From Stropharia rugosoannulata (lineage: Eukaryota; Basidiomycota; Agaricomycetes; Agaricales; Strophariaceae), in contig JANCIK010000004.1 in NCBI GenBank assembly GCA_028532985.1, forward strand, positions 3,100,001 through 3,164,000: 64,000 nt of DNA, given 5' to 3'. Every line of letters begins with the position of its first letter. The stretch's first letter is position 1. Shown piece by piece: positions 1 through 64,000 of the stretch. The notes below the pieces were generated by a model, which ran no database searches, was not told the DNA's origin, and saw only the letters and a list, made by a program, of their open reading frames with translations. The position numbers and the translations under genes were made by a program.

Positions 1-3000
1 ACGGAAAGCCATGGCCTCAAGTCTGTCGGCAGAGTAAATACCGATGGTCAAATTTCCATTCACCTGGACCTTGAGGGTGAGACGCCGGATCTCCACCATG
101 ATCATGCACACGATGTAGAAGAATTTGGAGTGGACACGACGGAGTGGCATGCTTGTCCAAAGTTAACCATTGTTATCATGATTGTGGGGAGCAGAGGTGC
201 GTGCTATATAGATATATTTATATGATGCAAACTGATTGCGTTTCGTTTCAAGGCGATGTACAGCCATACGTTGCTCTTGGGAAGCGCCTCGTCAAGGATG
301 GACACCGCATCCGAATTGCAACGCATGAAACCTTCCGTCAGTTTGTCACAAATGCCGGGCTCGAGTTCTTCAATATTGGAGGTGATCCTCAAGATTTAAT
401 GAGTTACATGGTTAAGAGTAAGGAACGCGCTCATTTTGTTATCTATCATCTAAACCACCCCAGATCCTGGACTTGTCCCTGGAATCGACTCGCTCACTAA
501 TGGGGACATTTCAAAGAAGCGAAAGATGCTTGCTGAAATGATAGATGGGTGTTGGGAATCGTGTACCTCTGCGGACCCTCTGAGCGGCCGGGAGTTCATA
601 GCAGACGCCATCATCTCAAACCCGCCCACGTTTGCACATATTCACTGTGCCGAAGCCTTGGGAATTCCGCTCCTTCTCAGTTTCAGTGAGCATATATTCG
701 CGTACTTAATCAAGTATACAATAAACTAACGTGTTATAGCAATGCCATGGTAGGCTTCGTCTGCAATTTGCCAAGTTTATGTGTAAAGCTTTATACCGTT
801 TTAGGTCCCCCACCATAGCGTTTGCTCACCCGCTAGTTAACATTACTACTTCCAATCCACGATACCGACTCAGCAACTATCTGAGCTACTACGCTGCTGA
901 TCTTCTAACATGGCAAGGGTAAGAAAAAACACTTTAAACCTACGATTTACTGAGATGTATCTGGTATAGGATTGGCGATATAATCAATAATTTCCGCAGT
1001 ACGAAACTGGGATTAAGCCCGCTGAATATCCGCACAGGTCCAGGGTATGTGGATCGCCTGAAGGTGCCATGGACGTATTGCATCAGTCCTGCTCTCGTTC
1101 CCAAGCCGGCTGACTGGAAGAATCATATCGGTACGTAAATGCATCACTTAAGTTCACACAATTCATGCTGACTTCGCATGCAGATGTCGTTGGATTTTAT
1201 TTTCTAGACATGGCGACTACATATCATCCATCGCCCGACTTGGTTTCTTTCCTCGAGGCAGGTCCGCCGCCAGTGTACATTGGGTATGTCTTCGGCTGTA
1301 ACCGTGGTCTGTTGCTAACACAAAGCAAATACAGGTTCGGCTCCGTCGTTGTAGACGATCCAGATGGTATGACTAGTGAGTATCATAAATATATACGTTT
1401 ATAAAATATACCAATAAAATTATCTATTTCAGAAATAATATTTGAAGCTACGGAAAAAGCAGGTGTAAGAGCGCTAGTCTCAGCTGGTTGGGTATGAACT
1501 TCATTTTACAGTTCTCTGCAAATCTGACAATTCAATAGGGTGGCCTTGGTGGGATTGATGTTCCCCCACACATATTCATGCTCGGGAACATCCCCCACGA
1601 TTGGTTGTTTGACCAGGAACGTGTCAGTGCAGTAGTCCACCACGGCGGTGCAGGCACAACAGCCATAGGCCTGGCAAAAGGGCGACCCACTGTTGTTGTT
1701 CCGTTTTTCGGCGACCAGCCTTTCTGGGGTATGATACATGCTGGCTCTGCGATTGTCTTATTGACTGATCGATACTATGGGATACAGGGAAAATGATTCA
1801 TAAGTCGGGCGCGGGTCCGAAACCCATAAATCATAAAGATCTAACAGTGAAGAAGTTGAAGGATGCGCTCTTGTACGCTACGAGTCCCGCAGCAAAAGAG
1901 GCTGCTGCGCATTTGGCTCAAAAGATACACGACGAGGTGGGCTTGTATTCTGCAACCCACATACAGGGGCTCACAGATTTCCTAGAACGGTGTAGACAGA
2001 GGAGTCGAAGGTTTCTACAAGCACCTTCCTTTATTAAACATGAGATGCGACTTAGATCCGTCCAGGCTGGCTGTATGGTGGTCAACAACACATGTGCGTT
2101 AATTTTAACCGGAAAGCATATTGACTTGCTAAGAAATGGTCCAGTGTCTCAAGCTCAGTTCATTCGCCGCACAGACACTTGCCGACGCAAATCTCATTTC
2201 GATGAGGACGCTTGTTCTCCACAGTCAGTCTCGTGCATTTTCATCTCGCAATCATAGTCAACTAATTTTTCCGTAGGGTCCAAAGAACACAGACCCAAGA
2301 AAAAAGTATCTGAAACACCATGTCAAGCCAGCACCAACGCCCTCTTTCATTGTGTTACCGGAGAATCCAAGTGGTGTCCCACATCAAGGTTCGTAGTCAG
2401 GTTACCCTGCCAGACATTGTTTAACTCATTTTTGCTTGCAGTAAGAAAAGTAAAGCCGATAATGGACACCATGGTAAAGTCATGTTCTTGAGTATGCCCA
2501 AATCTGGTCTTGACTGGTTATTCGACACAGGCATTTTGGGCGCTGTGGCCTCAATACATGAAGGCTTCAAACTTCATTCTCATCACAAAAAGAAGTCCGA
2601 GACATCATCTGAGGTACATGAGGCTAGTACTCTGCACATGGCGGAAGTCGCGCCAGATTCACCGGTACGATTACATTCGGTGTTAAACGAGGCATGTCTG
2701 GTAACATATTTTTTCAGTTAAAATCTCCTGCAACATCTGTTACCGCGACGCCTACTCCGAGGAGTGGTACAGTATGTCCTACTCAGCGGCTGGCGAGATC
2801 TACATCTGTATGCGTCACATTCTTCCTATGTGCCCTTTCGCTGATCCTTCGTACAGGGATTGCTCGGCTCCTTCAGACAACGTGAGTGACATCCTTCAAT
2901 TACTCATATGCGAACTAAAGATAGCGTAGTTGTCCACCCCTCAAAGAAAGGCACCAATACTTCATTAACCACAACGGATATTGTTGCGCAAGGAGTATGG

Positions 3001-3489
3001 AGAATGCTCAAATCGACGGCTGGTCAAATGTCATACCATCAACAAAGATTAGTAAGGATTGCCGAAGGCCGCACAGACGTCAGCCTTAGCACGAATTCTC
3101 AACGGGCACAAGTAATCAACAATTTCTACGCCGAACATGCCAATACCCCTGTGAGGCAGGAGATATACCGCAAGACACAGATGGAGAGGGAAAATAGCTT
3201 GTCTGTGGAATCAGACGACCTCGACTTTGATAGCAGTTCGAAATCAACGAGCTCGGCATCGAGTACGGTGGGCACGCCCTCCGAAGAGGATGGTGGCAGA
3301 TTCTCTTTACCAGCCACTCCGGAGAGTTCGACTTTTTCCGGTTCGACCCTGGTTTCTTCGCCGAGGCGAAGCTATACGGAGGACGACACATCCGCCTTTG
3401 TGCGTGAAATGGAGCAGGCTGTAAAAACTCTGAAAGAAGAACAGGAACAGGAATTTTTGAAACACAAACACAAAATTTTTCAACACTAA
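1..3489 (+). CDS. UDP-glycosyltransferase, sterol 3-beta-glucosyltransferase-like (5' partial)
   Basis: Glucosyltransferase of the GT28/UGT fold, expected to move glucose from UDP-glucose to a sterol or other lipid. The upstream end lies outside the window. The reading frame runs through many short introns: an N-terminal [18 protein letters not shown] segment spans a junction whose intron ends near 252, and an acceptor-side segment follows at about 740-1130. The donor-binding signature [15 protein letters not shown] is at about 1636-1680, followed by [10 protein letters not shown] long low-complexity, Ser-rich tail ends at TAA 3487-3489. No PH or GRAM domain is visible in the part present, unlike ATG26-type enzymes, but those could lie upstream. 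It is convergent with the next gene, whose stop is 190 bp away. Exon ends were not all resolved. The family call is firm; the acceptor substrate is inference. Confidence 0.85.
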
Positions 3490-3681
3490 TGAAACAGACC
3501 TCACGAATCATCCAGACAAATTTACCAGGAACGTTACGTGCTGGAATTTATTATGACCCGACAGCATTTACACAATTTAACGAATCAATGGATGTATAAT
3601 TGGCTTTATATCATATGTGTATTGTACAAACCAAGCACGACAGTAAATATATCAAATCTCTACAATTAATTTACTCTAATG

Positions 3682-5631
3682 TTATACATCGACGTCCATT
3701 GCGGTGGAAGGAGCACTTGACTCAGTCGTTGGGGATGCGTCTTTGGCAGCCGATGCAGAACCTCTACCTCTTCCCCGTCCACGAGCTCTACCTCTACCTC
3801 TGCCCCTTTTTACCGGCGGTGTTGGAGGTTCCACATCCGCCATGGACGTGTCACCGTCCTCCTGAGTAGTTACCGCAGGCGTGGGTGGTGCAGATGCCGA
3901 AGCAGAAGCGCTTGCAGCCGCAGCTCCTCTACCCCTTCCTCTACCCCTTCCTCGTCCCCGACCACGTCCTCTACGACCAGGACCTCCCCGACCCCTTGGC
4001 GCTGGTGTGGGTGGGTCCTTATCATTATCATTGTCACCGTCGTAAAACTCGTTCCGCGCCGTAGATCGACCCAAACGTTTCTCGCCAGCGCCACCTGTCC
4101 CGTTCTCCTCCTCATCTTTCTCCTCCGCGTTTCGGTTCTCGCTCGCTAACATTCCCTGTAGGTCAGGGGGGATTTCTTGCATTGCGACACTCGGCGCGCC
4201 TTGGAGATACCGCAATTTGTTGCGGATGCTGACGGTGATACGTTGTAGCGACGCGGGCGAGTTCTGGTTGTCGACCTTACCCGTTAGTGGCGGATGCAGT
4301 TTCCAATTTGAGTCCGCAAAGAAGGAATCATATACGGTTGCAGGGAGCTCATCAGGTATCTCTGCGCCAACAAGGACAGATGTCTCGTACGTCCAGCAAC
4401 GGCTGACATTTTTGATTGTATAGCCGCCGCCACCTACAACGAGGAGGGGTACGTTGAATTTGCGTACAAAGTTCACGCATTCTCCGTGGGCAGCAATAGA
4501 CAAGTTAAATGCCCCGAGACGATCGCATCCCAGGGAGTCGGCGCCACATTGGAGAACAATCGCGCTAGGCCGGAAGGCGGTGACTGTATCGTCAATAACG
4601 GTTTTGAAAATGGTGAGGTACATGTCGTCGTCAATGCCGTCCTGCAGAGGAACATTCATGCAAAAATGCTTCCCTGGACCTGCGCCATTGTCGTCGAGTT
4701 TGCCCGTTCCCGGGAAGAAGTCGCCCGTGTATTTATGGAAAGACACTGTCATGACCCGGTTTGACTGGTAGAACGCAAGTTCAACACCATCGCCGTGGTG
4801 AATATCAATATCAATATACAGTACGCGAGGGTGGTACCTGACTCGTTAAATTAGCATTAAAGCGCTACGTATAAAAACAATTAACAATACCTCAAAAGCT
4901 CGAGAATTGCGAGTACTATGTCATTGATATAACAGAAACCACTGGCTTCACCGCGTTTGGCATGATGAAGTCCTCCAGACCAATTAATTGCAATGTCAGT
5001 AGTCCCAGCACATAGTTTTCTTGCGCCAGCCAGGGAACCACCAGCATACATTCGTGAGAATTCATACATATCAGCGAAAATGGGGCAATCTTCAACACAG
5101 TTGAAGTTGTCTATCATTTGCTTCATTAAATTTTGGTTTTGGGGTGTAACTCTGTCGATGTGGGCATACGTGAATAAATGATGAGAGATAAGAAAGAAAT
5201 ATGCTTACTTTGAAAGAAATTCGATGTAGTCATGATCATGATAATTTTCGAGTTCCTCCTGGGTGGCGGGCCGAGGATCATAGATATTGTGGATCTGTTT
5301 GTCCAGGCCATACCCCATTACCAGTGCGTTTGTCAATGTTAAACGATGTGGTTTCATTGGGTGCCTTTCCTAGAGCACGGTAAATATGTGAGTAAAATAA
5401 GAGTGATGTACTACTTACACCATAATGCTGAGCACCAACGCCTTTCGGGAAGTAATACGACACGATTGGGCGCGAATGTGGCTGAAATATGTGTTTAAGA
5501 CAAATATGCAATGCGATTGTTCATTGACTGACGTTTATCCGTTCTGTAATTGGTTGTGCAGTCCCATGTGTACCTCGATCCGCAAAATATGCAGAAGACG
5601 AGAATGTCGTAGACTGGGAAGCGCGCACCAT
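3682..5631 (-). CDS. HOS2: class I histone deacetylase, HOS2/HDAC3 type
   Basis: Zinc-dependent lysine deacetylase of nuclear corepressor complexes. Five exons: 5533-5631, 5419-5481, 5209-5369, 4891-5151 and 3682-4837, giving 579 aa with every junction in phase. Visible class I motifs in order: [41 protein letters not shown] (catalytic His-Asp region), [28 protein letters not shown] and [14 protein letters not shown] and the [10 protein letters not shown] form match HOS2/HDAC3 better than RPD3. After about residue 420 comes a tail not usual for yeast HOS2: an acidic stretch, then long RG-rich runs and an Ala/Ser stretch, as in RNA-binding RGG tails. The start ATG at 5629-5631 is the only one that gives phase-consistent splicing to the conserved core. 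The HDAC call is firm; the subclass is inferred from motif wording. Confidence 0.95.
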
Positions 5632-6129
5632 TATTCGGAGGAATGGTCGACGGGATTAACGCAACAGGGTTGCAACGGGGAAGATATATTATAAGACTTC
5701 GTGCAAGACAGTGAAGCTATTTGGCGGTATAAGTGCCTATTATTTCCAGCAAAGGCGCTGAGGCATTCGAATGGTTGTTTAATTGAGGGTATAAGTTGGA
5801 CTGCAATTGAGAGTGATAGTGAAGACGAAGGCGAAGGGCTGGCGCGGGACCTGTTGACGATGACGCTGACTCAGCATGCCGAGTAAATGCCGGGTATTTC
5901 CTTCTCCGCATCCTTGACGGTGGAACAGAAACACGGTAATACTATTACAGTTAGTGAAGACTTACGAAGAGTATGAGATTCTGCACTAGGATTTAATTTG
6001 ATTACTCTAGGAATATTCAATGTGCCAGTGGCTCTCCGGCATAAATGACCCATGGTTTTGAAGCTCCGATCAAGCGGCAATTGCCAAACAAACGGGACGT
6101 TGTCGGACTCGTCCAGACACGACAACGCT
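5632..6129. promoter_or_regulatory. divergent intergenic region between HOS2 and PER1
   Basis: About 500 bp separates two divergently transcribed genes, so it must hold both promoters. Short open frames occur here but none has codon texture or a recognisable product. No clear TATA box or repeated operator was identified by eye. Confidence 0.5.
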
Positions 6130-7208
6130 ATGAGATTCACTCTGCTGACTGCTATACTCGTTACTTGCATCTTACACCCTGTTCACTCTTCTTCCGGTGA
6201 TCGTTCAAACGATTTCGTGTCTTGCATTGCATCCTGCAATCTACTGCAATGTGCCAACCAATCTAACCCTTCTCTGCCTCTCGCGTTGCGCTTGACGCGC
6301 TGGTCATGTATGGACAACTGCAAGTACGAGTGCATGCATGAAATAACGGAAGAATCAATTCGGGAAGAGAAGCCTATACAGCAATACTACGGGAAATGGC
6401 CGTTTTGGAGGTTCGCAGGGATGCAAGAACCTGCATCAGTTGCATTTTCTATGTTGAATCTTTGGGCTCATGCACATGGAGCGTCTAAGCTGAGGAGGGG
6501 AATATCAGAGACTCACCCAATGCGCTCGTACTATCTGACATGGTCTTTGGTCAGTATAAACGCATGGGTTTGGTCTTCAGTCTTCCACACACGGGGTACG
6601 TCTTCTGTTTGCTGTCAATCTGCAACTTCGTCAAACCCGCAAAAATATCAGATCTCCCACTTACAGAAAAGCTGGACTACTTTTCGGCTGCTCTGGCAAT
6701 CATGTATGCTTTGTATTACACCGTTATCCGTCTCTTCCACCTATACCCCCCGCCTCATCGCCTTCTTACGCTCTCAACAAACTCAACAACAAAGGCATCT
6801 CGGAGGCTACTCTCTACGGCATGCGTTTTGACTTATATCGGTCACGTCTCGTATCTCTCTCTCCTTCCGAGATTTGACTACACATATAACATGATATTCA
6901 ACCTATCCTTGGGCTTGACGCACAATGCTCTGTGGGCTATCTATTCCTTGCCAGCTTCTCTGTCGTTGAAAAGTCGGTTCCCCTCCCGGCCATTGACTTA
7001 TCGACCCAAGTTTGTTTCTAAAGCAGCATTTTTTGTTCTTTTAACGACCGCCGCTACTGCCCTGGAGCTTTTTGACTTCCCGCCATGGGTAATGACTATC
7101 GACGCCCATGCGCTATGGCATCTGGCGACAGCCCCCATCGCCCTTCTATGGTATGACTTCCTTATCGAAGACTCACTGGATGTCAGTTGGAGGGAGGTAA
7201 AGCAATAA
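6130..7208 (+). CDS. PER1: PER1/PGAP3-like GPI-anchor lipid remodelling protein
   Basis: Membrane protein of the ER/Golgi needed to remodel the lipid of GPI anchors (PGAP3 in animals, a CREST-superfamily hydrolase). Two exons, 6130-6595 and 6652-7208, with a 56-nt intron (GTACGT...CAG), give 340 aa. An N-terminal signal peptide (MRFTLLTAILVTCILHP) precedes a Cys-rich lumenal head with CIASC and CMDNCKYEC. The family block WPFWRFAGMQEPASV follows. The intron falls inside the conserved HTRD-LPLTEKLDYFSA motif and removing it restores that motif. Several hydrophobic segments and the late DAHALWHLATAP block, with conserved His residues, complete the family pattern. Length matches the family. ATG 6130 is preferred over an upstream in-frame codon because it begins the signal peptide. 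Confidence 0.95.
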
Positions 7209-7448
7209 TAGGTAAGTGTTTGATAGCTCTTTGTGATCATAAGTTCGTCTCTGATAATTCTAATCATGGACTACCATTTGAAGCAGACTGTTTATAACCT
7301 ATGCTTTCAAATTAGGCTGGATTGGAGGCCACATCACCACTTCCGCCATGCGATGAGGGCGTCATCAAGTACTACCATGCTCCTTAAAGTGCTATACATT
7401 TCGTTGTCGACTTGACATTGTATTGTATGCTTTCACCTTCGTCGTGCT

Positions 7449-8079
7449 TCAATTGCTGGTCGGGTCTTGGTATATGAAAATTCTGTTTGACCCTCCGCAG
7501 TCCTCACTAGAATTCCCTGCGCAAGGCATGTTGCAACTGGATGTAGATGCGAGTTGCGCTTGGTTAGGGTTAATCGTGTTGTCACAGACTGGTTGGTTGT
7601 CCACCTCTAATTAAACCGACAAGCTGAGCTATGCAATCAAATCAACTTACAGCATTGCTATATCGGAAAAATCGAACAGCTTCATCAGCAACATGGTCGG
7701 CGCTAGCTAGTCCAAACCCACCGTTGAATATTCTACCCCTGCGAACTGATAACTGTTTTCTCCGCAAATGTTGAAGCAAGCTTCGATGGTCATGTCGGAT
7801 CGATATATGAAGACTGCAGTTAAAGCACGAGATGTTGCCGAATCTCTGGATATACCAAAACCGATGTTAGCCACTCAAAAGCAACCCTCAACTGAACAAC
7901 TGAGCGAACGTGAAACAGCCCATGGGGTTATAGGCAGATGATGCACCTGTGGTGCCGGCGCAGTGCCCTATGATAAGCAATGACGAGACCTGGAAAAGGG
8001 TAACACTTGTTAGCAAATTTTTACGGCGATTATTCTGTCACCGTACAGAAAGCACAAGTAGCGAATTTGCTGAAATCAT
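7449..8079 (-). CDS. secreted single WSC-domain protein, copy A
   Basis: Small secreted protein made of a signal peptide and one WSC domain, a Cys-rich module that binds beta-glucan or other cell-wall carbohydrate. Five exons: 8047-8079, 7910-7989, 7722-7845, a 7-nt microexon 7651-7657, and 7449-7588; total 127 aa, all phases consistent. The signal peptide (MISANSLLVLS, then SSLLIIGHCAG) is split by intron 1. WSC landmarks are GCFTDSATSRAL, EACFNIC, FAGVEYS, QCFCDNT (the QC supplied by the microexon), CNMPCAGNSSEDCGG and a final IFIYQ. It is the downstream member of a tandem pair with copy B at 8336-8960; exon layout is shared, exons 1-3 total 237 nt in both, but sequences have diverged. Cell-wall or secreted location is inferred from the signal peptide. 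Confidence 0.85.
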
Positions 8080-8335
8080 GATGTAGGCAGGATGCAGTTG
8101 CCTGGGTCTACTAACCGTTTTATACTTTTGGGACTTCCATGTAGCTTTTGGCGGCGGGGCCCATCCCAATATTGAATGTGGCGTAAGCTCTTCGCTTTGT
8201 TGAACTCTGATCAGGCTTATTTTCTTCAATACAAAGGTCCATTTACATAAGTTCGCCGCTCCTTCACTGGAAAGCCTGTTTTACACTCAAGCATACTAAA
8301 TGCCATATCTCAGGATTGAAGCTCTATGCTTCGAA

Positions 8336-8960
8336 TCAGAAAAACTTGAAATACATATAGAGTGCCTTGAACCCTCCGCAGCTTTCGGTTTCGTCGCCAG
8401 CACAAGGCATGCGACAGAGTGACATTGATGAAAGGCGCAGTCGTATGCATTTTATTGTCACAGACTGAGTGAGGCGACATCAATCATCATTCTCAGATTA
8501 TGAGAAATTATTAATGAACTCACAGCATTGCTATAATTGACGAGAGCAGCATCGTAGTCAGCTCCAATGTACTTAGAGGAAAGAGAAGTTAGCGTAGCGT
8601 ACATTGCCGAACTCGACCCCTGCATATTTAAAGTTCCTAGCTTGGCAAAATCCAAGGCATTCTCGGACATTCATGCTTGGAGAGCTTTCAAAAGCTCCGC
8701 GGAGTATACGGTCGGTGGGCGAGTCACTTGTGGCGGTATTCGTGCGTCAGGTATCCTGTTACGGTCAACTCAAATTGAACGCACAAATAACATCCTCCCG
8801 GGAGATAAGGCTGTCTGTCTACCAATTGTTTGCTCGGCAAAGCAGTAGCTACAGTCGCGGTCTAGAGTCACGGAAAGCCAATTAATACTCCGAAAATATG
8901 CGCAAAAGAGTGCCGAAGACAAACGAGAAGGGATATGATGCCTTTGACGGTGAATTTCAT
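8336..8960 (-). CDS. secreted single WSC-domain protein, copy B (one-base frame break)
   Basis: Tandem paralogue of copy A. Exons: 8925-8960, 8785-8861, 8603-8726, microexon 8524-8530 and 8336-8464. The signal peptide MKFTVKGIISLL joins an Ala/Thr-rich stretch across intron 1. WSC landmarks: LPGGCYF, DSPTDRILRGAF, ECLGFC, YAGVEFGN, QCFCDNK and CRMPCAGDETESCGG. Exons 1-4 are in phase, but the last exon is one base too long: the frame from CDNK and the frame of CRMPCAG differ by one, and the only run between them is four A's just after CDNK. Either the gene has a recent one-base insertion or the run is mis-called. A longer open frame at 8458-8670 is a shadow: it ignores the third exon's true frame and reads through introns. 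Confidence 0.7.
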
Positions 8961-9821
8961 CGTGTGTTTTACTGCCTAAAGTGCTTTAGATGCTTCAGAA
9001 CGGTATCTAGTAGCTCTTAATCTTGAAAGGAGAGCTTATGTATGAATAACTTCATTGTCATTTTAAGGGATACCGACGTAGCCTTGACGGTTCAATCTTA
9101 CCCTATTTCGTGCCACTTCTGCGACTCACCTCAGGAGACATATTTCATACTACTTCTTCGATGTCATATAAAGAGTAATTTTAATTAGAGTCTCATATAT
9201 CGCACCCGCACTTCATTGACAAAACTCAGGAATGATTCGGACGCTGCTACCAAGCCGCTACAGGGAAGCTTCAGACGTAGCGCTAATTAAAGTAGTAACC
9301 ATGTCGTTGTAATTGAATACCGCATATCCCCCTTCTATAGAAGCTCTCCTATACATTCGAAGGACGACAGTCGCCAATACCTTTCTACATAAACCTACAA
9401 GGCGGCTCTCGGGTAATTAGGAAGCTAAGGGCGCGATGTCCTACTTTGTCTTCATAATTCCCTAAAGCGGATATCAATGGAACTCCGCTAAGTACGCATA
9501 CGGACTTATAGCCTGAGTCTAAGGTACTAGCGCGTGTGCGCGCTTGCCATTTCCAGTGTCAAATACATACAACAGTCCGTTGAATTCACGGATAGCAATC
9601 TTCAGAAGGAAGCGGAGCAGTTCTGAAAAGAAGAAGCATTTTTCAGTTTGTTATTCAGCCTTTTACTGTAGTGTCTGTTTGAGATTTAGGACATGGAAAC
9701 AACCCGGGGATAAATCAAGGCAGAATAGTGATTGAGATATGTGTGGACATGGATAGGTCACCTCGTTATGTTTTTTTTCTTTCGCAACAGTTCTGCCATA
9801 TTATTTCTGCATCCCGGAAAC
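8961..9821. other. intergenic, no gene seen
   Basis: AT-leaning sequence between the WSC pair and the F-box gene. It must include the promoter of WSC copy B at its low end. No open frame with recognisable protein texture, no RNA gene and no repeat was found. Confidence 0.5.
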
Positions 9822-11492
9822 TCACATATACACTAAAGCCGTGTCAATAACTCTAATGTCTACTCCCTCTGGTGGGTCATTAATAAGTACAATGCGGCCA
9901 GATTGTTCATCGACCAATATCGTTGCGATATACGGCAAGTTGTTGAAAGACCAAGTTTGCCGACAAGGGGCAGACAGCTTAGGGGTCGAATCGCCTGAGG
10001 TAACAGGATATGTAGAGAAACACAGGTGGTCATCGTCGACAGCGAGGGCAACACTTTGTCCGATGAAGCACTTCACTTCGTCGGTACAACGCATCACCTC
10101 GGGCAGATCACCTATCTTGATGAAATCCAGAGCACCACAGGATACCAAATCGTGTTCTACAGTCATGACGAAGAGCGACCATCTGTGGAGTATAATAAGT
10201 CTAGAGGTAGAATTTGAAGGGCGCGAGAGAGATAAACAAAGGTACACCTTGTGCACGCGTTGCAATGCAGTGAAGTTTGACTCTCTACCAGGTACAGGTA
10301 GGTTTCCAAACGTTTCATGGGCAGTAGAATAATCGTGTACCGAAAAATGTTCAAATTGAGCGATCAAGATCCTACTGGAAGGAAGAAGGTGAACAATATC
10401 CTGTCAGGTCGTAGTATCAGCTCATGAACCAAAGCGTCTTCAATGTGACTTACTCGGAGCGAAGCGTTTTGGTGTGATATAAGCAGAGGATAACGTGTAC
10501 AACCTTGCTCTTTCCATCGTTCCCACTCCAATACATGGATGTAGGTTAAGCCATCGTGTCGATGGGATCCGGCGAAGGCAACGTAAGGACCCAATATTGA
10601 TAAGGACGTCACCACGTCAAGGTCTGTACGGTGGTCAAAGGAAGCTAACAGTTTTGCTTCTAGTCTAGTAACTTTCTGCGACCCATCCAGTACTGGAGAA
10701 ATACGCCAGATCTGCAACTTATTCTCGCCATTCGGAGCATCACTGCCGACAAAATAGCCCCCGATAGATATAGCGATTGTGAGAGATAGTGTTGAGGATC
10801 TGGTGTCGTGTTCGACTGACATAGAGAAATTTCTCTTCAATGGCGAAGGTCTGTCGTCCAGCTGGTCAGGAATAAGCTGAGTTTCGTCGAAGCTGTCGGA
10901 GTCGAGGTCGTGACATGTCAAAGCTCCAGTATAACCCATAATAATAAGCCATCTCCCTCCCGGAGCAAGGTAAATGGTTTCAAATTCAGCTGGACTGGAA
11001 GTTTTGAACATGCGTTCGCGGGCAACATGAGTACCATCGGTTTGCCAACCGTACTCCGCACTCTTCCAAAGTAAAAACAACTTCTCGAGCTCTTTAGAAG
11101 TATACGTGTCCAAAGGACGCTCTAACACGGGCGGTATTACACTGGTGCCGATGTGTTGATAGACGAGGCCCCTCCAAATTATCCTGGACTCTGAAGTTGC
11201 GGCAAACAGGAATTTGCATGTCTTATGGCCCGTAGTCAAGCACCATCCAAAACGTTTTAATGCATAAGCCTACCTGGCGCACCCGTAATACGTCCCTCCA
11301 GTCCAACCACTGCAAAACCTCTGTCAATATTTCGCTTGGGAGCGTTAACCCAGATGGCGATGTTAGAGCACCCGCCGGTTTATACCTAGGAGACTATGTA
11401 AAAGTTAACGGATGGCTCATCGTGATGGAGGTATGACTCACTCGAATTGGGGTCCGTCTCCAGTCGTTCGTTCGTCGAACAATGTTAAGCAT
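9822..11492 (-). CDS. F-box protein with C-terminal propeller-like region
   Basis: Substrate adaptor of SCF ubiquitin ligases, judged by the N-terminal F-box. Exon 1 11442-11492, exon 2 11274-11393 and exon 3 from 11221 are in phase (introns GTGAGT...TAG and a 52-nt GTAGGC...AAG). The F-box reads LPSEILTEVLQWLDWRDVLRV at about residues 33-55. The remainder has the wording of the large basidiomycete F-box family whose C-terminal half resembles a beta-propeller, with no named motif. Near 10375 the frame breaks: the text up to ILFTFFLP is in one frame and HFSVHDYS onward in another, separated by about one base at a CC pair. No intron with compatible phase was found there. The stop at 9822 is followed by a GTGAGT, so one more short exon is possible. 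Confidence 0.75.
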
Positions 11493-12273
11493 CGTTGTGG
11501 ACAAGTTGCTCAAGAGAACAAAGAAATACAACAGACAGACGGATATGGGATGAGTAATAACCTCAAGCATAAAGGAAGCAGCACAAATAGTAGATCCGAG
11601 TCAAGAAAAGTCACTGGTCGGGACTTGAGTGAGTGCTCCACTTGCTGCAATGGGTTGCAGCTGGTCAACAGTTGGTGTGCAGATCAAGTGCAGATTGTGT
11701 GCAGTGTGCGGTGTGTGCACACTGCAAAAGCAAACACGCTCTAGTCGTTGAACATGACGTTTCAATCATGTGAGGGTACCCACAACTTCAAACAAAGCCA
11801 AATCTATTTCCAGAAAAATTCATGTTCCATCGTTGACGTTGAACGTTGAAACGTTGAAACGTTGATCCTCAATGTAAGTCGAATTAAGTAGTACCAGCAC
11901 CAAAATTTGTGGACAGCTTACCAGCTCTTAGCTTGTATAATAAATTCATTTTATAGCGCGAAGGTACTAGCCTAAATATGTCCCCTCCAAGCGTCGACAG
12001 CGAGTAAACCCCCTCAAACGACGGAGTCTGGAGCATGCCCCTTGTCAGGGCTTGGACGAGTTGTGTATATACTAGACGAAATGGGATCACGGTAACTCAT
12101 TAACGTTATGCATTATGCGTTGCTCTATTTTGGGACTTACCGGAGTCATTGCTGCAATAGGCAACTTTGGGGTTATGTGGATACATCTGAAACCCGTCTT
12201 GTCTAACTTGTCTTTACCTTTCTTCCTGCTCCCTCTCTTCACAAGTTCACAGACCTTTTGGGCATCTCGAGCA
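11493..12273. other. intergenic with a short CGTTGA-type tandem repeat
   Basis: Divergent promoter region of the F-box and MYND genes. It contains a small degenerate tandem array at 11831-11866 built from CGTTGAA(A) units. Open frames here do not look like protein-coding sequence. Confidence 0.5.
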
Positions 12274-13759
12274 ATGTCAGCCACGCCGGCTTCCATTACC
12301 CAGAACGTACATGGGCGGACCGTTTACCTCCCGCTCGAAAAAGTAGACAAGTGTAGTCACTGCGCTAAAGTTGCTAGCAAAGATGTGAAAATGAAGCTTT
12401 GTGCCAACTGTGCTGAGGTATGCTTGCTATGCAAGTGCGGTAATATGGATCGTCTGCTAACGGATATCAATCAAAGGTTCTTTACTGCTCATCCAAGTGC
12501 CAGACGGAAGCTTGGAAGGCACATAAACGTTTCTGCGGTACGCTTATACATTGCTTATACATCTAGCTTATTCAACACGACTTGAACTCAAGGATTTATT
12601 TCCAGTGCCGACAGATAGGATTAATCTAACATCTTATTATCCTTTCATAGCATCAATTATCGGAGCTTTTCATGCCAACCCTAAGCTCATCGACCATCAT
12701 CCTGCTTTAACACGCCAGATTGTCAATAATCCAATCCCGGGACCAGCAGAGGTCGTACACTTACCGAGTGGTAAACAGGCCAAGCTCGTTGATTTGGGTA
12801 AACGCTTGCCCTTGCACAAAACTGGTGGTCCTGAGTGGTGGCCAACCGCCCCTAGCGATGAAGTGCGCTCAAAGCTGTATCGACGTATCCTATACGAAGG
12901 CCTGGTTCTTCCTACGAACTTCGCTGCGACCTTCGCTCTGCTCTCTGAGATATATACTACGACCTTGCCTTCGCCACGACGGCGAATTCGGTTAACATAT
13001 AACAGCTCGCTCATATCTGACTTCGGGCTCATCCATGGATCCACGGTAGTGCATAGCCCTGAGGATAAGCTGGCATACCGCTTGAGCAAGGACGCATACA
13101 GGATGGGTCAAGATCCAGACGATCATTTTTGGATCTATTTCGTCACTCTTGCAGGGGAAGAGTTGTTCCTGGACTGCAATATGTTTACCTTCAATTCCTG
13201 CCTCATGGCGAGCGCTGCATCATACACCGGTCCAGAAAACGGGATGTTTGACATACAGTTTATACCGGCCATATTCTTCCACAGGGAATTCGCGAAACGC
13301 ATGCCATTATGCGGAGAGGCCCAATGGAAGCCTAGGAAGAGGGCGTCTGTCTTGCGTAATCCTCGTCTCCGCGAGCTTGTACAGGGATGTTTAGGTTTTA
13401 ATTACAGCAATTGGCCGCTGGTGTTCGAAGTCATGGAAGATATAGCTGGACGAGCAGTTACAGACTGGGAACAGGAAATGACGAAGGAGTATCTGCCTCA
13501 AGCATGCATGCTTGTCCACCTCAATCTGGACAGGCGAATGTACCTCAAATTTCCTGCTGAGCCGCTTACGTTCGTTGAGAAGGACCCGGGAGAAGTGCTT
13601 GAGAACGAAGAGGACGAAGATTGGGACCGATATATGAAGAAAATTGGAAATAGGATGAAAAAGGGCAGGATTACGCGCGAGCAGTGGTTGAAGGATCTTC
13701 ATGAATTGTCTGTGAATCCTGAAGTGGCGAAACATAATTCAAGAAGAGGAGAAACCTAG
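12274..13759 (+). CDS. MYND-type zinc-finger protein
   Basis: Protein of 452 aa with an N-terminal MYND zinc finger, a module that binds proline-rich partner peptides. Exons 12274-12417, 12477-12537 and 12606-13759 are all in phase. The two introns cut the finger; splicing gives CSHC, CANC, LYCSSKCQ and WKAHKRFC, the complete set of eight Cys/His ligands at about residues 27-68. Without splicing the second half of the finger is lost. The remaining ~385 aa match the general style of Agaricomycete MYND proteins (large, no SET domain seen) but I recognise no second domain; the C-terminus is acidic then basic. The start at 12274 gives a short leader before the finger. The function of the body is unknown. 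Confidence 0.9.
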
Positions 13760-14142
13760 AAGAGAAGTCACGAATCGATGTAATAGTATAGTTCTTCAAT
13801 GAGCCCACTTATCAATTATTCAGCAGAAGACTTTGTTGAATAGTTGGCCTATAATTGCTATCGAACGAGATTGGATTGAGCGCTCGTTGAGCGACCATGT
13901 AGATGATATTAAGTAGGTTTGTAAGTACTCAATTTGTACTATGTAGTACTCTTCTCGGGATCTGCTTCGAGTCGTGACCTTGGTAGGAGGCAATAAAGAG
14001 GGGTTCGTGAGAAACTGTCAGTGAGAGCCAAGTGAGAGCCGTTTAATTAGCTCAACAACGTCACTCATAACCATCATACCGTCCGCCCCTCGTTTTCAGA
14101 ACAAGACGTCCTTAGTGGTTTCACCCAACAACTTGTGAGGTG
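13760..14142. other. intergenic, no gene seen
   Basis: Head of 383 bp between two same-strand genes: terminator of the MYND gene and promoter of the phosphatase gene. No signal beyond AT-rich stretches was recognised. Confidence 0.45.
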
Positions 14143-16688
14143 ATGCGTGGAACTCCTGATCTTGAGGCCGCGCCGCCAGCAGATGACTCTTATGACCCGC
14201 AAGGCACAGAGACAGAGGCACTGCTCCCGTCGTCGCGTCCGGAACAAGTGTTAGAGTCCTCTTCGCCGAAGGGGAAGGCCGATGCAACCTTTACCCAATC
14301 TCTGCGACAACAGCGGTTCAGCGCTCTTGGGGTCTCGAGTGCTTTCGTACTGGGAACCGTGGCCTGCCTGCTCGCCCAGGTTGCGTTCTGCGGCACGAAT
14401 TGCTTCAAGCGGTACGACCAGCAGGCTGCAGCGCATACCCAGTCGGACGTAGCTATGCTAGCGTCGCCGTGGGCGGGCTCTACTGAGGTTCACAATTTCC
14501 CTCCCAGCAAGCCGACCAATGCATACCCCTCGCTATTTCCGACGGATGTGGGCTACCCAGGAGGCACACCCACAGGAGCCGAGCCAGGTGTAATCGCAAC
14601 CGCGCCCGCATATCCTATGCATACTGCCCAATGCAGCCACGACCTTCTTCGGCCCATTTCGATTCCCGGAGAGGACGTGCAGGCTGACGCGAAGAAGAAA
14701 TCCAAATTCAACTTGTTTCAAAGCTGGGGCAACTTGTCACCGTGGTTCAGCGTCGGGAAGGGTCATTTCGGTGTCGACTCGACTGCAGCTGCACCCGACT
14801 CATGCCGCGTCACTGGCTTGCATTTCTTGCATAGGCATGGAGCCAGATATCCGACGGCTTGGGGTTAGTTCTGACGAATCATACTCGCTGGCATGCGCTA
14901 ATCGCTTTAATTGCTCTAGCGAGTTACGGAGGTCCTGCCAACTTTGGTACCAAGCTTCATAAAGCACCAGAAACATGGAATGCAACTGACGATTTGGATT
15001 TTCTTAATGAATGGTTGGTCATTGTTCTCCTGAATCCGATATTCATGAATGCCAACCTGTCGTACCATTTTTTTCAGGACGTACAAACTCGGGGAAGAAC
15101 GTAAGCTGTTGCATACTCGCTTCTTTTGACATTTCATCTAAAATGTGTTGATAGTGTTAACGCCATTCGGGAGACAACAGCTTTGTACGTTTCAGCGGTT
15201 CATATTGTCTTATCTCTATTGACATAGGAAAGATGACCTTGGTGTCTCCACTCGCATGAAATACGGCTTCCTTCTAGAGAACTTCACCGCTACCCAAACC
15301 ATTCCCGTTTTCCGGACCGAGTCCCAGTTCGTGTATTGCAAGCTGTTTCCCTTTCCGTACTCAATTATTTGTCTTACAGACATCGCATGCTCGCCTCAGC
15401 CTTGAACTTTGCAATTGGGTTCTTTGGATATCCGTTCGAGGGACAATATCAACAGAGCATTACAATTGAAGCTGATGGGGTATGCTGATAATTAATTATT
15501 GCCCTCGTATCGATATATTCATTTCTTTTTTTAGTTCAACAATACCCTTGCTCCTTACAAGACGTATGTGTATTTCGTCATTTGGGTCAAGGACAATAAT
15601 CCTAAATGATCCTCCAGTTGCCCGAACGCCAACATTAACACCAAGTCGGATCGCGGCCAGTGGTACATCAGACGCTGGGCTGAGAAGTACCTTACTCATG
15701 CTCAGAAGCGGTTCCAGAAGCAGATGAAGGGCCTCAAACTAAGTATCGAAGACGTCTACACCATGCAGCAGCTGTGTCCCTATGAAGTAATTGCCGCCAT
15801 TTTTATGCACATTTTGTCCGCTTACCCCTCTGTTCTAGACCGTAGCGTTGGGTTACTCCAAATTTTGCGAACTATTCACTGAGGAAGAATGGGAAGGATT
15901 CGACTACGCGTATGTTTCCAGTGCTACCCTGTGCACCATCCGTAACCCACTTACCCTCTCTCTCTAGGCTTGATCTGCAGTTCTGGTATGGCTCTGCGTT
16001 CGGCTCACCCGTTGCACGCGTGCAGGGCATAGGTTACATTCAAGAAATGGTTGCGCGACTGACGCATACACCTATTGCTGTCCACAACACATCTACCAAC
16101 TCCACTCTTGATGACAGCCCTATTACGTTCCCCCTCGACCAAAGTTTGTACGTCGACGCAACGCACGAAGTAGTCGTCCTCAACAGTAGGCTATATCTTT
16201 TTACGTCACTTTTCGTGTTGGCTGATAAAGGCATTTACAGTTATCACCGCACTGAACCTCACGTCGTTCACCAAATCTGGGCCGCTGCCACACACGCACG
16301 TTCCAAAGAAACGTTCGTTCCGCGTAGCTGAACTAGCGCCCTTTGCCACGAACATTCAATTCCAGCGTAAGCACAACTATCCATACTTATTTTTAATCAC
16401 CCATAATTAATGCTGTGCCTGTTCCTGCGACATGTAGTCCTTGAATGTGACTCTACTCCCGGGCAGCAGATTCGAGCTATCATCAACGATGCCGTTGCAC
16501 CACTCACGGGTATTAAAGGGTGCCCGGATGACAAGCATGGCATGTGCCCTGTCGACACATTCGTTGCGGCAATGAAAGAAATCATTGCGGACACGGACTG
16601 GGATTGGGAATGCCATGGCGATTGGGATGTGCCCGAGGGCACAGAATGGGAAACTCTGACTGGCCAACCTCCCAAGCGTCACAAGTAA
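14143..16688 (+). CDS. histidine acid phosphatase (phytase-like), N-terminally membrane anchored
   Basis: Histidine-phosphatase superfamily enzyme (branch 2, phytase/acid phosphatase) that hydrolyses phosphomonoesters through a phospho-His intermediate. Twelve exons (14143-14863, 14920-15013, 15078-15100, 15155-15184, 15233-15326, 15380-15479, 15535-15563, 15618-15786, 15839-15909, 15968-16185, 16241-16366, 16438-16688) give 641 aa with all phases closing. The catalytic motif RHGARYPT is near residue 232 and the proton-donor motif appears as DATHEV near residue 500. Instead of a signal peptide there is a ~60-aa polar head, then a hydrophobic span (about 66-84), so a type II membrane protein is likely; ~150 aa of linker precede the catalytic motif. 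One acceptor (before 15233) is AAG rather than CAG/TAG and was chosen because it restores the family text LYDLGVSTR. Confidence 0.92.
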
Positions 16689-16898
16689 GCCCATGCAGCA
16701 TTGAGGAATCGTAGAGCAGATGGTGTCCGCATTTCTCTAGATAATCACGCTTTCTGAGGCGACATTTTGCAGACACTTGCATTGACATTTATTGTACATA
16801 ATTTCCTGTTTTTATCGCAATAGTTATACCAGAATCGGAAGATGTTCCTCAGAATTCGCAGTGTTGGACGGGCTGGCTGTTTCTCAGTTTTCAGGCCG

Positions 16899-17970
16899 TC
16901 AAGCATCCCAAGAGATCCTGCCGTATGGTGTTCTGCTGCTTCCCCTCTTTGACGCATCTGCAACGCGGAAGCCAACCTCGTAAATCCCTATGTCTCCTCC
17001 TTGTTCAATGAGGAAATTGCCTTCTTCATCTGTGACAGGGATTGCCACATCAAGCCGCGGTTTCGTTCCTGTCACTGCATGCAAAGTGTCCAGCTCCCAG
17101 GTTATGCTGTCGGGTGTGGAGAGTGTTGGCTCGGTCCCAAAGACGGCTCGCAATTCGGCGGTTACGGTGTCGAAGGAGCGCGGGGATACGAGCACACGGA
17201 TGAACGAGATACCTGTCACTGTCGATGGATGCTGTGAGTTGGTGGGCGGGTTTTCTGGCACCTGGAGGGTGAGGTGGGTAATACCCGGTGAGTCTATCGT
17301 GACGTAAACACGGGTCTGGTATGTTATCTCACCCTAAGTGCCCGAGGCGTTACATCCCCGCAGAAGAACGGCAGCACACCACGGCGCACGCGCGGTGGTG
17401 CGGAGATGAGCCACTTGAGGACCTCCCCGTCGGTCCGCGTACGTCCACCGCTTTGCTCCGGGGAGTAGAGATCTTCCCTTCCTTCATTGCCGCTACCCCA
17501 TCGCGCGTTTATGGCGCTCGAAACGCTGCGTCCCGGTTCGCGCGATCCAGTGCCGAGGAACGCAAAGTCGATCCAGCCCGGCTGCTTGAACGCCCAGGAG
17601 TTCTTGTCCCTTTCAATGCGCTCTGGGGAGCCCGGTGGATAATGCGACTGGGGATGGGTGAAGGAGATGAGCTCGATGTATACACCGTCTGCGAGAACCT
17701 GTGCACACGGGCCAGCCTCATAAGTGTGGACTCTTGAAGCGTTAAGGTGATCACTCACCACCAACACGTTCTCGGTTAATCCTCCGCCATGGACGCCTCC
17801 TGGTAGCACTCTGTCATTGGCACAGTGAAACAACTGTGTTATGTGCAGGAACAAGCTTAAACTGACTTGAATCCAAGGTCCTGGAATTGCTTAGTGACTT
17901 CGGCCACAGAACCTGGGGGGGTCAAGTGGACTATGTGATCTAGCGTCTGCGTGTTGATGAATCCGGACAT
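16899..17970 (-). CDS. glyoxalase-like domain protein
   Basis: Protein of 294 aa with a Glyoxalase_3-type (VOC-like) domain; the substrate is unknown. Exons 17867-17970, 17759-17810, 17333-17698 and 16899-17261 are in phase at every junction. Visible family text: LDHIVHLTPPGSV at the N-terminus, VLPGGVHGGGLTENVLV across intron 1, then ADGVYIELISF, an Asp/Lys/Asn WAFKQPGWIDFAFLG block and LPFFCGDVTPR. The C-terminal exon carries IRVLVSPRSF and a second VOC-like half. It is convergent with the phosphatase gene, with only about 210 bp between stops. The enzyme role is inferred from fold family only. Confidence 0.88.
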
Positions 17971-18186
17971 CTATGTTGGATGTCTGTGAGTGCTGCTAGC
18001 AATCGACAATCGTTATTATGCTGTAGTTAAATAATATGCAGCCTAATCATGAGAAAGGGATACGCATCGCACAAGCTGAGTGAGCATGAGAAGAGTCAAG
18101 CTGGAAATGGCGTCATCTTATCACAAATTCAGTATTTTTCTCTGGTGGGCCTCATTCAGTCGCACTACGCGGTATATTAAAAGATA

Positions 18187-18413
18187 TTAAACTCCAAAGT
18201 GAACGTAAGGAACCCAGGTTAACAATCCGCTCTCGGTATCCGCCACTTCCTCCCGGGTGCGCCTTATAGCATAATCAAGCGCGTAAGCGGCACCAGCTCC
18301 AGAAAGTCCCTTCAAACCCAACTTCACGCTGCTTTCGAAGAGGTATTGGTAAAATAACTTCGCTATTCCTGGTCCCTGAGAATCGCTGATAGACCACATT
18401 GTCGACACTATAC
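18187..18413 (-). pseudogene. 3' end of a split TPR-CHAT gene (C-terminus of CHAT domain)
   Basis: Orphan C-terminal CHAT fragment: IVSTMWSI, a helix-rich middle, then LLTWVPYVHFGV and a stop at 18187. This is the usual end of CHAT (caspase HetF associated with TPRs) domains. The open frame ends abruptly upstream at the terminal repeat at 18414. The missing upstream part lies 22.5 kb away at 40952, in the same orientation, and ends at AAGYRS. The AC at 18412-18413 is the target duplication. Joining the two flanks gives GYRS-IVSTMWSI with no missing or extra base, so this is the last exon segment of that gene. Confidence 0.9.
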
Positions 18414-18424
18414 CATCAGGAAAT
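18414..18424 (+). repeat. left terminal inverted repeat of the 22.5-kb element
   Basis: CATCAGGAAAT, perfect inverse of 40941-40951. It abuts the CHAT coding frame after the AC duplication at 18412-18413. Similarity to the right end stops after 11 bp. Confidence 0.9.
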
Positions 18425-20296
18425 TAAGAGGGTTCCAATCTGCTTATATGAGCACCAGAAATGCGCTGCAAATGAATGTCGGAGCTGTCGGAAAGTAAAC
18501 TTATTATGAGCGCTCTCGTAATGCTAGATATGCCTAGACAGCGCAAGGTTAGTTTAATAGTGGAGACGGTTATATAGCGACTTGATTGTACCTTGATGAC
18601 TTTGTGACAGATTGGACAAAGCTTATCTGGATGCTCGTAAATCTACCTCCTTGAGTTTCATCATTACATGCAGGATATACGCCGGTAGTAAATCAGTAAA
18701 TAGCAACAGTATCCAGGTCTCAACACAGGGCGAGACATACAGAGATGGCCGAAGGTCTTGTTGGTAATCTAGGCAAGACATTACGAGCTACTTGTCTAAC
18801 TTGGTGCGCTCCGAAGAGAATCCGTATAGTTACTGCCCCCCTACCTATGAAAAGCCTTCCGTTCACGCAGTCTCAACTAATTATGATATAGACTTTGTCC
18901 AATGCAGAGTGTGAGTTCCGGAGATCATGTTAAACAAACTACCGCATCTTGGAGGATGTTACAACAAGGATATAGCTGCAGCCGTGGCGTCAAATGTTTG
19001 CTCATGGGAAATCTTGAGACGCAATCTGCATGAGTTATTGATAATTTCTGAGTCTGTGCTATAGAGGGAGAGTCTACTTGTGGTATGTCTGTGAAACGAT
19101 GGTCATGGGATATGGGCCATTCAGTCAATGCAGCGTGCAGCGTCGCTTCTTCCACGAATCATAAAGCTCTACAACTAAATTTGGACATGAGGGATTTTTG
19201 AACCAATTGGATAATTCACTAGACTACGGCGCATACAAAGTTTACAGCTACTGATGAAAACATTTATTCTACAATAAGTTGACTTTAGGCAACAACCTTA
19301 TAGCAATCTCTACCCCTTCCCCCCTCACACAGCAGTGGTGTGTACTCATCGGAGGATGAGTAAAGACCAAAACATATAGCCCAAATGAAGCCAAAATTAA
19401 AACACCTTCGCAAGCAAACGACCTAAGGTAGCAGCGGTCAAGCAGCAGCTTGCTGGAGCACCGAGCACATAGAGTCAGTATGAGGCCAGACTAAGGGCGC
19501 CAATGCACACACCTAAGCTGAAAGTTGAGTTGGGAGCTCCTGAAGCTCCACAGCGCTGCTCAAAGTAATGCCGTGCATCAATAATGGGCCTTTCAATAAA
19601 AACGGAAAGCAGAACACACTTACTTAACCCTTACTACTCCATCGTAGCATCTGAGTCTAAGTCGACTCGTACTAAGATCCCTTTGTTAGCATGTACTGTG
19701 TGAGGGACTAAAAAATACCGACAGAGGTGTTGTGGAAGTGAGTTGCTGCATTGCACAAAGTGGAGGGGTAGAGAGACCATGAACCTACCTTCGACTTGGA
19801 CTGTTCTTTATATAGAGCAACGGGCATTTCCTACTCAATTGCATGGAGCCCACAAACTCAGCTCCAAGCTGCTCCACTCTTAGTGTGCCAAGAAAATGAA
19901 AAAAATTAAACAGCAACACTAGATTCAGTTCAGATTCAGCTGTGATTGACGCTGTACCAAGAAATTACATTTAAAGTGCTATATGGGAGAATCTACTAAT
20001 GCGGTAAAGGGCTGAAGGCCCCCATTTCAAGAAAAGCCTGCTGGATGGATTCTGGGTAGCTACGCTGGCGTGACGGCCTGGGCCCGAGACCCTCTTTGCG
20101 GTGCAATGAACAAGACAACCAGGATCAATGCTCAGAGCTTATTTCCTTCCGAAGGTTGGACACTGGTGTGTTTATTTTATTTTATCGGAGAATGAGGTGT
20201 GTACAATTATAATTCCAACTACTGTACTTGCGCCACCCAGAGCTGATGTTCTCCCTCCAGACATGTTACTACTGACGGCATGGCCTTTCCAATCCT
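18425..20296. other. left subterminal region of the element, no gene seen
   Basis: About 1.9 kb of AT-rich sequence with only short frames, such as 18925-19155 on the minus strand, that show no recognisable protein. It may hold transposase binding sites or decayed cargo. No clear repeat of the right subterminal sequence was found. Confidence 0.4.
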
Positions 20297-21054
20297 CTAA
20301 GCTTCTTTGGGCCAATGTTTGGAGGCGCAGCATTGAACAATGCGCTTGGTTGATAGGGCCTCAAGCTCGCTTTGTCCTGCTGGGAAATGGCGTATCTTGC
20401 AGGTTGTTGCTTCAAGCAGAACTGCACAGTGATGGACCAAGGGGTTGTTGATAACCAACTAGCATTGGTTTAATAAAGCACCTTTATCTCTGAATACTGG
20501 AATGCTTACCTTGGTGCCGATTCTGAAGTGCTCGAAACCAAACTCGTGCACGAAGGGCTCACGTACGTGAGCATCGAATTTGACAGTGCCGTCAGTGAGA
20601 GTAAGACTTGCTTCGTTGGGTAGCGGAGAGAAACCCTTCGTCTTGAAGGCCACTCGCATTACTTGGACAGTCAAGTCTCCGTTTGTCTCAAGTTGCCCAG
20701 TGTCTTGTGTCAACTTCCAGTCCAGCACACCGAGACCCTTTCCATGCTCTGTAGAATCGACAAGGTTTGATGCAAGAAATTCTTGCCTGCATGCATCAAG
20801 AAGCTTCTTAACGCTGATTTTGCCCCCCTTGCCTTCAATTGTCGACCTGGAGTGCTTCAAATACCAACAAAGGCAAGACTCTAGCCACTCCTAGGAGTGT
20901 CCTTACTTGTCAGCGTGCGGAGAAGCTGGGCAAAGCAGCTTACCTGGTCTACCGGAGGTTTCTGTGACATAGTGTGATGCGCATACCACTTCAGAATCTC
21001 CCAATCAAAGCTCTGGTTGTCTGCTGTTTCTATAGAAAAGAGCCGCACGTCCAT
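20297..21054 (-). CDS. uncharacterised 205-aa protein in the element
   Basis: Three exons, 20944-21054, 20510-20854 and 20297-20458, with clean GTAAGC donors and phase-0 junctions give 205 aa. I do not recognise the family. The N-terminus is mixed polar (MDVRLFSIETADN), the middle has a beta-rich texture (LTLTDGTVKFDAHV, then FGFEHFRIGTK) and the end is Cys/His-containing (LVHHCAVLLEATTCKIRHF, then IVQCCASKHW). There is no signal peptide or membrane span. It lies 0.5 kb from the Ty3 insertion on the left side of the Plavaka-type element and reads toward its left end. Because all three exons are in phase it is probably a real gene and not a chance frame, but further exons cannot be excluded. 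Confidence 0.6.
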
Positions 21055-21543
21055 TGTGCGCGCGGTGCTATTGTGAGTGAGGGTAGAAAGAAAGGGAGAT
21101 CCAACTTCTACCAGCTTCTGGGTTAATTAAGTGATGGCTTTCCGAATTTAGTTTCTGGTATGGAGACCTAGTGTGGAGAGCTCGCACTGTGGAGCTTGAA
21201 TATCTGTATCAGGACAGGTTGACGTCCAAATTAGTGTTAGCGCTCTGGCTCACTTGTGCAAATGCTGAAGGTGCCAGACCACCTTAGCCTTCTTCTATTT
21301 TGACCAGAATGTCAATCCCCTACGGTTCTTCCCCTCCACCTATACCAGAATCAAAAACTGGTAGCCCATACCTATTTTTCAGAGAGTATCGAGGACGCGC
21401 TTCATCTGAAGTTCCAGAGTCCGATGATATGATGATGAACTGGACAGGCAAAGGATTGAAATCGAACAACAGAAGCTCAAACTGGAAGCGCAAAGATGGC
21501 AATTAGAAAAGCAAAGGGAGAATTCTTACTTGGAATGCAAGGC

Positions 21544-22006
21544 TGTAAGGGGACGCTGTGCGTCACCCTTTATTTTTATTCATTTCGTCTTCCTTCACTT
21601 TCTTTTATTTTATTTTATTTTTATTTCTTACGCCGCGCGCAGCCCGTGCAGTGTACACTATGCTCTGCAGTGTGTACTGTGCACAGGCGCGCGCGGTTTA
21701 CATCATGTGACGTACTGATGGGACACGTCCATCATGTGTTGTGCATATGATGTATGATGCACATCACATGAGGACGTGATGTGGTGGCTTCTTGTGGCGG
21801 ATCAACTGTATAGTTTATTCTCACGCATCAATCAACGCTTCTATTATGTACTGTGGCGCCCAGCAGCGGGTTTCCTTAGGCTTTTGTCTTCGGAATCCCT
21901 CTGCTAGGTGCGCTTCTATTGTATTTATAGTTTACAGCTTAATAAACTTCGGAATCCCTCTGCTAGGTCTCGTGTGAGCTCGACACTGCGCAGAGTCGCC
22001 CTTACA
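21544..22006 (+). repeat. 5' LTR of the Ty3 element
   Basis: 463 bp, TGTAAGGG...CCCTTACA. It contains two copies of a 22-bp direct repeat (CTTCGGAATCCCTCTGCTAG-type) about 57 bp apart near 21888 and 21948 with AATAAA between them, the likely polyadenylation region. AGGCTTTTGT at 21878-21887 is complementary to the candidate primer-binding site. Confidence 0.95.
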
Positions 22007-22008
22007 GT

Positions 22009-22018
22009 ACAAAAGCCT
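22009..22018 (+). promoter_or_regulatory. candidate self-primed primer-binding site
   Basis: ACAAAAGCCT starts two bases after the LTR, where a primer-binding site belongs. It is not an obvious initiator-tRNA complement but is a perfect 10-nt complement of 21878-21887 inside the LTR. Tf1/sushi-group elements prime from the folded 5' end of their own RNA in this way. Confidence 0.6.
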
Positions 22019-22090
22019 CTGCCTGGGACCAGTTTTGGACGCCTACTGCCTTCGGAAACGGCCTAGGACTCCAACACCCCTCCTGCTTCG

Positions 22091-23303
22091 ATGTCGATGG
22101 ATACAGACGCCTCTGCGAGCCCTGAGGCGGGAAATACCTTGTCCAGACCCGCCCTCACCCTCACGTCGCTTCTGGAGTACGTCGACCACAATAACGCGAT
22201 TTTTCGGAAGGAATTGGCCGACGTTTGAGCTCCCTTCACACTATCCGCACCCTCCTCGAGACTACACTTGCCAGCTCGCATTCTGCACCTGCACCCGCCC
22301 CTCCTGCGCCTCGTGATCCCCTCCTCATCTCGACGCCCACACGGCTCCTGCAGCTGCAGTTTCCCACTGTCTCTCGCCTCAAACCTGCGTCTCCCAAACC
22401 ATTTGATGGTTCACGCGAAAAAGGGCGCTCTTTTCTTAATTCTTGCACCATTTATTTCGCCTGGCTGGCTCGCAGTTTCCTGACGAATTCTCTCGAGTTC
22501 TTTGGGCCCTTTCTTTCATGAACGAGGGCCGCGCCGCCCAGTTCTCGAAACGCGCCATGATGTCTGGATTTTCCGACTTCAATCTGCGTAGCTGGGACGC
22601 CTTTGAAGCCGTGTTCATTCGCGATTTTTGCGAGCAGCACGAGGCCGAGCACGCTCAGCTCGCCCTCGAGAGCACCTCCTACCATCAAGGCCGCCGCTCT
22701 GCTGAAGAATACGTCGACGCCTTCAAGGACCTTGTCCTCAAGTCTGGGTACATTGACGAGAAGGCGTTGATTATGAAGTTCCGTCGTGGTCTATCCCCTT
22801 CGCTGGACAGTCAAGTCGCCAACCTGCCCTCGGAGAGTCGACCCGCCTCGCTTCAGGGATGGTATGAACGCGCCGTGGAGGTTGCTCGCAACCGCGAGAC
22901 CAACCAGCTCTTCCGTGCAGCACACCCTACGCCTTCTGGTCCCCCCGCGGCTTCGCGTTCATCCGCCTCCCCTGCAACCGTTCCACGTGCTTCTCTGCCC
23001 ATTATTCCTGCCCCTCGCGCGCCTGCTGCCCCTGCTCTTCCTCTGGGCGCTCCCATGGACATTGATCGTGCTCGTAGTGCTGGGAAGACACCCCCTACCT
23101 GCTATCGCTGTGGTAAACCTGGTCACATCTCTCGAGATTGTCCCCGGGCTTTCGACATTCGCCACATGACTCTCACGGAGCTTCAGGAGCAACTCGAGCA
23201 CATGCGCGCTGCGGAGGGCCAGGAGGATGCTATTCCGCCGGTGGATGAAAGGAAGGAGGATGATGTCCAGGAGGAGGAGGATTTTGTGCATCGCGACGAG
23301 TGA
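22091..23303 (+). pseudogene. gag: gag of the Ty3 element
   Basis: Structural polyprotein of the virus-like particle. ATG 22091 opens a frame beginning MSMDTDASASPEAG, interrupted near 22223 and 22453 by one-base breaks before the long capsid frame. The capsid part has the retrotransposon-gag texture (ALSFMNEGRAAQFS, FEAVFIRDFCEQHEA). The nucleocapsid knuckle CYRCGKPGHISRDCP (CX2CX4HX4C) is at about 23100-23144. The frame stops at 23303 and overlaps the start of the pol frame by a few bases, which is in the -1 frame relative to gag. As written it could not make full-length Gag. Confidence 0.9.
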
Positions 23304-26300
23304 GCGGCGTGCCCTCGTTCGCGCGTGGCAGTCGTTATAGTGTACTGTCGGTAGAGCCCTGCGAATCTATTTCTGTTCCAGACCTACCTTCACGACTGCC
23401 TGACACGCCTAAATCCCCTGCTCCCAAGTCTCACTCCATTGCTGCGTTACGCATCCAGGCCCGTGCTCGCCGCTGGGAGCGCGCACTTCCCTCTCATTAC
23501 ACCATTGCCGCTACTCCGAGTCCCAACTCCCTTCACCTTCCAGTGGAGATCGAGACCACGGACACGGGCCAGCGTTTTCGCCTCAGGCCCCTGGTTGACT
23601 GCGGCGCTGACCAGTGCTTCATCAGTCGCAAATCGTCCAGCAGCACAAGCTGACGGAACGCCCTCTCTTGGTCCCCATTCCAGTCCACAACGTTGACGGT
23701 TCACTCAATGAAGACGGCTCTATCACGTCCATTGTGGAGCTCATCCTTCGCTACAAGGACCACACTGAACGCGCCGTCTTCCCCGTCACCAACCTCGGAC
23801 GTCAGGATATGATTCTGGGCCACACTTGGCTTCGAGAACACAACCCTGAAGTGGACTGGATCACTGGAGAGGTGAAGATGTCACGGTGCCCACGCCGGTG
23901 CTCCACGTGCCGTGATGAGATCCGTGCGGAGAAGTCTAAGCTTCGCGCAGAGATCAGAGCGGTAGAGACCTGTACCCAGGGCCCTATGCCCCTCCTTATG
24001 GAGCTGGAGGACGATGACGACGAAGTCCCCGAGATGGAGTTGGAGGAAGTTGAACCGCTGCCTGCTCCTAAGGACGCTTGCAGCTTACTAGAGGCCCTCC
24101 ACTCTGTCTGGGAGGACGACGACAACCGGCTGTTTGCGGCGTCGTTACCCCCCGAGTCCCAGTTCATTCAGTCTACCTCCACCGTGTCCCAGCGGCTCGC
24201 AGAAGCCTTTGCGTCCAACTCTGGACAGAAGGACTTCCGCGACGACGTTCCTAACCATTTGCATGACTTCAAGGACGTCTTCTCAAAGGAGTCCTTTGAT
24301 GTCTTGCCAGAATGTCGACCTTGGGATCACGCCATTGAACTGGAACTCGGAGCAACACCCAGCAACTGCAAGGTGTATCCTATGACGCTTCCTGAGCAGA
24401 AGGAACTAGATGCGTTCTTACAGGAGAACCTCGCCACTGGCCGTATTCGTCCCTCTAAGTCTCCGATGGCGTCTCCTGTCTTCTTTATCAAGAAGAAGGA
24501 CGGGTCATTGCGCCTCATCCAGGACTACCGTGTGCTGAACGCCATGACCATCAAGAACCGCTACCCGCTTCCTCTCGTCTCTGACCTCATCCAACAACTC
24601 CGTGGTGCCAGCTACTTCACCAAGCTTGACGTGCGGTGGGGGTACAACAATGTGCGCATCAAGGAGGGAGATGAGTGGAAGGCAGCGTTCCGAACAAACC
24701 GCGGTCTGTTCGAGCCTACGGTTATGTTCTTTGGTCTCACCAACTCGCCTGCAACGTTCCAGACCATGATGAACGAGATATTCAACGACCTCATTTTCGA
24801 GGGCATTGTCTGTGTCTACCTTGACGATATCCTCATCTACACCAAGACCCTCGAGGAACATCGTCGGGTGACATGTCTGGTCATGGAGCGTCTGCGACTC
24901 CACCGGTTGTATCTCAAGCCGGAGAAGTGCGAGTTTGAGAAGCGTCGCATTGAGTATCTGGGGCTCATCATCTCGGAAGGTCAGGTGGAGATGGACCGGT
25001 CAAGATTGCAGGTGTAGCAGAGTGGCGGTTCCCAAGTCACGCAAGGAGGTACAGAGCTTCTTGGGCTTCGTCAACTTCTATCGCCGCTTCATCGAGGACT
25101 TCTCTCACCATGCCCGTCCGCTTTTTGAGCTGACGCGTAAGGATACTCCTGGTCGTGGTCCTCTGATGCTCAGGCCGCCTTTGATATGTTGCGTACTGCG
25201 GTGACTTCGCTCCCATCCTGGCTTTCCTCGTGACGACCTGCCCTACCGCGTTGAGGCAGACTCCTCGGACTTTGCTACTGGTGCTGTGCTCTCTCAGCAG
25301 TCGCGTGAAGATGGGAAATGGCACCCTGTCGCCTATTACTCCAAGAGCCTCAGTCCCGTCCAGCGTAACTACGAGATCCATGACAAGGAGATGCTAGCGG
25401 TCATTCGAGCCCTGGAGGAGTGGAGACACTTCCTTGAAGGTGCAGCTCATCCGGTGGAGATCTGGACAGACCACAAGAATCTGGAGTACTTCATGACGGC
25501 CAAAAAGCTTAACCGCAGACAGGCCCGCTGGTCCTCTACCTCTCCCGCTTCGACTTCACGCTCCGCCACCGCCCTGGCCGTTCCATGGGGAAACCTGATG
25601 CCCTCTCGCGACGAGCTGATCATGGAGACGGCGCTGGGGATAATGCTGAGATGACACTCCTCAAGCCCGCCTTCTTTGCTATCCGGGCGCTCGAGGCGGT
25701 GGAGCTGGTGGGCGAGGAGAAGGACTTGTTGCACGAGATCCGGAAGGGAAACCGTCAGGGAAACATGAGGAGATGGTGGCGAAGGCAGCAAAGGGTTTGT
25801 TGAGCAGTGGGGCCCGTTCTGTGCGATCCTCGGAGTGGAGGATGCAAGATGGTCTCCTCAGCTTCCGGGATAAGATCTACGCCCCAACGACCCTGATCTC
25901 CGCCGCCGTATTGTCTCCTTACACCACGACACCAAGGTGGCTGGTCATGCTGGACGTTGGAAGACACTGGAGTTAGTATCGCGCAACTACTGGTGGCCCC
26001 AGATGTCTCGGTACATTGGACAGTACTGCAAGACCTGTGACCTCTGTATTCGCACCAAGATCCAGCGTCACCGCCCGGTTGGTGAGCTTCATCCTCTCCC
26101 TATCCCTGAGCAGCGCTGGGCGGTTATCAGTGTGGACTTCATCGTGGAACTCCTCTCTCCAATGGACATGACGCCATCATGAACGTGATAGACTCAGTCT
26201 CCAAGCGCGGTCACTTTATCCCAACGACTACCACTGTTAGTGCACTTGGAGCGGCCCGGCTCTATCTCCGTTATGTCTGGCGCCACCATGGTCTCCCTCG

Positions 26301-27273
26301 GATAGTCCTCTCGGATCGTGGGCCTCAGTTCATTGCCGAGTTCACTAGAGAGCTTTACCGGTTGTTGGGAATCCGCCTGGCGACGTCCACTGCCTACCAC
26401 CCCCAATCTGATGGTCAGACGGAGCGCGTTAACATGGAGTTGGAACAGTACTTGCGGACCTTCGTGAATGAGCGTCAGGACGACTGGGAGGATCTCTTGC
26501 CTCTGGCCGAGTTCCAGTACAACAACCATGTCCACGCCTCCACCCAGCATACACCTTTCATGCTCGACACTGGACGACACCCTCGGATGGGCTTTGAACC
26601 TCATGAAGCTCCATCGTCTCTGGAGACTGTGAATGAGTTCAAGGAGCGGATGGCTAGTACATTGGAAGAAGCCAAGTCAGCGCTGGCTAAGGCCAAAGAT
26701 GACATGGCTCGCTTCTACAACCGGCGACGTGACCCTCTCCCGGTGTACAAACCAGGTGACAAGGTCTACCTGGATGCGTCAGACATCCGTACCTCCCGTC
26801 CCTCCAAGAAGTTGTCCCACCGTCTCCTGGGCCCGTATACGGTCGAGGCTGCTGTTGGATCTCATGCCTACCGTCTCAAACTCCCAGTTTCTCTCAAGCG
26901 TCTCCACCCTGTCTTCCCTGTTGTCAAGCTCACGCCCTGTCTCCCTGACCCTATTCCGGGCCGCATTGCAGCGCCTCCTCCGGAACCTGAGCTGGTGGAT
27001 AACGAGCTGGAGTACGAGGTTGAGGCCATCCTCAACAGCCGCATCCATCGAAACAGGCTTCAGTTCCTCGTCAAATGGAAGGGGTATGGGTATGAGGAGA
27101 ACTCCTGGGAGCATGCGGAAGACGTCTTCTCACCTCAGCTGGTGGCCAAGTTCTACCGGGAACATCCTGATGCTCCGCGGGTTATTGGCTCCCTGGCAAT
27201 TGAGCCTGGACGGTATAGAACAGTCAATGGTGGCGAGTGGATCACCTTGCCACGCCGGGACGCCGTGTCTTGA
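23300..27273 (+). pseudogene. pol: pol of the Ty3 element (PR-RT-RH-IN-chromodomain)
   Basis: Protease with DCGADQCFIS in place of the common D-S/T-G-A and MILGHTWL later; reverse transcriptase with KLDVRWGYNN and the catalytic YLDDILIYT; RNase H with [17 protein letters not shown]; integrase with an HHCC zinc region (HDTKVAGHAG, CKTCDLCIRTK), the core Asp of DRGPQF and STAYHPQSDGQTERVN; then a chromodomain (YEVEAILNSRIHRNRLQFLV, WKGYGYEENSWEH) at about 27011-27120. Frame breaks occur near 23634, 25006, 25155, 25205, 25535, 25760, 25880 and 26150, each about one base, at short homopolymer runs. The final frame stops at 27273 just before the polypurine tract. Confidence 0.92.
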
Positions 27274-27281
27274 AGGGGGGG
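27272..27281 (+). promoter_or_regulatory. polypurine tract of the Ty3 element
   Basis: GAAGGGGGGG lies 3 bp before the 3' LTR, the expected primer site for plus-strand DNA synthesis. Confidence 0.8.
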
Positions 27282-27284
27282 TGA

Positions 27285-27747
27285 TGTAAGGGGACGCTGT
27301 GCGTCACCCTTTATTTTTATTCATTTCGTCTTCCTTCACTTTCTTTTATTTTATTTTATTTTTATTTCTTACGCCGCGCGCAGCCCGTGCAGTGTACACT
27401 ATGCTCTGCAGTGTGTACTGTGCACAGGCGCGCGCGGTTTACATCATGTGACGTACTGATGGGACACGTCCATCATGTGTTGTGCATATGATGTATGATG
27501 CACATCACATGAGGACGTGATGTGGTGGCTTCTTGTGGCGGATCAACTGTATAGTTTATTCTCACGCATCAATCAACGCTTCTATTATGTACTGTGGCGC
27601 CCAGCAGCGGGTTTCCTTAGGCTTTTGTCTTCGGAATCCCTCTGCTAGGTGCGCTTCTATTGTATTTATAGTTTACAGCTTAATAAACTTCGGAATCCCT
27701 CTGCTAGGTCTCGTGTGAGCTCGACACTGCGCAGAGTCGCCCTTACA
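27285..27747 (+). repeat. 3' LTR of the Ty3 element
   Basis: 463 bp; no difference from the 5' LTR was found by eye. It is followed by the AAGGC duplication at 27748-27752. Confidence 0.95.
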
Positions 27748-27799
27748 AAGGCCTCCATTCGCCACCTTGTCCGATTGCGCAAGCGTAAGGGTATGTTGT

Positions 27800-29342
27800 T
27801 TACCTACATGAGGAAGGATGAGCTCCTTTGAATGACGCTGCAAATACTATTGGTAGAAACCATGCATTGCTGTAATTGATACATTGTTGTATTTGATATA
27901 TTGAATGCGCAGACACAATGTCTCTCCTCGGTGCCCTCAAGACCGCTTTCATGCTCTGCGGCGCGTCTCCGTCCGTATTCGCTTTTGTGTGGGTGTGAGT
28001 GTGCGAGGGAACATCAGCAGGAGCGGAAGTGGGCGTGCTCAACGGCGTGCTTGAGGGCGGATCCGCCACGCCGGCAGGCGGGAATGTTATACTCCTTGGT
28101 GTCGGTGTCGGTGCGCTCTCAGTGCTCTCGCTCTCGCTCGCCAAGGCGCCATGTTCAGTCGTACCGGTGCCAAGCTCGGCTCCAATGCTAGCGTCCACAG
28201 GAATGGGCGGATCCAAAGACAACGCATCCAAAGACGACGAAGACGACGAAGACGCAGACACAGACACAGGCGCTGGCGCGCCAGATCTATACGAAGCAAC
28301 GGGTTAGCACGTCGTGTAGAAGATATATAGAAAAAAGAGGCGACGTACCCCGATACAGACGTGTTGGACTCGGGCTCGGACTTGGGACAACGCAGATACG
28401 CGCACAGTGTCCAACACAGATGCGGACGCAGGGCCTGACACGGAGTTATTGACCGCTACGGCGGACCCTGACATGCTGGACAGTAGGACGGACGCGGGCA
28501 CAAACGCCACAGACGCAGAGGCAGACAGGAGTCTTGCCCACCCTCTCCGTCTCCAGGTTGCATCCCGTCCTCGCCTTGGCGTACTTCACGTCCACCTGCT
28601 CCACTCTCTCGCTCGCTCGCACCCTCGCCCTCACCTACATCCTGTTCGCCTTTGCGTACTTCGTGCTCGCCCTCGCCGAGTTGTTAATATCAAGCTCGTC
28701 GATTCTATGGCGGAGGGCAGCGTCAGCCGTGCGCGGGGCCTTGCTCGCCTCGGAGTGGGACTGGTGGTTCATGAGGATGGCGCGGAGCAGCACGGCGCTG
28801 AGGAACAGCGAGGACGTCTATGCGCGGGGTAGCGTTAGTTGTTAGCAGCTTAGGGGTGGGAGAGAAAAAAGAACAAACGGACCTGATCGTCCTTCTCTGC
28901 GAGCAGCCACTCCTCGAGCTCCTTGTAGAGCGCCGAGACCTCTTCTACGGAGCACTTTTTGGCGGCGATGCGCGAGACCTTGTCTTCGAGACAGCGGACT
29001 TCGGGGCGCGTTCGTGCGGGTACGGGAGCCTGGAGGTTGGGAATAGGGAAGGGGCCGCTGGAGAAATGCAGGGGCGGGGTCTGCGAGGGGGACTGAAGCC
29101 TGTGTACGTGCGGCGGAGGAAGGGGGAAAGTCAAGGCGGACGGGGCGGAGACCGTCACGGGCAAATGCATCGCGGCAGAATGGGCAGGCGGGAGCGAGGC
29201 GTGCGGGGGTCTTCTCGACTATAGTGTGTGCGCAGGGTGCGCAGAGGACGTGACCGCAGGGGATGGAGTGGGGGAGGTGGGCGGGGGCGTACTCCTCCGC
29301 GCAGGCTTCGCAACCTGCGGACCCGGGCGTCAGTGTCAGCAT
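27800..29342 (-). CDS. RING-finger protein (C3HC4 type), passenger gene
   Basis: Probable E3 ubiquitin ligase. ATG at 29340-29342 starts MLTLTPGSAG, followed by a RING: CEAC, IPCGHVLCAPC and CPFCRDAF, the C3HC4 ligand spacing. A second conserved block, CLEDKVSRIAAKKCSVEEV, lies about 100 aa later but in a different frame; no intron of compatible phase was found, so a frame break near 29100 is likely. An intron (GTCCGT...CATAG, from 28882) then leads to SLFLSAVLLRAILMNHQSHS. The minus-strand continuation to 27800 is Ser/Pro-rich and of uncertain extent. GC content and codon use are higher than in the flanking element genes. It lies inside the 22.5-kb element, right of the Ty3 insertion. Confidence 0.6.
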
Positions 29343-30900
29343 AATGTGCAGTGCGTTGGCTTTGACAGCGGACAGCGGGGGGCGGGTTGGGTCGCGCAGT
29401 GCAGCGCAGCGAACGGGCGGAGGGCAGTGGCTTGGGCGATGAGCTGCAGGTCGAAGGGCATCCGTCGCGCGCCTCGTCCTCGCCGTCGACATCTATCGCG
29501 TCTGCGCAGCGGCGTGCTCTCTTCCCATGGGCGTGAGTGTTGGAGCGGGCAAGCAGGCCGGGCATGAGCTTTATTTTGAGGGGCTACTTGTGGGGCTTTT
29601 GTGGCGGGGTGCGGGCGAGAAGGGGGAGGCAGAGGACGGGGAGGACGGGGAGGAGGCAGCCTAGTGCATGCTAAGCGCTGTCATCGTCGTCGTTGGGGGC
29701 GATCAGCGTGCAGGGGCTGGAAGGGGGTGCACTGGGCGGGATCAACGGGGGTGATAGCAGTGGGTCGTCATTGAGCGTCCTGTAGAAGATGGCGGAATGG
29801 CGGAGTTTGAATTGGCGCTGGATAGGCGCACCGGAAGTTGCTTGAGCTGCGAGCGTGCATCGACAATGCAGCACGCCTTGAGTAGTATCTAATGATATAT
29901 ATTTAGCCTCTTTTCTACATGGCCTGTCCCTGAGGTTAAAATAATTAGTCAGACCAGGAGAGAATATGTAGAATTTATTGAGAACTTACCTTGTGAGTAG
30001 ATGAATTGGAAGTAAACAAGAAGTGAAGTCTGAGCAAGATTCAAGGGAGTAGAACAAAGTAGAAAAGAAAAGAAAAGACCTCCTCCGGAACTGCCAGCTG
30101 GACTCAGCTCGGGCGATTTTTGGAGGAGGGTAGTCTGAGAAATGCAAGCATGCAGGTTTCTATTAGATTTATGGGAGAGCGCTTGGGATTGGGAAGGCGT
30201 CCTGTTTATCCAAGTCAAAGCAAGCTGCCTCGCAGAACTCCGCGTATGGCGACCCGCAATGGCTGGAGGAGTTGCAGTGGCTATCATGTAAATTAAAAGA
30301 AAAGAAGTGTACGGGAGACATCTAAGTACTTATTAAACAAAGTCACATGTTATGATATAATTGCACCATGCGCATCACGCGTCAAAAATTCCTATGTGCG
30401 GTGTGCGCCTTGCCTGGGCTCTTGAGCTAGCTGCTAGGCATCCAAGCCTCCTCCGACTACGGCCTCAGCCTAACACGCCATCTCCACCTCCTCCAGGCTG
30501 TACCAGGGCCAGCTCTTCTAAGCTCCCCCAACCTCCAGGAAGGGGCATTCCCAACCTCTATGACCCTTCTGTCCAAGCAGATGAGTGTCTCACTGCAGCG
30601 GGCAAGCTTCTCCTTAATGTGAGAGCCCATATCCAGCCAGACTTGCTTTTGTGATTAGATCATTAGAAGTTGCATTAGCACCGTACATACATAATTAAAA
30701 GATACATGATTTTCCAGATGACTGATGTGGGAGCAAAAGAAAGCAATTGTCAGTGAAGGAGTCGCCATAAGCAGGCCACAAGAAGGAAGCGCTGGCTCGG
30801 AAGCAGCCAGGCATCCTGCACGAAAATTTTGCAGCATAAACCGCAAGGCTATGTCTAATGTAAAGAAGAAAAACAAAGTAAAAAAAGAGTCCTAGCTCAG
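29343..30900. other. low-information region within the element
   Basis: About 1.5 kb: a GC-rich part continues to about 29880, then AT-rich sequence. Frames at 29949-30287 (-) and 30361-30654 (+) are Pro/Ser-rich, lack recognisable motifs and are probably chance. No terminal repeat of another element was seen. Confidence 0.4.
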
Positions 30901-32776
30901 CTAGTAAGAAAGCTCCAGCTGGCCCTGCTCAACACCCATTGACTCGGGGTCAGCATGTGCGGACTGGAGACTGACCCTCGCCCTCTTGATGGCATCTTCT
31001 CGGTCATCGAGGTCTTCAGGCTCCTCTTCTTCTTCTAGCTTCCTCTTGAGGGAAGCTTTAACCTTATCTGCCCCGTCCTGGCGCTCAGTGCACTTTCTAA
31101 CAGCATCAACAATCGCAGAGAACTTGATTCGTGCATAGACCTGGTTGGGCCTAAAGCCAGGGGGAACTTGCAGGAACACCTGGCCTATCTTCAGCACCAT
31201 GCAGTCGTCAGGGCCTACTTTCGCGTTGGGGCCAAAGATCTGGAGATAAATAAATCAGTGGGGTGAAAATACAGCCATGAGAAGATGCACCTCAACAGAA
31301 GTGCTTCCAGCCTTCCAAGTAGAAATGACTCCCCCTTTGCGGCGAACACTGAAGGAATACTCAGTGGCCAGGCCAGTATTTGGGCTGTCGTTGTGTCCAC
31401 CATCTGTCCTCCTGAGAACGCCGCACTGACTTGCGGTGACGCCACTCTTGTCTTCATCAACATAATCCCTCAAAGTCCACAGAGACAAAATAATCCGCTT
31501 TAGTATGCGACCGGAGTAATAGGGGTCAACTTCTGCCTGACCAGGGGTGGCCTGGGAGGGCTCATCGTCATCCTTGGGAGATTCAAGCTCCTCAGAGGAA
31601 GATGCTGAGGAAGGAGAAGATGTTGAGGAAGCTCTTGACAAGGAGGATTCTGACGAGCCCGAAGAAATGCGCCGGGAAGACTGACTCAAAGGTTGCGAAG
31701 AGTCCTGAGAAGGCGGTGGGTTGGGGGCTTTTAAAGGTGGGTCGGAGGGCTGTGAAGGCGAGGCCTTTTTGGGAGGGTACTTGTACTTGATGTCAACACC
31801 AATGGCCAGAGACACGCGGCCGTCTGAAGCTGCCACCCAACGGCCACAATCATGGCGCAGTTTACTTGGCGACTCAGCACAAGCAATCTCCCACACAATT
31901 CTAGGGTATGAGTTTGCTTTTGCAGCGTCGAGCTCCTTCACGTCGTCACTCTTTATCATGAGAACAGGGTCGTACATGCCAAAGTCAGGCATCTTGGTTG
32001 TCTGGTCCAGAAGTTTGACGCTGGCAGAACCATGGTAATCCAGGTTGGGCAAGGCGTTGTACTGCTTAGTGAGCGACTCGAACACCACTGGAATGGATAT
32101 TTCGTGAGGGAAGAGTGGAAGTTTGACGAGCAAGTCTTTGGTGACATGATTGTACTGCAGTCTAGTAGGGCATAGAAATGGTGATCAATGCCCGGAAATG
32201 TGTGTAGCAAAGCATACTTACTTCAGATACTTGCATTGTGAGGATACCACCAGCTTGTTGAAAACATCCTCAGAGACATTGTGGATGGTAGCCTCCGAGC
32301 CGCGGAGCTGAGAGGCAATGGCGTCGGCAACAGCTTTGTGAACTGGAGAATCATCCCCAAAAATGGGCAGCGGTTCTTTATCAACTGGCTCTGGGAGCGG
32401 AGGGGGTTCAAATTCAGGGAAAGGGGTTTTGCCCTTGTCAAGAAACTCCCCGTGAAGATCGGCTCTGAAGGATGCTGGTCCCTCACCTGCACTATCTGTG
32501 CTATCCGACTGAACAAAAGGGTTAGCCTGTGCTACCTGCTAGATTCTGAGGGCTTCAACTTGCCTGTGATCTTATTCTAGACTCCCTAAAACGACCTGTG
32601 ACCAGATCGCCGGATAGCCCTGCTGAGAGGACCCTAGGAGGGCTGCGAATTCTGGCCCGCCCACTTGGAGTCGGCTGACGAAAAACAGGTGGAGATGCGA
32701 ATGAATTTGAAGAAACCGTGGCACGACGGTCGGCTGGGGAGCCTCCGATCCCTGGCGGAATACGAAAAGGCTGCAT
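30901..32776 (-). CDS. PD-(D/E)XK nuclease-like protein, passenger gene
   Basis: The start MQPFRIPPGIGG at 32776 opens a Pro/Ser-rich leader, spliced to an acidic/proline exon (ANPFVQSDSTDS), then the core domain, then a C-terminal exon. Introns with GTAAGT/GTGCAT donors and CTAG/CCAG acceptors keep one frame throughout. The core reads KMPDFGMYDP, then PRIVWEIACAES, LRHDCGRW and VSLAIGVDIKY. A Pro-Asp pair, then a Glu in a buried strand, then a helix with a polar face is the arrangement of Uma2/PD-(D/E)XK-like domains; catalytic identity is inference. A long Ser-rich insert and a conserved-looking C-terminal block (ILSLWTLRDYV, KIGQVFLQVPPGF) follow, ending in a KRKLEEEEE-type basic/acidic tail. 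The frame is intact, which suggests the gene is functional or recently so. Confidence 0.65.
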
Positions 32777-33520
32777 GCATGCCAGCGCCTGAGGGGAAGA
32801 ATAGTAGGTAGTAGGAGCAGGCTGGTGGAACTGAAGGATGAAAAAAGTCAAGGGTGTTTATATAACAGGCTCCGCCGCGGTGCTGAAGGGTGCTGACAAG
32901 TCTTGCTAGTTTAAAAATAGTTTCTGGTCAAGGGTAATAGATAGTAGTATCCATCATACTCCATAGCCTAGCTTGCAGACTTATCGATCCACTGGCACTT
33001 CTGTGCTCCTCATGGGATGTTGTTTTTCTTTTTTTGTAGCACATACATACTAATCACTTCACTTAAGCCACTACCGCTGCAACGCAGCCGAGTACAGTCG
33101 CCACCACATGAGCAGTGGGGCTGCACAGAAGTACTTCGAATGGATAAGGTGCTAATTTGCCTCTGTTGCATAATTATAATTGAACTAGTGTTGGTGGAGT
33201 TGCATGATGGCGCTGAATAAATGGTAAATCCCCACCAGGTACCGAGTCCCAGGAGTCTGGGACTTGGATGAGATATAAACCCACTGATCTTCATTGGGAT
33301 TTAGAAGGTCATTTTCCATGAAGTCCCAGGGCTGCTCCACCTCTAACCCCTCTCCTTGGGAAATTGAGAAGTTCAAGCACAAGGACGGCAACATATCTGA
33401 CTTTCCATCAATCCAAGAATGCAGCAGCCCATCCAGATCACTCAGTCCGTCTGATATGCCAGGTATTTCCCACTGCAGTATTTCCATTTTGTTATTCGAA
33501 ACTAATGCGCACATCAACAT
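32777..33520. other. intergenic within the element
   Basis: Promoter side of the PD-(D/E)XK-like gene. A minus-strand open frame at 33185-33544 overlaps the small plus-strand frame to the right; which of the two, if either, is real is not decided by the sequence. Confidence 0.4.
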
Positions 33521-33908
33521 GACCCCAGACTCAGAGTTGGGCAAGGTAGAGACTTCTAGGGCTCAGCATCGGGCGCCCGGGCTTGGCCATGCCAATCTTT
33601 CAAACAATTTAGCAGTGAGATATAGAATGTTATCAAACCAACTCACCTGTGCTAACTTCCTGCTCCATACGAAGGCGCAGAAGCCATTGCTAGGAAAGAG
33701 AAGCAGGCTTGAAACAAATCAAGAAGCTAGTAACAAGCCCCATTTCCAGAAGAAAAGACGCACAGCAGCTTCCACCACAGTGGATTCCAAGTTGACTAGG
33801 CTCAAAACAGAAGTAGATAACATTAGCAGGGAGATTAAGGAGATCATGCGACTCCTGAAACATGTTGACCAAAAATTAGCCCTTGTCGTTCAGGAGCAAG
33901 ATATGTAG
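33521..33908 (+). CDS. small basic coiled-coil ORF in the element
   Basis: ATG 33521 opens a frame of about 129 aa with a basic middle (GKRSRLE, KKRRTAAS), which could be a nuclear localisation signal, and a heptad-like C-terminus (LTRLKTEVDNISREIKEIM, then LLKHVDQKLALV) typical of a dimerising coiled coil. The frame is also open upstream to 33294. No family was recognised. It sits between the PD-(D/E)XK-like and DUF6698 genes and runs toward the latter's 3' end. Codon texture in the C-terminal half is convincing, the N-terminal half is not, and an intron around 33645-33660 is possible. Confidence 0.35.
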
Positions 33909-34119
33909 TAGTAGTCTTACATTTGCATTTTCCACATCAGAATACATTTTGCCGTTTTTTTTCTGAGTATGCGCTCACAGAATGAGTCGAGATGGAGTAT
34001 TAATATCAAATATTTATATTATCATTTAAGAAAGAAGGTTGAACATTGAGTAGTAGCTTCGTAAGTACTAAAGGGAGGACTACATTCTGTGTGTGAACTC
34101 TTCCTAGTCAGGTAGAAAC

Positions 34120-35801
34120 TCAGGAAAACGTCCCGAGCCCTTGCAATTCAAGAGCCACTTGCTGCTGCTGCTCAGATTCAAGAGCTGCTCGCTGCCGTCT
34201 GAGGGCCTTGCACGATGCTGAAGTGTTTGCTTGATGGTGAACTGCTGCCTCAGGAAACACTTGTCTATCAGATGTAAATGTAATTAGGATTAATCAGCAA
34301 AGGGACTGAAGTACGCACCTTGACCACCATGCCAGTAGTTCTTTAGTGCGCAACTTTGTAACCGGACCAGGTGTATCTTCAAAAAAATCAATGATATAGT
34401 TATACAAGCCTTGGTAGTCAAACCCTCCGTAGAAGGCCGCCCAGGAAGGAGCTGTCTGTAAGTTAAAATGCAACTGGAAGATGGGGGTAACAGATATCAT
34501 AAAGGTGTATGCAGGAGCATTTGGGGCAGGATACTCACCTGAACAGCAGCATAGGCTATGGATCTCGGCGTGACCTTATTATTCAAATGCACCTTGGAAG
34601 CCACATTGCGATGCAGCGCTTTTTTGCCCTTGCCAGACATGGTTTTCTGCCGTCTGGCTGGAGGCACATTTTCCTCCTCTTCTCTATCATCTGGACAGTC
34701 TCTCGCAGAAGAGGGTGAGGTGAATATCGCCTTGAATACCTGTGCATTGATAAGTATAAGTAGACCACAGGTGACCAAAGAAACAAACCTGAACAAGTAA
34801 AGGGCTTTTCAAGAAGCCCAACTCTAGTTGTGTAGTATCCGCGCTGTACTTGGAGTAAAAGCATCTGGAGTGATAACTAGATAGCCAGTCGAACTCTTCA
34901 TCACCTGCACGTAGTTTAGCGCGAGTTCTATGAAGCTACATGTTAGACTATTGGGATACATGGCTAAATGACAAGCTTACATTAAATTATCCCAATTGAA
35001 TTCTACGGGGCATAATAGTCGTCCAGTGACATCATGCTCGATCCCCCTGTTCTCGCGACAGCTGGAATTTAATAGCACTTCTGGCCTTGGATTCATGGCG
35101 TTCAACCAATCTGCAATGCAAGCTCGGATTCTATTCAAGTCATCACTTCGTGCACTGTCCGCACCGTGCTGCAGCTATAGTAAGCATGAGTTAATGTGGT
35201 TATGTATGTAAGGAGCATAGGAATTTTTACTTCTGAGTAAAACACACTGAGTTCCTCAGGAGACCCCTCGTCGATCTTCTTCTGAAAGTTGGGAATCAAA
35301 CTCTTGAGTATTAAGAGAGCACCGTGGCTACGCTCCCAGCTGATAATGCACATTAGCTTCCTAAATAAATAATGACAAATACAGGCGTCCCACCTGCGCT
35401 TGAGATCATAACCCTCTTCATCATCAAGTTCTTCAAGCTCATTGAGCAAGTCTGGGTCGTCAGGATCCTCCAGGTAGGCAGAGTATTTGTCAGACTCAGA
35501 GACTATCCCTTTAATTTCTCCACACAGGAAGACAACTTTGCGAACACCTCGACCAAGTTGGCTAGTTGTAGTTGTGTTTCTAAAAGTAGCAACCAGATTA
35601 GTGAGTGGGTTCGAAGTAGCAGCTATCGACTAACCCTTGTTTTCTTTTAGATTTTTTCTCAACATTGACTGTTTCTTGAAGAGCATAAAATCTTCTCTTC
35701 CAAACAGCGCTTGGATCGGACTGGTCCCGAGCATCATCGTTGCGGGTAGAATCGTTGTTGGACTCGGAAGGGATTGCCGTACTAGATGGTTGGCCGGACA
35801 T
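34120..35801 (-). CDS. DUF6698 family protein, passenger gene
   Basis: Member of a basidiomycete family of unknown function (DUF6698), recognised by block order: RKVVFLCGEIKGIVSESDKY, then SHGALLILKSLIPNF, HGADSARSDDLNRIRACI, HDVTGRLLCPVEFNWDN, AQVFKAIFTSPSSA, LNNKVTPRSIAYAAVQ and ELLAWWSR. ATG at 35799-35801. At least five short introns (for example GTTAGTC...TTTTAG, GTGGGAC...TTTAG) are needed, and each tested junction keeps the frame. The last exon carries a Gln/Ala-rich tail and stops at 34120-34122. It lies tail to tail with the small + ORF and head to head with the transposase gene, about 295 bp apart, so the two may share a promoter region. Confidence 0.85.
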
Positions 35802-36095
35802 GACCAGAAGAGGGCTGCTGTAGAGAATAATTGGGTATGGTCAGTCGTTTCTCAGTTTCTATTTCTTATAGGCAGCGTCAACTGACAAGCTCCACTGCGC
35901 TATAGAAACTAGTCCCCTTTAATGTGGTGTTAGTGGAGCAGCGTTTCAGGAGGCGTCTGTTTTCTTTTGATAGATATTGCAGTGTCCTCAGTGTCCTAGT
36001 ACTGCGACTATTCACCAATATCATTCACTTGCATGGCTGCACAATTTCACAGGGCATTTTTAATCTTTTCACTGCTTATCTGTCTTGCATTCTTT
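35802..36095. promoter_or_regulatory. divergent promoter region, DUF6698 and transposase
   Basis: The 294 bp between two divergent starts must hold both promoters. Upstream codons in the transposase frame begin near 36033, but ATG 36096, directly before the zinc-finger Cys, is the better start. Confidence 0.5.
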
Positions 36096-39000
36096 ATGTT
36101 TCCTTGCAAACATTGTCCCGACAACTTCAATGCACTTTCTGCGAAGGGCCTTAAGCTGCACCAAAAGAAATGCGAGGGCTACAAGAAATATGAAGTTGCC
36201 ACAAACGATCTCCGGAAATCAACTGCTGCTTCAAGGAAGAAGAAACAAACTGACCTTAAGGAGTGCAAGAAGCGCATGGAATACAGGCCTGGGGCTTTGA
36301 AAGTGCGCATTACTTAGTCTACATCTTACTGATGTCGCTTTACATTACGTCTATTAGGATCCTCCTGATGACTTAGGACGCCTTGTTGCAATGGATGAAG
36401 CTCCAGACACTCCTACAACTCCTCCGCCTCAGACTTCCTTTTTTGAAGGGCAAGAACATACTGCCACACCTCCTTTACCTTTACCGCCTTCAGCACTTTC
36501 CCCAATTAGGAGCCCACAATTAACAAAAGCTGGTAGACCTAAAAGGAACTACCGCCTACCTGCTAGATATGAAGATATCAGTCCTCAGATAGTGCAACCA
36601 GCGCAGTCTCATGAAGAACCCCAACCCACATCAATACTACCCCGTTTGCATCTCATTGTTCGAAATCAATACCGGACAATGACTGACTTATTTGGTTTAC
36701 TCCGTGAATATCTCTACAGGCCCTCCTTTGATCCGGAGTCAACCATTCCTAAAGACGAGCTTTACCAGGCTGGGGGGCCAATCTCACAACCTTCCTTCAA
36801 CGAGCCGCAAGCTACTGCTGTTCATCGAAACAGAACCATAGAGTTGCTCATGAATTGGAAGGACTCCGGTGCAGTCACCAAATCCGACGGCGAAATCAAC
36901 CGACTTGTGAAAGAAGTCATTCTTGACCCAGATTTCAATGTACAGGAGTTGCAGGGATTTAGTTCAGCAAGGGAGAATATAAGGAGCAACAAAGCTGAGA
37001 AGAACTCTCCATTTTTTGATTCCTTTAAGAACAGTCACGTTGATATTCAAGTTCCCTCAGGTGTAAAGGGAGAACCCCCCGCCACATTCTCAGTTCCAGG
37101 TTTACTGCACCGAAAGCTGACGGCTGTTATTCAAGCAGCATTCGCGTCCCCTCTGGCTCAACACTTTCATCTTACCCCCTTCAAACTTCTCCATGCATCT
37201 CCGAACGGTTCGCAGCAGCGTGTGTTCTCAGAGGTCTACAACTCCGATGTCTACATTGAAGAACATGACAAGATCCAGCAAGCTCCTCTTCCTCCAGATG
37301 AGCCAGACTGCAAGAGAGAAAAGGTTGTATTCGGGCTTATGGTCTGGTCTGACAGCACTCATCTCACAAACTTCGGCACCGCTAAATTGTGGCCCATCTA
37401 TTGCTTCTTCTCATCCCTCTCTAAGTACATCCGAAACAGGCCAAACTCGGGGGCTTGTCAACACATTGCATACATTCCGACTCTTTCCGACTCTTTTGAA
37501 GACTTCGCTTCCTCTTTTTGTAGAAAATGGAGCACACAGAAGAGAGATATTCTGGCCCATTGTCATCGCAAACTGGTTCATGGAGTTTGGAGAATTCTTC
37601 TCGATGAGGATTTTGTTGGTGCCTATAAATATGGTATGGTAATTAGATGCATGGATGGGATTGAACGCAGAGTGTATCCAAGGATCTTTACCTACTCAGC
37701 AGACTATCCAGAAAAGTAAGCCGCATCTATGCTCATTTTTAGCTTCTGATTTATGTTAATTGACTTTGCGAAAGGGTTCTACTGGCCACAATAAGAGACA
37801 AGGGTCTTTGTCCTTGTCCTCGATGCCTCGTTCCGAAATCAAGACTGGACCAGACCGGCACTCAGCGAGATAGCAAGTTTCGACTTAAACACTTTCGTAC
37901 ATTCCTATATAGCTCAGTCCAAGCTGCAAGGAATGCAATCTACAAACTGGCAGTGCCTATAAGTGGCGTTGCTGTCAACCGTCTTCTCAAAGAAACATCT
38001 TCTGTGCCTACTGTGGTAAGTTATGTGCATTCTTTACACTTCTGTTAACTCCATTCGTCTACTTTACTCCTAGAACGCTTTTGTAGATAGACTTGGCCCA
38101 GGCTTTAGCATCAAGCGCATGTTGGTGGTAGATCTGTTGCATGAATTTGAATTAGGGGTCTGGAAAGCCCTCTTTACTCATCTGATCAGAGTGTTATATG
38201 CTGCTTCAACTAATGGTGCTCTAGTTACTGAGCTCAATCTCCGGTTAGCCCAGATTCTACTATAACAGCCTTGTTACTGACAGGAGCTAATATCCTCTAT
38301 AGCTTCAGAAATATACTGTCCTTTGGCCCAAGCACAATCAGACGCTTCTCAACAAATGTTTCAGAAATGAAGAAGTTGGCTGCTCGTGATTTCGAAGACA
38401 TACTTCAGGTATGACCTCCTTTATAAACTTCACGGAGAACTCACTTAATTGTATGTCTTCGCATACAGTGTAGCATCCCTGTATTTGAAGGATTACTGCC
38501 TGAGCCTTGCAATGCAATGGTCCTGAAGTTGCTGTTCAGGACAGCCGAGTGGCACGCCTTCGCTAAACTCAGGCTTCACACTGACGGCACTCTTTCTCGC
38601 CTTGAAGATCTAACTAAGGAGTTTGGGAAACTCTTGCGGGAGTTTAGAAGCACAACAGCGTCCTGCTTTGAGACCTATGAACTTCCTAGGGAGGCAGCCG
38701 CAAGAGCAAGGCGCCAAACATGTGTCAAAGGAAAAGCCAAGGCGACCAACTCTGCTGAATCTTCCAGCAGGAAGCATAAGGAGCTGAATTTGTCTACTTA
38801 CAAATTCCATGCTCTTGGGGACTATGTCCAGACCATTCGTCTTTTTGGGGGAACAGATGGATTCTCAACTCAGGTGGTTAGTGCCATCCCCTCACTTCTC
38901 ATTTTTCCTTCTATTTTACTCAAACTTGCATCATTTAGGGCGAACTTGCTCACAAAACAGTTAAACGTCTATATGGAGCTACCAATAAACGCAATGCTGA

Positions 39001-40418
39001 GCAACAGATTGCGAAACGGGTACGAAGGCTGGAGCGTGCCAATCTGGCGTTTGCCAAGAAACACCAAAAGCAAGATCGTGCGCGCCCCAGAACAGAAAGG
39101 CAAAGAATGGATCTAGAGTCAGCTGAGGGCGATTCTGACCTACGGTACTACATCTCCCCTTCGAAAAGCAGCCCAAAGAATATCTTCAGCATGATGCATA
39201 CCAACAGAGGCGATCCTGCATATCATGTAAGTGTTACACTCCAGAATCCCGAATTGTCCAGACCGCTTATATGCACTTTTCTCTACTATTAGAACTTCCT
39301 ACCTAAACTTCAAGACCATTTGCTAGGACGGCTTACAGGCAGGGAATTTGATGCCGACATGCATGAAGATTTTACAGACTCTGATTGGAATTCGATCCGC
39401 TTTGTTGGAGCCAAGATCTACTCCGTTCAAACATGCTCAGTCTATTATACAAGCTACGACTTGCAGAGGCAATGCGATACAATCAATCCTTCCTCCCATC
39501 CTGACATCATGCTAAGGTCGCCTATCAAGGAAGATGGCGCAGAGCCATATTGGTACGCTAGAGTCATTGACATATGCCATGCTAATGTCTGGGCTGAGAA
39601 CAAAGCGATTCCGGGAGGCAGAAATCCAAAGAGAATGGATTTTCTCTTTGTTCGATGGCTTGGAGAAGAGCCTGAGTATACATCAGGATTCAAAAGCGCG
39701 CGCCTTCCAAAGATTGGCTTTGTTGAATCAAGTGATGACTTCGCATTCAGTTTTGTTGACCCAGCAAACGTCATTCGAGGGTGCCACTTAATACCGGCAT
39801 TCAACAATGGCAGAACTTCAACACTTCTTCCGTGGCCTCATAGTGTCGCTCGCTGCTTAAATTCAGAAGAGGTGGATGACTGGATGAATTTCTACGTAAA
39901 CATGTGAGTAATTTACCCAAAGATGTTCTGAGCTGAGCCAACAGAAATCCAGTTTTGTAGATCGAGATATGCTTATGCGCTATTATGGTGGTGGAGTTGG
40001 TCATGTAAACAACTCACCGCCGCAACAAACTACAGCAACAGACCCTCAAGATGAACATGACAATGGTAGCGTTACTGAAGATGGCCCAGGAGCATTAGAT
40101 GAGCCTGATGACTTGGAGCCTGATGACGAGAACGAAGCTGCTGCAGCAAGTCATGGCCTGACTTACCAGGATGCCTGCACTGGTCCCGGCATCCCACTGG
40201 AAGACACATCTGACTTGGAGTGCGACGACATAGAATCCCAGGAAGGAGATGATGACATAGAGGATGACTCTCAGGGCATAAGGTTGACGTTCAGTGATGG
40301 TGAAGCTGACAGTGATGAGAACTTGGATATGATGGAATTGGATAGTGTTGGTGACAGTGGAAGTACTAGCGGAGGTTCTGATGCTGAGGACAGCTCGGAC
40401 GGTTATGCTTCACTGTAG
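36096..40418 (+). CDS. Plavaka-family DNA transposase
   Basis: Nine exons (36096-36302, 36358-37715, 37775-38015, 38074-38243, 38303-38408, 38469-38873, 38939-39226, 39293-39903, 39953-40418) give 1283 aa with every phase closing. An N-terminal zinc finger (CKHCPDNFNALSAKGL, HQKKC) precedes the family hallmark GRPKRNYRLPARYED and a LFGLLREYLYRPSF block. The catalytic region has VFGLMVWSDSTHLTNFG, YPRIFTYSADYPEK, CPCPRCL and DLLHEFELGVWKALFTHLIR; the two Asp-bearing blocks and HEFELG are the likely catalytic D-D-E region (inferred). The C-terminus reads NIFVDRDMLMRYYGGGVGH, then a long acidic tail. There is no stop or frame break in 3.85 kb of coding sequence, so the gene looks functional. It lies 0.5 kb from the right terminal repeat. 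Confidence 0.93.
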
Positions 40419-40940
40419 TACTTACTTGTACATGAGAACGTGACCGTGACAGTGCCGCAGTACCCCGGTGTTACCTTAGTACTAAGTAGAGCTCTGAGTC
40501 AGATAACTTAAATACTATCCAGATACTATGTAAACCTTATGTTGCCAACTTTATAGAGAATGGTATTGAAGCATCAAAATGCTAGCGCTATACTGTAGCA
40601 TTAAAGATTTCTAATATTTTGGTTAGCCGTTTCATAAGGACAAACGAGGAACTTGACTGATTTGTGACCAATCGCTAACCAATTGTAGATGCACTGACTT
40701 ATTAAATAAACGCTACTGATATGCTATGAACTAGTCACAAGCTTACCATAACATTGGGGAACATTCTGACTAGTCAACCGTATTTTGAATATCTCACCGG
40801 AAAGGTATAATGTCATATCATGTCCCTGAAAGCTATACCAAAACGGAAATAGGTATATGACAGCTTATGTGACATTATTTAGGGCGCACAATATTGCCAA
40901 AGTATCATCGATGTCATATTGCTAAATCTGAAAAACTACT
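40419..40940. other. right subterminal region of the element
   Basis: About 520 bp, AT-rich, without a gene, between the transposase stop and the right terminal repeat. It presumably holds the transcription terminator and transposase binding sites. Several TATAGC- and TGACAT-like short motifs recur, but no clean array is seen. Confidence 0.45.
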
Positions 40941-40951
40941 ATTTCCTGATG
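40941..40951 (-). repeat. right terminal inverted repeat of the 22.5-kb element
   Basis: ATTTCCTGATG, the perfect inverse of 18414-18424; followed by the AC duplication (40952-40953) and the CHAT codons for GYRS. Confidence 0.9.
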
Positions 40952-42961
40952 ACTTCGATACCCAGCAGCTAACATCCCGCCAGCAAGGTGTACGGCCTCT
41001 TCAGAAAGTTTCTCGTCACCAGTGCTAGTTTGGCACGCAGAAAGGAAAGCAAAGTCAGCATATGGAATGTTCAGCTTGATGACGTTCCCAAGCTCGAGAC
41101 GGCCATTATAAAGATGAAACCTGCTTTGGAGCGGCGTGCTTGTATCTTGAACAGCATGACAAGCTACGTGAATCCAGGGATACTGCTCAATCTCCTTTGT
41201 CACAGCATCAACTGTCGCTTGGCTTTTATCGAGATGCATGTAAGAGAAATTTTCTTCACTTTTCAGACTTTCGATGAGAGAAAATACCTCCTGTTGAGTA
41301 CCTGGGATTGGTGCAAAATTTGGTGTATCTGGTTGGCTGATTAAGAGGAATCTGTCGGAGGGTGGTCTTGGGCGATGAATGTTATCGACCAAGTAACTGA
41401 TAGTGGGTATGTATGAAGACACTGCGAAATATGGGAGAGAAGTTATTTTCTTCGCGCCTTCCCCGTATATACCGGCAGCATGAAGAGGGAGGAAAGCCAG
41501 TGGTCCAGTCAAACACCACCAGATACGTGTCCTATTTGTGAGCTGACAGTACACATCAGCTTCATAATTATCCTAAGTATCTCTGTTAACCTACCGGCTG
41601 TATTGTGTGGATATGCGCTGTTATTCGCAGCGCAACACATCTCCAGAGCTCGCTTAGGACATTTCGAATAGAACTTATGTCGCTCCCTTCAGCATTCAAC
41701 CTGAATGTGCCCCTCTGCATGACACCATTCTGCTTCAATGATAAAATTAGTTCCCCCCGCAGAGCTTCGGCTTTTGCATAGGAGAAATCCGGAAGTGGCA
41801 CATGTAGAGGGTCGCCGGAGGAATGTAGGATAAGAGCGTCACATCGACGTTCGTGAATGTTAACCAAAACCACATAACCATATTTCGGCAAGTACTTCAG
41901 TATATCGTGCGCTTTTCGAGGTTGCAGAAAATCTTTGAATTCAGGTATTTCCCGTATTTGTGTGATCAGACTTTCCCATTCTTGCGCCAGCTTGATGTGC
42001 TCGCTGCTTTGCTTCTCCATTGCAATATTCGTTTCTAATATGCCGGCTTCTAAGATATTCACCCTAACGGCGTTATCCTCCGTGGTAGAACCTAAGTGTT
42101 CCAGAGCTTGTGATACTGCTGTCAGACAAGTTGCAAGTGCAGCATTCCGGGCATATAATTTATCCATTGGAGTGCGGAGCTGATTAAGTTGGTTCCATAC
42201 CAGACAGCGACCTTGCTCCAGCCATTCGAGAGCTGAAATGTAGTCCTTCCTTGAAAATGCTACAGCTGCGGCCTCCCTTGTTAGAGATGAGATATTCAAG
42301 AGACTGGTGTGATGCTGTGCCATAGTCTGGTCTAGTCCTGCTACCCGGGAAATAAGATTTACTACAATGCCATATGCATGTAAACTCTCCTCGGCGCCTG
42401 CCAACCTGGACACATCAGAAAATCCTGATTTTGCTATGGCACTATGTAGAGGGGGGGATTTGCTATGGCACTATAAGCTGCTATGGGCTACTATAAGGTG
42501 CTATACAGATGCCCTATAGCAAGCCATAGCAGCTTATAGCATCATAGCAAATCCCCCCCCTTGCATAGTGCCATAGCAAAATCAGGATTTACTGATGCAG
42601 TCTCGCCCAAATTTCCGCCGAAGCTAGTCGTTCGGCAGGTGAGTCAGAAATAACAGCGGAAGAGCTCTGATACTGGGCCAGTACTAGCTGCATATCAGAA
42701 TCGTCTTTTGTATGGTCGTAACGGCATAGATATGCCTTCCCTAAGTTACTCAGCCATTGGCACCGGTCAGCATGGCCTTCTGGAACAAGTTGTACTGTTC
42801 GCTCATGGCATTCGATGGCTTTCTTCAGGTCATCCTCCTTTTTAGTGTGCTCAAATAGACGGGAGTATGCGTTTCCAAGCCCATTGAGCCATGCAGCAAG
42901 GTCACCAGAATGATTATGGGGTGTGAGCATGACACAGCCTTTTCTGCATTAGAAACCGCTT
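40952..42961 (-). pseudogene. middle part of the split TPR-CHAT gene (TPRs and most of CHAT)
   Basis: CHAT domains are caspase/separase-fold peptidases; TPR-CHAT proteins act in induced proteolysis and cell death in bacteria and are abundant, mostly unstudied, in Agaricomycetes. This part reads EAVSNAEKAV at its 5' end, TPRs with LNGLGNAYSRLFEHT and LSNLGKAYLCRYDHT, a helical linker (ALEWLEQGRCLVWNQLNQLR), then the CHAT body: a catalytic His in WIHVACHAVQ and a catalytic Cys in AFLSACQTSTGD, ending LAGGMLAAGYRS at the element boundary. The last 11 codons of the open frame before its stop (HQEIVVFQI) are element sequence. Frame changes occur near 42936 and across the hairpin at 42420-42590 (possibly an intron). 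Both catalytic residues are present. Confidence 0.88.
42420..42590. repeat. 171-bp near-perfect hairpin within the TPR-CHAT gene
   Basis: Palindrome with ends AAATCCTGATTTTGCTATGG and its inverse, arms of about 70-80 bp with a GGGGGGG/CCCCCCCC tract and TATAGC-type core. On the coding strand a GTAAAT donor overlaps its 5' end and a CCAG acceptor lies just past its 3' end; splicing them keeps the protein frame (LHQ joined to LAGAEES). It may be a miniature element that brought in or occupies an intron. Confidence 0.8.
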
Positions 42962-43038
42962 CAAGGATCACATAAAACAGTCCCCTGGTACCGTACACTA
43001 TAGTGTAACCGGGGACTATATATATACTATATGACATA

Positions 43039-43853
43039 CAGTCAAATATGTCATAATGCATAGCGTCCGTTCCCTCCAAAAGTCTATGCATTATCACAAA
43101 TATGCAATATGATACATGTAACACATGTGTGACTAATGTGACACTGTAACATTCCTGTTTGAGAACCAACCGTCGAGCGTCTTCTGCTTTACTTTCTTTA
43201 TCTCCTCGATCTGCAAATGCGCCTGCAGCTTCCTCAAGCGTTCAAACAGATCAAAGGAAATGTCCTCGGGTGCATACCTGAGAGCCATCCTCTCCATTTG
43301 AGCACATAACTGAAGCATGGCAGTGATCGCTGGTTAACATACTGAAAAACTTGCAGCCAGTCATTCAATGTGAGATTGCTACGATGTTCCTTGTCTATCG
43401 GCCATGCCGATGTTTTTGGTGTATTTTTAGCAGCAGGTTCTCGACGCTTGACATCAGGCTGTGTTTTGGGAACAATGCGGGGTTTTCGAGTATGCTCGGT
43501 TCGCTCAGCAGGCATGGGAGAGTAAGAAATCACGGTCAAGTTCTGCTTTGCTGGCACATTAACTAAGAGAATGTCCGGAATAACAAAAGGAGATTTGATA
43601 TGATATTGATATGACTTTGATATGACTGTATTGTTAATGGATTGTCCTGAACATGTTCAAATTTGTTACCAAACTACCAAATTAAGTTACAATTTTTGTA
43701 TGTCATAATGCATAATGCATTCCAAAAGTTTATGCATTATTCAATATGACAATTTTTGCATAAATCCCCGCCCACCAAGTTGGTTCCCATCCAAAACCGA
43801 TGCATTATGACAATTATGCATTATCACATAATGCATTATGACATATTCGACTG
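43039..43853 (-). mobile_element. pogo/Tigger-type deletion derivative nested in the left terminal repeat
   Basis: Inverted ends CAGTC(A/G)AATATGTCATAATGCAT are flanked by TA at 43037-43038 and 43854-43855, the Tc1/mariner signature. Minus-strand frames inside resemble the two ends of a pogo-like transposase: NLTLNDWLQVFQYVN near 43390 and KQKTLDGWFSN near 43150, with the catalytic middle missing. Removing it rejoins the host terminal repeat (ATGACATA-ACATCATTCC), which exists uninterrupted at 47114. Confidence 0.8.
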
Positions 43854-44453
43854 TAACATCATTCCTGCTGATTCTTTTTATAGATATCTATCTGCATTAG
43901 TCATTGGCGCGGTGTTGCATGGTCAAGTCATGTGGGCAATGACCACAATTGGATACTACAAATGTACAATTGAATTTTGGTTTACTAGAATACAGGGTGA
44001 ATACGAGGCAGATGTACTGGCACACCGGTACCACTGTTTGGGGAAAAAAGGACAAAGCTGGCAGTCAGAACTAATGTACAGATGTATGTCATGTTGCTGT
44101 CATGCTTACATGACTTGCATGAGTTCTGTGCTTTGTCCTTTTGGTCTCGAAATGAGTGGTGAAGAAAAACAGAAACTACTTTGCGTGTTGCATTAGCTCA
44201 GGAATCACCCAGAAAACAAGGAGGGATAGGATAAGGAAATCAGGGACTGATGCTTCCCGAGCAAGGGAATGAAACCCCAAAAGAAGGAGGAACATGATTG
44301 TGGAAGAAAGTTAACTAACAGAATTGTCGTCAAGAAGTTGTTCTAGCATTTGAATTTGACGCTGCACTCAGCAAAAAACTGTATAGCTCATGATTGACAG
44401 GAGAATTTTGCAGGTAAGGAGCGAGAATGTCTCTGAAGTACGAGGAAAATTAA

Positions 44454-47010
44454 TTAACCAACTGTAGAATTTTGCATTGGAGGAATATACCTGTGATTGT
44501 GCAAGTAAATGAAAAAGGCATTGCTCGACCATCGACCAATTGCCTTCACGACTTCAAAAGGCGTCCCTCGAAGAAGGTATTCAAGGACGGCTCCAATGCA
44601 AGGGCTGTGGCCTTGGATACACTCAATGCCGGCCAAATGTGCAGCTGCGGAGAGACACTTTAGGAAAGCGGAGCGGGTTAAGGGTCTGAGGCTTCCACCC
44701 GGGCCTAAATAAGCAAACAGAGGGGTGTCGGAAGGGGCAGGATTTATTAATAAGTGATTCTGAAAGGCTGCAGCAGGATCAGCTGCACTATTCTCCTGTG
44801 GAGACCAGTGCGTTGAGTCACCTTGTGACTTCGTTTTTGTGGAAGGCAGATAGAAGCTCGTAATTGGAAGAGATTGGGAAGACAATGCCGAGCTGACATG
44901 TTGTCGATTTATGTGCACACTTGGGTCAAAGCTACGGAGAGTCGGAACTGTGAATTCTCCCAATCGTGAGGCAGACCAGAAAGTCGTTGTTAGGCAGGCC
45001 CAGCATGCAACATCTAGCAGTAACTCAAGATTGAAGAAGGGCCGGAGGTGTTCAAGGGTGGTAAGCAGTAGCTAGGGACAGCACTGTACCTTACATTTGG
45101 CAGGCTCAATACTTTCTGCAGCTTTGAGTGCCGCCTTCAGCATCACTTTGTCGATGTTGAAAGGGACAGAGTGGACAGTGAGAGGTCTGCCGCGGGGCTA
45201 GACTTGAATCACAAGAAACACAACACACACAACCCCAGCGGAGCGAGATCCTATCCCTTAGATCGAGCGATGCTCTTCAGCTAAGCAGGTTATAGATGTC
45301 TATGCTTCTCCTGGTCCTCTCCGCTGAGCGGACTGTGATGTTTTAAGAGTCTCGTGAGTTCAGTCCAGAAGTCCGCTGTACAGTGCCTGCAAGTTTGTTT
45401 TAAGGAGGGGTTTAATTCTAGAAGTCTCAGATTAATGTCTGGGCAACCTCCGCTGAGCGCAGGGTATCAATAGTAATGTATAGCTTTGATGGTGGCTCTG
45501 CAGGGTTTATTCCGCTGAGTGGGTTTGAGGTCCGGTGACCGATGCAGATGCTCACACAAGCTGGTATTCCCAATTGTGCCTCGCTCTGCTGACTATCCAA
45601 AGTCGTTCCGCTGGGACTGTCCAAAGTCCTATTCCGCTGAGGCTATCCAGAACCTCGTTCACCCGGTGGTGCAGTCTCAATTCACAAAACACTACAGCGC
45701 GAGTTTTCGTACACGGTTGTACTGACTCCCTGCTGAGCTCTCCAAATGACCCGGTGGCCAGAAGCTATCCAAAACTTCTATGATTCACAATACACTTCAC
45801 AGTAAAGACCCTAACAAAAGCTAAACAAAGCCCGCTGACGGTCTGGGACAGAGCCCAACACACAGATCTAGTGGGTAGACAATTGCTTGATTTCCGTAGT
45901 TACAATTACAAGTTTATATAGACGCGCATTGTGTACTAATTTAGGTGGAGAGTAAATACTAGCAACGCCGGACCAAAGGTCCGCTGAGCGCATGTGCCTC
46001 TGCTGGGCGTTTTGATGACTACCCCGCTGAGCGCGACCTGATCCTGTTGTGTTACCGGCCTCCGCCGAGAGATGCTGTTAAACTCCACTGCGTGATTCCA
46101 TCTTGGTCATCGAGGCCTGGCTACCACTGCCAAAGTTCCCCAGCAGAGTCTGCTGTGTGCATTATGCATTCCCTTGGGCATCACACGCTCCAGCGTGCGC
46201 ACCACGGTCACCTGACGAGTGGACTTAGGCAAATTTTGCCTTCGTGATGTGTTCTGCTGAGCCCCTCTTGAGATGCCATCTACACACAGTCCTGCTTGTC
46301 GCCTTTGATATTTTCCGCTCAGCTGTACTCCTGTCTTCCGCTGAGAAGACAGTAACCGTTATGTGCTCCGCTGACAGCTGTTACAGTACTTCAACTGTGT
46401 ACTTATGGCCTGTACAGTCCGCTGAACCCCACATAACTGCCTGCTGAGCACACGTGTGATGATTTGTGATGCACGTGCTGAGCGCTGAGACGGCTGACCA
46501 GGCTAGTCACCACTCTGCTGGACCCCTGCACTTCGACCCGAACTGCCCGCTGTGGCCACTTACAGCCTTGAAGTAGACGCAGGCCTGTCAACGGTGTGCC
46601 AAGCTCTGACGGCATAGACTGGCAAATGTCTGCACCAGACCAAGAGCCTGCGAGGCTGGAAACAAAGTCAACCATTACATTTGTCCTAGCAGGTGCCCGT
46701 AGAGATTCAGCAAGGGCAGGAGCTTTCTGATCTGCCCAGCAGTGGTAAATGAGTAGGCCTGTGCCATAAGTCACTCTCGTGAATTGTTTGAAGGCATGTT
46801 CAAGGAGATCAGTGCAGCATTCTAACTCAAGATACGTTGTTATAGGTTGAGGTGGGCATGGGGGTTGATCGGGGTCTGGCCATGGGGTCCAGAGACGTAA
46901 ATGCTCTTCACACAGGCAGTGAGGGCACAGGATAGAACTCCTCGGCGTTAGGTGACTGGGGTATGGTTTCAGCCTTGCATCAGCTAGCATGGTGTGTGGA
47001 TTCGGCAGGG
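44454..47010 (-). pseudogene. broken tyrosine recombinase (Crypton-type DNA breaking-rejoining enzyme)
   Basis: N-terminal core-binding part at about 46540-47010 (FTRVTYGTGLLIYHCWADQK region, then VDFVSSLAGSWSGADI, with YAVRAWHTV in another frame). Middle piece at 45065-45180 (NIDKVMLKAALKAAE). Catalytic part at 44454-45010: the first Arg in SRLGEF, then LRPLTRSAFLKCLSAAAHLA, GHSPCIGAVLEYLLRG, and GRWSSNAFFIYLHNH with the candidate Tyr. The usual H-x-x-R box reads HSPC, so the second catalytic Arg is gone. A 1.3-kb repeat (45179-46470) separates N-terminal and catalytic parts, and several frames are needed. Inactive as written. Confidence 0.75.
45179..46470. repeat. dispersed 1.2-kb repeat, copy 1 (CCGCTGA-rich)
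   Basis: Aligns along most of its length with 57654-58700 (shared: GGCTAGACT, AACACAACACACAC, GCGGAGCGAGATCCTATCCC, CCCGGTGG, TACTAGCAACG, GGTCAC), beginning TGAGAGGTCT in both. It carries about ten CCGCTGA motifs, often CCGCTGAGCG, where the other copy has GCGCGCA motifs. Its right end is not sharply defined. It splits the tyrosine recombinase. Confidence 0.75.
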
Positions 47011-47053
47011 GCATGTTAAAGGCCTTTGACTGGGGTTGGGAACTCACTGCACT

Positions 47054-48789
47054 CACATAGAACAGTCCCCTGGTACCGTACACTATAGTGTAACTGGGGA
47101 CTATATATATACTATATGACATAACATCATTCCTGCTGATTCTTTTTATAGATATCTACTGTACCTGCTGGACCATTCTGGCAACTAGATTACTACTGTA
47201 GGCTATAGGCCCATTCCGCTGGAATGGCAGGTCACAGCCACATTTCCCCTTGGCCGGCCCCCGAGTAACATCCCGATAAAGGTTCGGTTGGCCCCCATGT
47301 CGGAAAGTCGGGAACTCGGAGTTGGCTTATTGTAGACTATAGCCTATGTATTGCTAGTATTAGTGTACAACTGCCTCAATTGTGACATGTCTGCTGCTTA
47401 TAGGATGCAGAAAATTAATGCCAAGGTCGGAGACCCTCCAACACTATACACATTACCACTTTAAAAACATGTGTGGTCACATGTCAGTCCGATGCCGAGA
47501 CCGACGGACACCGACTTTCTGGTTTGATCACTGCAACATTATAGAGCAATAATTACTAAAAGAAATACACATTTTAGCACAATATTTATTTAGCCACTAT
47601 GTACCCCTGTAAACTCAAAATTTTAAATGTCAGTAGTCAGAGGCCGATGCAGCGACCAACGGGCACCGACGTCCCGACATTACTCTTGCAAAACACTTTG
47701 CAGAATAATTATTACCATAAAACACACATCTTTACAAAATAATTACTCACAGTTATCCAATGTTGATGACAGCTGTAAGTAATTATCTTGCATAAACACA
47801 TGTTCTACAGTAATAATTACACCACAAAGTGTTGCGCAATGATAAGGTCAAACTATTGGCGTAAATCGGTGTTAGTGTCGGTTGCCGACTGCTAACATCC
47901 AATATTAAAAAATTACAAAGGTAGATAATAGATGTAAGTAATCATTTCGTAAAAATGTGTGTTTTATAGTAATAATTATTCTACAAGGTGTTGTGCAATG
48001 ATAAGGTCGGAATGTTGACATTAATTGGTGTCCGTGTCGGTTGCCGACCACTAACATCCGATATTTAAAAATTACAAAGGTAGATGATAGCTGTGAGTAA
48101 TTATTTTGTAAAGATGTGTGTTTTATGGTAATAATTATTCTGCAAAGTGTTTTGCAAGAGTAATGTCGGGACGTCGGTGCCCGTTGGTCGCTGCATCGGC
48201 CTCTGACTACTGACATTTAAAATTTTGAGTTTACAGGGGTACATAGTGGCTAAATAAATATTGTGCTAAAATGTGTATTTCTTTTAGTAATTATTGCTCT
48301 ATAATGTTGCAGTGATCAAACCAGAAAGTCGGTGTCCGTCGGTCTCGGCATCGGACTGACATGTGACCACACATGTTTTTAAAGTGGTAATGTGTATAGT
48401 GTTGGAGGGTCTCCGACCTTGGCATTAATTTTCTGCATCCTATAAGCAGCAGACATGTCACAATTGAGGCAGTTGTACACTAATACTAGCAATACATAGG
48501 CTATAGTCTACAATAAGCCAACTCCGAGTTCCCGACTTTCCGACATGGGGGCCAACCGAACCTTTATCGGGATGTTACTCGGGGGCCGGCCAAGGGGAAA
48601 TGTGGCTGTGACCTGCCATTCCAGCGGAATGGGCCTATAGCCTACAGTAGTAATCTAGTTGCCAGAATGGTCCAACAGGTACAGTAGATATCTATAAAAA
48701 GAATCAGCAGGAATGATGTTATGTCATATAGTATATATATAGTCCCCGGTTACACTATAGTGTACAGTACCAGGGGACTGTTCTATGTG
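47054..48789. repeat. foldback unit with 701-bp inverted arms
   Basis: Left arm 47054-47754 and right arm 48089-48789 are inverse copies at about 99% by eye. The 334-bp centre holds about two ~160-bp direct repeats (from 47881 and 48041) related to the arm interiors, with TTGCCGACNNCTAACATCC and ACAAAGGTAGAT blocks. The outer ends are the same CACATAGAACAGTCCCC repeat that bounds the 5.8-kb insertion. Confidence 0.9.
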
Positions 48790-50196
48790 CAAGGATGTCT
48801 TCCAAGTCCCCACTTTGGTGAAACCGGGCTTGATATGAATGACCGAGATTGGCAAGTATTGTTGAATAATGAATATGGTTTTTGGGAGTTTGTTGAAGAG
48901 CTTGTGACTGTTGGTGTATAGTTGTGCTGATGTCTTCCAGATCACCTGTTAATTGGAACATTTTCTTATACATGGACCCAAGATTGTTTAAAGAGAAAGT
49001 CTGTTCAGTGAACCGACTGGACTTCAGATTAACGACTTTCTCTTGACAGGCTATAGTGTTAGAAAGATTGTTTACATCTTTCTTGACACCAAAGCACTCC
49101 ATATATGAAATTGCTAGATTATTGAGCCTTCCAGCCAGACTTTCATCTACCTCAAGAGTGAGGTTGACAGACTGTTGCCCGTGAACTATGTCATCAGATA
49201 CATCGCTAAGATTTCCACTGTGTTTGAATCGATGGTAAAGTGTGTTACCAAGATTATTATGGCAAGTGGGGGTAAGGGTAGGGTCCAATGTCAAGCTTAA
49301 ATGGAGAGCCTTCTCGTGGCCAGATATAGCATGTATGATGTCCGGCATGTCACCCAGGACTCTAAACTGTGAGCAGAGCGTGACTCCAAGATTGTTGAGC
49401 CAATATATAGAATCTGCAGTATTGCCTCCCAGTGTAACTGCTTTTGTTTGATTCAAGATAGCATCGTTGAGGTCTGCAATATTCCCTGTGTGCTCGAAAC
49501 GTTGGACTTGTGCGATACCTAGTGCATTGAGTCGACTTGACTTGGCAGAATGGTCATCAGGCAATCTGCTCGCCAGTTTTTGCAAATGGGAAATTGCATA
49601 GTTGATATCAGGTATTTCAGCCATCTCTCTGAACCGTTGCAGTAATGCATTGGCTGTGTCCTTTTGACATTGATGATATCCCACACTCTGCTCAGGAAGG
49701 TATTGTAAAGTGAGTGTATACACAGTGATGGCCTGGTCTATGTCCTTTATTCCTTTAGAGTCCCGAAAGTGCTGGAGGAATGCAGCAGCACATAGCTTCA
49801 GCTTAGAAGGCTTTTCAGTGTCTTCATCTGATAGTGAGACTGCAATATGGAATTGTGCATCTAAGTCATCTGTAAATATGGATAAGACTACAAGAGCCAA
49901 AGGATTGTGTTGGAACATATCGTACCAATCACCTCAATGACACTTGTTTGAATAGTTTGCCATGCCCCATCTTCAATAGTTGCCAGTGATGATTGTTCTG
50001 TAGGAGTAACAAAATGGGCCTTGCCTGAAAGAAGCAAGTCTTGCAATGCAGTCATAGCCATGTTGTTCTGCATGACAGCATACAGTTGAGTTGGAGATGT
50101 AGGATGCCACGGCCCCTTGCGTCTACAGGAAAGCAACCTTTTACAAAAGGATTTCAGACACAACAATGACCTAGGTGTCCTCATCAAAGTAGGCAA
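48790..50196 (-). pseudogene. 5' part of the split TPR-CHAT gene (N-terminus and TPR array)
   Basis: Minus-strand frame from MFQHNPLALVVLSIFTDDLD (49918) with a series of ~40-aa TPR-like units: DIDQAITVYTLTLQYLPE, DINYAISHLQKLASRLPDD, DLNDAILNQTKAVTL, DIIHAISGHEKALHL, NNLGNTLYHRFKHSGNL and NNLGSMYKKMFQLTGDLED. It stops being protein-like exactly at the 7-bp duplication 48790-48796; the open frame's last ~12 codons are element sequence. A further upstream segment, 49915-50196 (WQTIQTSVIEVI), is in another frame and may be an earlier exon. Together with 40952-42961 and 18187-18413 it forms one gene of roughly 1,200 codons spread over 32 kb. Confidence 0.85.
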
Positions 50197-51199
50197 TGAA
50201 TAAAACTGTAAATAGTGACCACTGCAAAGGCTTCATTTAACATGGTGTCCTGTTTGAAACAGCGTGGTTTTATTGTGGCAAACCCTCCCACACAAGAGAC
50301 CCTTATGTCGTAACATGCAGCAGAAGCAAGCTATGAGCCATACACATATGCCATAACAACTAGGGCTGGGTGATTATTTAAAAGTGTCGGTTTCGAATGG
50401 CAAAAGATGTATTGAATGTGGAGGACCTACTTCGGGGCCCAAGGTTGCATACACCAAAAGGTTAGAGGGCCAGTCAACCAACCTTTTGTTTGCATCATGT
50501 TTGCCTCCTTACAAATCAAACCCAAATCAAACCGTCACCAACTTGCCACCAATAACCTTTGAACAACCTAGTTCGTAGCCAATTTCTTCAGGAACTCTTC
50601 TGTTCAGCTTTGCGATGAGTAGTTGCCAAATTCTACTCTTTGGGGGTTCGAGTATCAGTCGATGCAAATTCTAACTGAGTCAGATTTATGTTTCCGACTT
50701 CGGTGAATGCATTCCTATTTGGTTCCTATTTGGTTCATATAGTAAGGCAAAGTAACATGTCAAGAACGTGTGAAGTCTCCTAGGTCCCTCTATCATCTAA
50801 TGCACCTCTGGGATAACTGCATATTAAATCGCTGGAAGAAGAAAAAATTGCAGAACCGGACATCAGCAAATCTGGAACCTGCTGTACAGCATAATATAGC
50901 AATGTATAATAGCATAGTTCCATAGCATGGGTTATTGAATATCTTATATTCCATAATATACACCCTATTTTATATAGTATACAAGATTGTTATGCAGCAT
51001 TATAATCTTTTAGATAATACATAGCCCCTTGTACATAGAGCCATCTAATGTTGCATAATTGTTGTATAGTAGTGCCTAGTTGCTGTCTAGTATTAGTTTA
51101 GTGATGTATATCACTGTAGAATAAGATAAAGTACAAATAGTTTCTGCAAGGATAGACATAGAGGAATATATACTGTATATATCACTTAAGAGCTATGTA
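50197..51199. other. AT-rich region, no gene seen
   Basis: About 1 kb upstream of the TPR-CHAT gene, with TATAGCATT/ATAATATAC-type simple sequence at 50890-51180. A 64-codon frame at 50384 shows no family. It is likely decayed repeat DNA plus the gene's old promoter. Confidence 0.4.
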
Positions 51200-51831
51200 C
51201 TCGTGGTCACAAAAAGTAACGGTCACATGATTTCATCATTACGTTTTCACTCGGATTCACGACGCACAATCCACTTCATATCTCTACAACTACATACTCC
51301 TATACTACAAAATGTCCTCTGTAATTACTATACATACTGAGCATGATACTCCCAAAAAGAACCAATTAATCAGACGTGTTTTGGTCAACTAAACAGCAAA
51401 ACCCGCAGCTGAAGCAACAAACATTCCAATTGTAACTGCAAGGAAGATTATTGCAAAGTAAACTCAACTTAAATGCCAATTCAGCCAGTTTGGCATGACC
51501 TCAAGGCTATTTTTTTCTCTCAACCTTCGGTAAACTCAGTTAATGCACTCAAACACACAGTCCAAGCCACATGGGAAGAATTACCAATCAAAAAGATCAA
51601 CAAGTACATTCTACAAATGCCTCAGCGTGTGCAGGCTGTTTTGGAGGCAAAAAATAGTCATACACAATTTTAATTTTTGTTCTCTGTAGAGATTAAATTA
51701 ATCTATTTAATTACAAGTTTTTGTGGCTCAAAATTGATGTTAAAATGAAATATACTTGTAAAATGTCGCAAGTAGGAGGAGGTCAACCCGTGGAAAAATG
51801 GTATGTGACCGTTACTTTTTGTGACCACGAG
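51200..51831 (+). mobile_element. Tc1-type miniature element (deletion derivative)
   Basis: 632 bp with 29-bp inverted ends CTCGTGGTCACAAAAAGTAA... flanked by TA (51198-51199, 51832-51833). It retains the first codons of a transposase (MSSVITIHTEHDTPKK at 51312) and its C-terminal end at 51473-51673 (VWHDLKAIFF, WEELPIKKINKYILQMPQRV, AVLEAKNSHTQF), the characteristic Tc1 transposase tail. The DDE core is deleted. Confidence 0.88.
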
Positions 51832-52167
51832 TATAGTGAACCAATACTTATATATAGCTACATATACCTAGCTCAGACGTGGTACAGTGTACCTTAGTGC
51901 AGGCATACTCTTTCATCTTGCTCACAACATTCATAATACATTTAAAGAATTGTATTAAAAGGGTATAGTAAAATACACATAGCTAAGAGCATTAAATGAA
52001 ACTAGGTAAATGTAGAAATAAAATTGATAGGAGGGATAATATTAGCATGCTATAAGTAAGCATATGTGGCACGAGAGAGAAAAAGTGGAAGGCAACATCA
52101 ACATCAAGCAAGACACAGAACATTAGGATGGAGCTAATATATGGAGACAACAGCTGCAACTGATATG

Positions 52168-52619
52168 TGTAAGGGGACGCCGTGCATCACCCTTTATTTT
52201 ATTTTATTTCATTTCGTCTTCCTTCACTTTCTTTTATTTTATTTTATTTTTATTTTTTCTTACGCCGCACGCAGCCCATGCAGTGTGTACTGTGCACAGG
52301 CTCGCGCGGTTTACATCATGTGATGTACTGATGGGACACGTCCATCATGTGTTGTGCATATGATGTATGATGCACATCACATGAGGACGTGATGTGGTGG
52401 CTTCTTGTGGCGGATCAACTGTATAGTTTATTCTCATGCATCAATCAATGCTTCCATTATGTACTGTGGCGCCTGGCAGCGGGTTTCCTTAGGCTTTTGT
52501 CTTCGGAATCCCTCTGCTAGGTGCGCTTCTATTGTATTTATAGTTTACAGCTTAATAAACTTCGGAATCCCTCTGCTAGGTCTCGTGTGAGCTTGACACT
52601 GCGCAGAGTCGCCCTTACA
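52168..52619 (+). mobile_element. solo LTR of the same Ty3 family
   Basis: 452 bp from TGTAAGGG to CCCTTACA, clearly the same LTR family as 21544-22006 but with scattered substitutions and small indels. Flanked by a 5-bp duplication ATATG (52163-52167 and 52620-52624), so it is a true insertion reduced by LTR-LTR recombination. Older than the full-length copy. Confidence 0.95.
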
Positions 52620-52836
52620 ATATGAAGGTCCGAACAGGAATACTATGGTACATCCAGGTGAGAATTGCATCACCGTGTGGCCACTTGATTAATCGAGGAC
52701 CAAAGTGGGGTTGTAAGGATTCTCCTCAGGAATGCATGACTTGTTGAGAAGTCTCCTGAGTTAGAGAACACAGATGTCAATGGATAGCAGACTCGAGTAG
52801 ACTTAATACATACATTCTGTTTCTTGCCCACTGCTC

Positions 52837-54850
52837 TCAACACACTTGGAAGTGTGTCCAATGATATCTGTTATTCTTCAATGCATCAATAAGTCGGACA
52901 TATGAATTGTATATTCCCTTGTAATTTTTGCCACTAAATGCCGGCCCTTGCATGTTGAATGCAGGCTGAAATCCGTGCAGCTCCCATTCAGCAATGCAAT
53001 GGTGCAGCTGACATTATACCATAAGCCACAGTAAATGATGTATTAATGAAATACACTTATGCAGGTCATTACAAGAGCAATAGCACGGTCAGGAACGCAG
53101 GTTTGGAAGTCGTCAGGATAAAGCACTGCAAGACCTTCGGGAACGTAGAATATGGCATGTATGAGCTCTTTGATAGCAGGATGTGCAATGTTTTGAGTCC
53201 TTCCCTAGAGATGCATGATGATTACTGAATCAAGTAGCATATACTTAACATGCTCACATTTTCATCCTTGTCAGGATGTAAAAGGAATTTTGCATTCTCG
53301 AGGAGATCAGCAGCATTTTTGCTTACAACCTGCTGCTGTTGTAGCTGGTTGGGGAAAGTGGTGTCCGGTGCAAGGTATTGACGGTACCGGGCAAGGACCA
53401 CAACACAGCCTTTAAGCCTCATTGCTGAGCAGAAGGTGGCATGTTCATTGAAGACCTAGATAAACAAGCTTATCAGTATGTGCTGTGCATAGTATGTCAC
53501 CCAATGTGGGAATAGATGATTTCTCCTACCAAGACACTTTGATCTCGAGTGATATCTAAGAAAATGCAAAAGAATGACAAATGGATAAGTACATGACTGC
53601 CATAAGATTGATTGAAACCCCACCTCCTTTCAGTTTTACTTGAGATGTACTAAGGAATTTCTTCCTTTCTCGTGCGATTATCTCATCTGCTATATGAAGG
53701 TCAGAGCCGATTTCTGGGAAAGCATTTACCAAAGCAACATGTTTGTGCATTCCCTCCTTGGCCGGCTCGAGGATGCTTCTCCAACTAGCAGAATAGAACC
53801 TCATAGTGGTAGGTTTTGCCGCAGCATTCAGAGGCACTTTGGAGTGGTGCCTGGCTCTGCATTGAGGTCTTGCTCTGTCTGATGCCATCATGTCACTGTC
53901 CCTGTCTCCATCGTCCTTGTCTCCATTGTTCTGTGCCACACCATTTGCAGATGAATTCTGGGTTCCGGACGGCCTGGCCGAAGTAGAACCACTGGCACTT
54001 TGTTGGTTCTGATTCTGAGCTTGGGAGGCTGCGAGAAGTGCATTGACCAATGGTGGTTGAACTGGGTGGTTCCTTTGGTAATGATCTTGAAGTAAATCAG
54101 TGCTGTCTTTATTGTCGATCTCCTGTACATAATTAAATATCAGTAAGGGTTCAAATCTATAGCATGACAAATAACTGGCTACCTCAGCCTCATTAAGGTC
54201 ACCATTACCACCTATATCCAGGTCATCAGCAGGCATACTGCCGACAGCTTCACTTTCAGAGACTCCACCATCCAATTCCCTATCTTGTTCATCATCACCG
54301 GATGCACTGTTGACCTCATTGCCACTGCCCTCATCAGAAGATCCATTGCTGCGGTTCAAATTACCAGGTAGCCTGTTTACGGAAGCAACAGTTGCTGCAG
54401 ACCGCAATTGATAGTCATGACCATCTTCTGCATTGCTTTCCAGAATAACAGCCTTCCAGGTTTTCTTTTGGGTAAGAGGCCAAGCATACTCATTCACATC
54501 CATATATTCATCATTGTCGGATATATGATCTGGAAGAATAGGTCAATAGACATATGGTTACACATGCCAAGTCCTGTACCTTGCTGGACTGCTTTCCCTT
54601 TGCCTTCAGAAATAACCGGCCATATCATGACATGGTTAGTGACCATTCTATGTGCTCAGAACTCAATCACTCACCTTTCAGAGTGGATGTATGCTTTCCA
54701 TTGCTAGTCCCAGTACTGGTACCAGCAGCTGCACTGTTAATTTTCTCTCAGATTAGTATAGCCTACAAGCAGATCATGAAAACATACCTGCGGGTATAAC
54801 CATATGCTCTTTGCCTTTGCCTTTCTCTTTCAGCCAATTTGAGGTTCTTA
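52837..54850 (-). CDS. DUF6532-type basidiomycete protein, 5' end uncertain
   Basis: Family of unknown function common in Agaricomycetes. A long acidic/Ser-Asn-Gln-rich N-terminal region (53900-54503, for example VNEYAWPLTQKKTWKAVILE) leads to the conserved part: MRFYSASWRSILEPAKEGMH, LVNAFPEIGSDLHIADEII, ITRDQSVLVFNEHATFCSAM, IKELIHAIFYVPEGLAVLYPD and IAEWELHGFQPAFNMQ, ending at the stop 52837-52839. Several introns are needed and were not all placed. The 5' end (LPPSIQVKNLKLAERE, then a run into KKQPC) enters the inverted repeat at 54896-54997, so the true start is lost or altered. Assigned from block order only. Confidence 0.65.
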
Positions 54851-54895
54851 ACTTGAATTGATGGAGGTAGTGTCTTACCTTTCGAAACAGTGCAC

Positions 54896-54997
54896 TGACA
54901 GGGCTGCTTTTTGGCTACAGGTGTAAACAGTCAGAAGGTCTGTTAGTGGGATAGCTGTGTGCAGGAAACACAGAGAGACTAGAGTTGGGCCTGACTC
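54896..54997 (+). repeat. 102-bp repeat, inverted copy at 58765-58867
   Basis: TGACAGGGCTGCTTTTTGGC...TTGGGCCTGACTC matches the inverse of 58765-58867 with a few differences. The two face each other around the acidic repeat gene. No target duplication was found at the outer sides. Confidence 0.85.
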
Positions 54998-55379
54998 CAC
55001 ATAGTGTAGCTACATAGGACCGTACCATACGGTCCAGGGAACTATCCCAGTGTAGTTGTATCATACGGGTCGAGGGAACTCCCTTGTTTCCTCAAGAACA
55101 TGTCCTAAACGAGAAATCTACACTGTGTACGAGTGATACGAGTCCAGGGAGGCACTTCCCAGTTGGAACATGGGGCCGATAATATCCCCCGTTCAATACC
55201 TACGGTGGTCAGTTAGATATTGGGGGCTGAGAATGATATCTTGCCTACGGCAGTTGGTTATCGGTGGACACCTATCCAACAAAATGAGTGCCCACCCAGT
55301 AGTCACATAATTAGGCATTGTACATCATATATATATATTAAATGTAACGGCACAGTAGTGCTACATACATATTCAAGGT
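54998..55379. other. repeat-derived intergenic sequence
   Basis: Contains short inverted pieces such as GGACCGTACCATACGGTCC (55019-55037) and a TATATATATA run at about 55327. No gene. Confidence 0.45.
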
Positions 55380-57422
55380 TCACTCATCATCTTCATCCAT
55401 GTACATGTCCTCTCTGCCCTCCGCCGAGCTTGTGTAATATGACTCCTCTGTCCTGTCGTAAACATATTCCTGGTCTGAGTTGCCATTGTCAATGATAGAG
55501 CCATACAAATCATCGTCCTCTGGTGATACTAGATCAGCAAGAGGAACATAATCGTAGAAATTTCGAACTCGTGGAGGGGCGCAGGTAGACGAAGAACTCG
55601 GCCCAACATCAATGCCGACGCTGGATTCGCCGAGTGGTGTACCAGCAATGTCTACATCCATGGCTTCTTGAAGAGGCATTTGAGAAGCATGGATTAATGC
55701 TTCGCCGAATGACTTTCGCCGTGGACTGTCGGCTTTCGCCTGATCCCCATCGTTGTCTGCACTATGTTCCTGCTCTTCCTGCTCGTCTTCATGGGTTACA
55801 TACTCATTGTATGCACCAGGAGAGGGGCGATCCTCATCGTCGCTATCATCATGTTGGTCACTGTGAGGGAGGTGATCTTGATATGCAGTGGGTGATGCAC
55901 AGTTGCTGTCTTCAATGACTTCGTCGGCCTTATCATTGTCGCCAATGTATTCATCATACATGCCAGGAGAGGGACGATCATCATCGTCACTCTCACGAGT
56001 GAGGTACTCGTCATAGGCATCCGGCAAAGGGCGGTCGCCATCAGCAATGACTTCGTCTGTGTCCTCATCATGATGAAGGTATTCATCATATGCACCGGAA
56101 GACGGACGATCATTGTTGTCATCATAAATGATGTACTTATTGTACGCGCTCGGCGATGGTCGCTCTTTGTCAGCTTCTCGGGTGATGTACTGGTCATAGG
56201 TGCTTGGCGATGGGCGGTCCTCATCCTCTTCGTGCGTGATGTATTCATCATAGGCACTTGGCAATGGGCGGTCATTGTCATCTTCGTGGGTGATATATTC
56301 GTTGTAGGCACTCAGCGATGGCCGCTCATTATCTTCTTCGCGGGCGATATATTCATCATAGGCGCTCGGCGATGGGCGGTTGTCATCATCTTCCTGAGTA
56401 ATATATTCATCATAGGCGCTCGGCGAAGGGCAGTCACCATCGTCATTGAACTCGGATTCTGGTGGGGGTAATATTGGATCACCATGAAGAGATGTAGGGG
56501 ATGTAGGAATTTCAATGTCATCTTCTTCCGAATCTGTATTCAATTCACGAAAGTTGGGATCTCGGCGAAGGGTGGGGTCGAGATCAGGAATCAAAGTTTG
56601 ACTATTGGCTTTGGAAAATGTCGCAAGGCCGGAAGTGGATATTGATGCATAGGCTGACCATTCTTTGTCATAGCCTGAAGGGAGGGGATGATGGTAGTCT
56701 GAATGACTTCCCTCAGCGTTGAGTGCCGATGGCCGAAGTGACAGAATCTCGGCGCTCGTGAGAGAGTCAGTCCCAGGTCGGCTTAAAATTGCTTCTCGTA
56801 CTTCGCTGGCTGCTGCAACGTACCGAGTGGCGAGATTTGCGTCTGCATTTGATGATGCAACCATCCCATCAGCAAATTCTATTAGCTTTTCCATCCTGTC
56901 ATATGCTTGGTAGCATATGGCTTTAAGTTTGAGGCAATTGTTACAAGACTCATCTGAGAGTCGCACGTTCACCTGTTCCTTGTATCTCTCCGACCCTGCT
57001 GGAAAAGTGTTCTTCTTCATGTAGCGCCTCTGTGCTTCGAGAGTATCTCTGGCAACGTTCGGGGGCATTCTCGCTTTCCTGTGGACTTCCAAGCAACTTC
57101 TAATAATCATGTCGTCCAGAAACATATATATCATGTTGGCGCCCCTCCACCAGTTGTGTGCATATTCTGAAACAACTTTATACTCCTCCTTGGGGTCGAG
57201 CGCCGAAGGGTATAACACAATTATTTGAAGAAGATCTTCGCCGAAGGAAAAATCACTTCTTTCATCGAAGGAAAACTGATGCGCCAGTGATCGAGTGATA
57301 ATTGGCACCGGAATCCCCATACCCAAGCTAGACGCAAGGCCGATTTTGCACATGGAATATTTCTGTGTAACGTGATCTATATAGTTTTTCCAACGCCGAA
57401 AGATATTAACACACCACTTCAT
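55380..57422 (-). CDS. acidic tandem-repeat protein of unknown family
   Basis: Open frame of 680 codons from MKWCVNIFRRWKNYI (57422). The N-terminal ~300 aa are globular in texture (FSFGEDLLQIIVLYPSALD, AYDRMEKLIEFADGMVA). The centre is a row of about eleven ~20-24-aa units around DRPSPSAYDEYITHEED, strongly acidic with a regular Tyr pair. The C-terminus is acidic and ends DMYMDEDDE. No family recognised. A second frame at 57406-57606 (MAEVVHIYNPATEQ, then YLQEIIAYAESRF) ends over the start and is offset; it may be the real N-terminus joined by an unseen intron or a frame break. Located between the inverted 102-bp repeats and beside a 1.2-kb dispersed repeat, so it may be mobile-element cargo. 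Confidence 0.65.
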   Translation of the reverse strand: MKWCVNIFRRWKNYIDHVTQKYSMCKIGLASSLGMGIPVPIITRSLAHQFSFDERSDFSFGEDLLQIIVLYPSALDPKEEYKVVSEYAHNWWRGANMIYMFLDDMIIRSCLEVHRKARMPPNVARDTLEAQRRYMKKNTFPAGSERYKEQVNVRLSDESCNNCLKLKAICYQAYDRMEKLIEFADGMVASSNADANLATRYVAAASEVREAILSRPGTDSLTSAEILSLRPSALNAEGSHSDYHHPLPSGYDKEWSAYASISTSGLATFSKANSQTLIPDLDPTLRRDPNFRELNTDSEEDDIEIPTSPTSLHGDPILPPPESEFNDDGDCPSPSAYDEYITQEDDDNRPSPSAYDEYIAREEDNERPSLSAYNEYITHEDDNDRPLPSAYDEYITHEEDEDRPSPSTYDQYITREADKERPSPSAYNKYIIYDDNNDRPSSGAYDEYLHHDEDTDEVIADGDRPLPDAYDEYLTRESDDDDRPSPGMYDEYIGDNDKADEVIEDSNCASPTAYQDHLPHSDQHDDSDDEDRPSPGAYNEYVTHEDEQEEQEHSADNDGDQAKADSPRRKSFGEALIHASQMPLQEAMDVDIAGTPLGESSVGIDVGPSSSSTCAPPRVRNFYDYVPLADLVSPEDDDLYGSIIDNGNSDQEYVYDRTEESYYTSSAEGREDMYMDEDDE

Positions 57423-57653
57423 TACGCAAATAGCGCAACATTTGTTGTTTCTTCTCCTGTTGACCTTTGAAATTGGCTATAACAGGTATGATGGCACGAA
57501 AACGGGATTCAGCATAGGCTATGATTTCCTGCAAGTATCGGTGTTGAGGGTGCTCGGTCAGAGACTGCTCGGTCGCTGGGTTGTAAATATGAACGACTTC
57601 GGCCATTGTGCTGAGAGGGGGAAGTGATGGTAACAGGATAAGAAAGATAGCGA

Positions 57654-58867
57654 TGAGAGGTCTACTGCGTGGCTAGACTCGAAATCGCGAAACACAACAC
57701 ACACACACACACAGCGGAGCGAGATCCTATCCCTTAGATCGAGCGAACGCCCTCAACTAAATGGTAGTATAATCTATGCTCTGCTCTGGTTCCCGTTCTG
57801 GGCGTGCAATGCGCGCACCTCGTGTCCTCTAGTCTTTGTAATAGCAAGTAGTGCCTGCAAGTTCGTTTGTAAGGAGGGGTTTAATTCTAGTAAATCTCGG
57901 ATAGAGCCCAGTTGCTAGTGGCGTGCGCGAAGCAAAATGATAAATGAAATAAGTTGTTTTTAGCGAACGGCTTCGCTGCGCACACTTCCGGGTCCGGTGA
58001 CCTCGTACAATGCGCGGACTCTCCAAAGTCCAATAATCCAAGACTCTCCAAAGTCTTTCACCCGGCAGTGCAGTCTCACAGTCTAAACACTACAGTGCAA
58101 GTTTCCATACACGGTTGTACTGACTCCTCACTGAGCTCTCCAAATGACCCGGTGGTCAGAAGCTATCCAAAACTCCTATGATTCACAAACACTTCACAGT
58201 TAAAACCCTAACAAAAGCTAAACACAGCCCGCTGACGGCCTGGGACAGAACCCAGCACACAGATCTAGTGGGTAGACAATTGCTTAAATTACTATAGACA
58301 AAGATACAGGTTTATATGCGATGCGTGCTTGTGTACTAATGATACGGTAAAGTAAATACTAGCAACGTGCGGCCAAAGGTCCGCGCATCGCATCCGGGCT
58401 TCCCTTTAGTGTTCCAGCCCCTGGGCATCCGCTGTGCGCATGTCGTTCGCTCCCTCGGGCTTTTGCGCGTATTTTTGATGCGCGCCGCCACGGTCACATG
58501 ATGTGTGGACTTAGACAAATTCTGCCTTTGCGATGCGCGCACATGAGATGCACACACAGCCCTTCACACCGCCCTTGGTACTCGCTCAGCTGTACTCACA
58601 CCGCACTTGGCTGGTGCTTAACCGTTCTACACACACCTAATTGCTCGCACAGATGGCCAAGCTATGCACTTTTAAAAACTTGTACAGTTCGCTGCCCAAT
58701 CCTTCTCACAATAGGTGCGCGCAGGCGCTTGTAGTCATGATGCGCACTGATAGCTATAGACTATGAGTCAGGCCCAACTCTAGTCTCTCTGTGTTCTCCC
58801 GCGCGCAGCTATCCCACTAACGGACCTTCTGACTGTTTACACCCGTAGCCAAAAAGCAGCCCTGTCA
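57654..58867. repeat. dispersed 1.2-kb repeat, copy 2 (GCGCGCA-rich)
   Basis: 1214 bp starting TGAGAGGTCT and ending CCCTGTCA, so it has TG...CA ends. On the minus strand it is preceded by AGTGGGGGGGAGA, which looks like a polypurine tract, so it may be an LTR of a minus-strand retroelement; no matching second LTR in direct orientation was seen. Homologous to 45179-46470 but with GCGCGCA-type motifs in place of CCGCTGA. Confidence 0.7.
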
Positions 58868-59414
58868 TCTCCCCCCCACTAAAAATCTTGACTGTCCTCA
58901 GTCAATTCCAGATGCGCACCTCGCCTGCGTAGTAACCGTCTACTAGTTTCCCTGAAGCACCGTTCTGAGTCATCTCTCCATTTGGTTTCTTGATTTCCTC
59001 TTTGGCATCCCCACGGAGCCCTTCTCAGACTAAACGTCTTCAAGACGCCACTTGCGCGCTGATGCACGCACCGCCCCTTTACATTACTTGCTGACCTGTT
59101 GCCGATGATGGTCTCCCCATTACTATTCTCTGATCAGCCCTGAGTCATCGTCCTAGTCAGACCCTCCCTTTTCCTGTTTTGGGCCCTGCCGTGCCTTTCT
59201 TCTGCGGCTCGCTGTTCTAGTACATCGCCGGAAAGTTTATTTGACATGCGTTCCTTGCCGTCTGGCTTCTCCCCTGCTCCAGAATTTTCCTTCGCTATTC
59301 CTCCAAACTTATATAAACCTCCTTGGATCCTTTTCAGCCCATCTCTCCTATCATCCTTCGTCACCTCCTGCTGCTTTCCTCTCTTATCACACTGTGGCAT
59401 CTCATCGCGACTTC
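58868..59414. other. upstream region of the 603-aa gene
   Basis: Begins TCTCCCCCCCACTAAAAATCTTGACTGTCCTCAG, which resembles 61828-61870 upstream of the 142-aa gene (CTCCCCCCCACTATAAATTCAACTGTCCCCAG). The shared block may be a promoter element or an ancient repeat. No gene within. Confidence 0.5.
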
Positions 59415-61483
59415 ATGGCTTTCCACAAACGCAGCCTCAATCGCAAGCAGAAGACCGTCGTCCGCGAGGGCGAGATATCCGATCACTTCCACCGCCTCCG
59501 ACCGGTGCTCGCACGATACGATACGTTGGAGGATTTGAGTGCGCGCGACAGCTTATCTCCCGACGAAACTACTCAGTTCCACTCGGTGTGTGAACAATTC
59601 GGGTTCGCCCTCGAACAACACCTTCTTGCCTTCCCCATCGACGCGTCTTACCATGCGGGTACACGCGAACTCGTTCTTCTTCTTTCCTTGCTTGCTTTTG
59701 AGAATGATGACCCCGTGTTCGGTTGTGCATCCTCCGACCCCATGCAGTGCACCGTGTGGTATACCGAGTCCGACCTTGAGCCGGTAAGTAGTCATTTCTT
59801 TTGTGTTGCTGCGCTGCGCTCACTCTCTTCTAGCTACCATCTTATAAGCGCGCATTTCTCACCGCGTTCCCACCTTCTTGGTCCCCTGGAGGCGAGCCTG
59901 AGCCTCGCCTAGAGTATGCGCCGCTGGTGTCGACCAGCACCGATGTAGAGATGGGCGAGTCCACCGAGAGTGGAAGGATTATCGAAGTACCGCCCGTCCC
60001 TCCCTCCGAAGAGCGGCGCGCATCTCCTTCGCCAACCCTGCCTCCGCCTTCTCCCGACCCCATGCCCGTCGAGCCTCCTCCCGCCGTGCCTGCAAAACGC
60101 AAGCGTGCAGTGCCTTCTCCAACCCCGCCTCCTCCATCTCCAGACCCCGTATCCCCTCGCGTTGACGATTCCGCACCTGCTGCGCCCTCCAAGCGCAAGC
60201 GCGCCGCGCTCGTCCCTATTTCGACTTTGCCTGTCCCTCCAGTTCCCCTCGCCAAACGTCCGCGCAAAACCGCTGGTACTGGTACTTGGTTTCCTCTTTT
60301 ATCTTATCTGACACCTTTTAATTTTAATTTTATTTAGTGATTCAAGAGGCTGTAGCGGGGCCTTCCACCGTGCGCGCCTCTCCTCACATTCCCCAGGTGC
60401 GCGCATCGCGTACGAAAGTCATTCCCTTAGAGGCCATTCCCAGCGGCCTCGAAGAGCTGCCACGCCTGAAGGGCGTCGATTCTTCTAAGTCCCAATATCG
60501 CTCGACGTACCCTATCTACAATCTTCTTCCGGGAGTCTACCATGCATCCCTGGCATTGGCTGGCCAGCCTCTGCCCGACGCCATAAGCATGGCCCAACTC
60601 CCACCTGAAGAAGCGCTGCGCGAGGCGATTATAGTTTGTCTCTTCGTTTTCTCCTCTTTAGCTTTTTATTTATTTATTATTTCCTTCCTTAGCCCGGCTT
60701 TACGTGCTCCCTTTGCGGACGCCCCCAGGACGAGTCTTCCGACTCTCCTTCCCTCAAGCATCTCTGTATCCTTCGCGGTCCTGGCAGGAAGTGCGCAAGT
60801 TGCCGCGTAGGGGGTCAGGGCCCCTGCCTGCATACCATGACCGGCGCTGAGCTCGACAGTGCACTAGAAGGTACCTCTGGTTGGTACCGCACTTCTCCTC
60901 GTGGTGCGCGCATCTCCTTTGTTTTCTTTTCTTCTATTACTTATTCCTTTCTTTCTTTTCAGAATTACAGGCCTCTTTCGCCCGCCTTGACGCTTTCCGC
61001 CAGCAAGCGCGCGCCGCGGAGGAAACCCGTCGAGGCCTTCAGCGCCTCTACTTCGCCGAACTTATCCAGCTTGTGCAGCTCGCGCAGGCTATGGCCGTGA
61101 CTCTGCCGACCAACGTCATTATTGGCTCCCGCTTCACTGACTGCGAGACATTCGACGCCCTTCGATCTATGGACCTCGAACAGCTCTGCGCTTCCTATGA
61201 TGCGCTCTGCCAACCATTGGACTCCCACCCTTCAATCGATTCCCTGCCCTCCTCTTCTTTCTACTGTCCCGACCACCCGCGTCAAGATCCTTCTTCTTTT
61301 GTCCCTGCCCCCCAGCCTTCTAAGGCTTCCAAAGTCCCGAAATCGACGTCCAAAGGCAAGGGTAAAGGCAAAGGAAAAGGCAAGGCTCCCGTCCGCTCCT
61401 ACAAGTCCTCTCCCGTTGTTGTTAACGACTCGAGCCCTGAGGCCTCCGCTGAGGAAGAAGATGTCGTTAACATGGAGGCCTAA
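59415..61483 (+). CDS. uncharacterised 603-aa protein with Cys cluster
   Basis: Five exons, 59415-59783, 59834-60281, 60338-60633, 60693-60870 and 60963-61483, all in phase. The N-terminal domain (SDHFHRLRPVLARYDTLEDL, SVCEQFGFALEQHLLAF) is helical in texture. The middle has Pro/Ser repeats alternating with basic AKRKRA-type stretches, likely nuclear localisation signals. Exon 4 carries a Cys cluster, CSLCGRPQ... LCILRG... KCASCRVGGQGPCLH, two CX2C pairs plus further Cys/His, likely zinc-binding. Exon 5 has a long helix (RLDAFRQQARAAEETRRGLQ) and a C-terminal Lys/Gly KGKGKGKGKAP tail, then an acidic end. No family name recognised; a DNA- or RNA-linked nuclear role is a guess from the basic tracts and Cys cluster. 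Confidence 0.72.
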
Positions 61484-61889
61484 GTCTTGCTGCGGGGCGC
61501 GCACTTTGGCGCTTGTTTTCTCTTCTTATATCTCCCTTTCTTGTGCTCTCCCTTACTGTTCTATCTAGCATATGTAGAATAGCTTTTGTCTAGTATTAAT
61601 ATGCTTTGAAATTATTTATCTTTTTCCTCCTTCCTGTGTGATCCTAAGTGCTTTATTTTCTGTAATATTCCCTGAGCGAGTACAAGTGCGATGCGCGCAC
61701 ATGAAAGATGCGCCCTTGCTTGTATGTGCCTATCACCTTCTGCTCCTGTCCTGAGTTCCTGATCTCTCTGCCCTATCTCCATAAGCTCCTAGATTTATCC
61801 CTGCTTAGCTAGGTCATCTTGGCTAGGTCATCTCTCCCCCCCACTATAAATTCAACTGTCCCCAGTTGACAGTTTCTTTACTGCCTTCC
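61484..61889. other. intergenic, promoter of the 142-aa gene
   Basis: Includes GATGCGCGCACATG at about 61690, near-identical to a site at 58536, and the CTCCCCCCCACTATAAA block at 61833. No gene. Confidence 0.45.
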
Positions 61890-62370
61890 ATGGCTCTCCG
61901 ATATCAGCGCACCGCTGTCGCTCGCCAATTTACCGTGCTATTGAGGCAACTCGCCATTCATGCGGAGCTCGCAGAGGACTGCAACAGCGGGCCTTTTCAC
62001 TTTCCTCTACAGTCTGCTCAGTCCCTCGTGCGCACACTGGTAAAGTCCTTATGTTCATGCAAGCGCTTCCTCTGCTGACGTTTTCCTCCAGGATCGCATT
62101 ACACTGCCTTTGCGCTTTATCGATTTCAATTGCCAATTCCTGTCTTTAGTCATGACAATCGTGTTTTACGAAGGCCGCGCTCAGCGCAGATTCAGCGATG
62201 ATCATTTCGATGCGCGCATGCTCAGCAACGCCGCTCTTCACATTCTCGATCGGTACAGCCATCTTGGCATGCCTTTTCACAATCTCCCACCCTCGGAACC
62301 AACAGGGACCACCATTCTAGACGTAGATCCCGACGCTGCCCTTGTAGTAGATGATATTAGCTACGATTGA
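61890..62370 (+). CDS. uncharacterised 142-aa protein
   Basis: Two exons, 61890-62039 and 62092-62370, joined by a 52-nt intron (GTAAAG...CCTCCAG), in phase. The frame reads MALRYQRTAVARQFTVLLRQ at the start and ends VVDDISYD. It is helical in texture with no signal peptide, membrane span or known motif. The start ATG lies about 55 bp after the CCCCCCCACTATAAA block, whose TATAAA could serve as a TATA box. Family unknown. The adjoining downstream frame (62351-62704) is protein-like but unassigned. Confidence 0.5.
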
Positions 62371-63454
62371 GCCCGTGCGCGGCTCTGATGGATTGTTTAG
62401 TGCTATATATGATCCTTCAAATGAATGTCTTTTATCATTATGCCCTCCTTCGATACCGAAAGTAATCTCCTTCAACGCGCAAGCTGCTCTACCCAAGCGG
62501 GCGCTAGCTGATATTCCGCTTGATGACCATGAGTGCGTCTGCTGCATCTGCATAGGCGCCCTTCATTTTATTCTTGAGGCTGCAACTGAACCGCTGCTTC
62601 CCATGACCATCTGCCTAGACATGATGCGTCACGTTCAAGACCATGCAGTGCGCGCATGTCCCCCTTCTCCAGCCTTTTCGTGCGCGGCTCTGACATCCTT
62701 GTAGCGGGCTCTGGCACTGACCGAAGCTACCTGTCACTCGCCTCGCATCTCGCACTTGTGCGCTCAGCTTCACTATAGCGAGCTCGTCCTGCGCTTGTGT
62801 GGTACTACTGATGCTGAGCGCTACAGCACCCTCCCTCACTCTGAACACTTCCGACAACTCCACTATGCCGCCCAGGTCTTTTACCAGGAGGAATTCTTTC
62901 CTGTGGGTCTTTCTCCTCGTGCGCTGTGCTGACCCTGACCATCACTTCTTAGGATGTTTAATTCCCGGACTGACATTTTGCTGTCTTTCCATTGATAACT
63001 ATCTATAGTCATAGCTAGCATCTATTTCTTGGTACATGTGTCATGACCCTGTATTTGAAATAAGACTGTCGGGTAACATTGTTATGCATTTTCGGCTTCA
63101 ATCTCAAAGCGGACATCAATTTGCCAAACAGGGAAAGACCTGCATCTCTTTTGATGTGCGCACCCTTTTGTTGCGATGCGCGCACGATCCTCCCACCTCT
63201 TGTCGCTATATGGGCTCTTGTATTCAGGTCCCCTCCATCCCACTCAATCTCCGTGAATGTTACGTCAGACAGGTGTAGCCCTGTGCTATGACCCATCTGG
63301 ACCTTTTGTTGAGTCCCTCTTTTCTTAACTCCTTGGGCCTGCTGCTCAGTCACCAGCTGCGCGCAGCGCTGATCATCCCAGTGAATGCTATATAAGCGCT
63401 CGCTGTCTCTGTATGAGCGCATCGCATCTTATTCCTACTTTCTCAACCACCACT
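62371..63454. other. region without a confident gene
   Basis: An open frame at 62351-62704 contains a CVCCICIGALHFIL stretch and could be a separate gene or further exons of the 142-aa gene; no phase-consistent join was found. The remainder is intergenic, with TGCGCGCA at 62649, 63172 and 63360. Confidence 0.4.
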
Positions 63455-64000
63455 ATGGCTACTACTCATGCTCTTCTTTTCAACTTCACCAATGTCAAGC
63501 ATCAGCTCTCGCTGATCCAGGACATTCGTGGGTTGGCCTCTGCCACTCCTGCGAATTACACCGGCAGCCTGGAGCTGCTTGCTGTTGATTTGGTGCGCGC
63601 ATCGCGCGGTTCCCTTGTTGTATGTTACTGACTTCGTCTGGCACGATTGCAGAACCGCTGGCGCGATGTGCACGGCGGTATCACTCATGTTATAAACAAC
63701 AATGAGGCTATCGAGATACTCAATGAGACTCGAGCCATATATACGTCGCTCGAGGCTGACCACCACATTCGCTCCTTCTCCCCTGCCGCCAATGCATTTA
63801 TCAACTTGCATGAACAAGTCCTCAAGGCCAAGGCTGCCGCTTCTCGTCAGCGCACCCATACCCCTACTGGACCTGTGTGCTCATCTTTCCTTTCCTAACC
63901 CTTTCTACACTTAATCCCTTTTGGTGCGCGCAGCACAACGTTCGTGTTCTTACGCGTTCCGCAACTGCGGACCTTGAGACCGCCTCCGCGCCTGGAGGTA
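63455..64000 (+). CDS. uncharacterised protein, 3' partial at window end
   Basis: Exon 1 from ATG 63455 (MATTHALLFNFTNVKHQLSL) to about 63592, intron GTGCGCGCATCG...TTGCAG, exon 2 (NRWRDVHGGITHVINNNEAI to HTPTGP), intron GTGTGC...GTGCGCGCAG, then exon 3 running off the window. Both introns have the TGCGCGCA palindrome overlapping or next to a splice site. Helical texture, family unknown. It may be homologous in style to the two upstream genes but no shared motif was seen. Confidence 0.5.

Follow-up and report, generated by a model that had tools for sequence, protein, structure and literature searches.

Architecture of the locus

The window, a stretch of 64,000 nucleotides from the fungus Stropharia rugosoannulata, contains a TPR-CHAT gene that is interrupted between positions 18414 and 40951 by a 22,538-bp element with terminal inverted repeats (TIRs). 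As the preliminary description of this DNA had recorded, the repeats are perfect over 11 bp and are flanked by a duplicated AC; past exactly 11 bp the two ends diverge. The features of the element and its surroundings are:

18190..18411, minus strand: downstream remainder of the interrupted CHAT gene, IVSTMWSIS... through its stop codon, from frame and paralogues
18412..18413: left copy of the AC target-site duplication (TSD), from the sequence
18414..40951: whole element, 22,538 bp, from its ends and copy searches
18414..18424, plus strand: left TIR CATCAGGAAAT, 11-bp exact match, from the sequence
20462..20890, minus strand: exon of the OB-like gene, with only a weak RMI1 N-terminal match
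21544..27747, plus strand: nested Gypsy-type LTR retrotransposon with chromodomain, 6.2 kb, inside the element
28845..29492, minus strand: open frame whose stretch 29172-29312 weakly matches a RING finger, below the Pfam cut-offs
30904..32538, minus strand: candidate private cargo gene made up of several open frames, by eye resembling PD-(D/E)XK, no Pfam match
34312..35165, minus strand: Pfam-matched part of the DUF6698 gene, which by eye spans about 34270-35700
36000..40415, plus strand: gene for the Plavaka transposase, about 7 open segments, PF18759 at 80.6 bits over 37075-37722
40941..40951, minus strand: right TIR CATCAGGAAAT, 11-bp exact match, from the sequence
40952..40953: right copy of the AC duplication, from the sequence
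40954..42470, minus strand: upstream half of the interrupted TPR-CHAT gene (closest open segments), from frame and paralogues
42413..42597: second CATCAG insertion in the split CHAT gene, a 185-bp MITE whose arms measure 86 bp, with a CA duplication

The transposase had been reported near one end of the element, where we indeed recover an open-framed gene; in its predicted model each pair of adjacent segments can be linked by a candidate GT-AG intron, and its N-terminus by eye contains a C2H2-like finger. Its PF18759 match lies well above the cut-off of 26.3 bits and covers only positions 37-231 of the 325 in the profile. The nested Gypsy element has two identical 463-bp LTRs and a 5-bp duplication, AAGGC; without it and its duplication the host element measures 16,329 bp, in agreement with the size of about 16 kb before nesting that had been proposed. 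Unlike most of its relatives, the window's element has DUF6698 adjoining the transposase and the OB-like gene at the far end. Scans for tRNAs and Rfam families returned no matches.

Boundaries of the element

Taken alone, a pair of 11-bp inverted repeats flanked by 2-bp direct repeats is weak evidence for a boundary: the window contains 46 such pairs spaced 5-60 kb apart, some of them from real repeats, against 13-43 in each of 20 mononucleotide shuffles, and pairs starting with CATCA number one of the 46 in the window and none in the 20 shuffles. The boundary owes its firmness to the exact coincidence of both ends with the break in the CHAT frame. In-silico deletion of the element and one AC yields a single open minus-strand frame, in which ...EEAVHLAGGMLAAGYRS runs directly into IVSTMWSISDSQGPGIAKLFYQYL, and the reconstructed empty site, expected for an allele that does not carry the element, reads ...CGAAGTATAGTG.... 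The joined protein matches the CHAT domain of Pfam (PF12770, E = 6.5e-31) over residues 11-278, thereby covering the junction. It recovered 18 matches in the genome, two of which are the window's own halves; 11 paralogues span the junction (query 1-258 or 1-259) with 42-55% identity, and 10 of these 11 are stop-free across it. Both the location of one Plavaka-type element within one TPR-CHAT gene and the continuous, family-consistent CHAT sequence obtained upon its deletion are borne out by these data, and the proposed "excision product" is an in-frame reconstruction of the empty site rather than an observed event.

When used as DNA queries against the assembly, 2 kb from the left end and 0.5 kb from the right end of the element recovered only the window itself, and the boundary of this particular element thus depends solely on the CHAT test. 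The motif CATCAGGAAAT occurs 61 times in the genome as opposed to 17 times for a reversed control, a count that is unusable as evidence because three of the six other sites inspected fall in one unrelated dispersed repeat. Two candidate pairs of this motif were rejected, namely C5:90273/111682, where the flanks are ag and tt with no duplication, and C1:4932546/4981502, where both sites lie within another dispersed repeat.

Large relatives in the same genome

A search with the two ends, of the kind suggested at the outset, gave no further copy of the window's element. The genome does contain related CATC-ended elements with 2-bp TSDs. A 20-kb family was found as a whole unit at both of two unrelated sites (C12:79090-99045, TSD TA; C5:749964-770847, TSD TT), and a 36.5-kb family recurs, as judged by ends and length, at two further unrelated sites (C6:1234820-1271274 and C8:1788048-1824729, TSD AT in both). 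A compact 7.6-kb family, in which transposase and DUF6698 are both present, likewise occupies two unrelated sites, on C7 and C3 (TSDs GT and GC). Additionally, a 34.5-kb element (C11:2784770-2819276, TSD TT) interrupts another CHAT gene, whose empty site is clean and keeps the CHAT frame; the element encloses a match to a Plavaka clade other than the window's. The window's element thus has company in this genome, in the form of other transposons of unusual size that often carry the same few additional genes, and the exceptional size once attributed to it does not hold beside the 20-, 34.5- and 36.5-kb elements.

Partner genes of the transposase clade

The OB-like gene is present at 28 genomic loci; 27 of these have a window-clade transposase no more than 30 kb away (random expectation 2.9) and the remaining one lies 1.3 kb from a DUF6698 gene. 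A KOW gene is found within 5 kb of a transposase at 14 of its 16 loci (random 0.25). In a transposase tree built from 30 of the 53 loci of the window's clade, a clade of 15 rows carries the OB-like gene in 13 (support 100/99) and a clade of 14 rows carries the KOW gene in 13 (support 90/94), with the window sitting alone on a long branch; the OB-like gene, or the KOW gene in the sister clade, tracks the transposase tree. "OB-like" is only a working name, because a search of the protein collection returned no homologue, a profile search of PDB returned two designed helical proteins (E = 0.019) and no solved relative, and the RMI1 match is seen in just one of 13 members.

The candidate at about 31-32.5 kb resembles private cargo: it has distant paralogues at three other loci, none of its relatives lies within 30 kb of any listed Plavaka, and its search recovered no homologue at an E-value of 0.001 or better. 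This gene fits the earlier label of "passenger", which does not apply to DUF6698 and the OB-like gene, these being conserved partners of the transposase clade rather than random passengers.

We considered it possible, if rather unlikely, that a compact Plavaka of 7-8 kb with transposase and DUF6698 gained its present size solely from nested insertions and captured host DNA, with additional genes of no consequence to it. The existence of the 7.6-kb family, the Gypsy element nested in the window's element and the isolation of the 31-32.5 kb gene from listed Plavaka loci are consistent with such an origin, against which stand the finding that all 28 OB-like loci have a clade transposase or a DUF6698 gene nearby, the concordance of the OB-like gene with the transposase tree, and the recurrence of the 20-kb family as a whole unit and of the 36.5-kb family by ends and length.

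DUF6698 genes lie within 30 kb of at least 45 of the 53 transposases of the window's clade, as compared to a mean of 5.2 and a maximum of 14 in 2000 random placements, in a count where loci were merged by hand and the placement ignores transposon clustering and assumes the sizes of C9 and C10. Among the DUF6698 matches listed, none falls inside the 30-kb range for eight of the 53 transposases, and 12 DUF6698 loci have no window-clade transposase. A spurious linkage, produced by regions dense in transposons, appears very improbable: these features of the placement, the hand-merging and the restriction of DUF6698 counts to the matches listed could favor it, yet the 72 other Plavaka loci have only five DUF6698 neighbors within 30 kb among the matches listed (random mean 5.4), and in all 45 linked loci DUF6698 points away from the transposase. 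The data from this genome largely refute it. Least credible of all is an assembly error joining the CHAT halves to 22.5 kb, for which one might cite that the joined-protein search found no empty allele of the site in the one assembly, and which is contradicted by the exact TIRs and AC flanking both sides of the frame break and by the second CHAT gene, with its like structure, different ends and different duplication.

A search found 315 relatives of DUF6698, 120 of them listed; the named ones inspected among these come from mushroom-forming fungi. Six PDB entries were reached by a DUF6698 profile at E-values of 0.13-0.9 (augmin, keratins, a ribosomal protein, MPP1), and none of them could serve as a solved relative.

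Proposed history and implications

The PF18759 match, the 5'-CATCA..TGATG-3' termini and the AC duplication, whose empty site is backed by the CHAT frame, are features that the element has in common with PlavakaB of Agaricomycotina, characterized in the available text of Kojima 2025 (PMC12730594) by a Plavaka transposase, CATCA..TGATG ends and TSDs of 2-3 bp; these sequence features point to a PlavakaB-type assignment. The element is very probably a giant multi-gene DNA transposon of this type, inserted once into the CHAT gene, later invaded by the Gypsy element and belonging to a clade with its own gene module. In this reading an element of the CMC/CACTA-like DDE family entered the TPR-CHAT gene in a single event, duplicating two bases, and the retrotransposon subsequently landed within it. 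The sequence directly shows the insertion with its ends and duplication, the gene module with its linkage to the transposase tree, and the relatives of 7.6, 20 and 36.5 kb as units at two sites each. Most clade members carry a module of transposase, DUF6698 oriented away from it and OB-like gene (or KOW in the sister clade), to which element-specific cargo is added. The transposase is predicted to cut at CATCA/TGATG and paste the unit, and the partner proteins, by analogy with the accessory protein in CACTA elements of plants, might aid transposition, repair or escape from silencing.

On balance we lean, with some reserve, towards a broader view in which mushrooms harbor a distinct giant DDE lineage with conserved machinery (Plavaka with DUF6698 and OB-like or KOW) and mobilizes cargo-bearing units of 7-37 kb, as a cut-and-paste counterpart of the Starships. 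If true, the orphan family DUF6698 would be accounted for as a gene of transposons. The linkage of DUF6698 to one transposase clade, and its constant orientation there, give it a testable role. These observations also suggest that multi-gene units of 20-36 kb are within the reach of DDE elements in mushrooms, which bears on genome shuffling and perhaps gene exchange in mushrooms; annotation may well score such transposon genes as host genes.

Comparison with known systems

The pairing of a transposase with accessory proteins is also seen in the two-protein CACTA/EnSpm elements of plants, which have a transposase of a related superfamily and whose second protein binds the element ends; the likeness that can be drawn to the partner proteins described here is one of arrangement. 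In the available text on PlavakaB, TET/JBP is named as an extra gene of Plavaka elements (PMC12730594), whereas six-frame Pfam scans of the window's element outside the LTR insert, and of four open frames in the insert, gave no match to a TET/JBP dioxygenase gene. DUF6698, OB-like or KOW partners go unmentioned in the available text of that paper.

The earlier statement that no counterpart had been described is too strong in light of the available text of two reports, on Plavaka-flanked giant repeats of up to 50 kb in the ichthyosporean Amoebidium (PMC11244446) and on recombinase-driven Starships in the basidiomycete Tremella (PMC13066641). The Amoebidium repeats, as presented in the main text, contain tandem repetitive, intron-poor genes, of which many are tyrosine recombinases, and the terms "terminal inverted" and "target site" are absent from it; here, in contrast, the partner genes have introns, and ends and empty sites are defined. 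From the Starships, the tyrosine-recombinase giants of Pezizomycotina, it differs in its DDE transposase, 2-bp duplication and TIRs: the Pfam scans of the element outside the LTR insert, and of four open frames in the insert, gave no match to a tyrosine recombinase, and in the place of a captain at one end it has the Plavaka transposase. With them, as far as the available descriptions go, it shares a large unit, a single mobilizing enzyme near one end, and cargo.

Boundaries and empty site of the element

We examined the boundaries of the 22,538-bp PlavakaB-type element in the window, which corresponds to C4:3100001-3164000 of the assembly (47.97 Mb, 20 contigs), and found exact inverted copies of CATCAGGAAAT at 18414-18424 and 40941-40951, each flanked by AC. 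Deleting the element together with one AC in silico makes the minus-strand frame ...GYRS run directly into IVSTMWSIS..., and Pfam recovers a CHAT domain across the joined protein (268 residues, E 6.5e-31). The two CHAT halves of the window are each recovered as 99% genome matches, one on either side of the element. The 18 matches listed also include 11 paralogues that align across the junction with 42-55% identity, and 10 of these lack a stop. These junction-spanning paralogues, together with the joined frame, show that the spacing is not an ordinary intergenic region, an alternative raised in the preliminary description. The TIRs, the AC duplication, the joined frame and the CHAT match across the junction thus bear out a TIR element inside one TPR-CHAT gene, and the insertion is real.

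Taken by themselves, the TIR and duplication are weak evidence. The window holds 46 comparable combinations of an inverted pair with a 2-bp flank, some of them from real repeats, and 20 mononucleotide shuffles of the window gave 13-43 comparable pairs each. The weight rests instead on the exact match to the frame break, the transposase inside and the CATCA ends, which are seen in only one of the 46 window pairs and in none from the shuffles. The genomic excess of the terminal 11-mer (61 occurrences versus 17 for the control) is unusable as support because three of six other sites inspected belong to one different repeat.

Gene content

Features within the element
36000-40415, plus strand: open transposase segments, a candidate intron joining each adjacent pair; predicted gene model
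34312-35165, minus strand: DUF6698 gene (Pfam); open exons, introns positioned by eye
about 30.9-32.5 kb, minus strand: cargo candidate
28.8-29.5 kb, minus strand: weak RING frame
21544-27747: Gypsy chromodomain element, with 463-bp LTRs
20462-20890, minus strand: exon of the OB-like gene (a working name, after a weak RMI1 match)

Pfam searches covered six frames of 18414-21544 and 27600-40920 and, within the LTR element, four open frames. The transposase had been described as intact and near one end; the open segments, candidate introns and a PF18759 match of 77-81 bits are consistent with a predicted full gene there. The Gypsy element has identical LTRs and AAGGC duplications, indicating a recent insertion, and its removal leaves 16,329 bp, in line with the previously proposed size of ~16 kb before nesting. 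Elsewhere the window contains a palindromic element (47054-48789; 704-nt arms, 99% complementary) with a related end at 42968-43038, a minus-strand open frame of 698 aa (55380-57476) with 54-bp tandem repeats at 56062-56439, and a diverged direct repeat of ~0.8 kb (45207-45993 and 57683-58393), its copies 12.4 kb apart.

Related elements in the genome

The transposase exon recovered 97 genome matches, merged by hand into 53 loci (hereafter this clade), the nearest relative showing 47% identity over most of the exon. One 20-kb family starts with CATCAGCAAAAGG and ends with ...TTTTTTCTGATG; its copies on contigs C12 and C5 (19,956 and 20,884 bp) are mostly 97-99% identical in full-length comparison and carry TA and TT duplications at unrelated sites, and a third, on C1, is 99.9% identical across the 8.5 kb compared. 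A second family (C6 and C8) spans 36,455 and 36,682 bp between the ends CATCGGATAG...ACTGATG, with an AT duplication at each site; compared by its ends, its pieces are 93-98% identical and its TIR is weak. A compact family (C7 and C3; the C7 copy 7.6 kb) shows GT and GC duplications, and its C3 copy harbors a nested 1.25-kb CATCAG MITE (C3:4057304-4058551, CA duplication).

A 34,507-bp CATCAG insert at C11:2784770-2819276, with ends CATCAGTAAATCCGG/CATCAGCAAATCTGG and a TT duplication, splits another CHAT paralogue, and its flanks when joined read ...DEVVHLAAGMLASGYRGVVGTMWSISD in frame. Inside it is a match to the other Plavaka clade (C11:2788065-2789069), a transposase that may belong to the insert itself or may be nested within it. 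Within the window's CHAT gene lies a 185-bp CATCAG MITE (42413-42597, CA duplication), whose removal yields one open TPR-CHAT frame. Tallying the window's element, its relatives and the MITEs gives 2-bp duplications at ten insertions. Two candidate pairs were rejected: C5:90273/111682, flanked by ag and tt with no duplication, and C1:4932546/4981502, with both sites within another dispersed repeat.

CHAT genes form a sizeable family in this genome (18 matches listed, six at C12:2.30-2.67 Mb). The window's TPR-CHAT gene was struck twice by CATCAG-ended elements, and the C11 insert lies eleven codons from the corresponding insertion point of the window's element. That two CHAT genes took three insertions between them could be a sign that these genes are preferred as targets or that they are dispensable.

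Partner genes linked to the transposase clade

A genome search for DUF6698 gave 184 matches, 67 of those listed (further exons of the same genes excluded) defining at least 65 loci. DUF6698 lies within 30 kb of at least 45 of the 53 clade transposases, versus a mean of 5.2 and a maximum of 14 in 2000 random placements (with 3.3 Mb assumed for C9 and C10). In all 45 the nearest DUF6698 gene is directed away from the transposase, lying upstream on the opposite strand in 38 and downstream on the same strand in 7; the distance is less than 2 kb in 10 cases, including the window, and 5-26 kb in 35. As an in-genome control, 5 of the 72 other Plavaka loci (merged by hand) have DUF6698 neighbors among the matches listed, versus a random mean of 5.4. 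Twelve DUF6698 loci among those matches, including C10:2364783, have no clade transposase within 30 kb; they could be remnants, belong to elements of greater length, or have been domesticated.

For the OB-like exon, 40 genome matches fall at 28 loci, of which 27 lie no more than 30 kb from a transposase (21 of them no more than 5 kb); the remaining one is 1.3 kb from DUF6698. Of 16 strong matches to the KOW gene, a partner gene of the 20-kb family (one weak match left out), 14 have a transposase no more than 5 kb away. On a transposase tree built from 30 loci among the 53, KOW and OB-like label two clades, with three changes versus 12.2 under shuffled labels; the rows include near-identical copies, which favors clustering, and the OB-like labels of the window and locus L031 are based on genes that lie 15 and 38 kb off. 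The window's own branch is long and its placement unsure. The gene at 30.9-32.5 kb has relatives at only three other loci, all of them more than 30 kb from any listed transposase, and a large gene belonging to the 20-kb family occurs in complete form in that family's copies alone (in the C5 copy, in pieces). The partner linkage and this restricted cargo distribution point to a conserved module plus private cargo.

Proposed working

Based on what is known of the CMC/CACTA group and on PMC12730594, the natural reading is that the DDE transposase would cut at CATCA/TGATG and insert into a 2-bp target. Co-inheritance with the transposase suggests that the partners serve the element rather than the host. 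We would guess at end binding, at gap repair provided that the OB-like fold is real, or, for the KOW gene, which resembles Spt5 KOW domains, at a role in transcription and silencing.

Relation to known elements

In the portions seen of the open-licence literature on DUF6698, Plavaka and giant transposons, including PMC13066641 and PMC6431247 on the last, we found no description of the DUF6698 plus OB-like/KOW module, and no paper on DUF6698 was found in the open-licence literature. PlavakaB ends and duplications are already described in PMC12730594, and a Marasmius oreades transposon library includes elements as long as about 42 kb, the passage giving no type for them. The preliminary description's statement that no comparable counterpart was known in basidiomycetes is too strong, given the giant Plavaka-flanked repeats reported in Amoebidium (PMC11244446). 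The finding is weaker than first described on one count, as counterparts exist, and stronger on another, in that it concerns a conserved multi-gene giant lineage.
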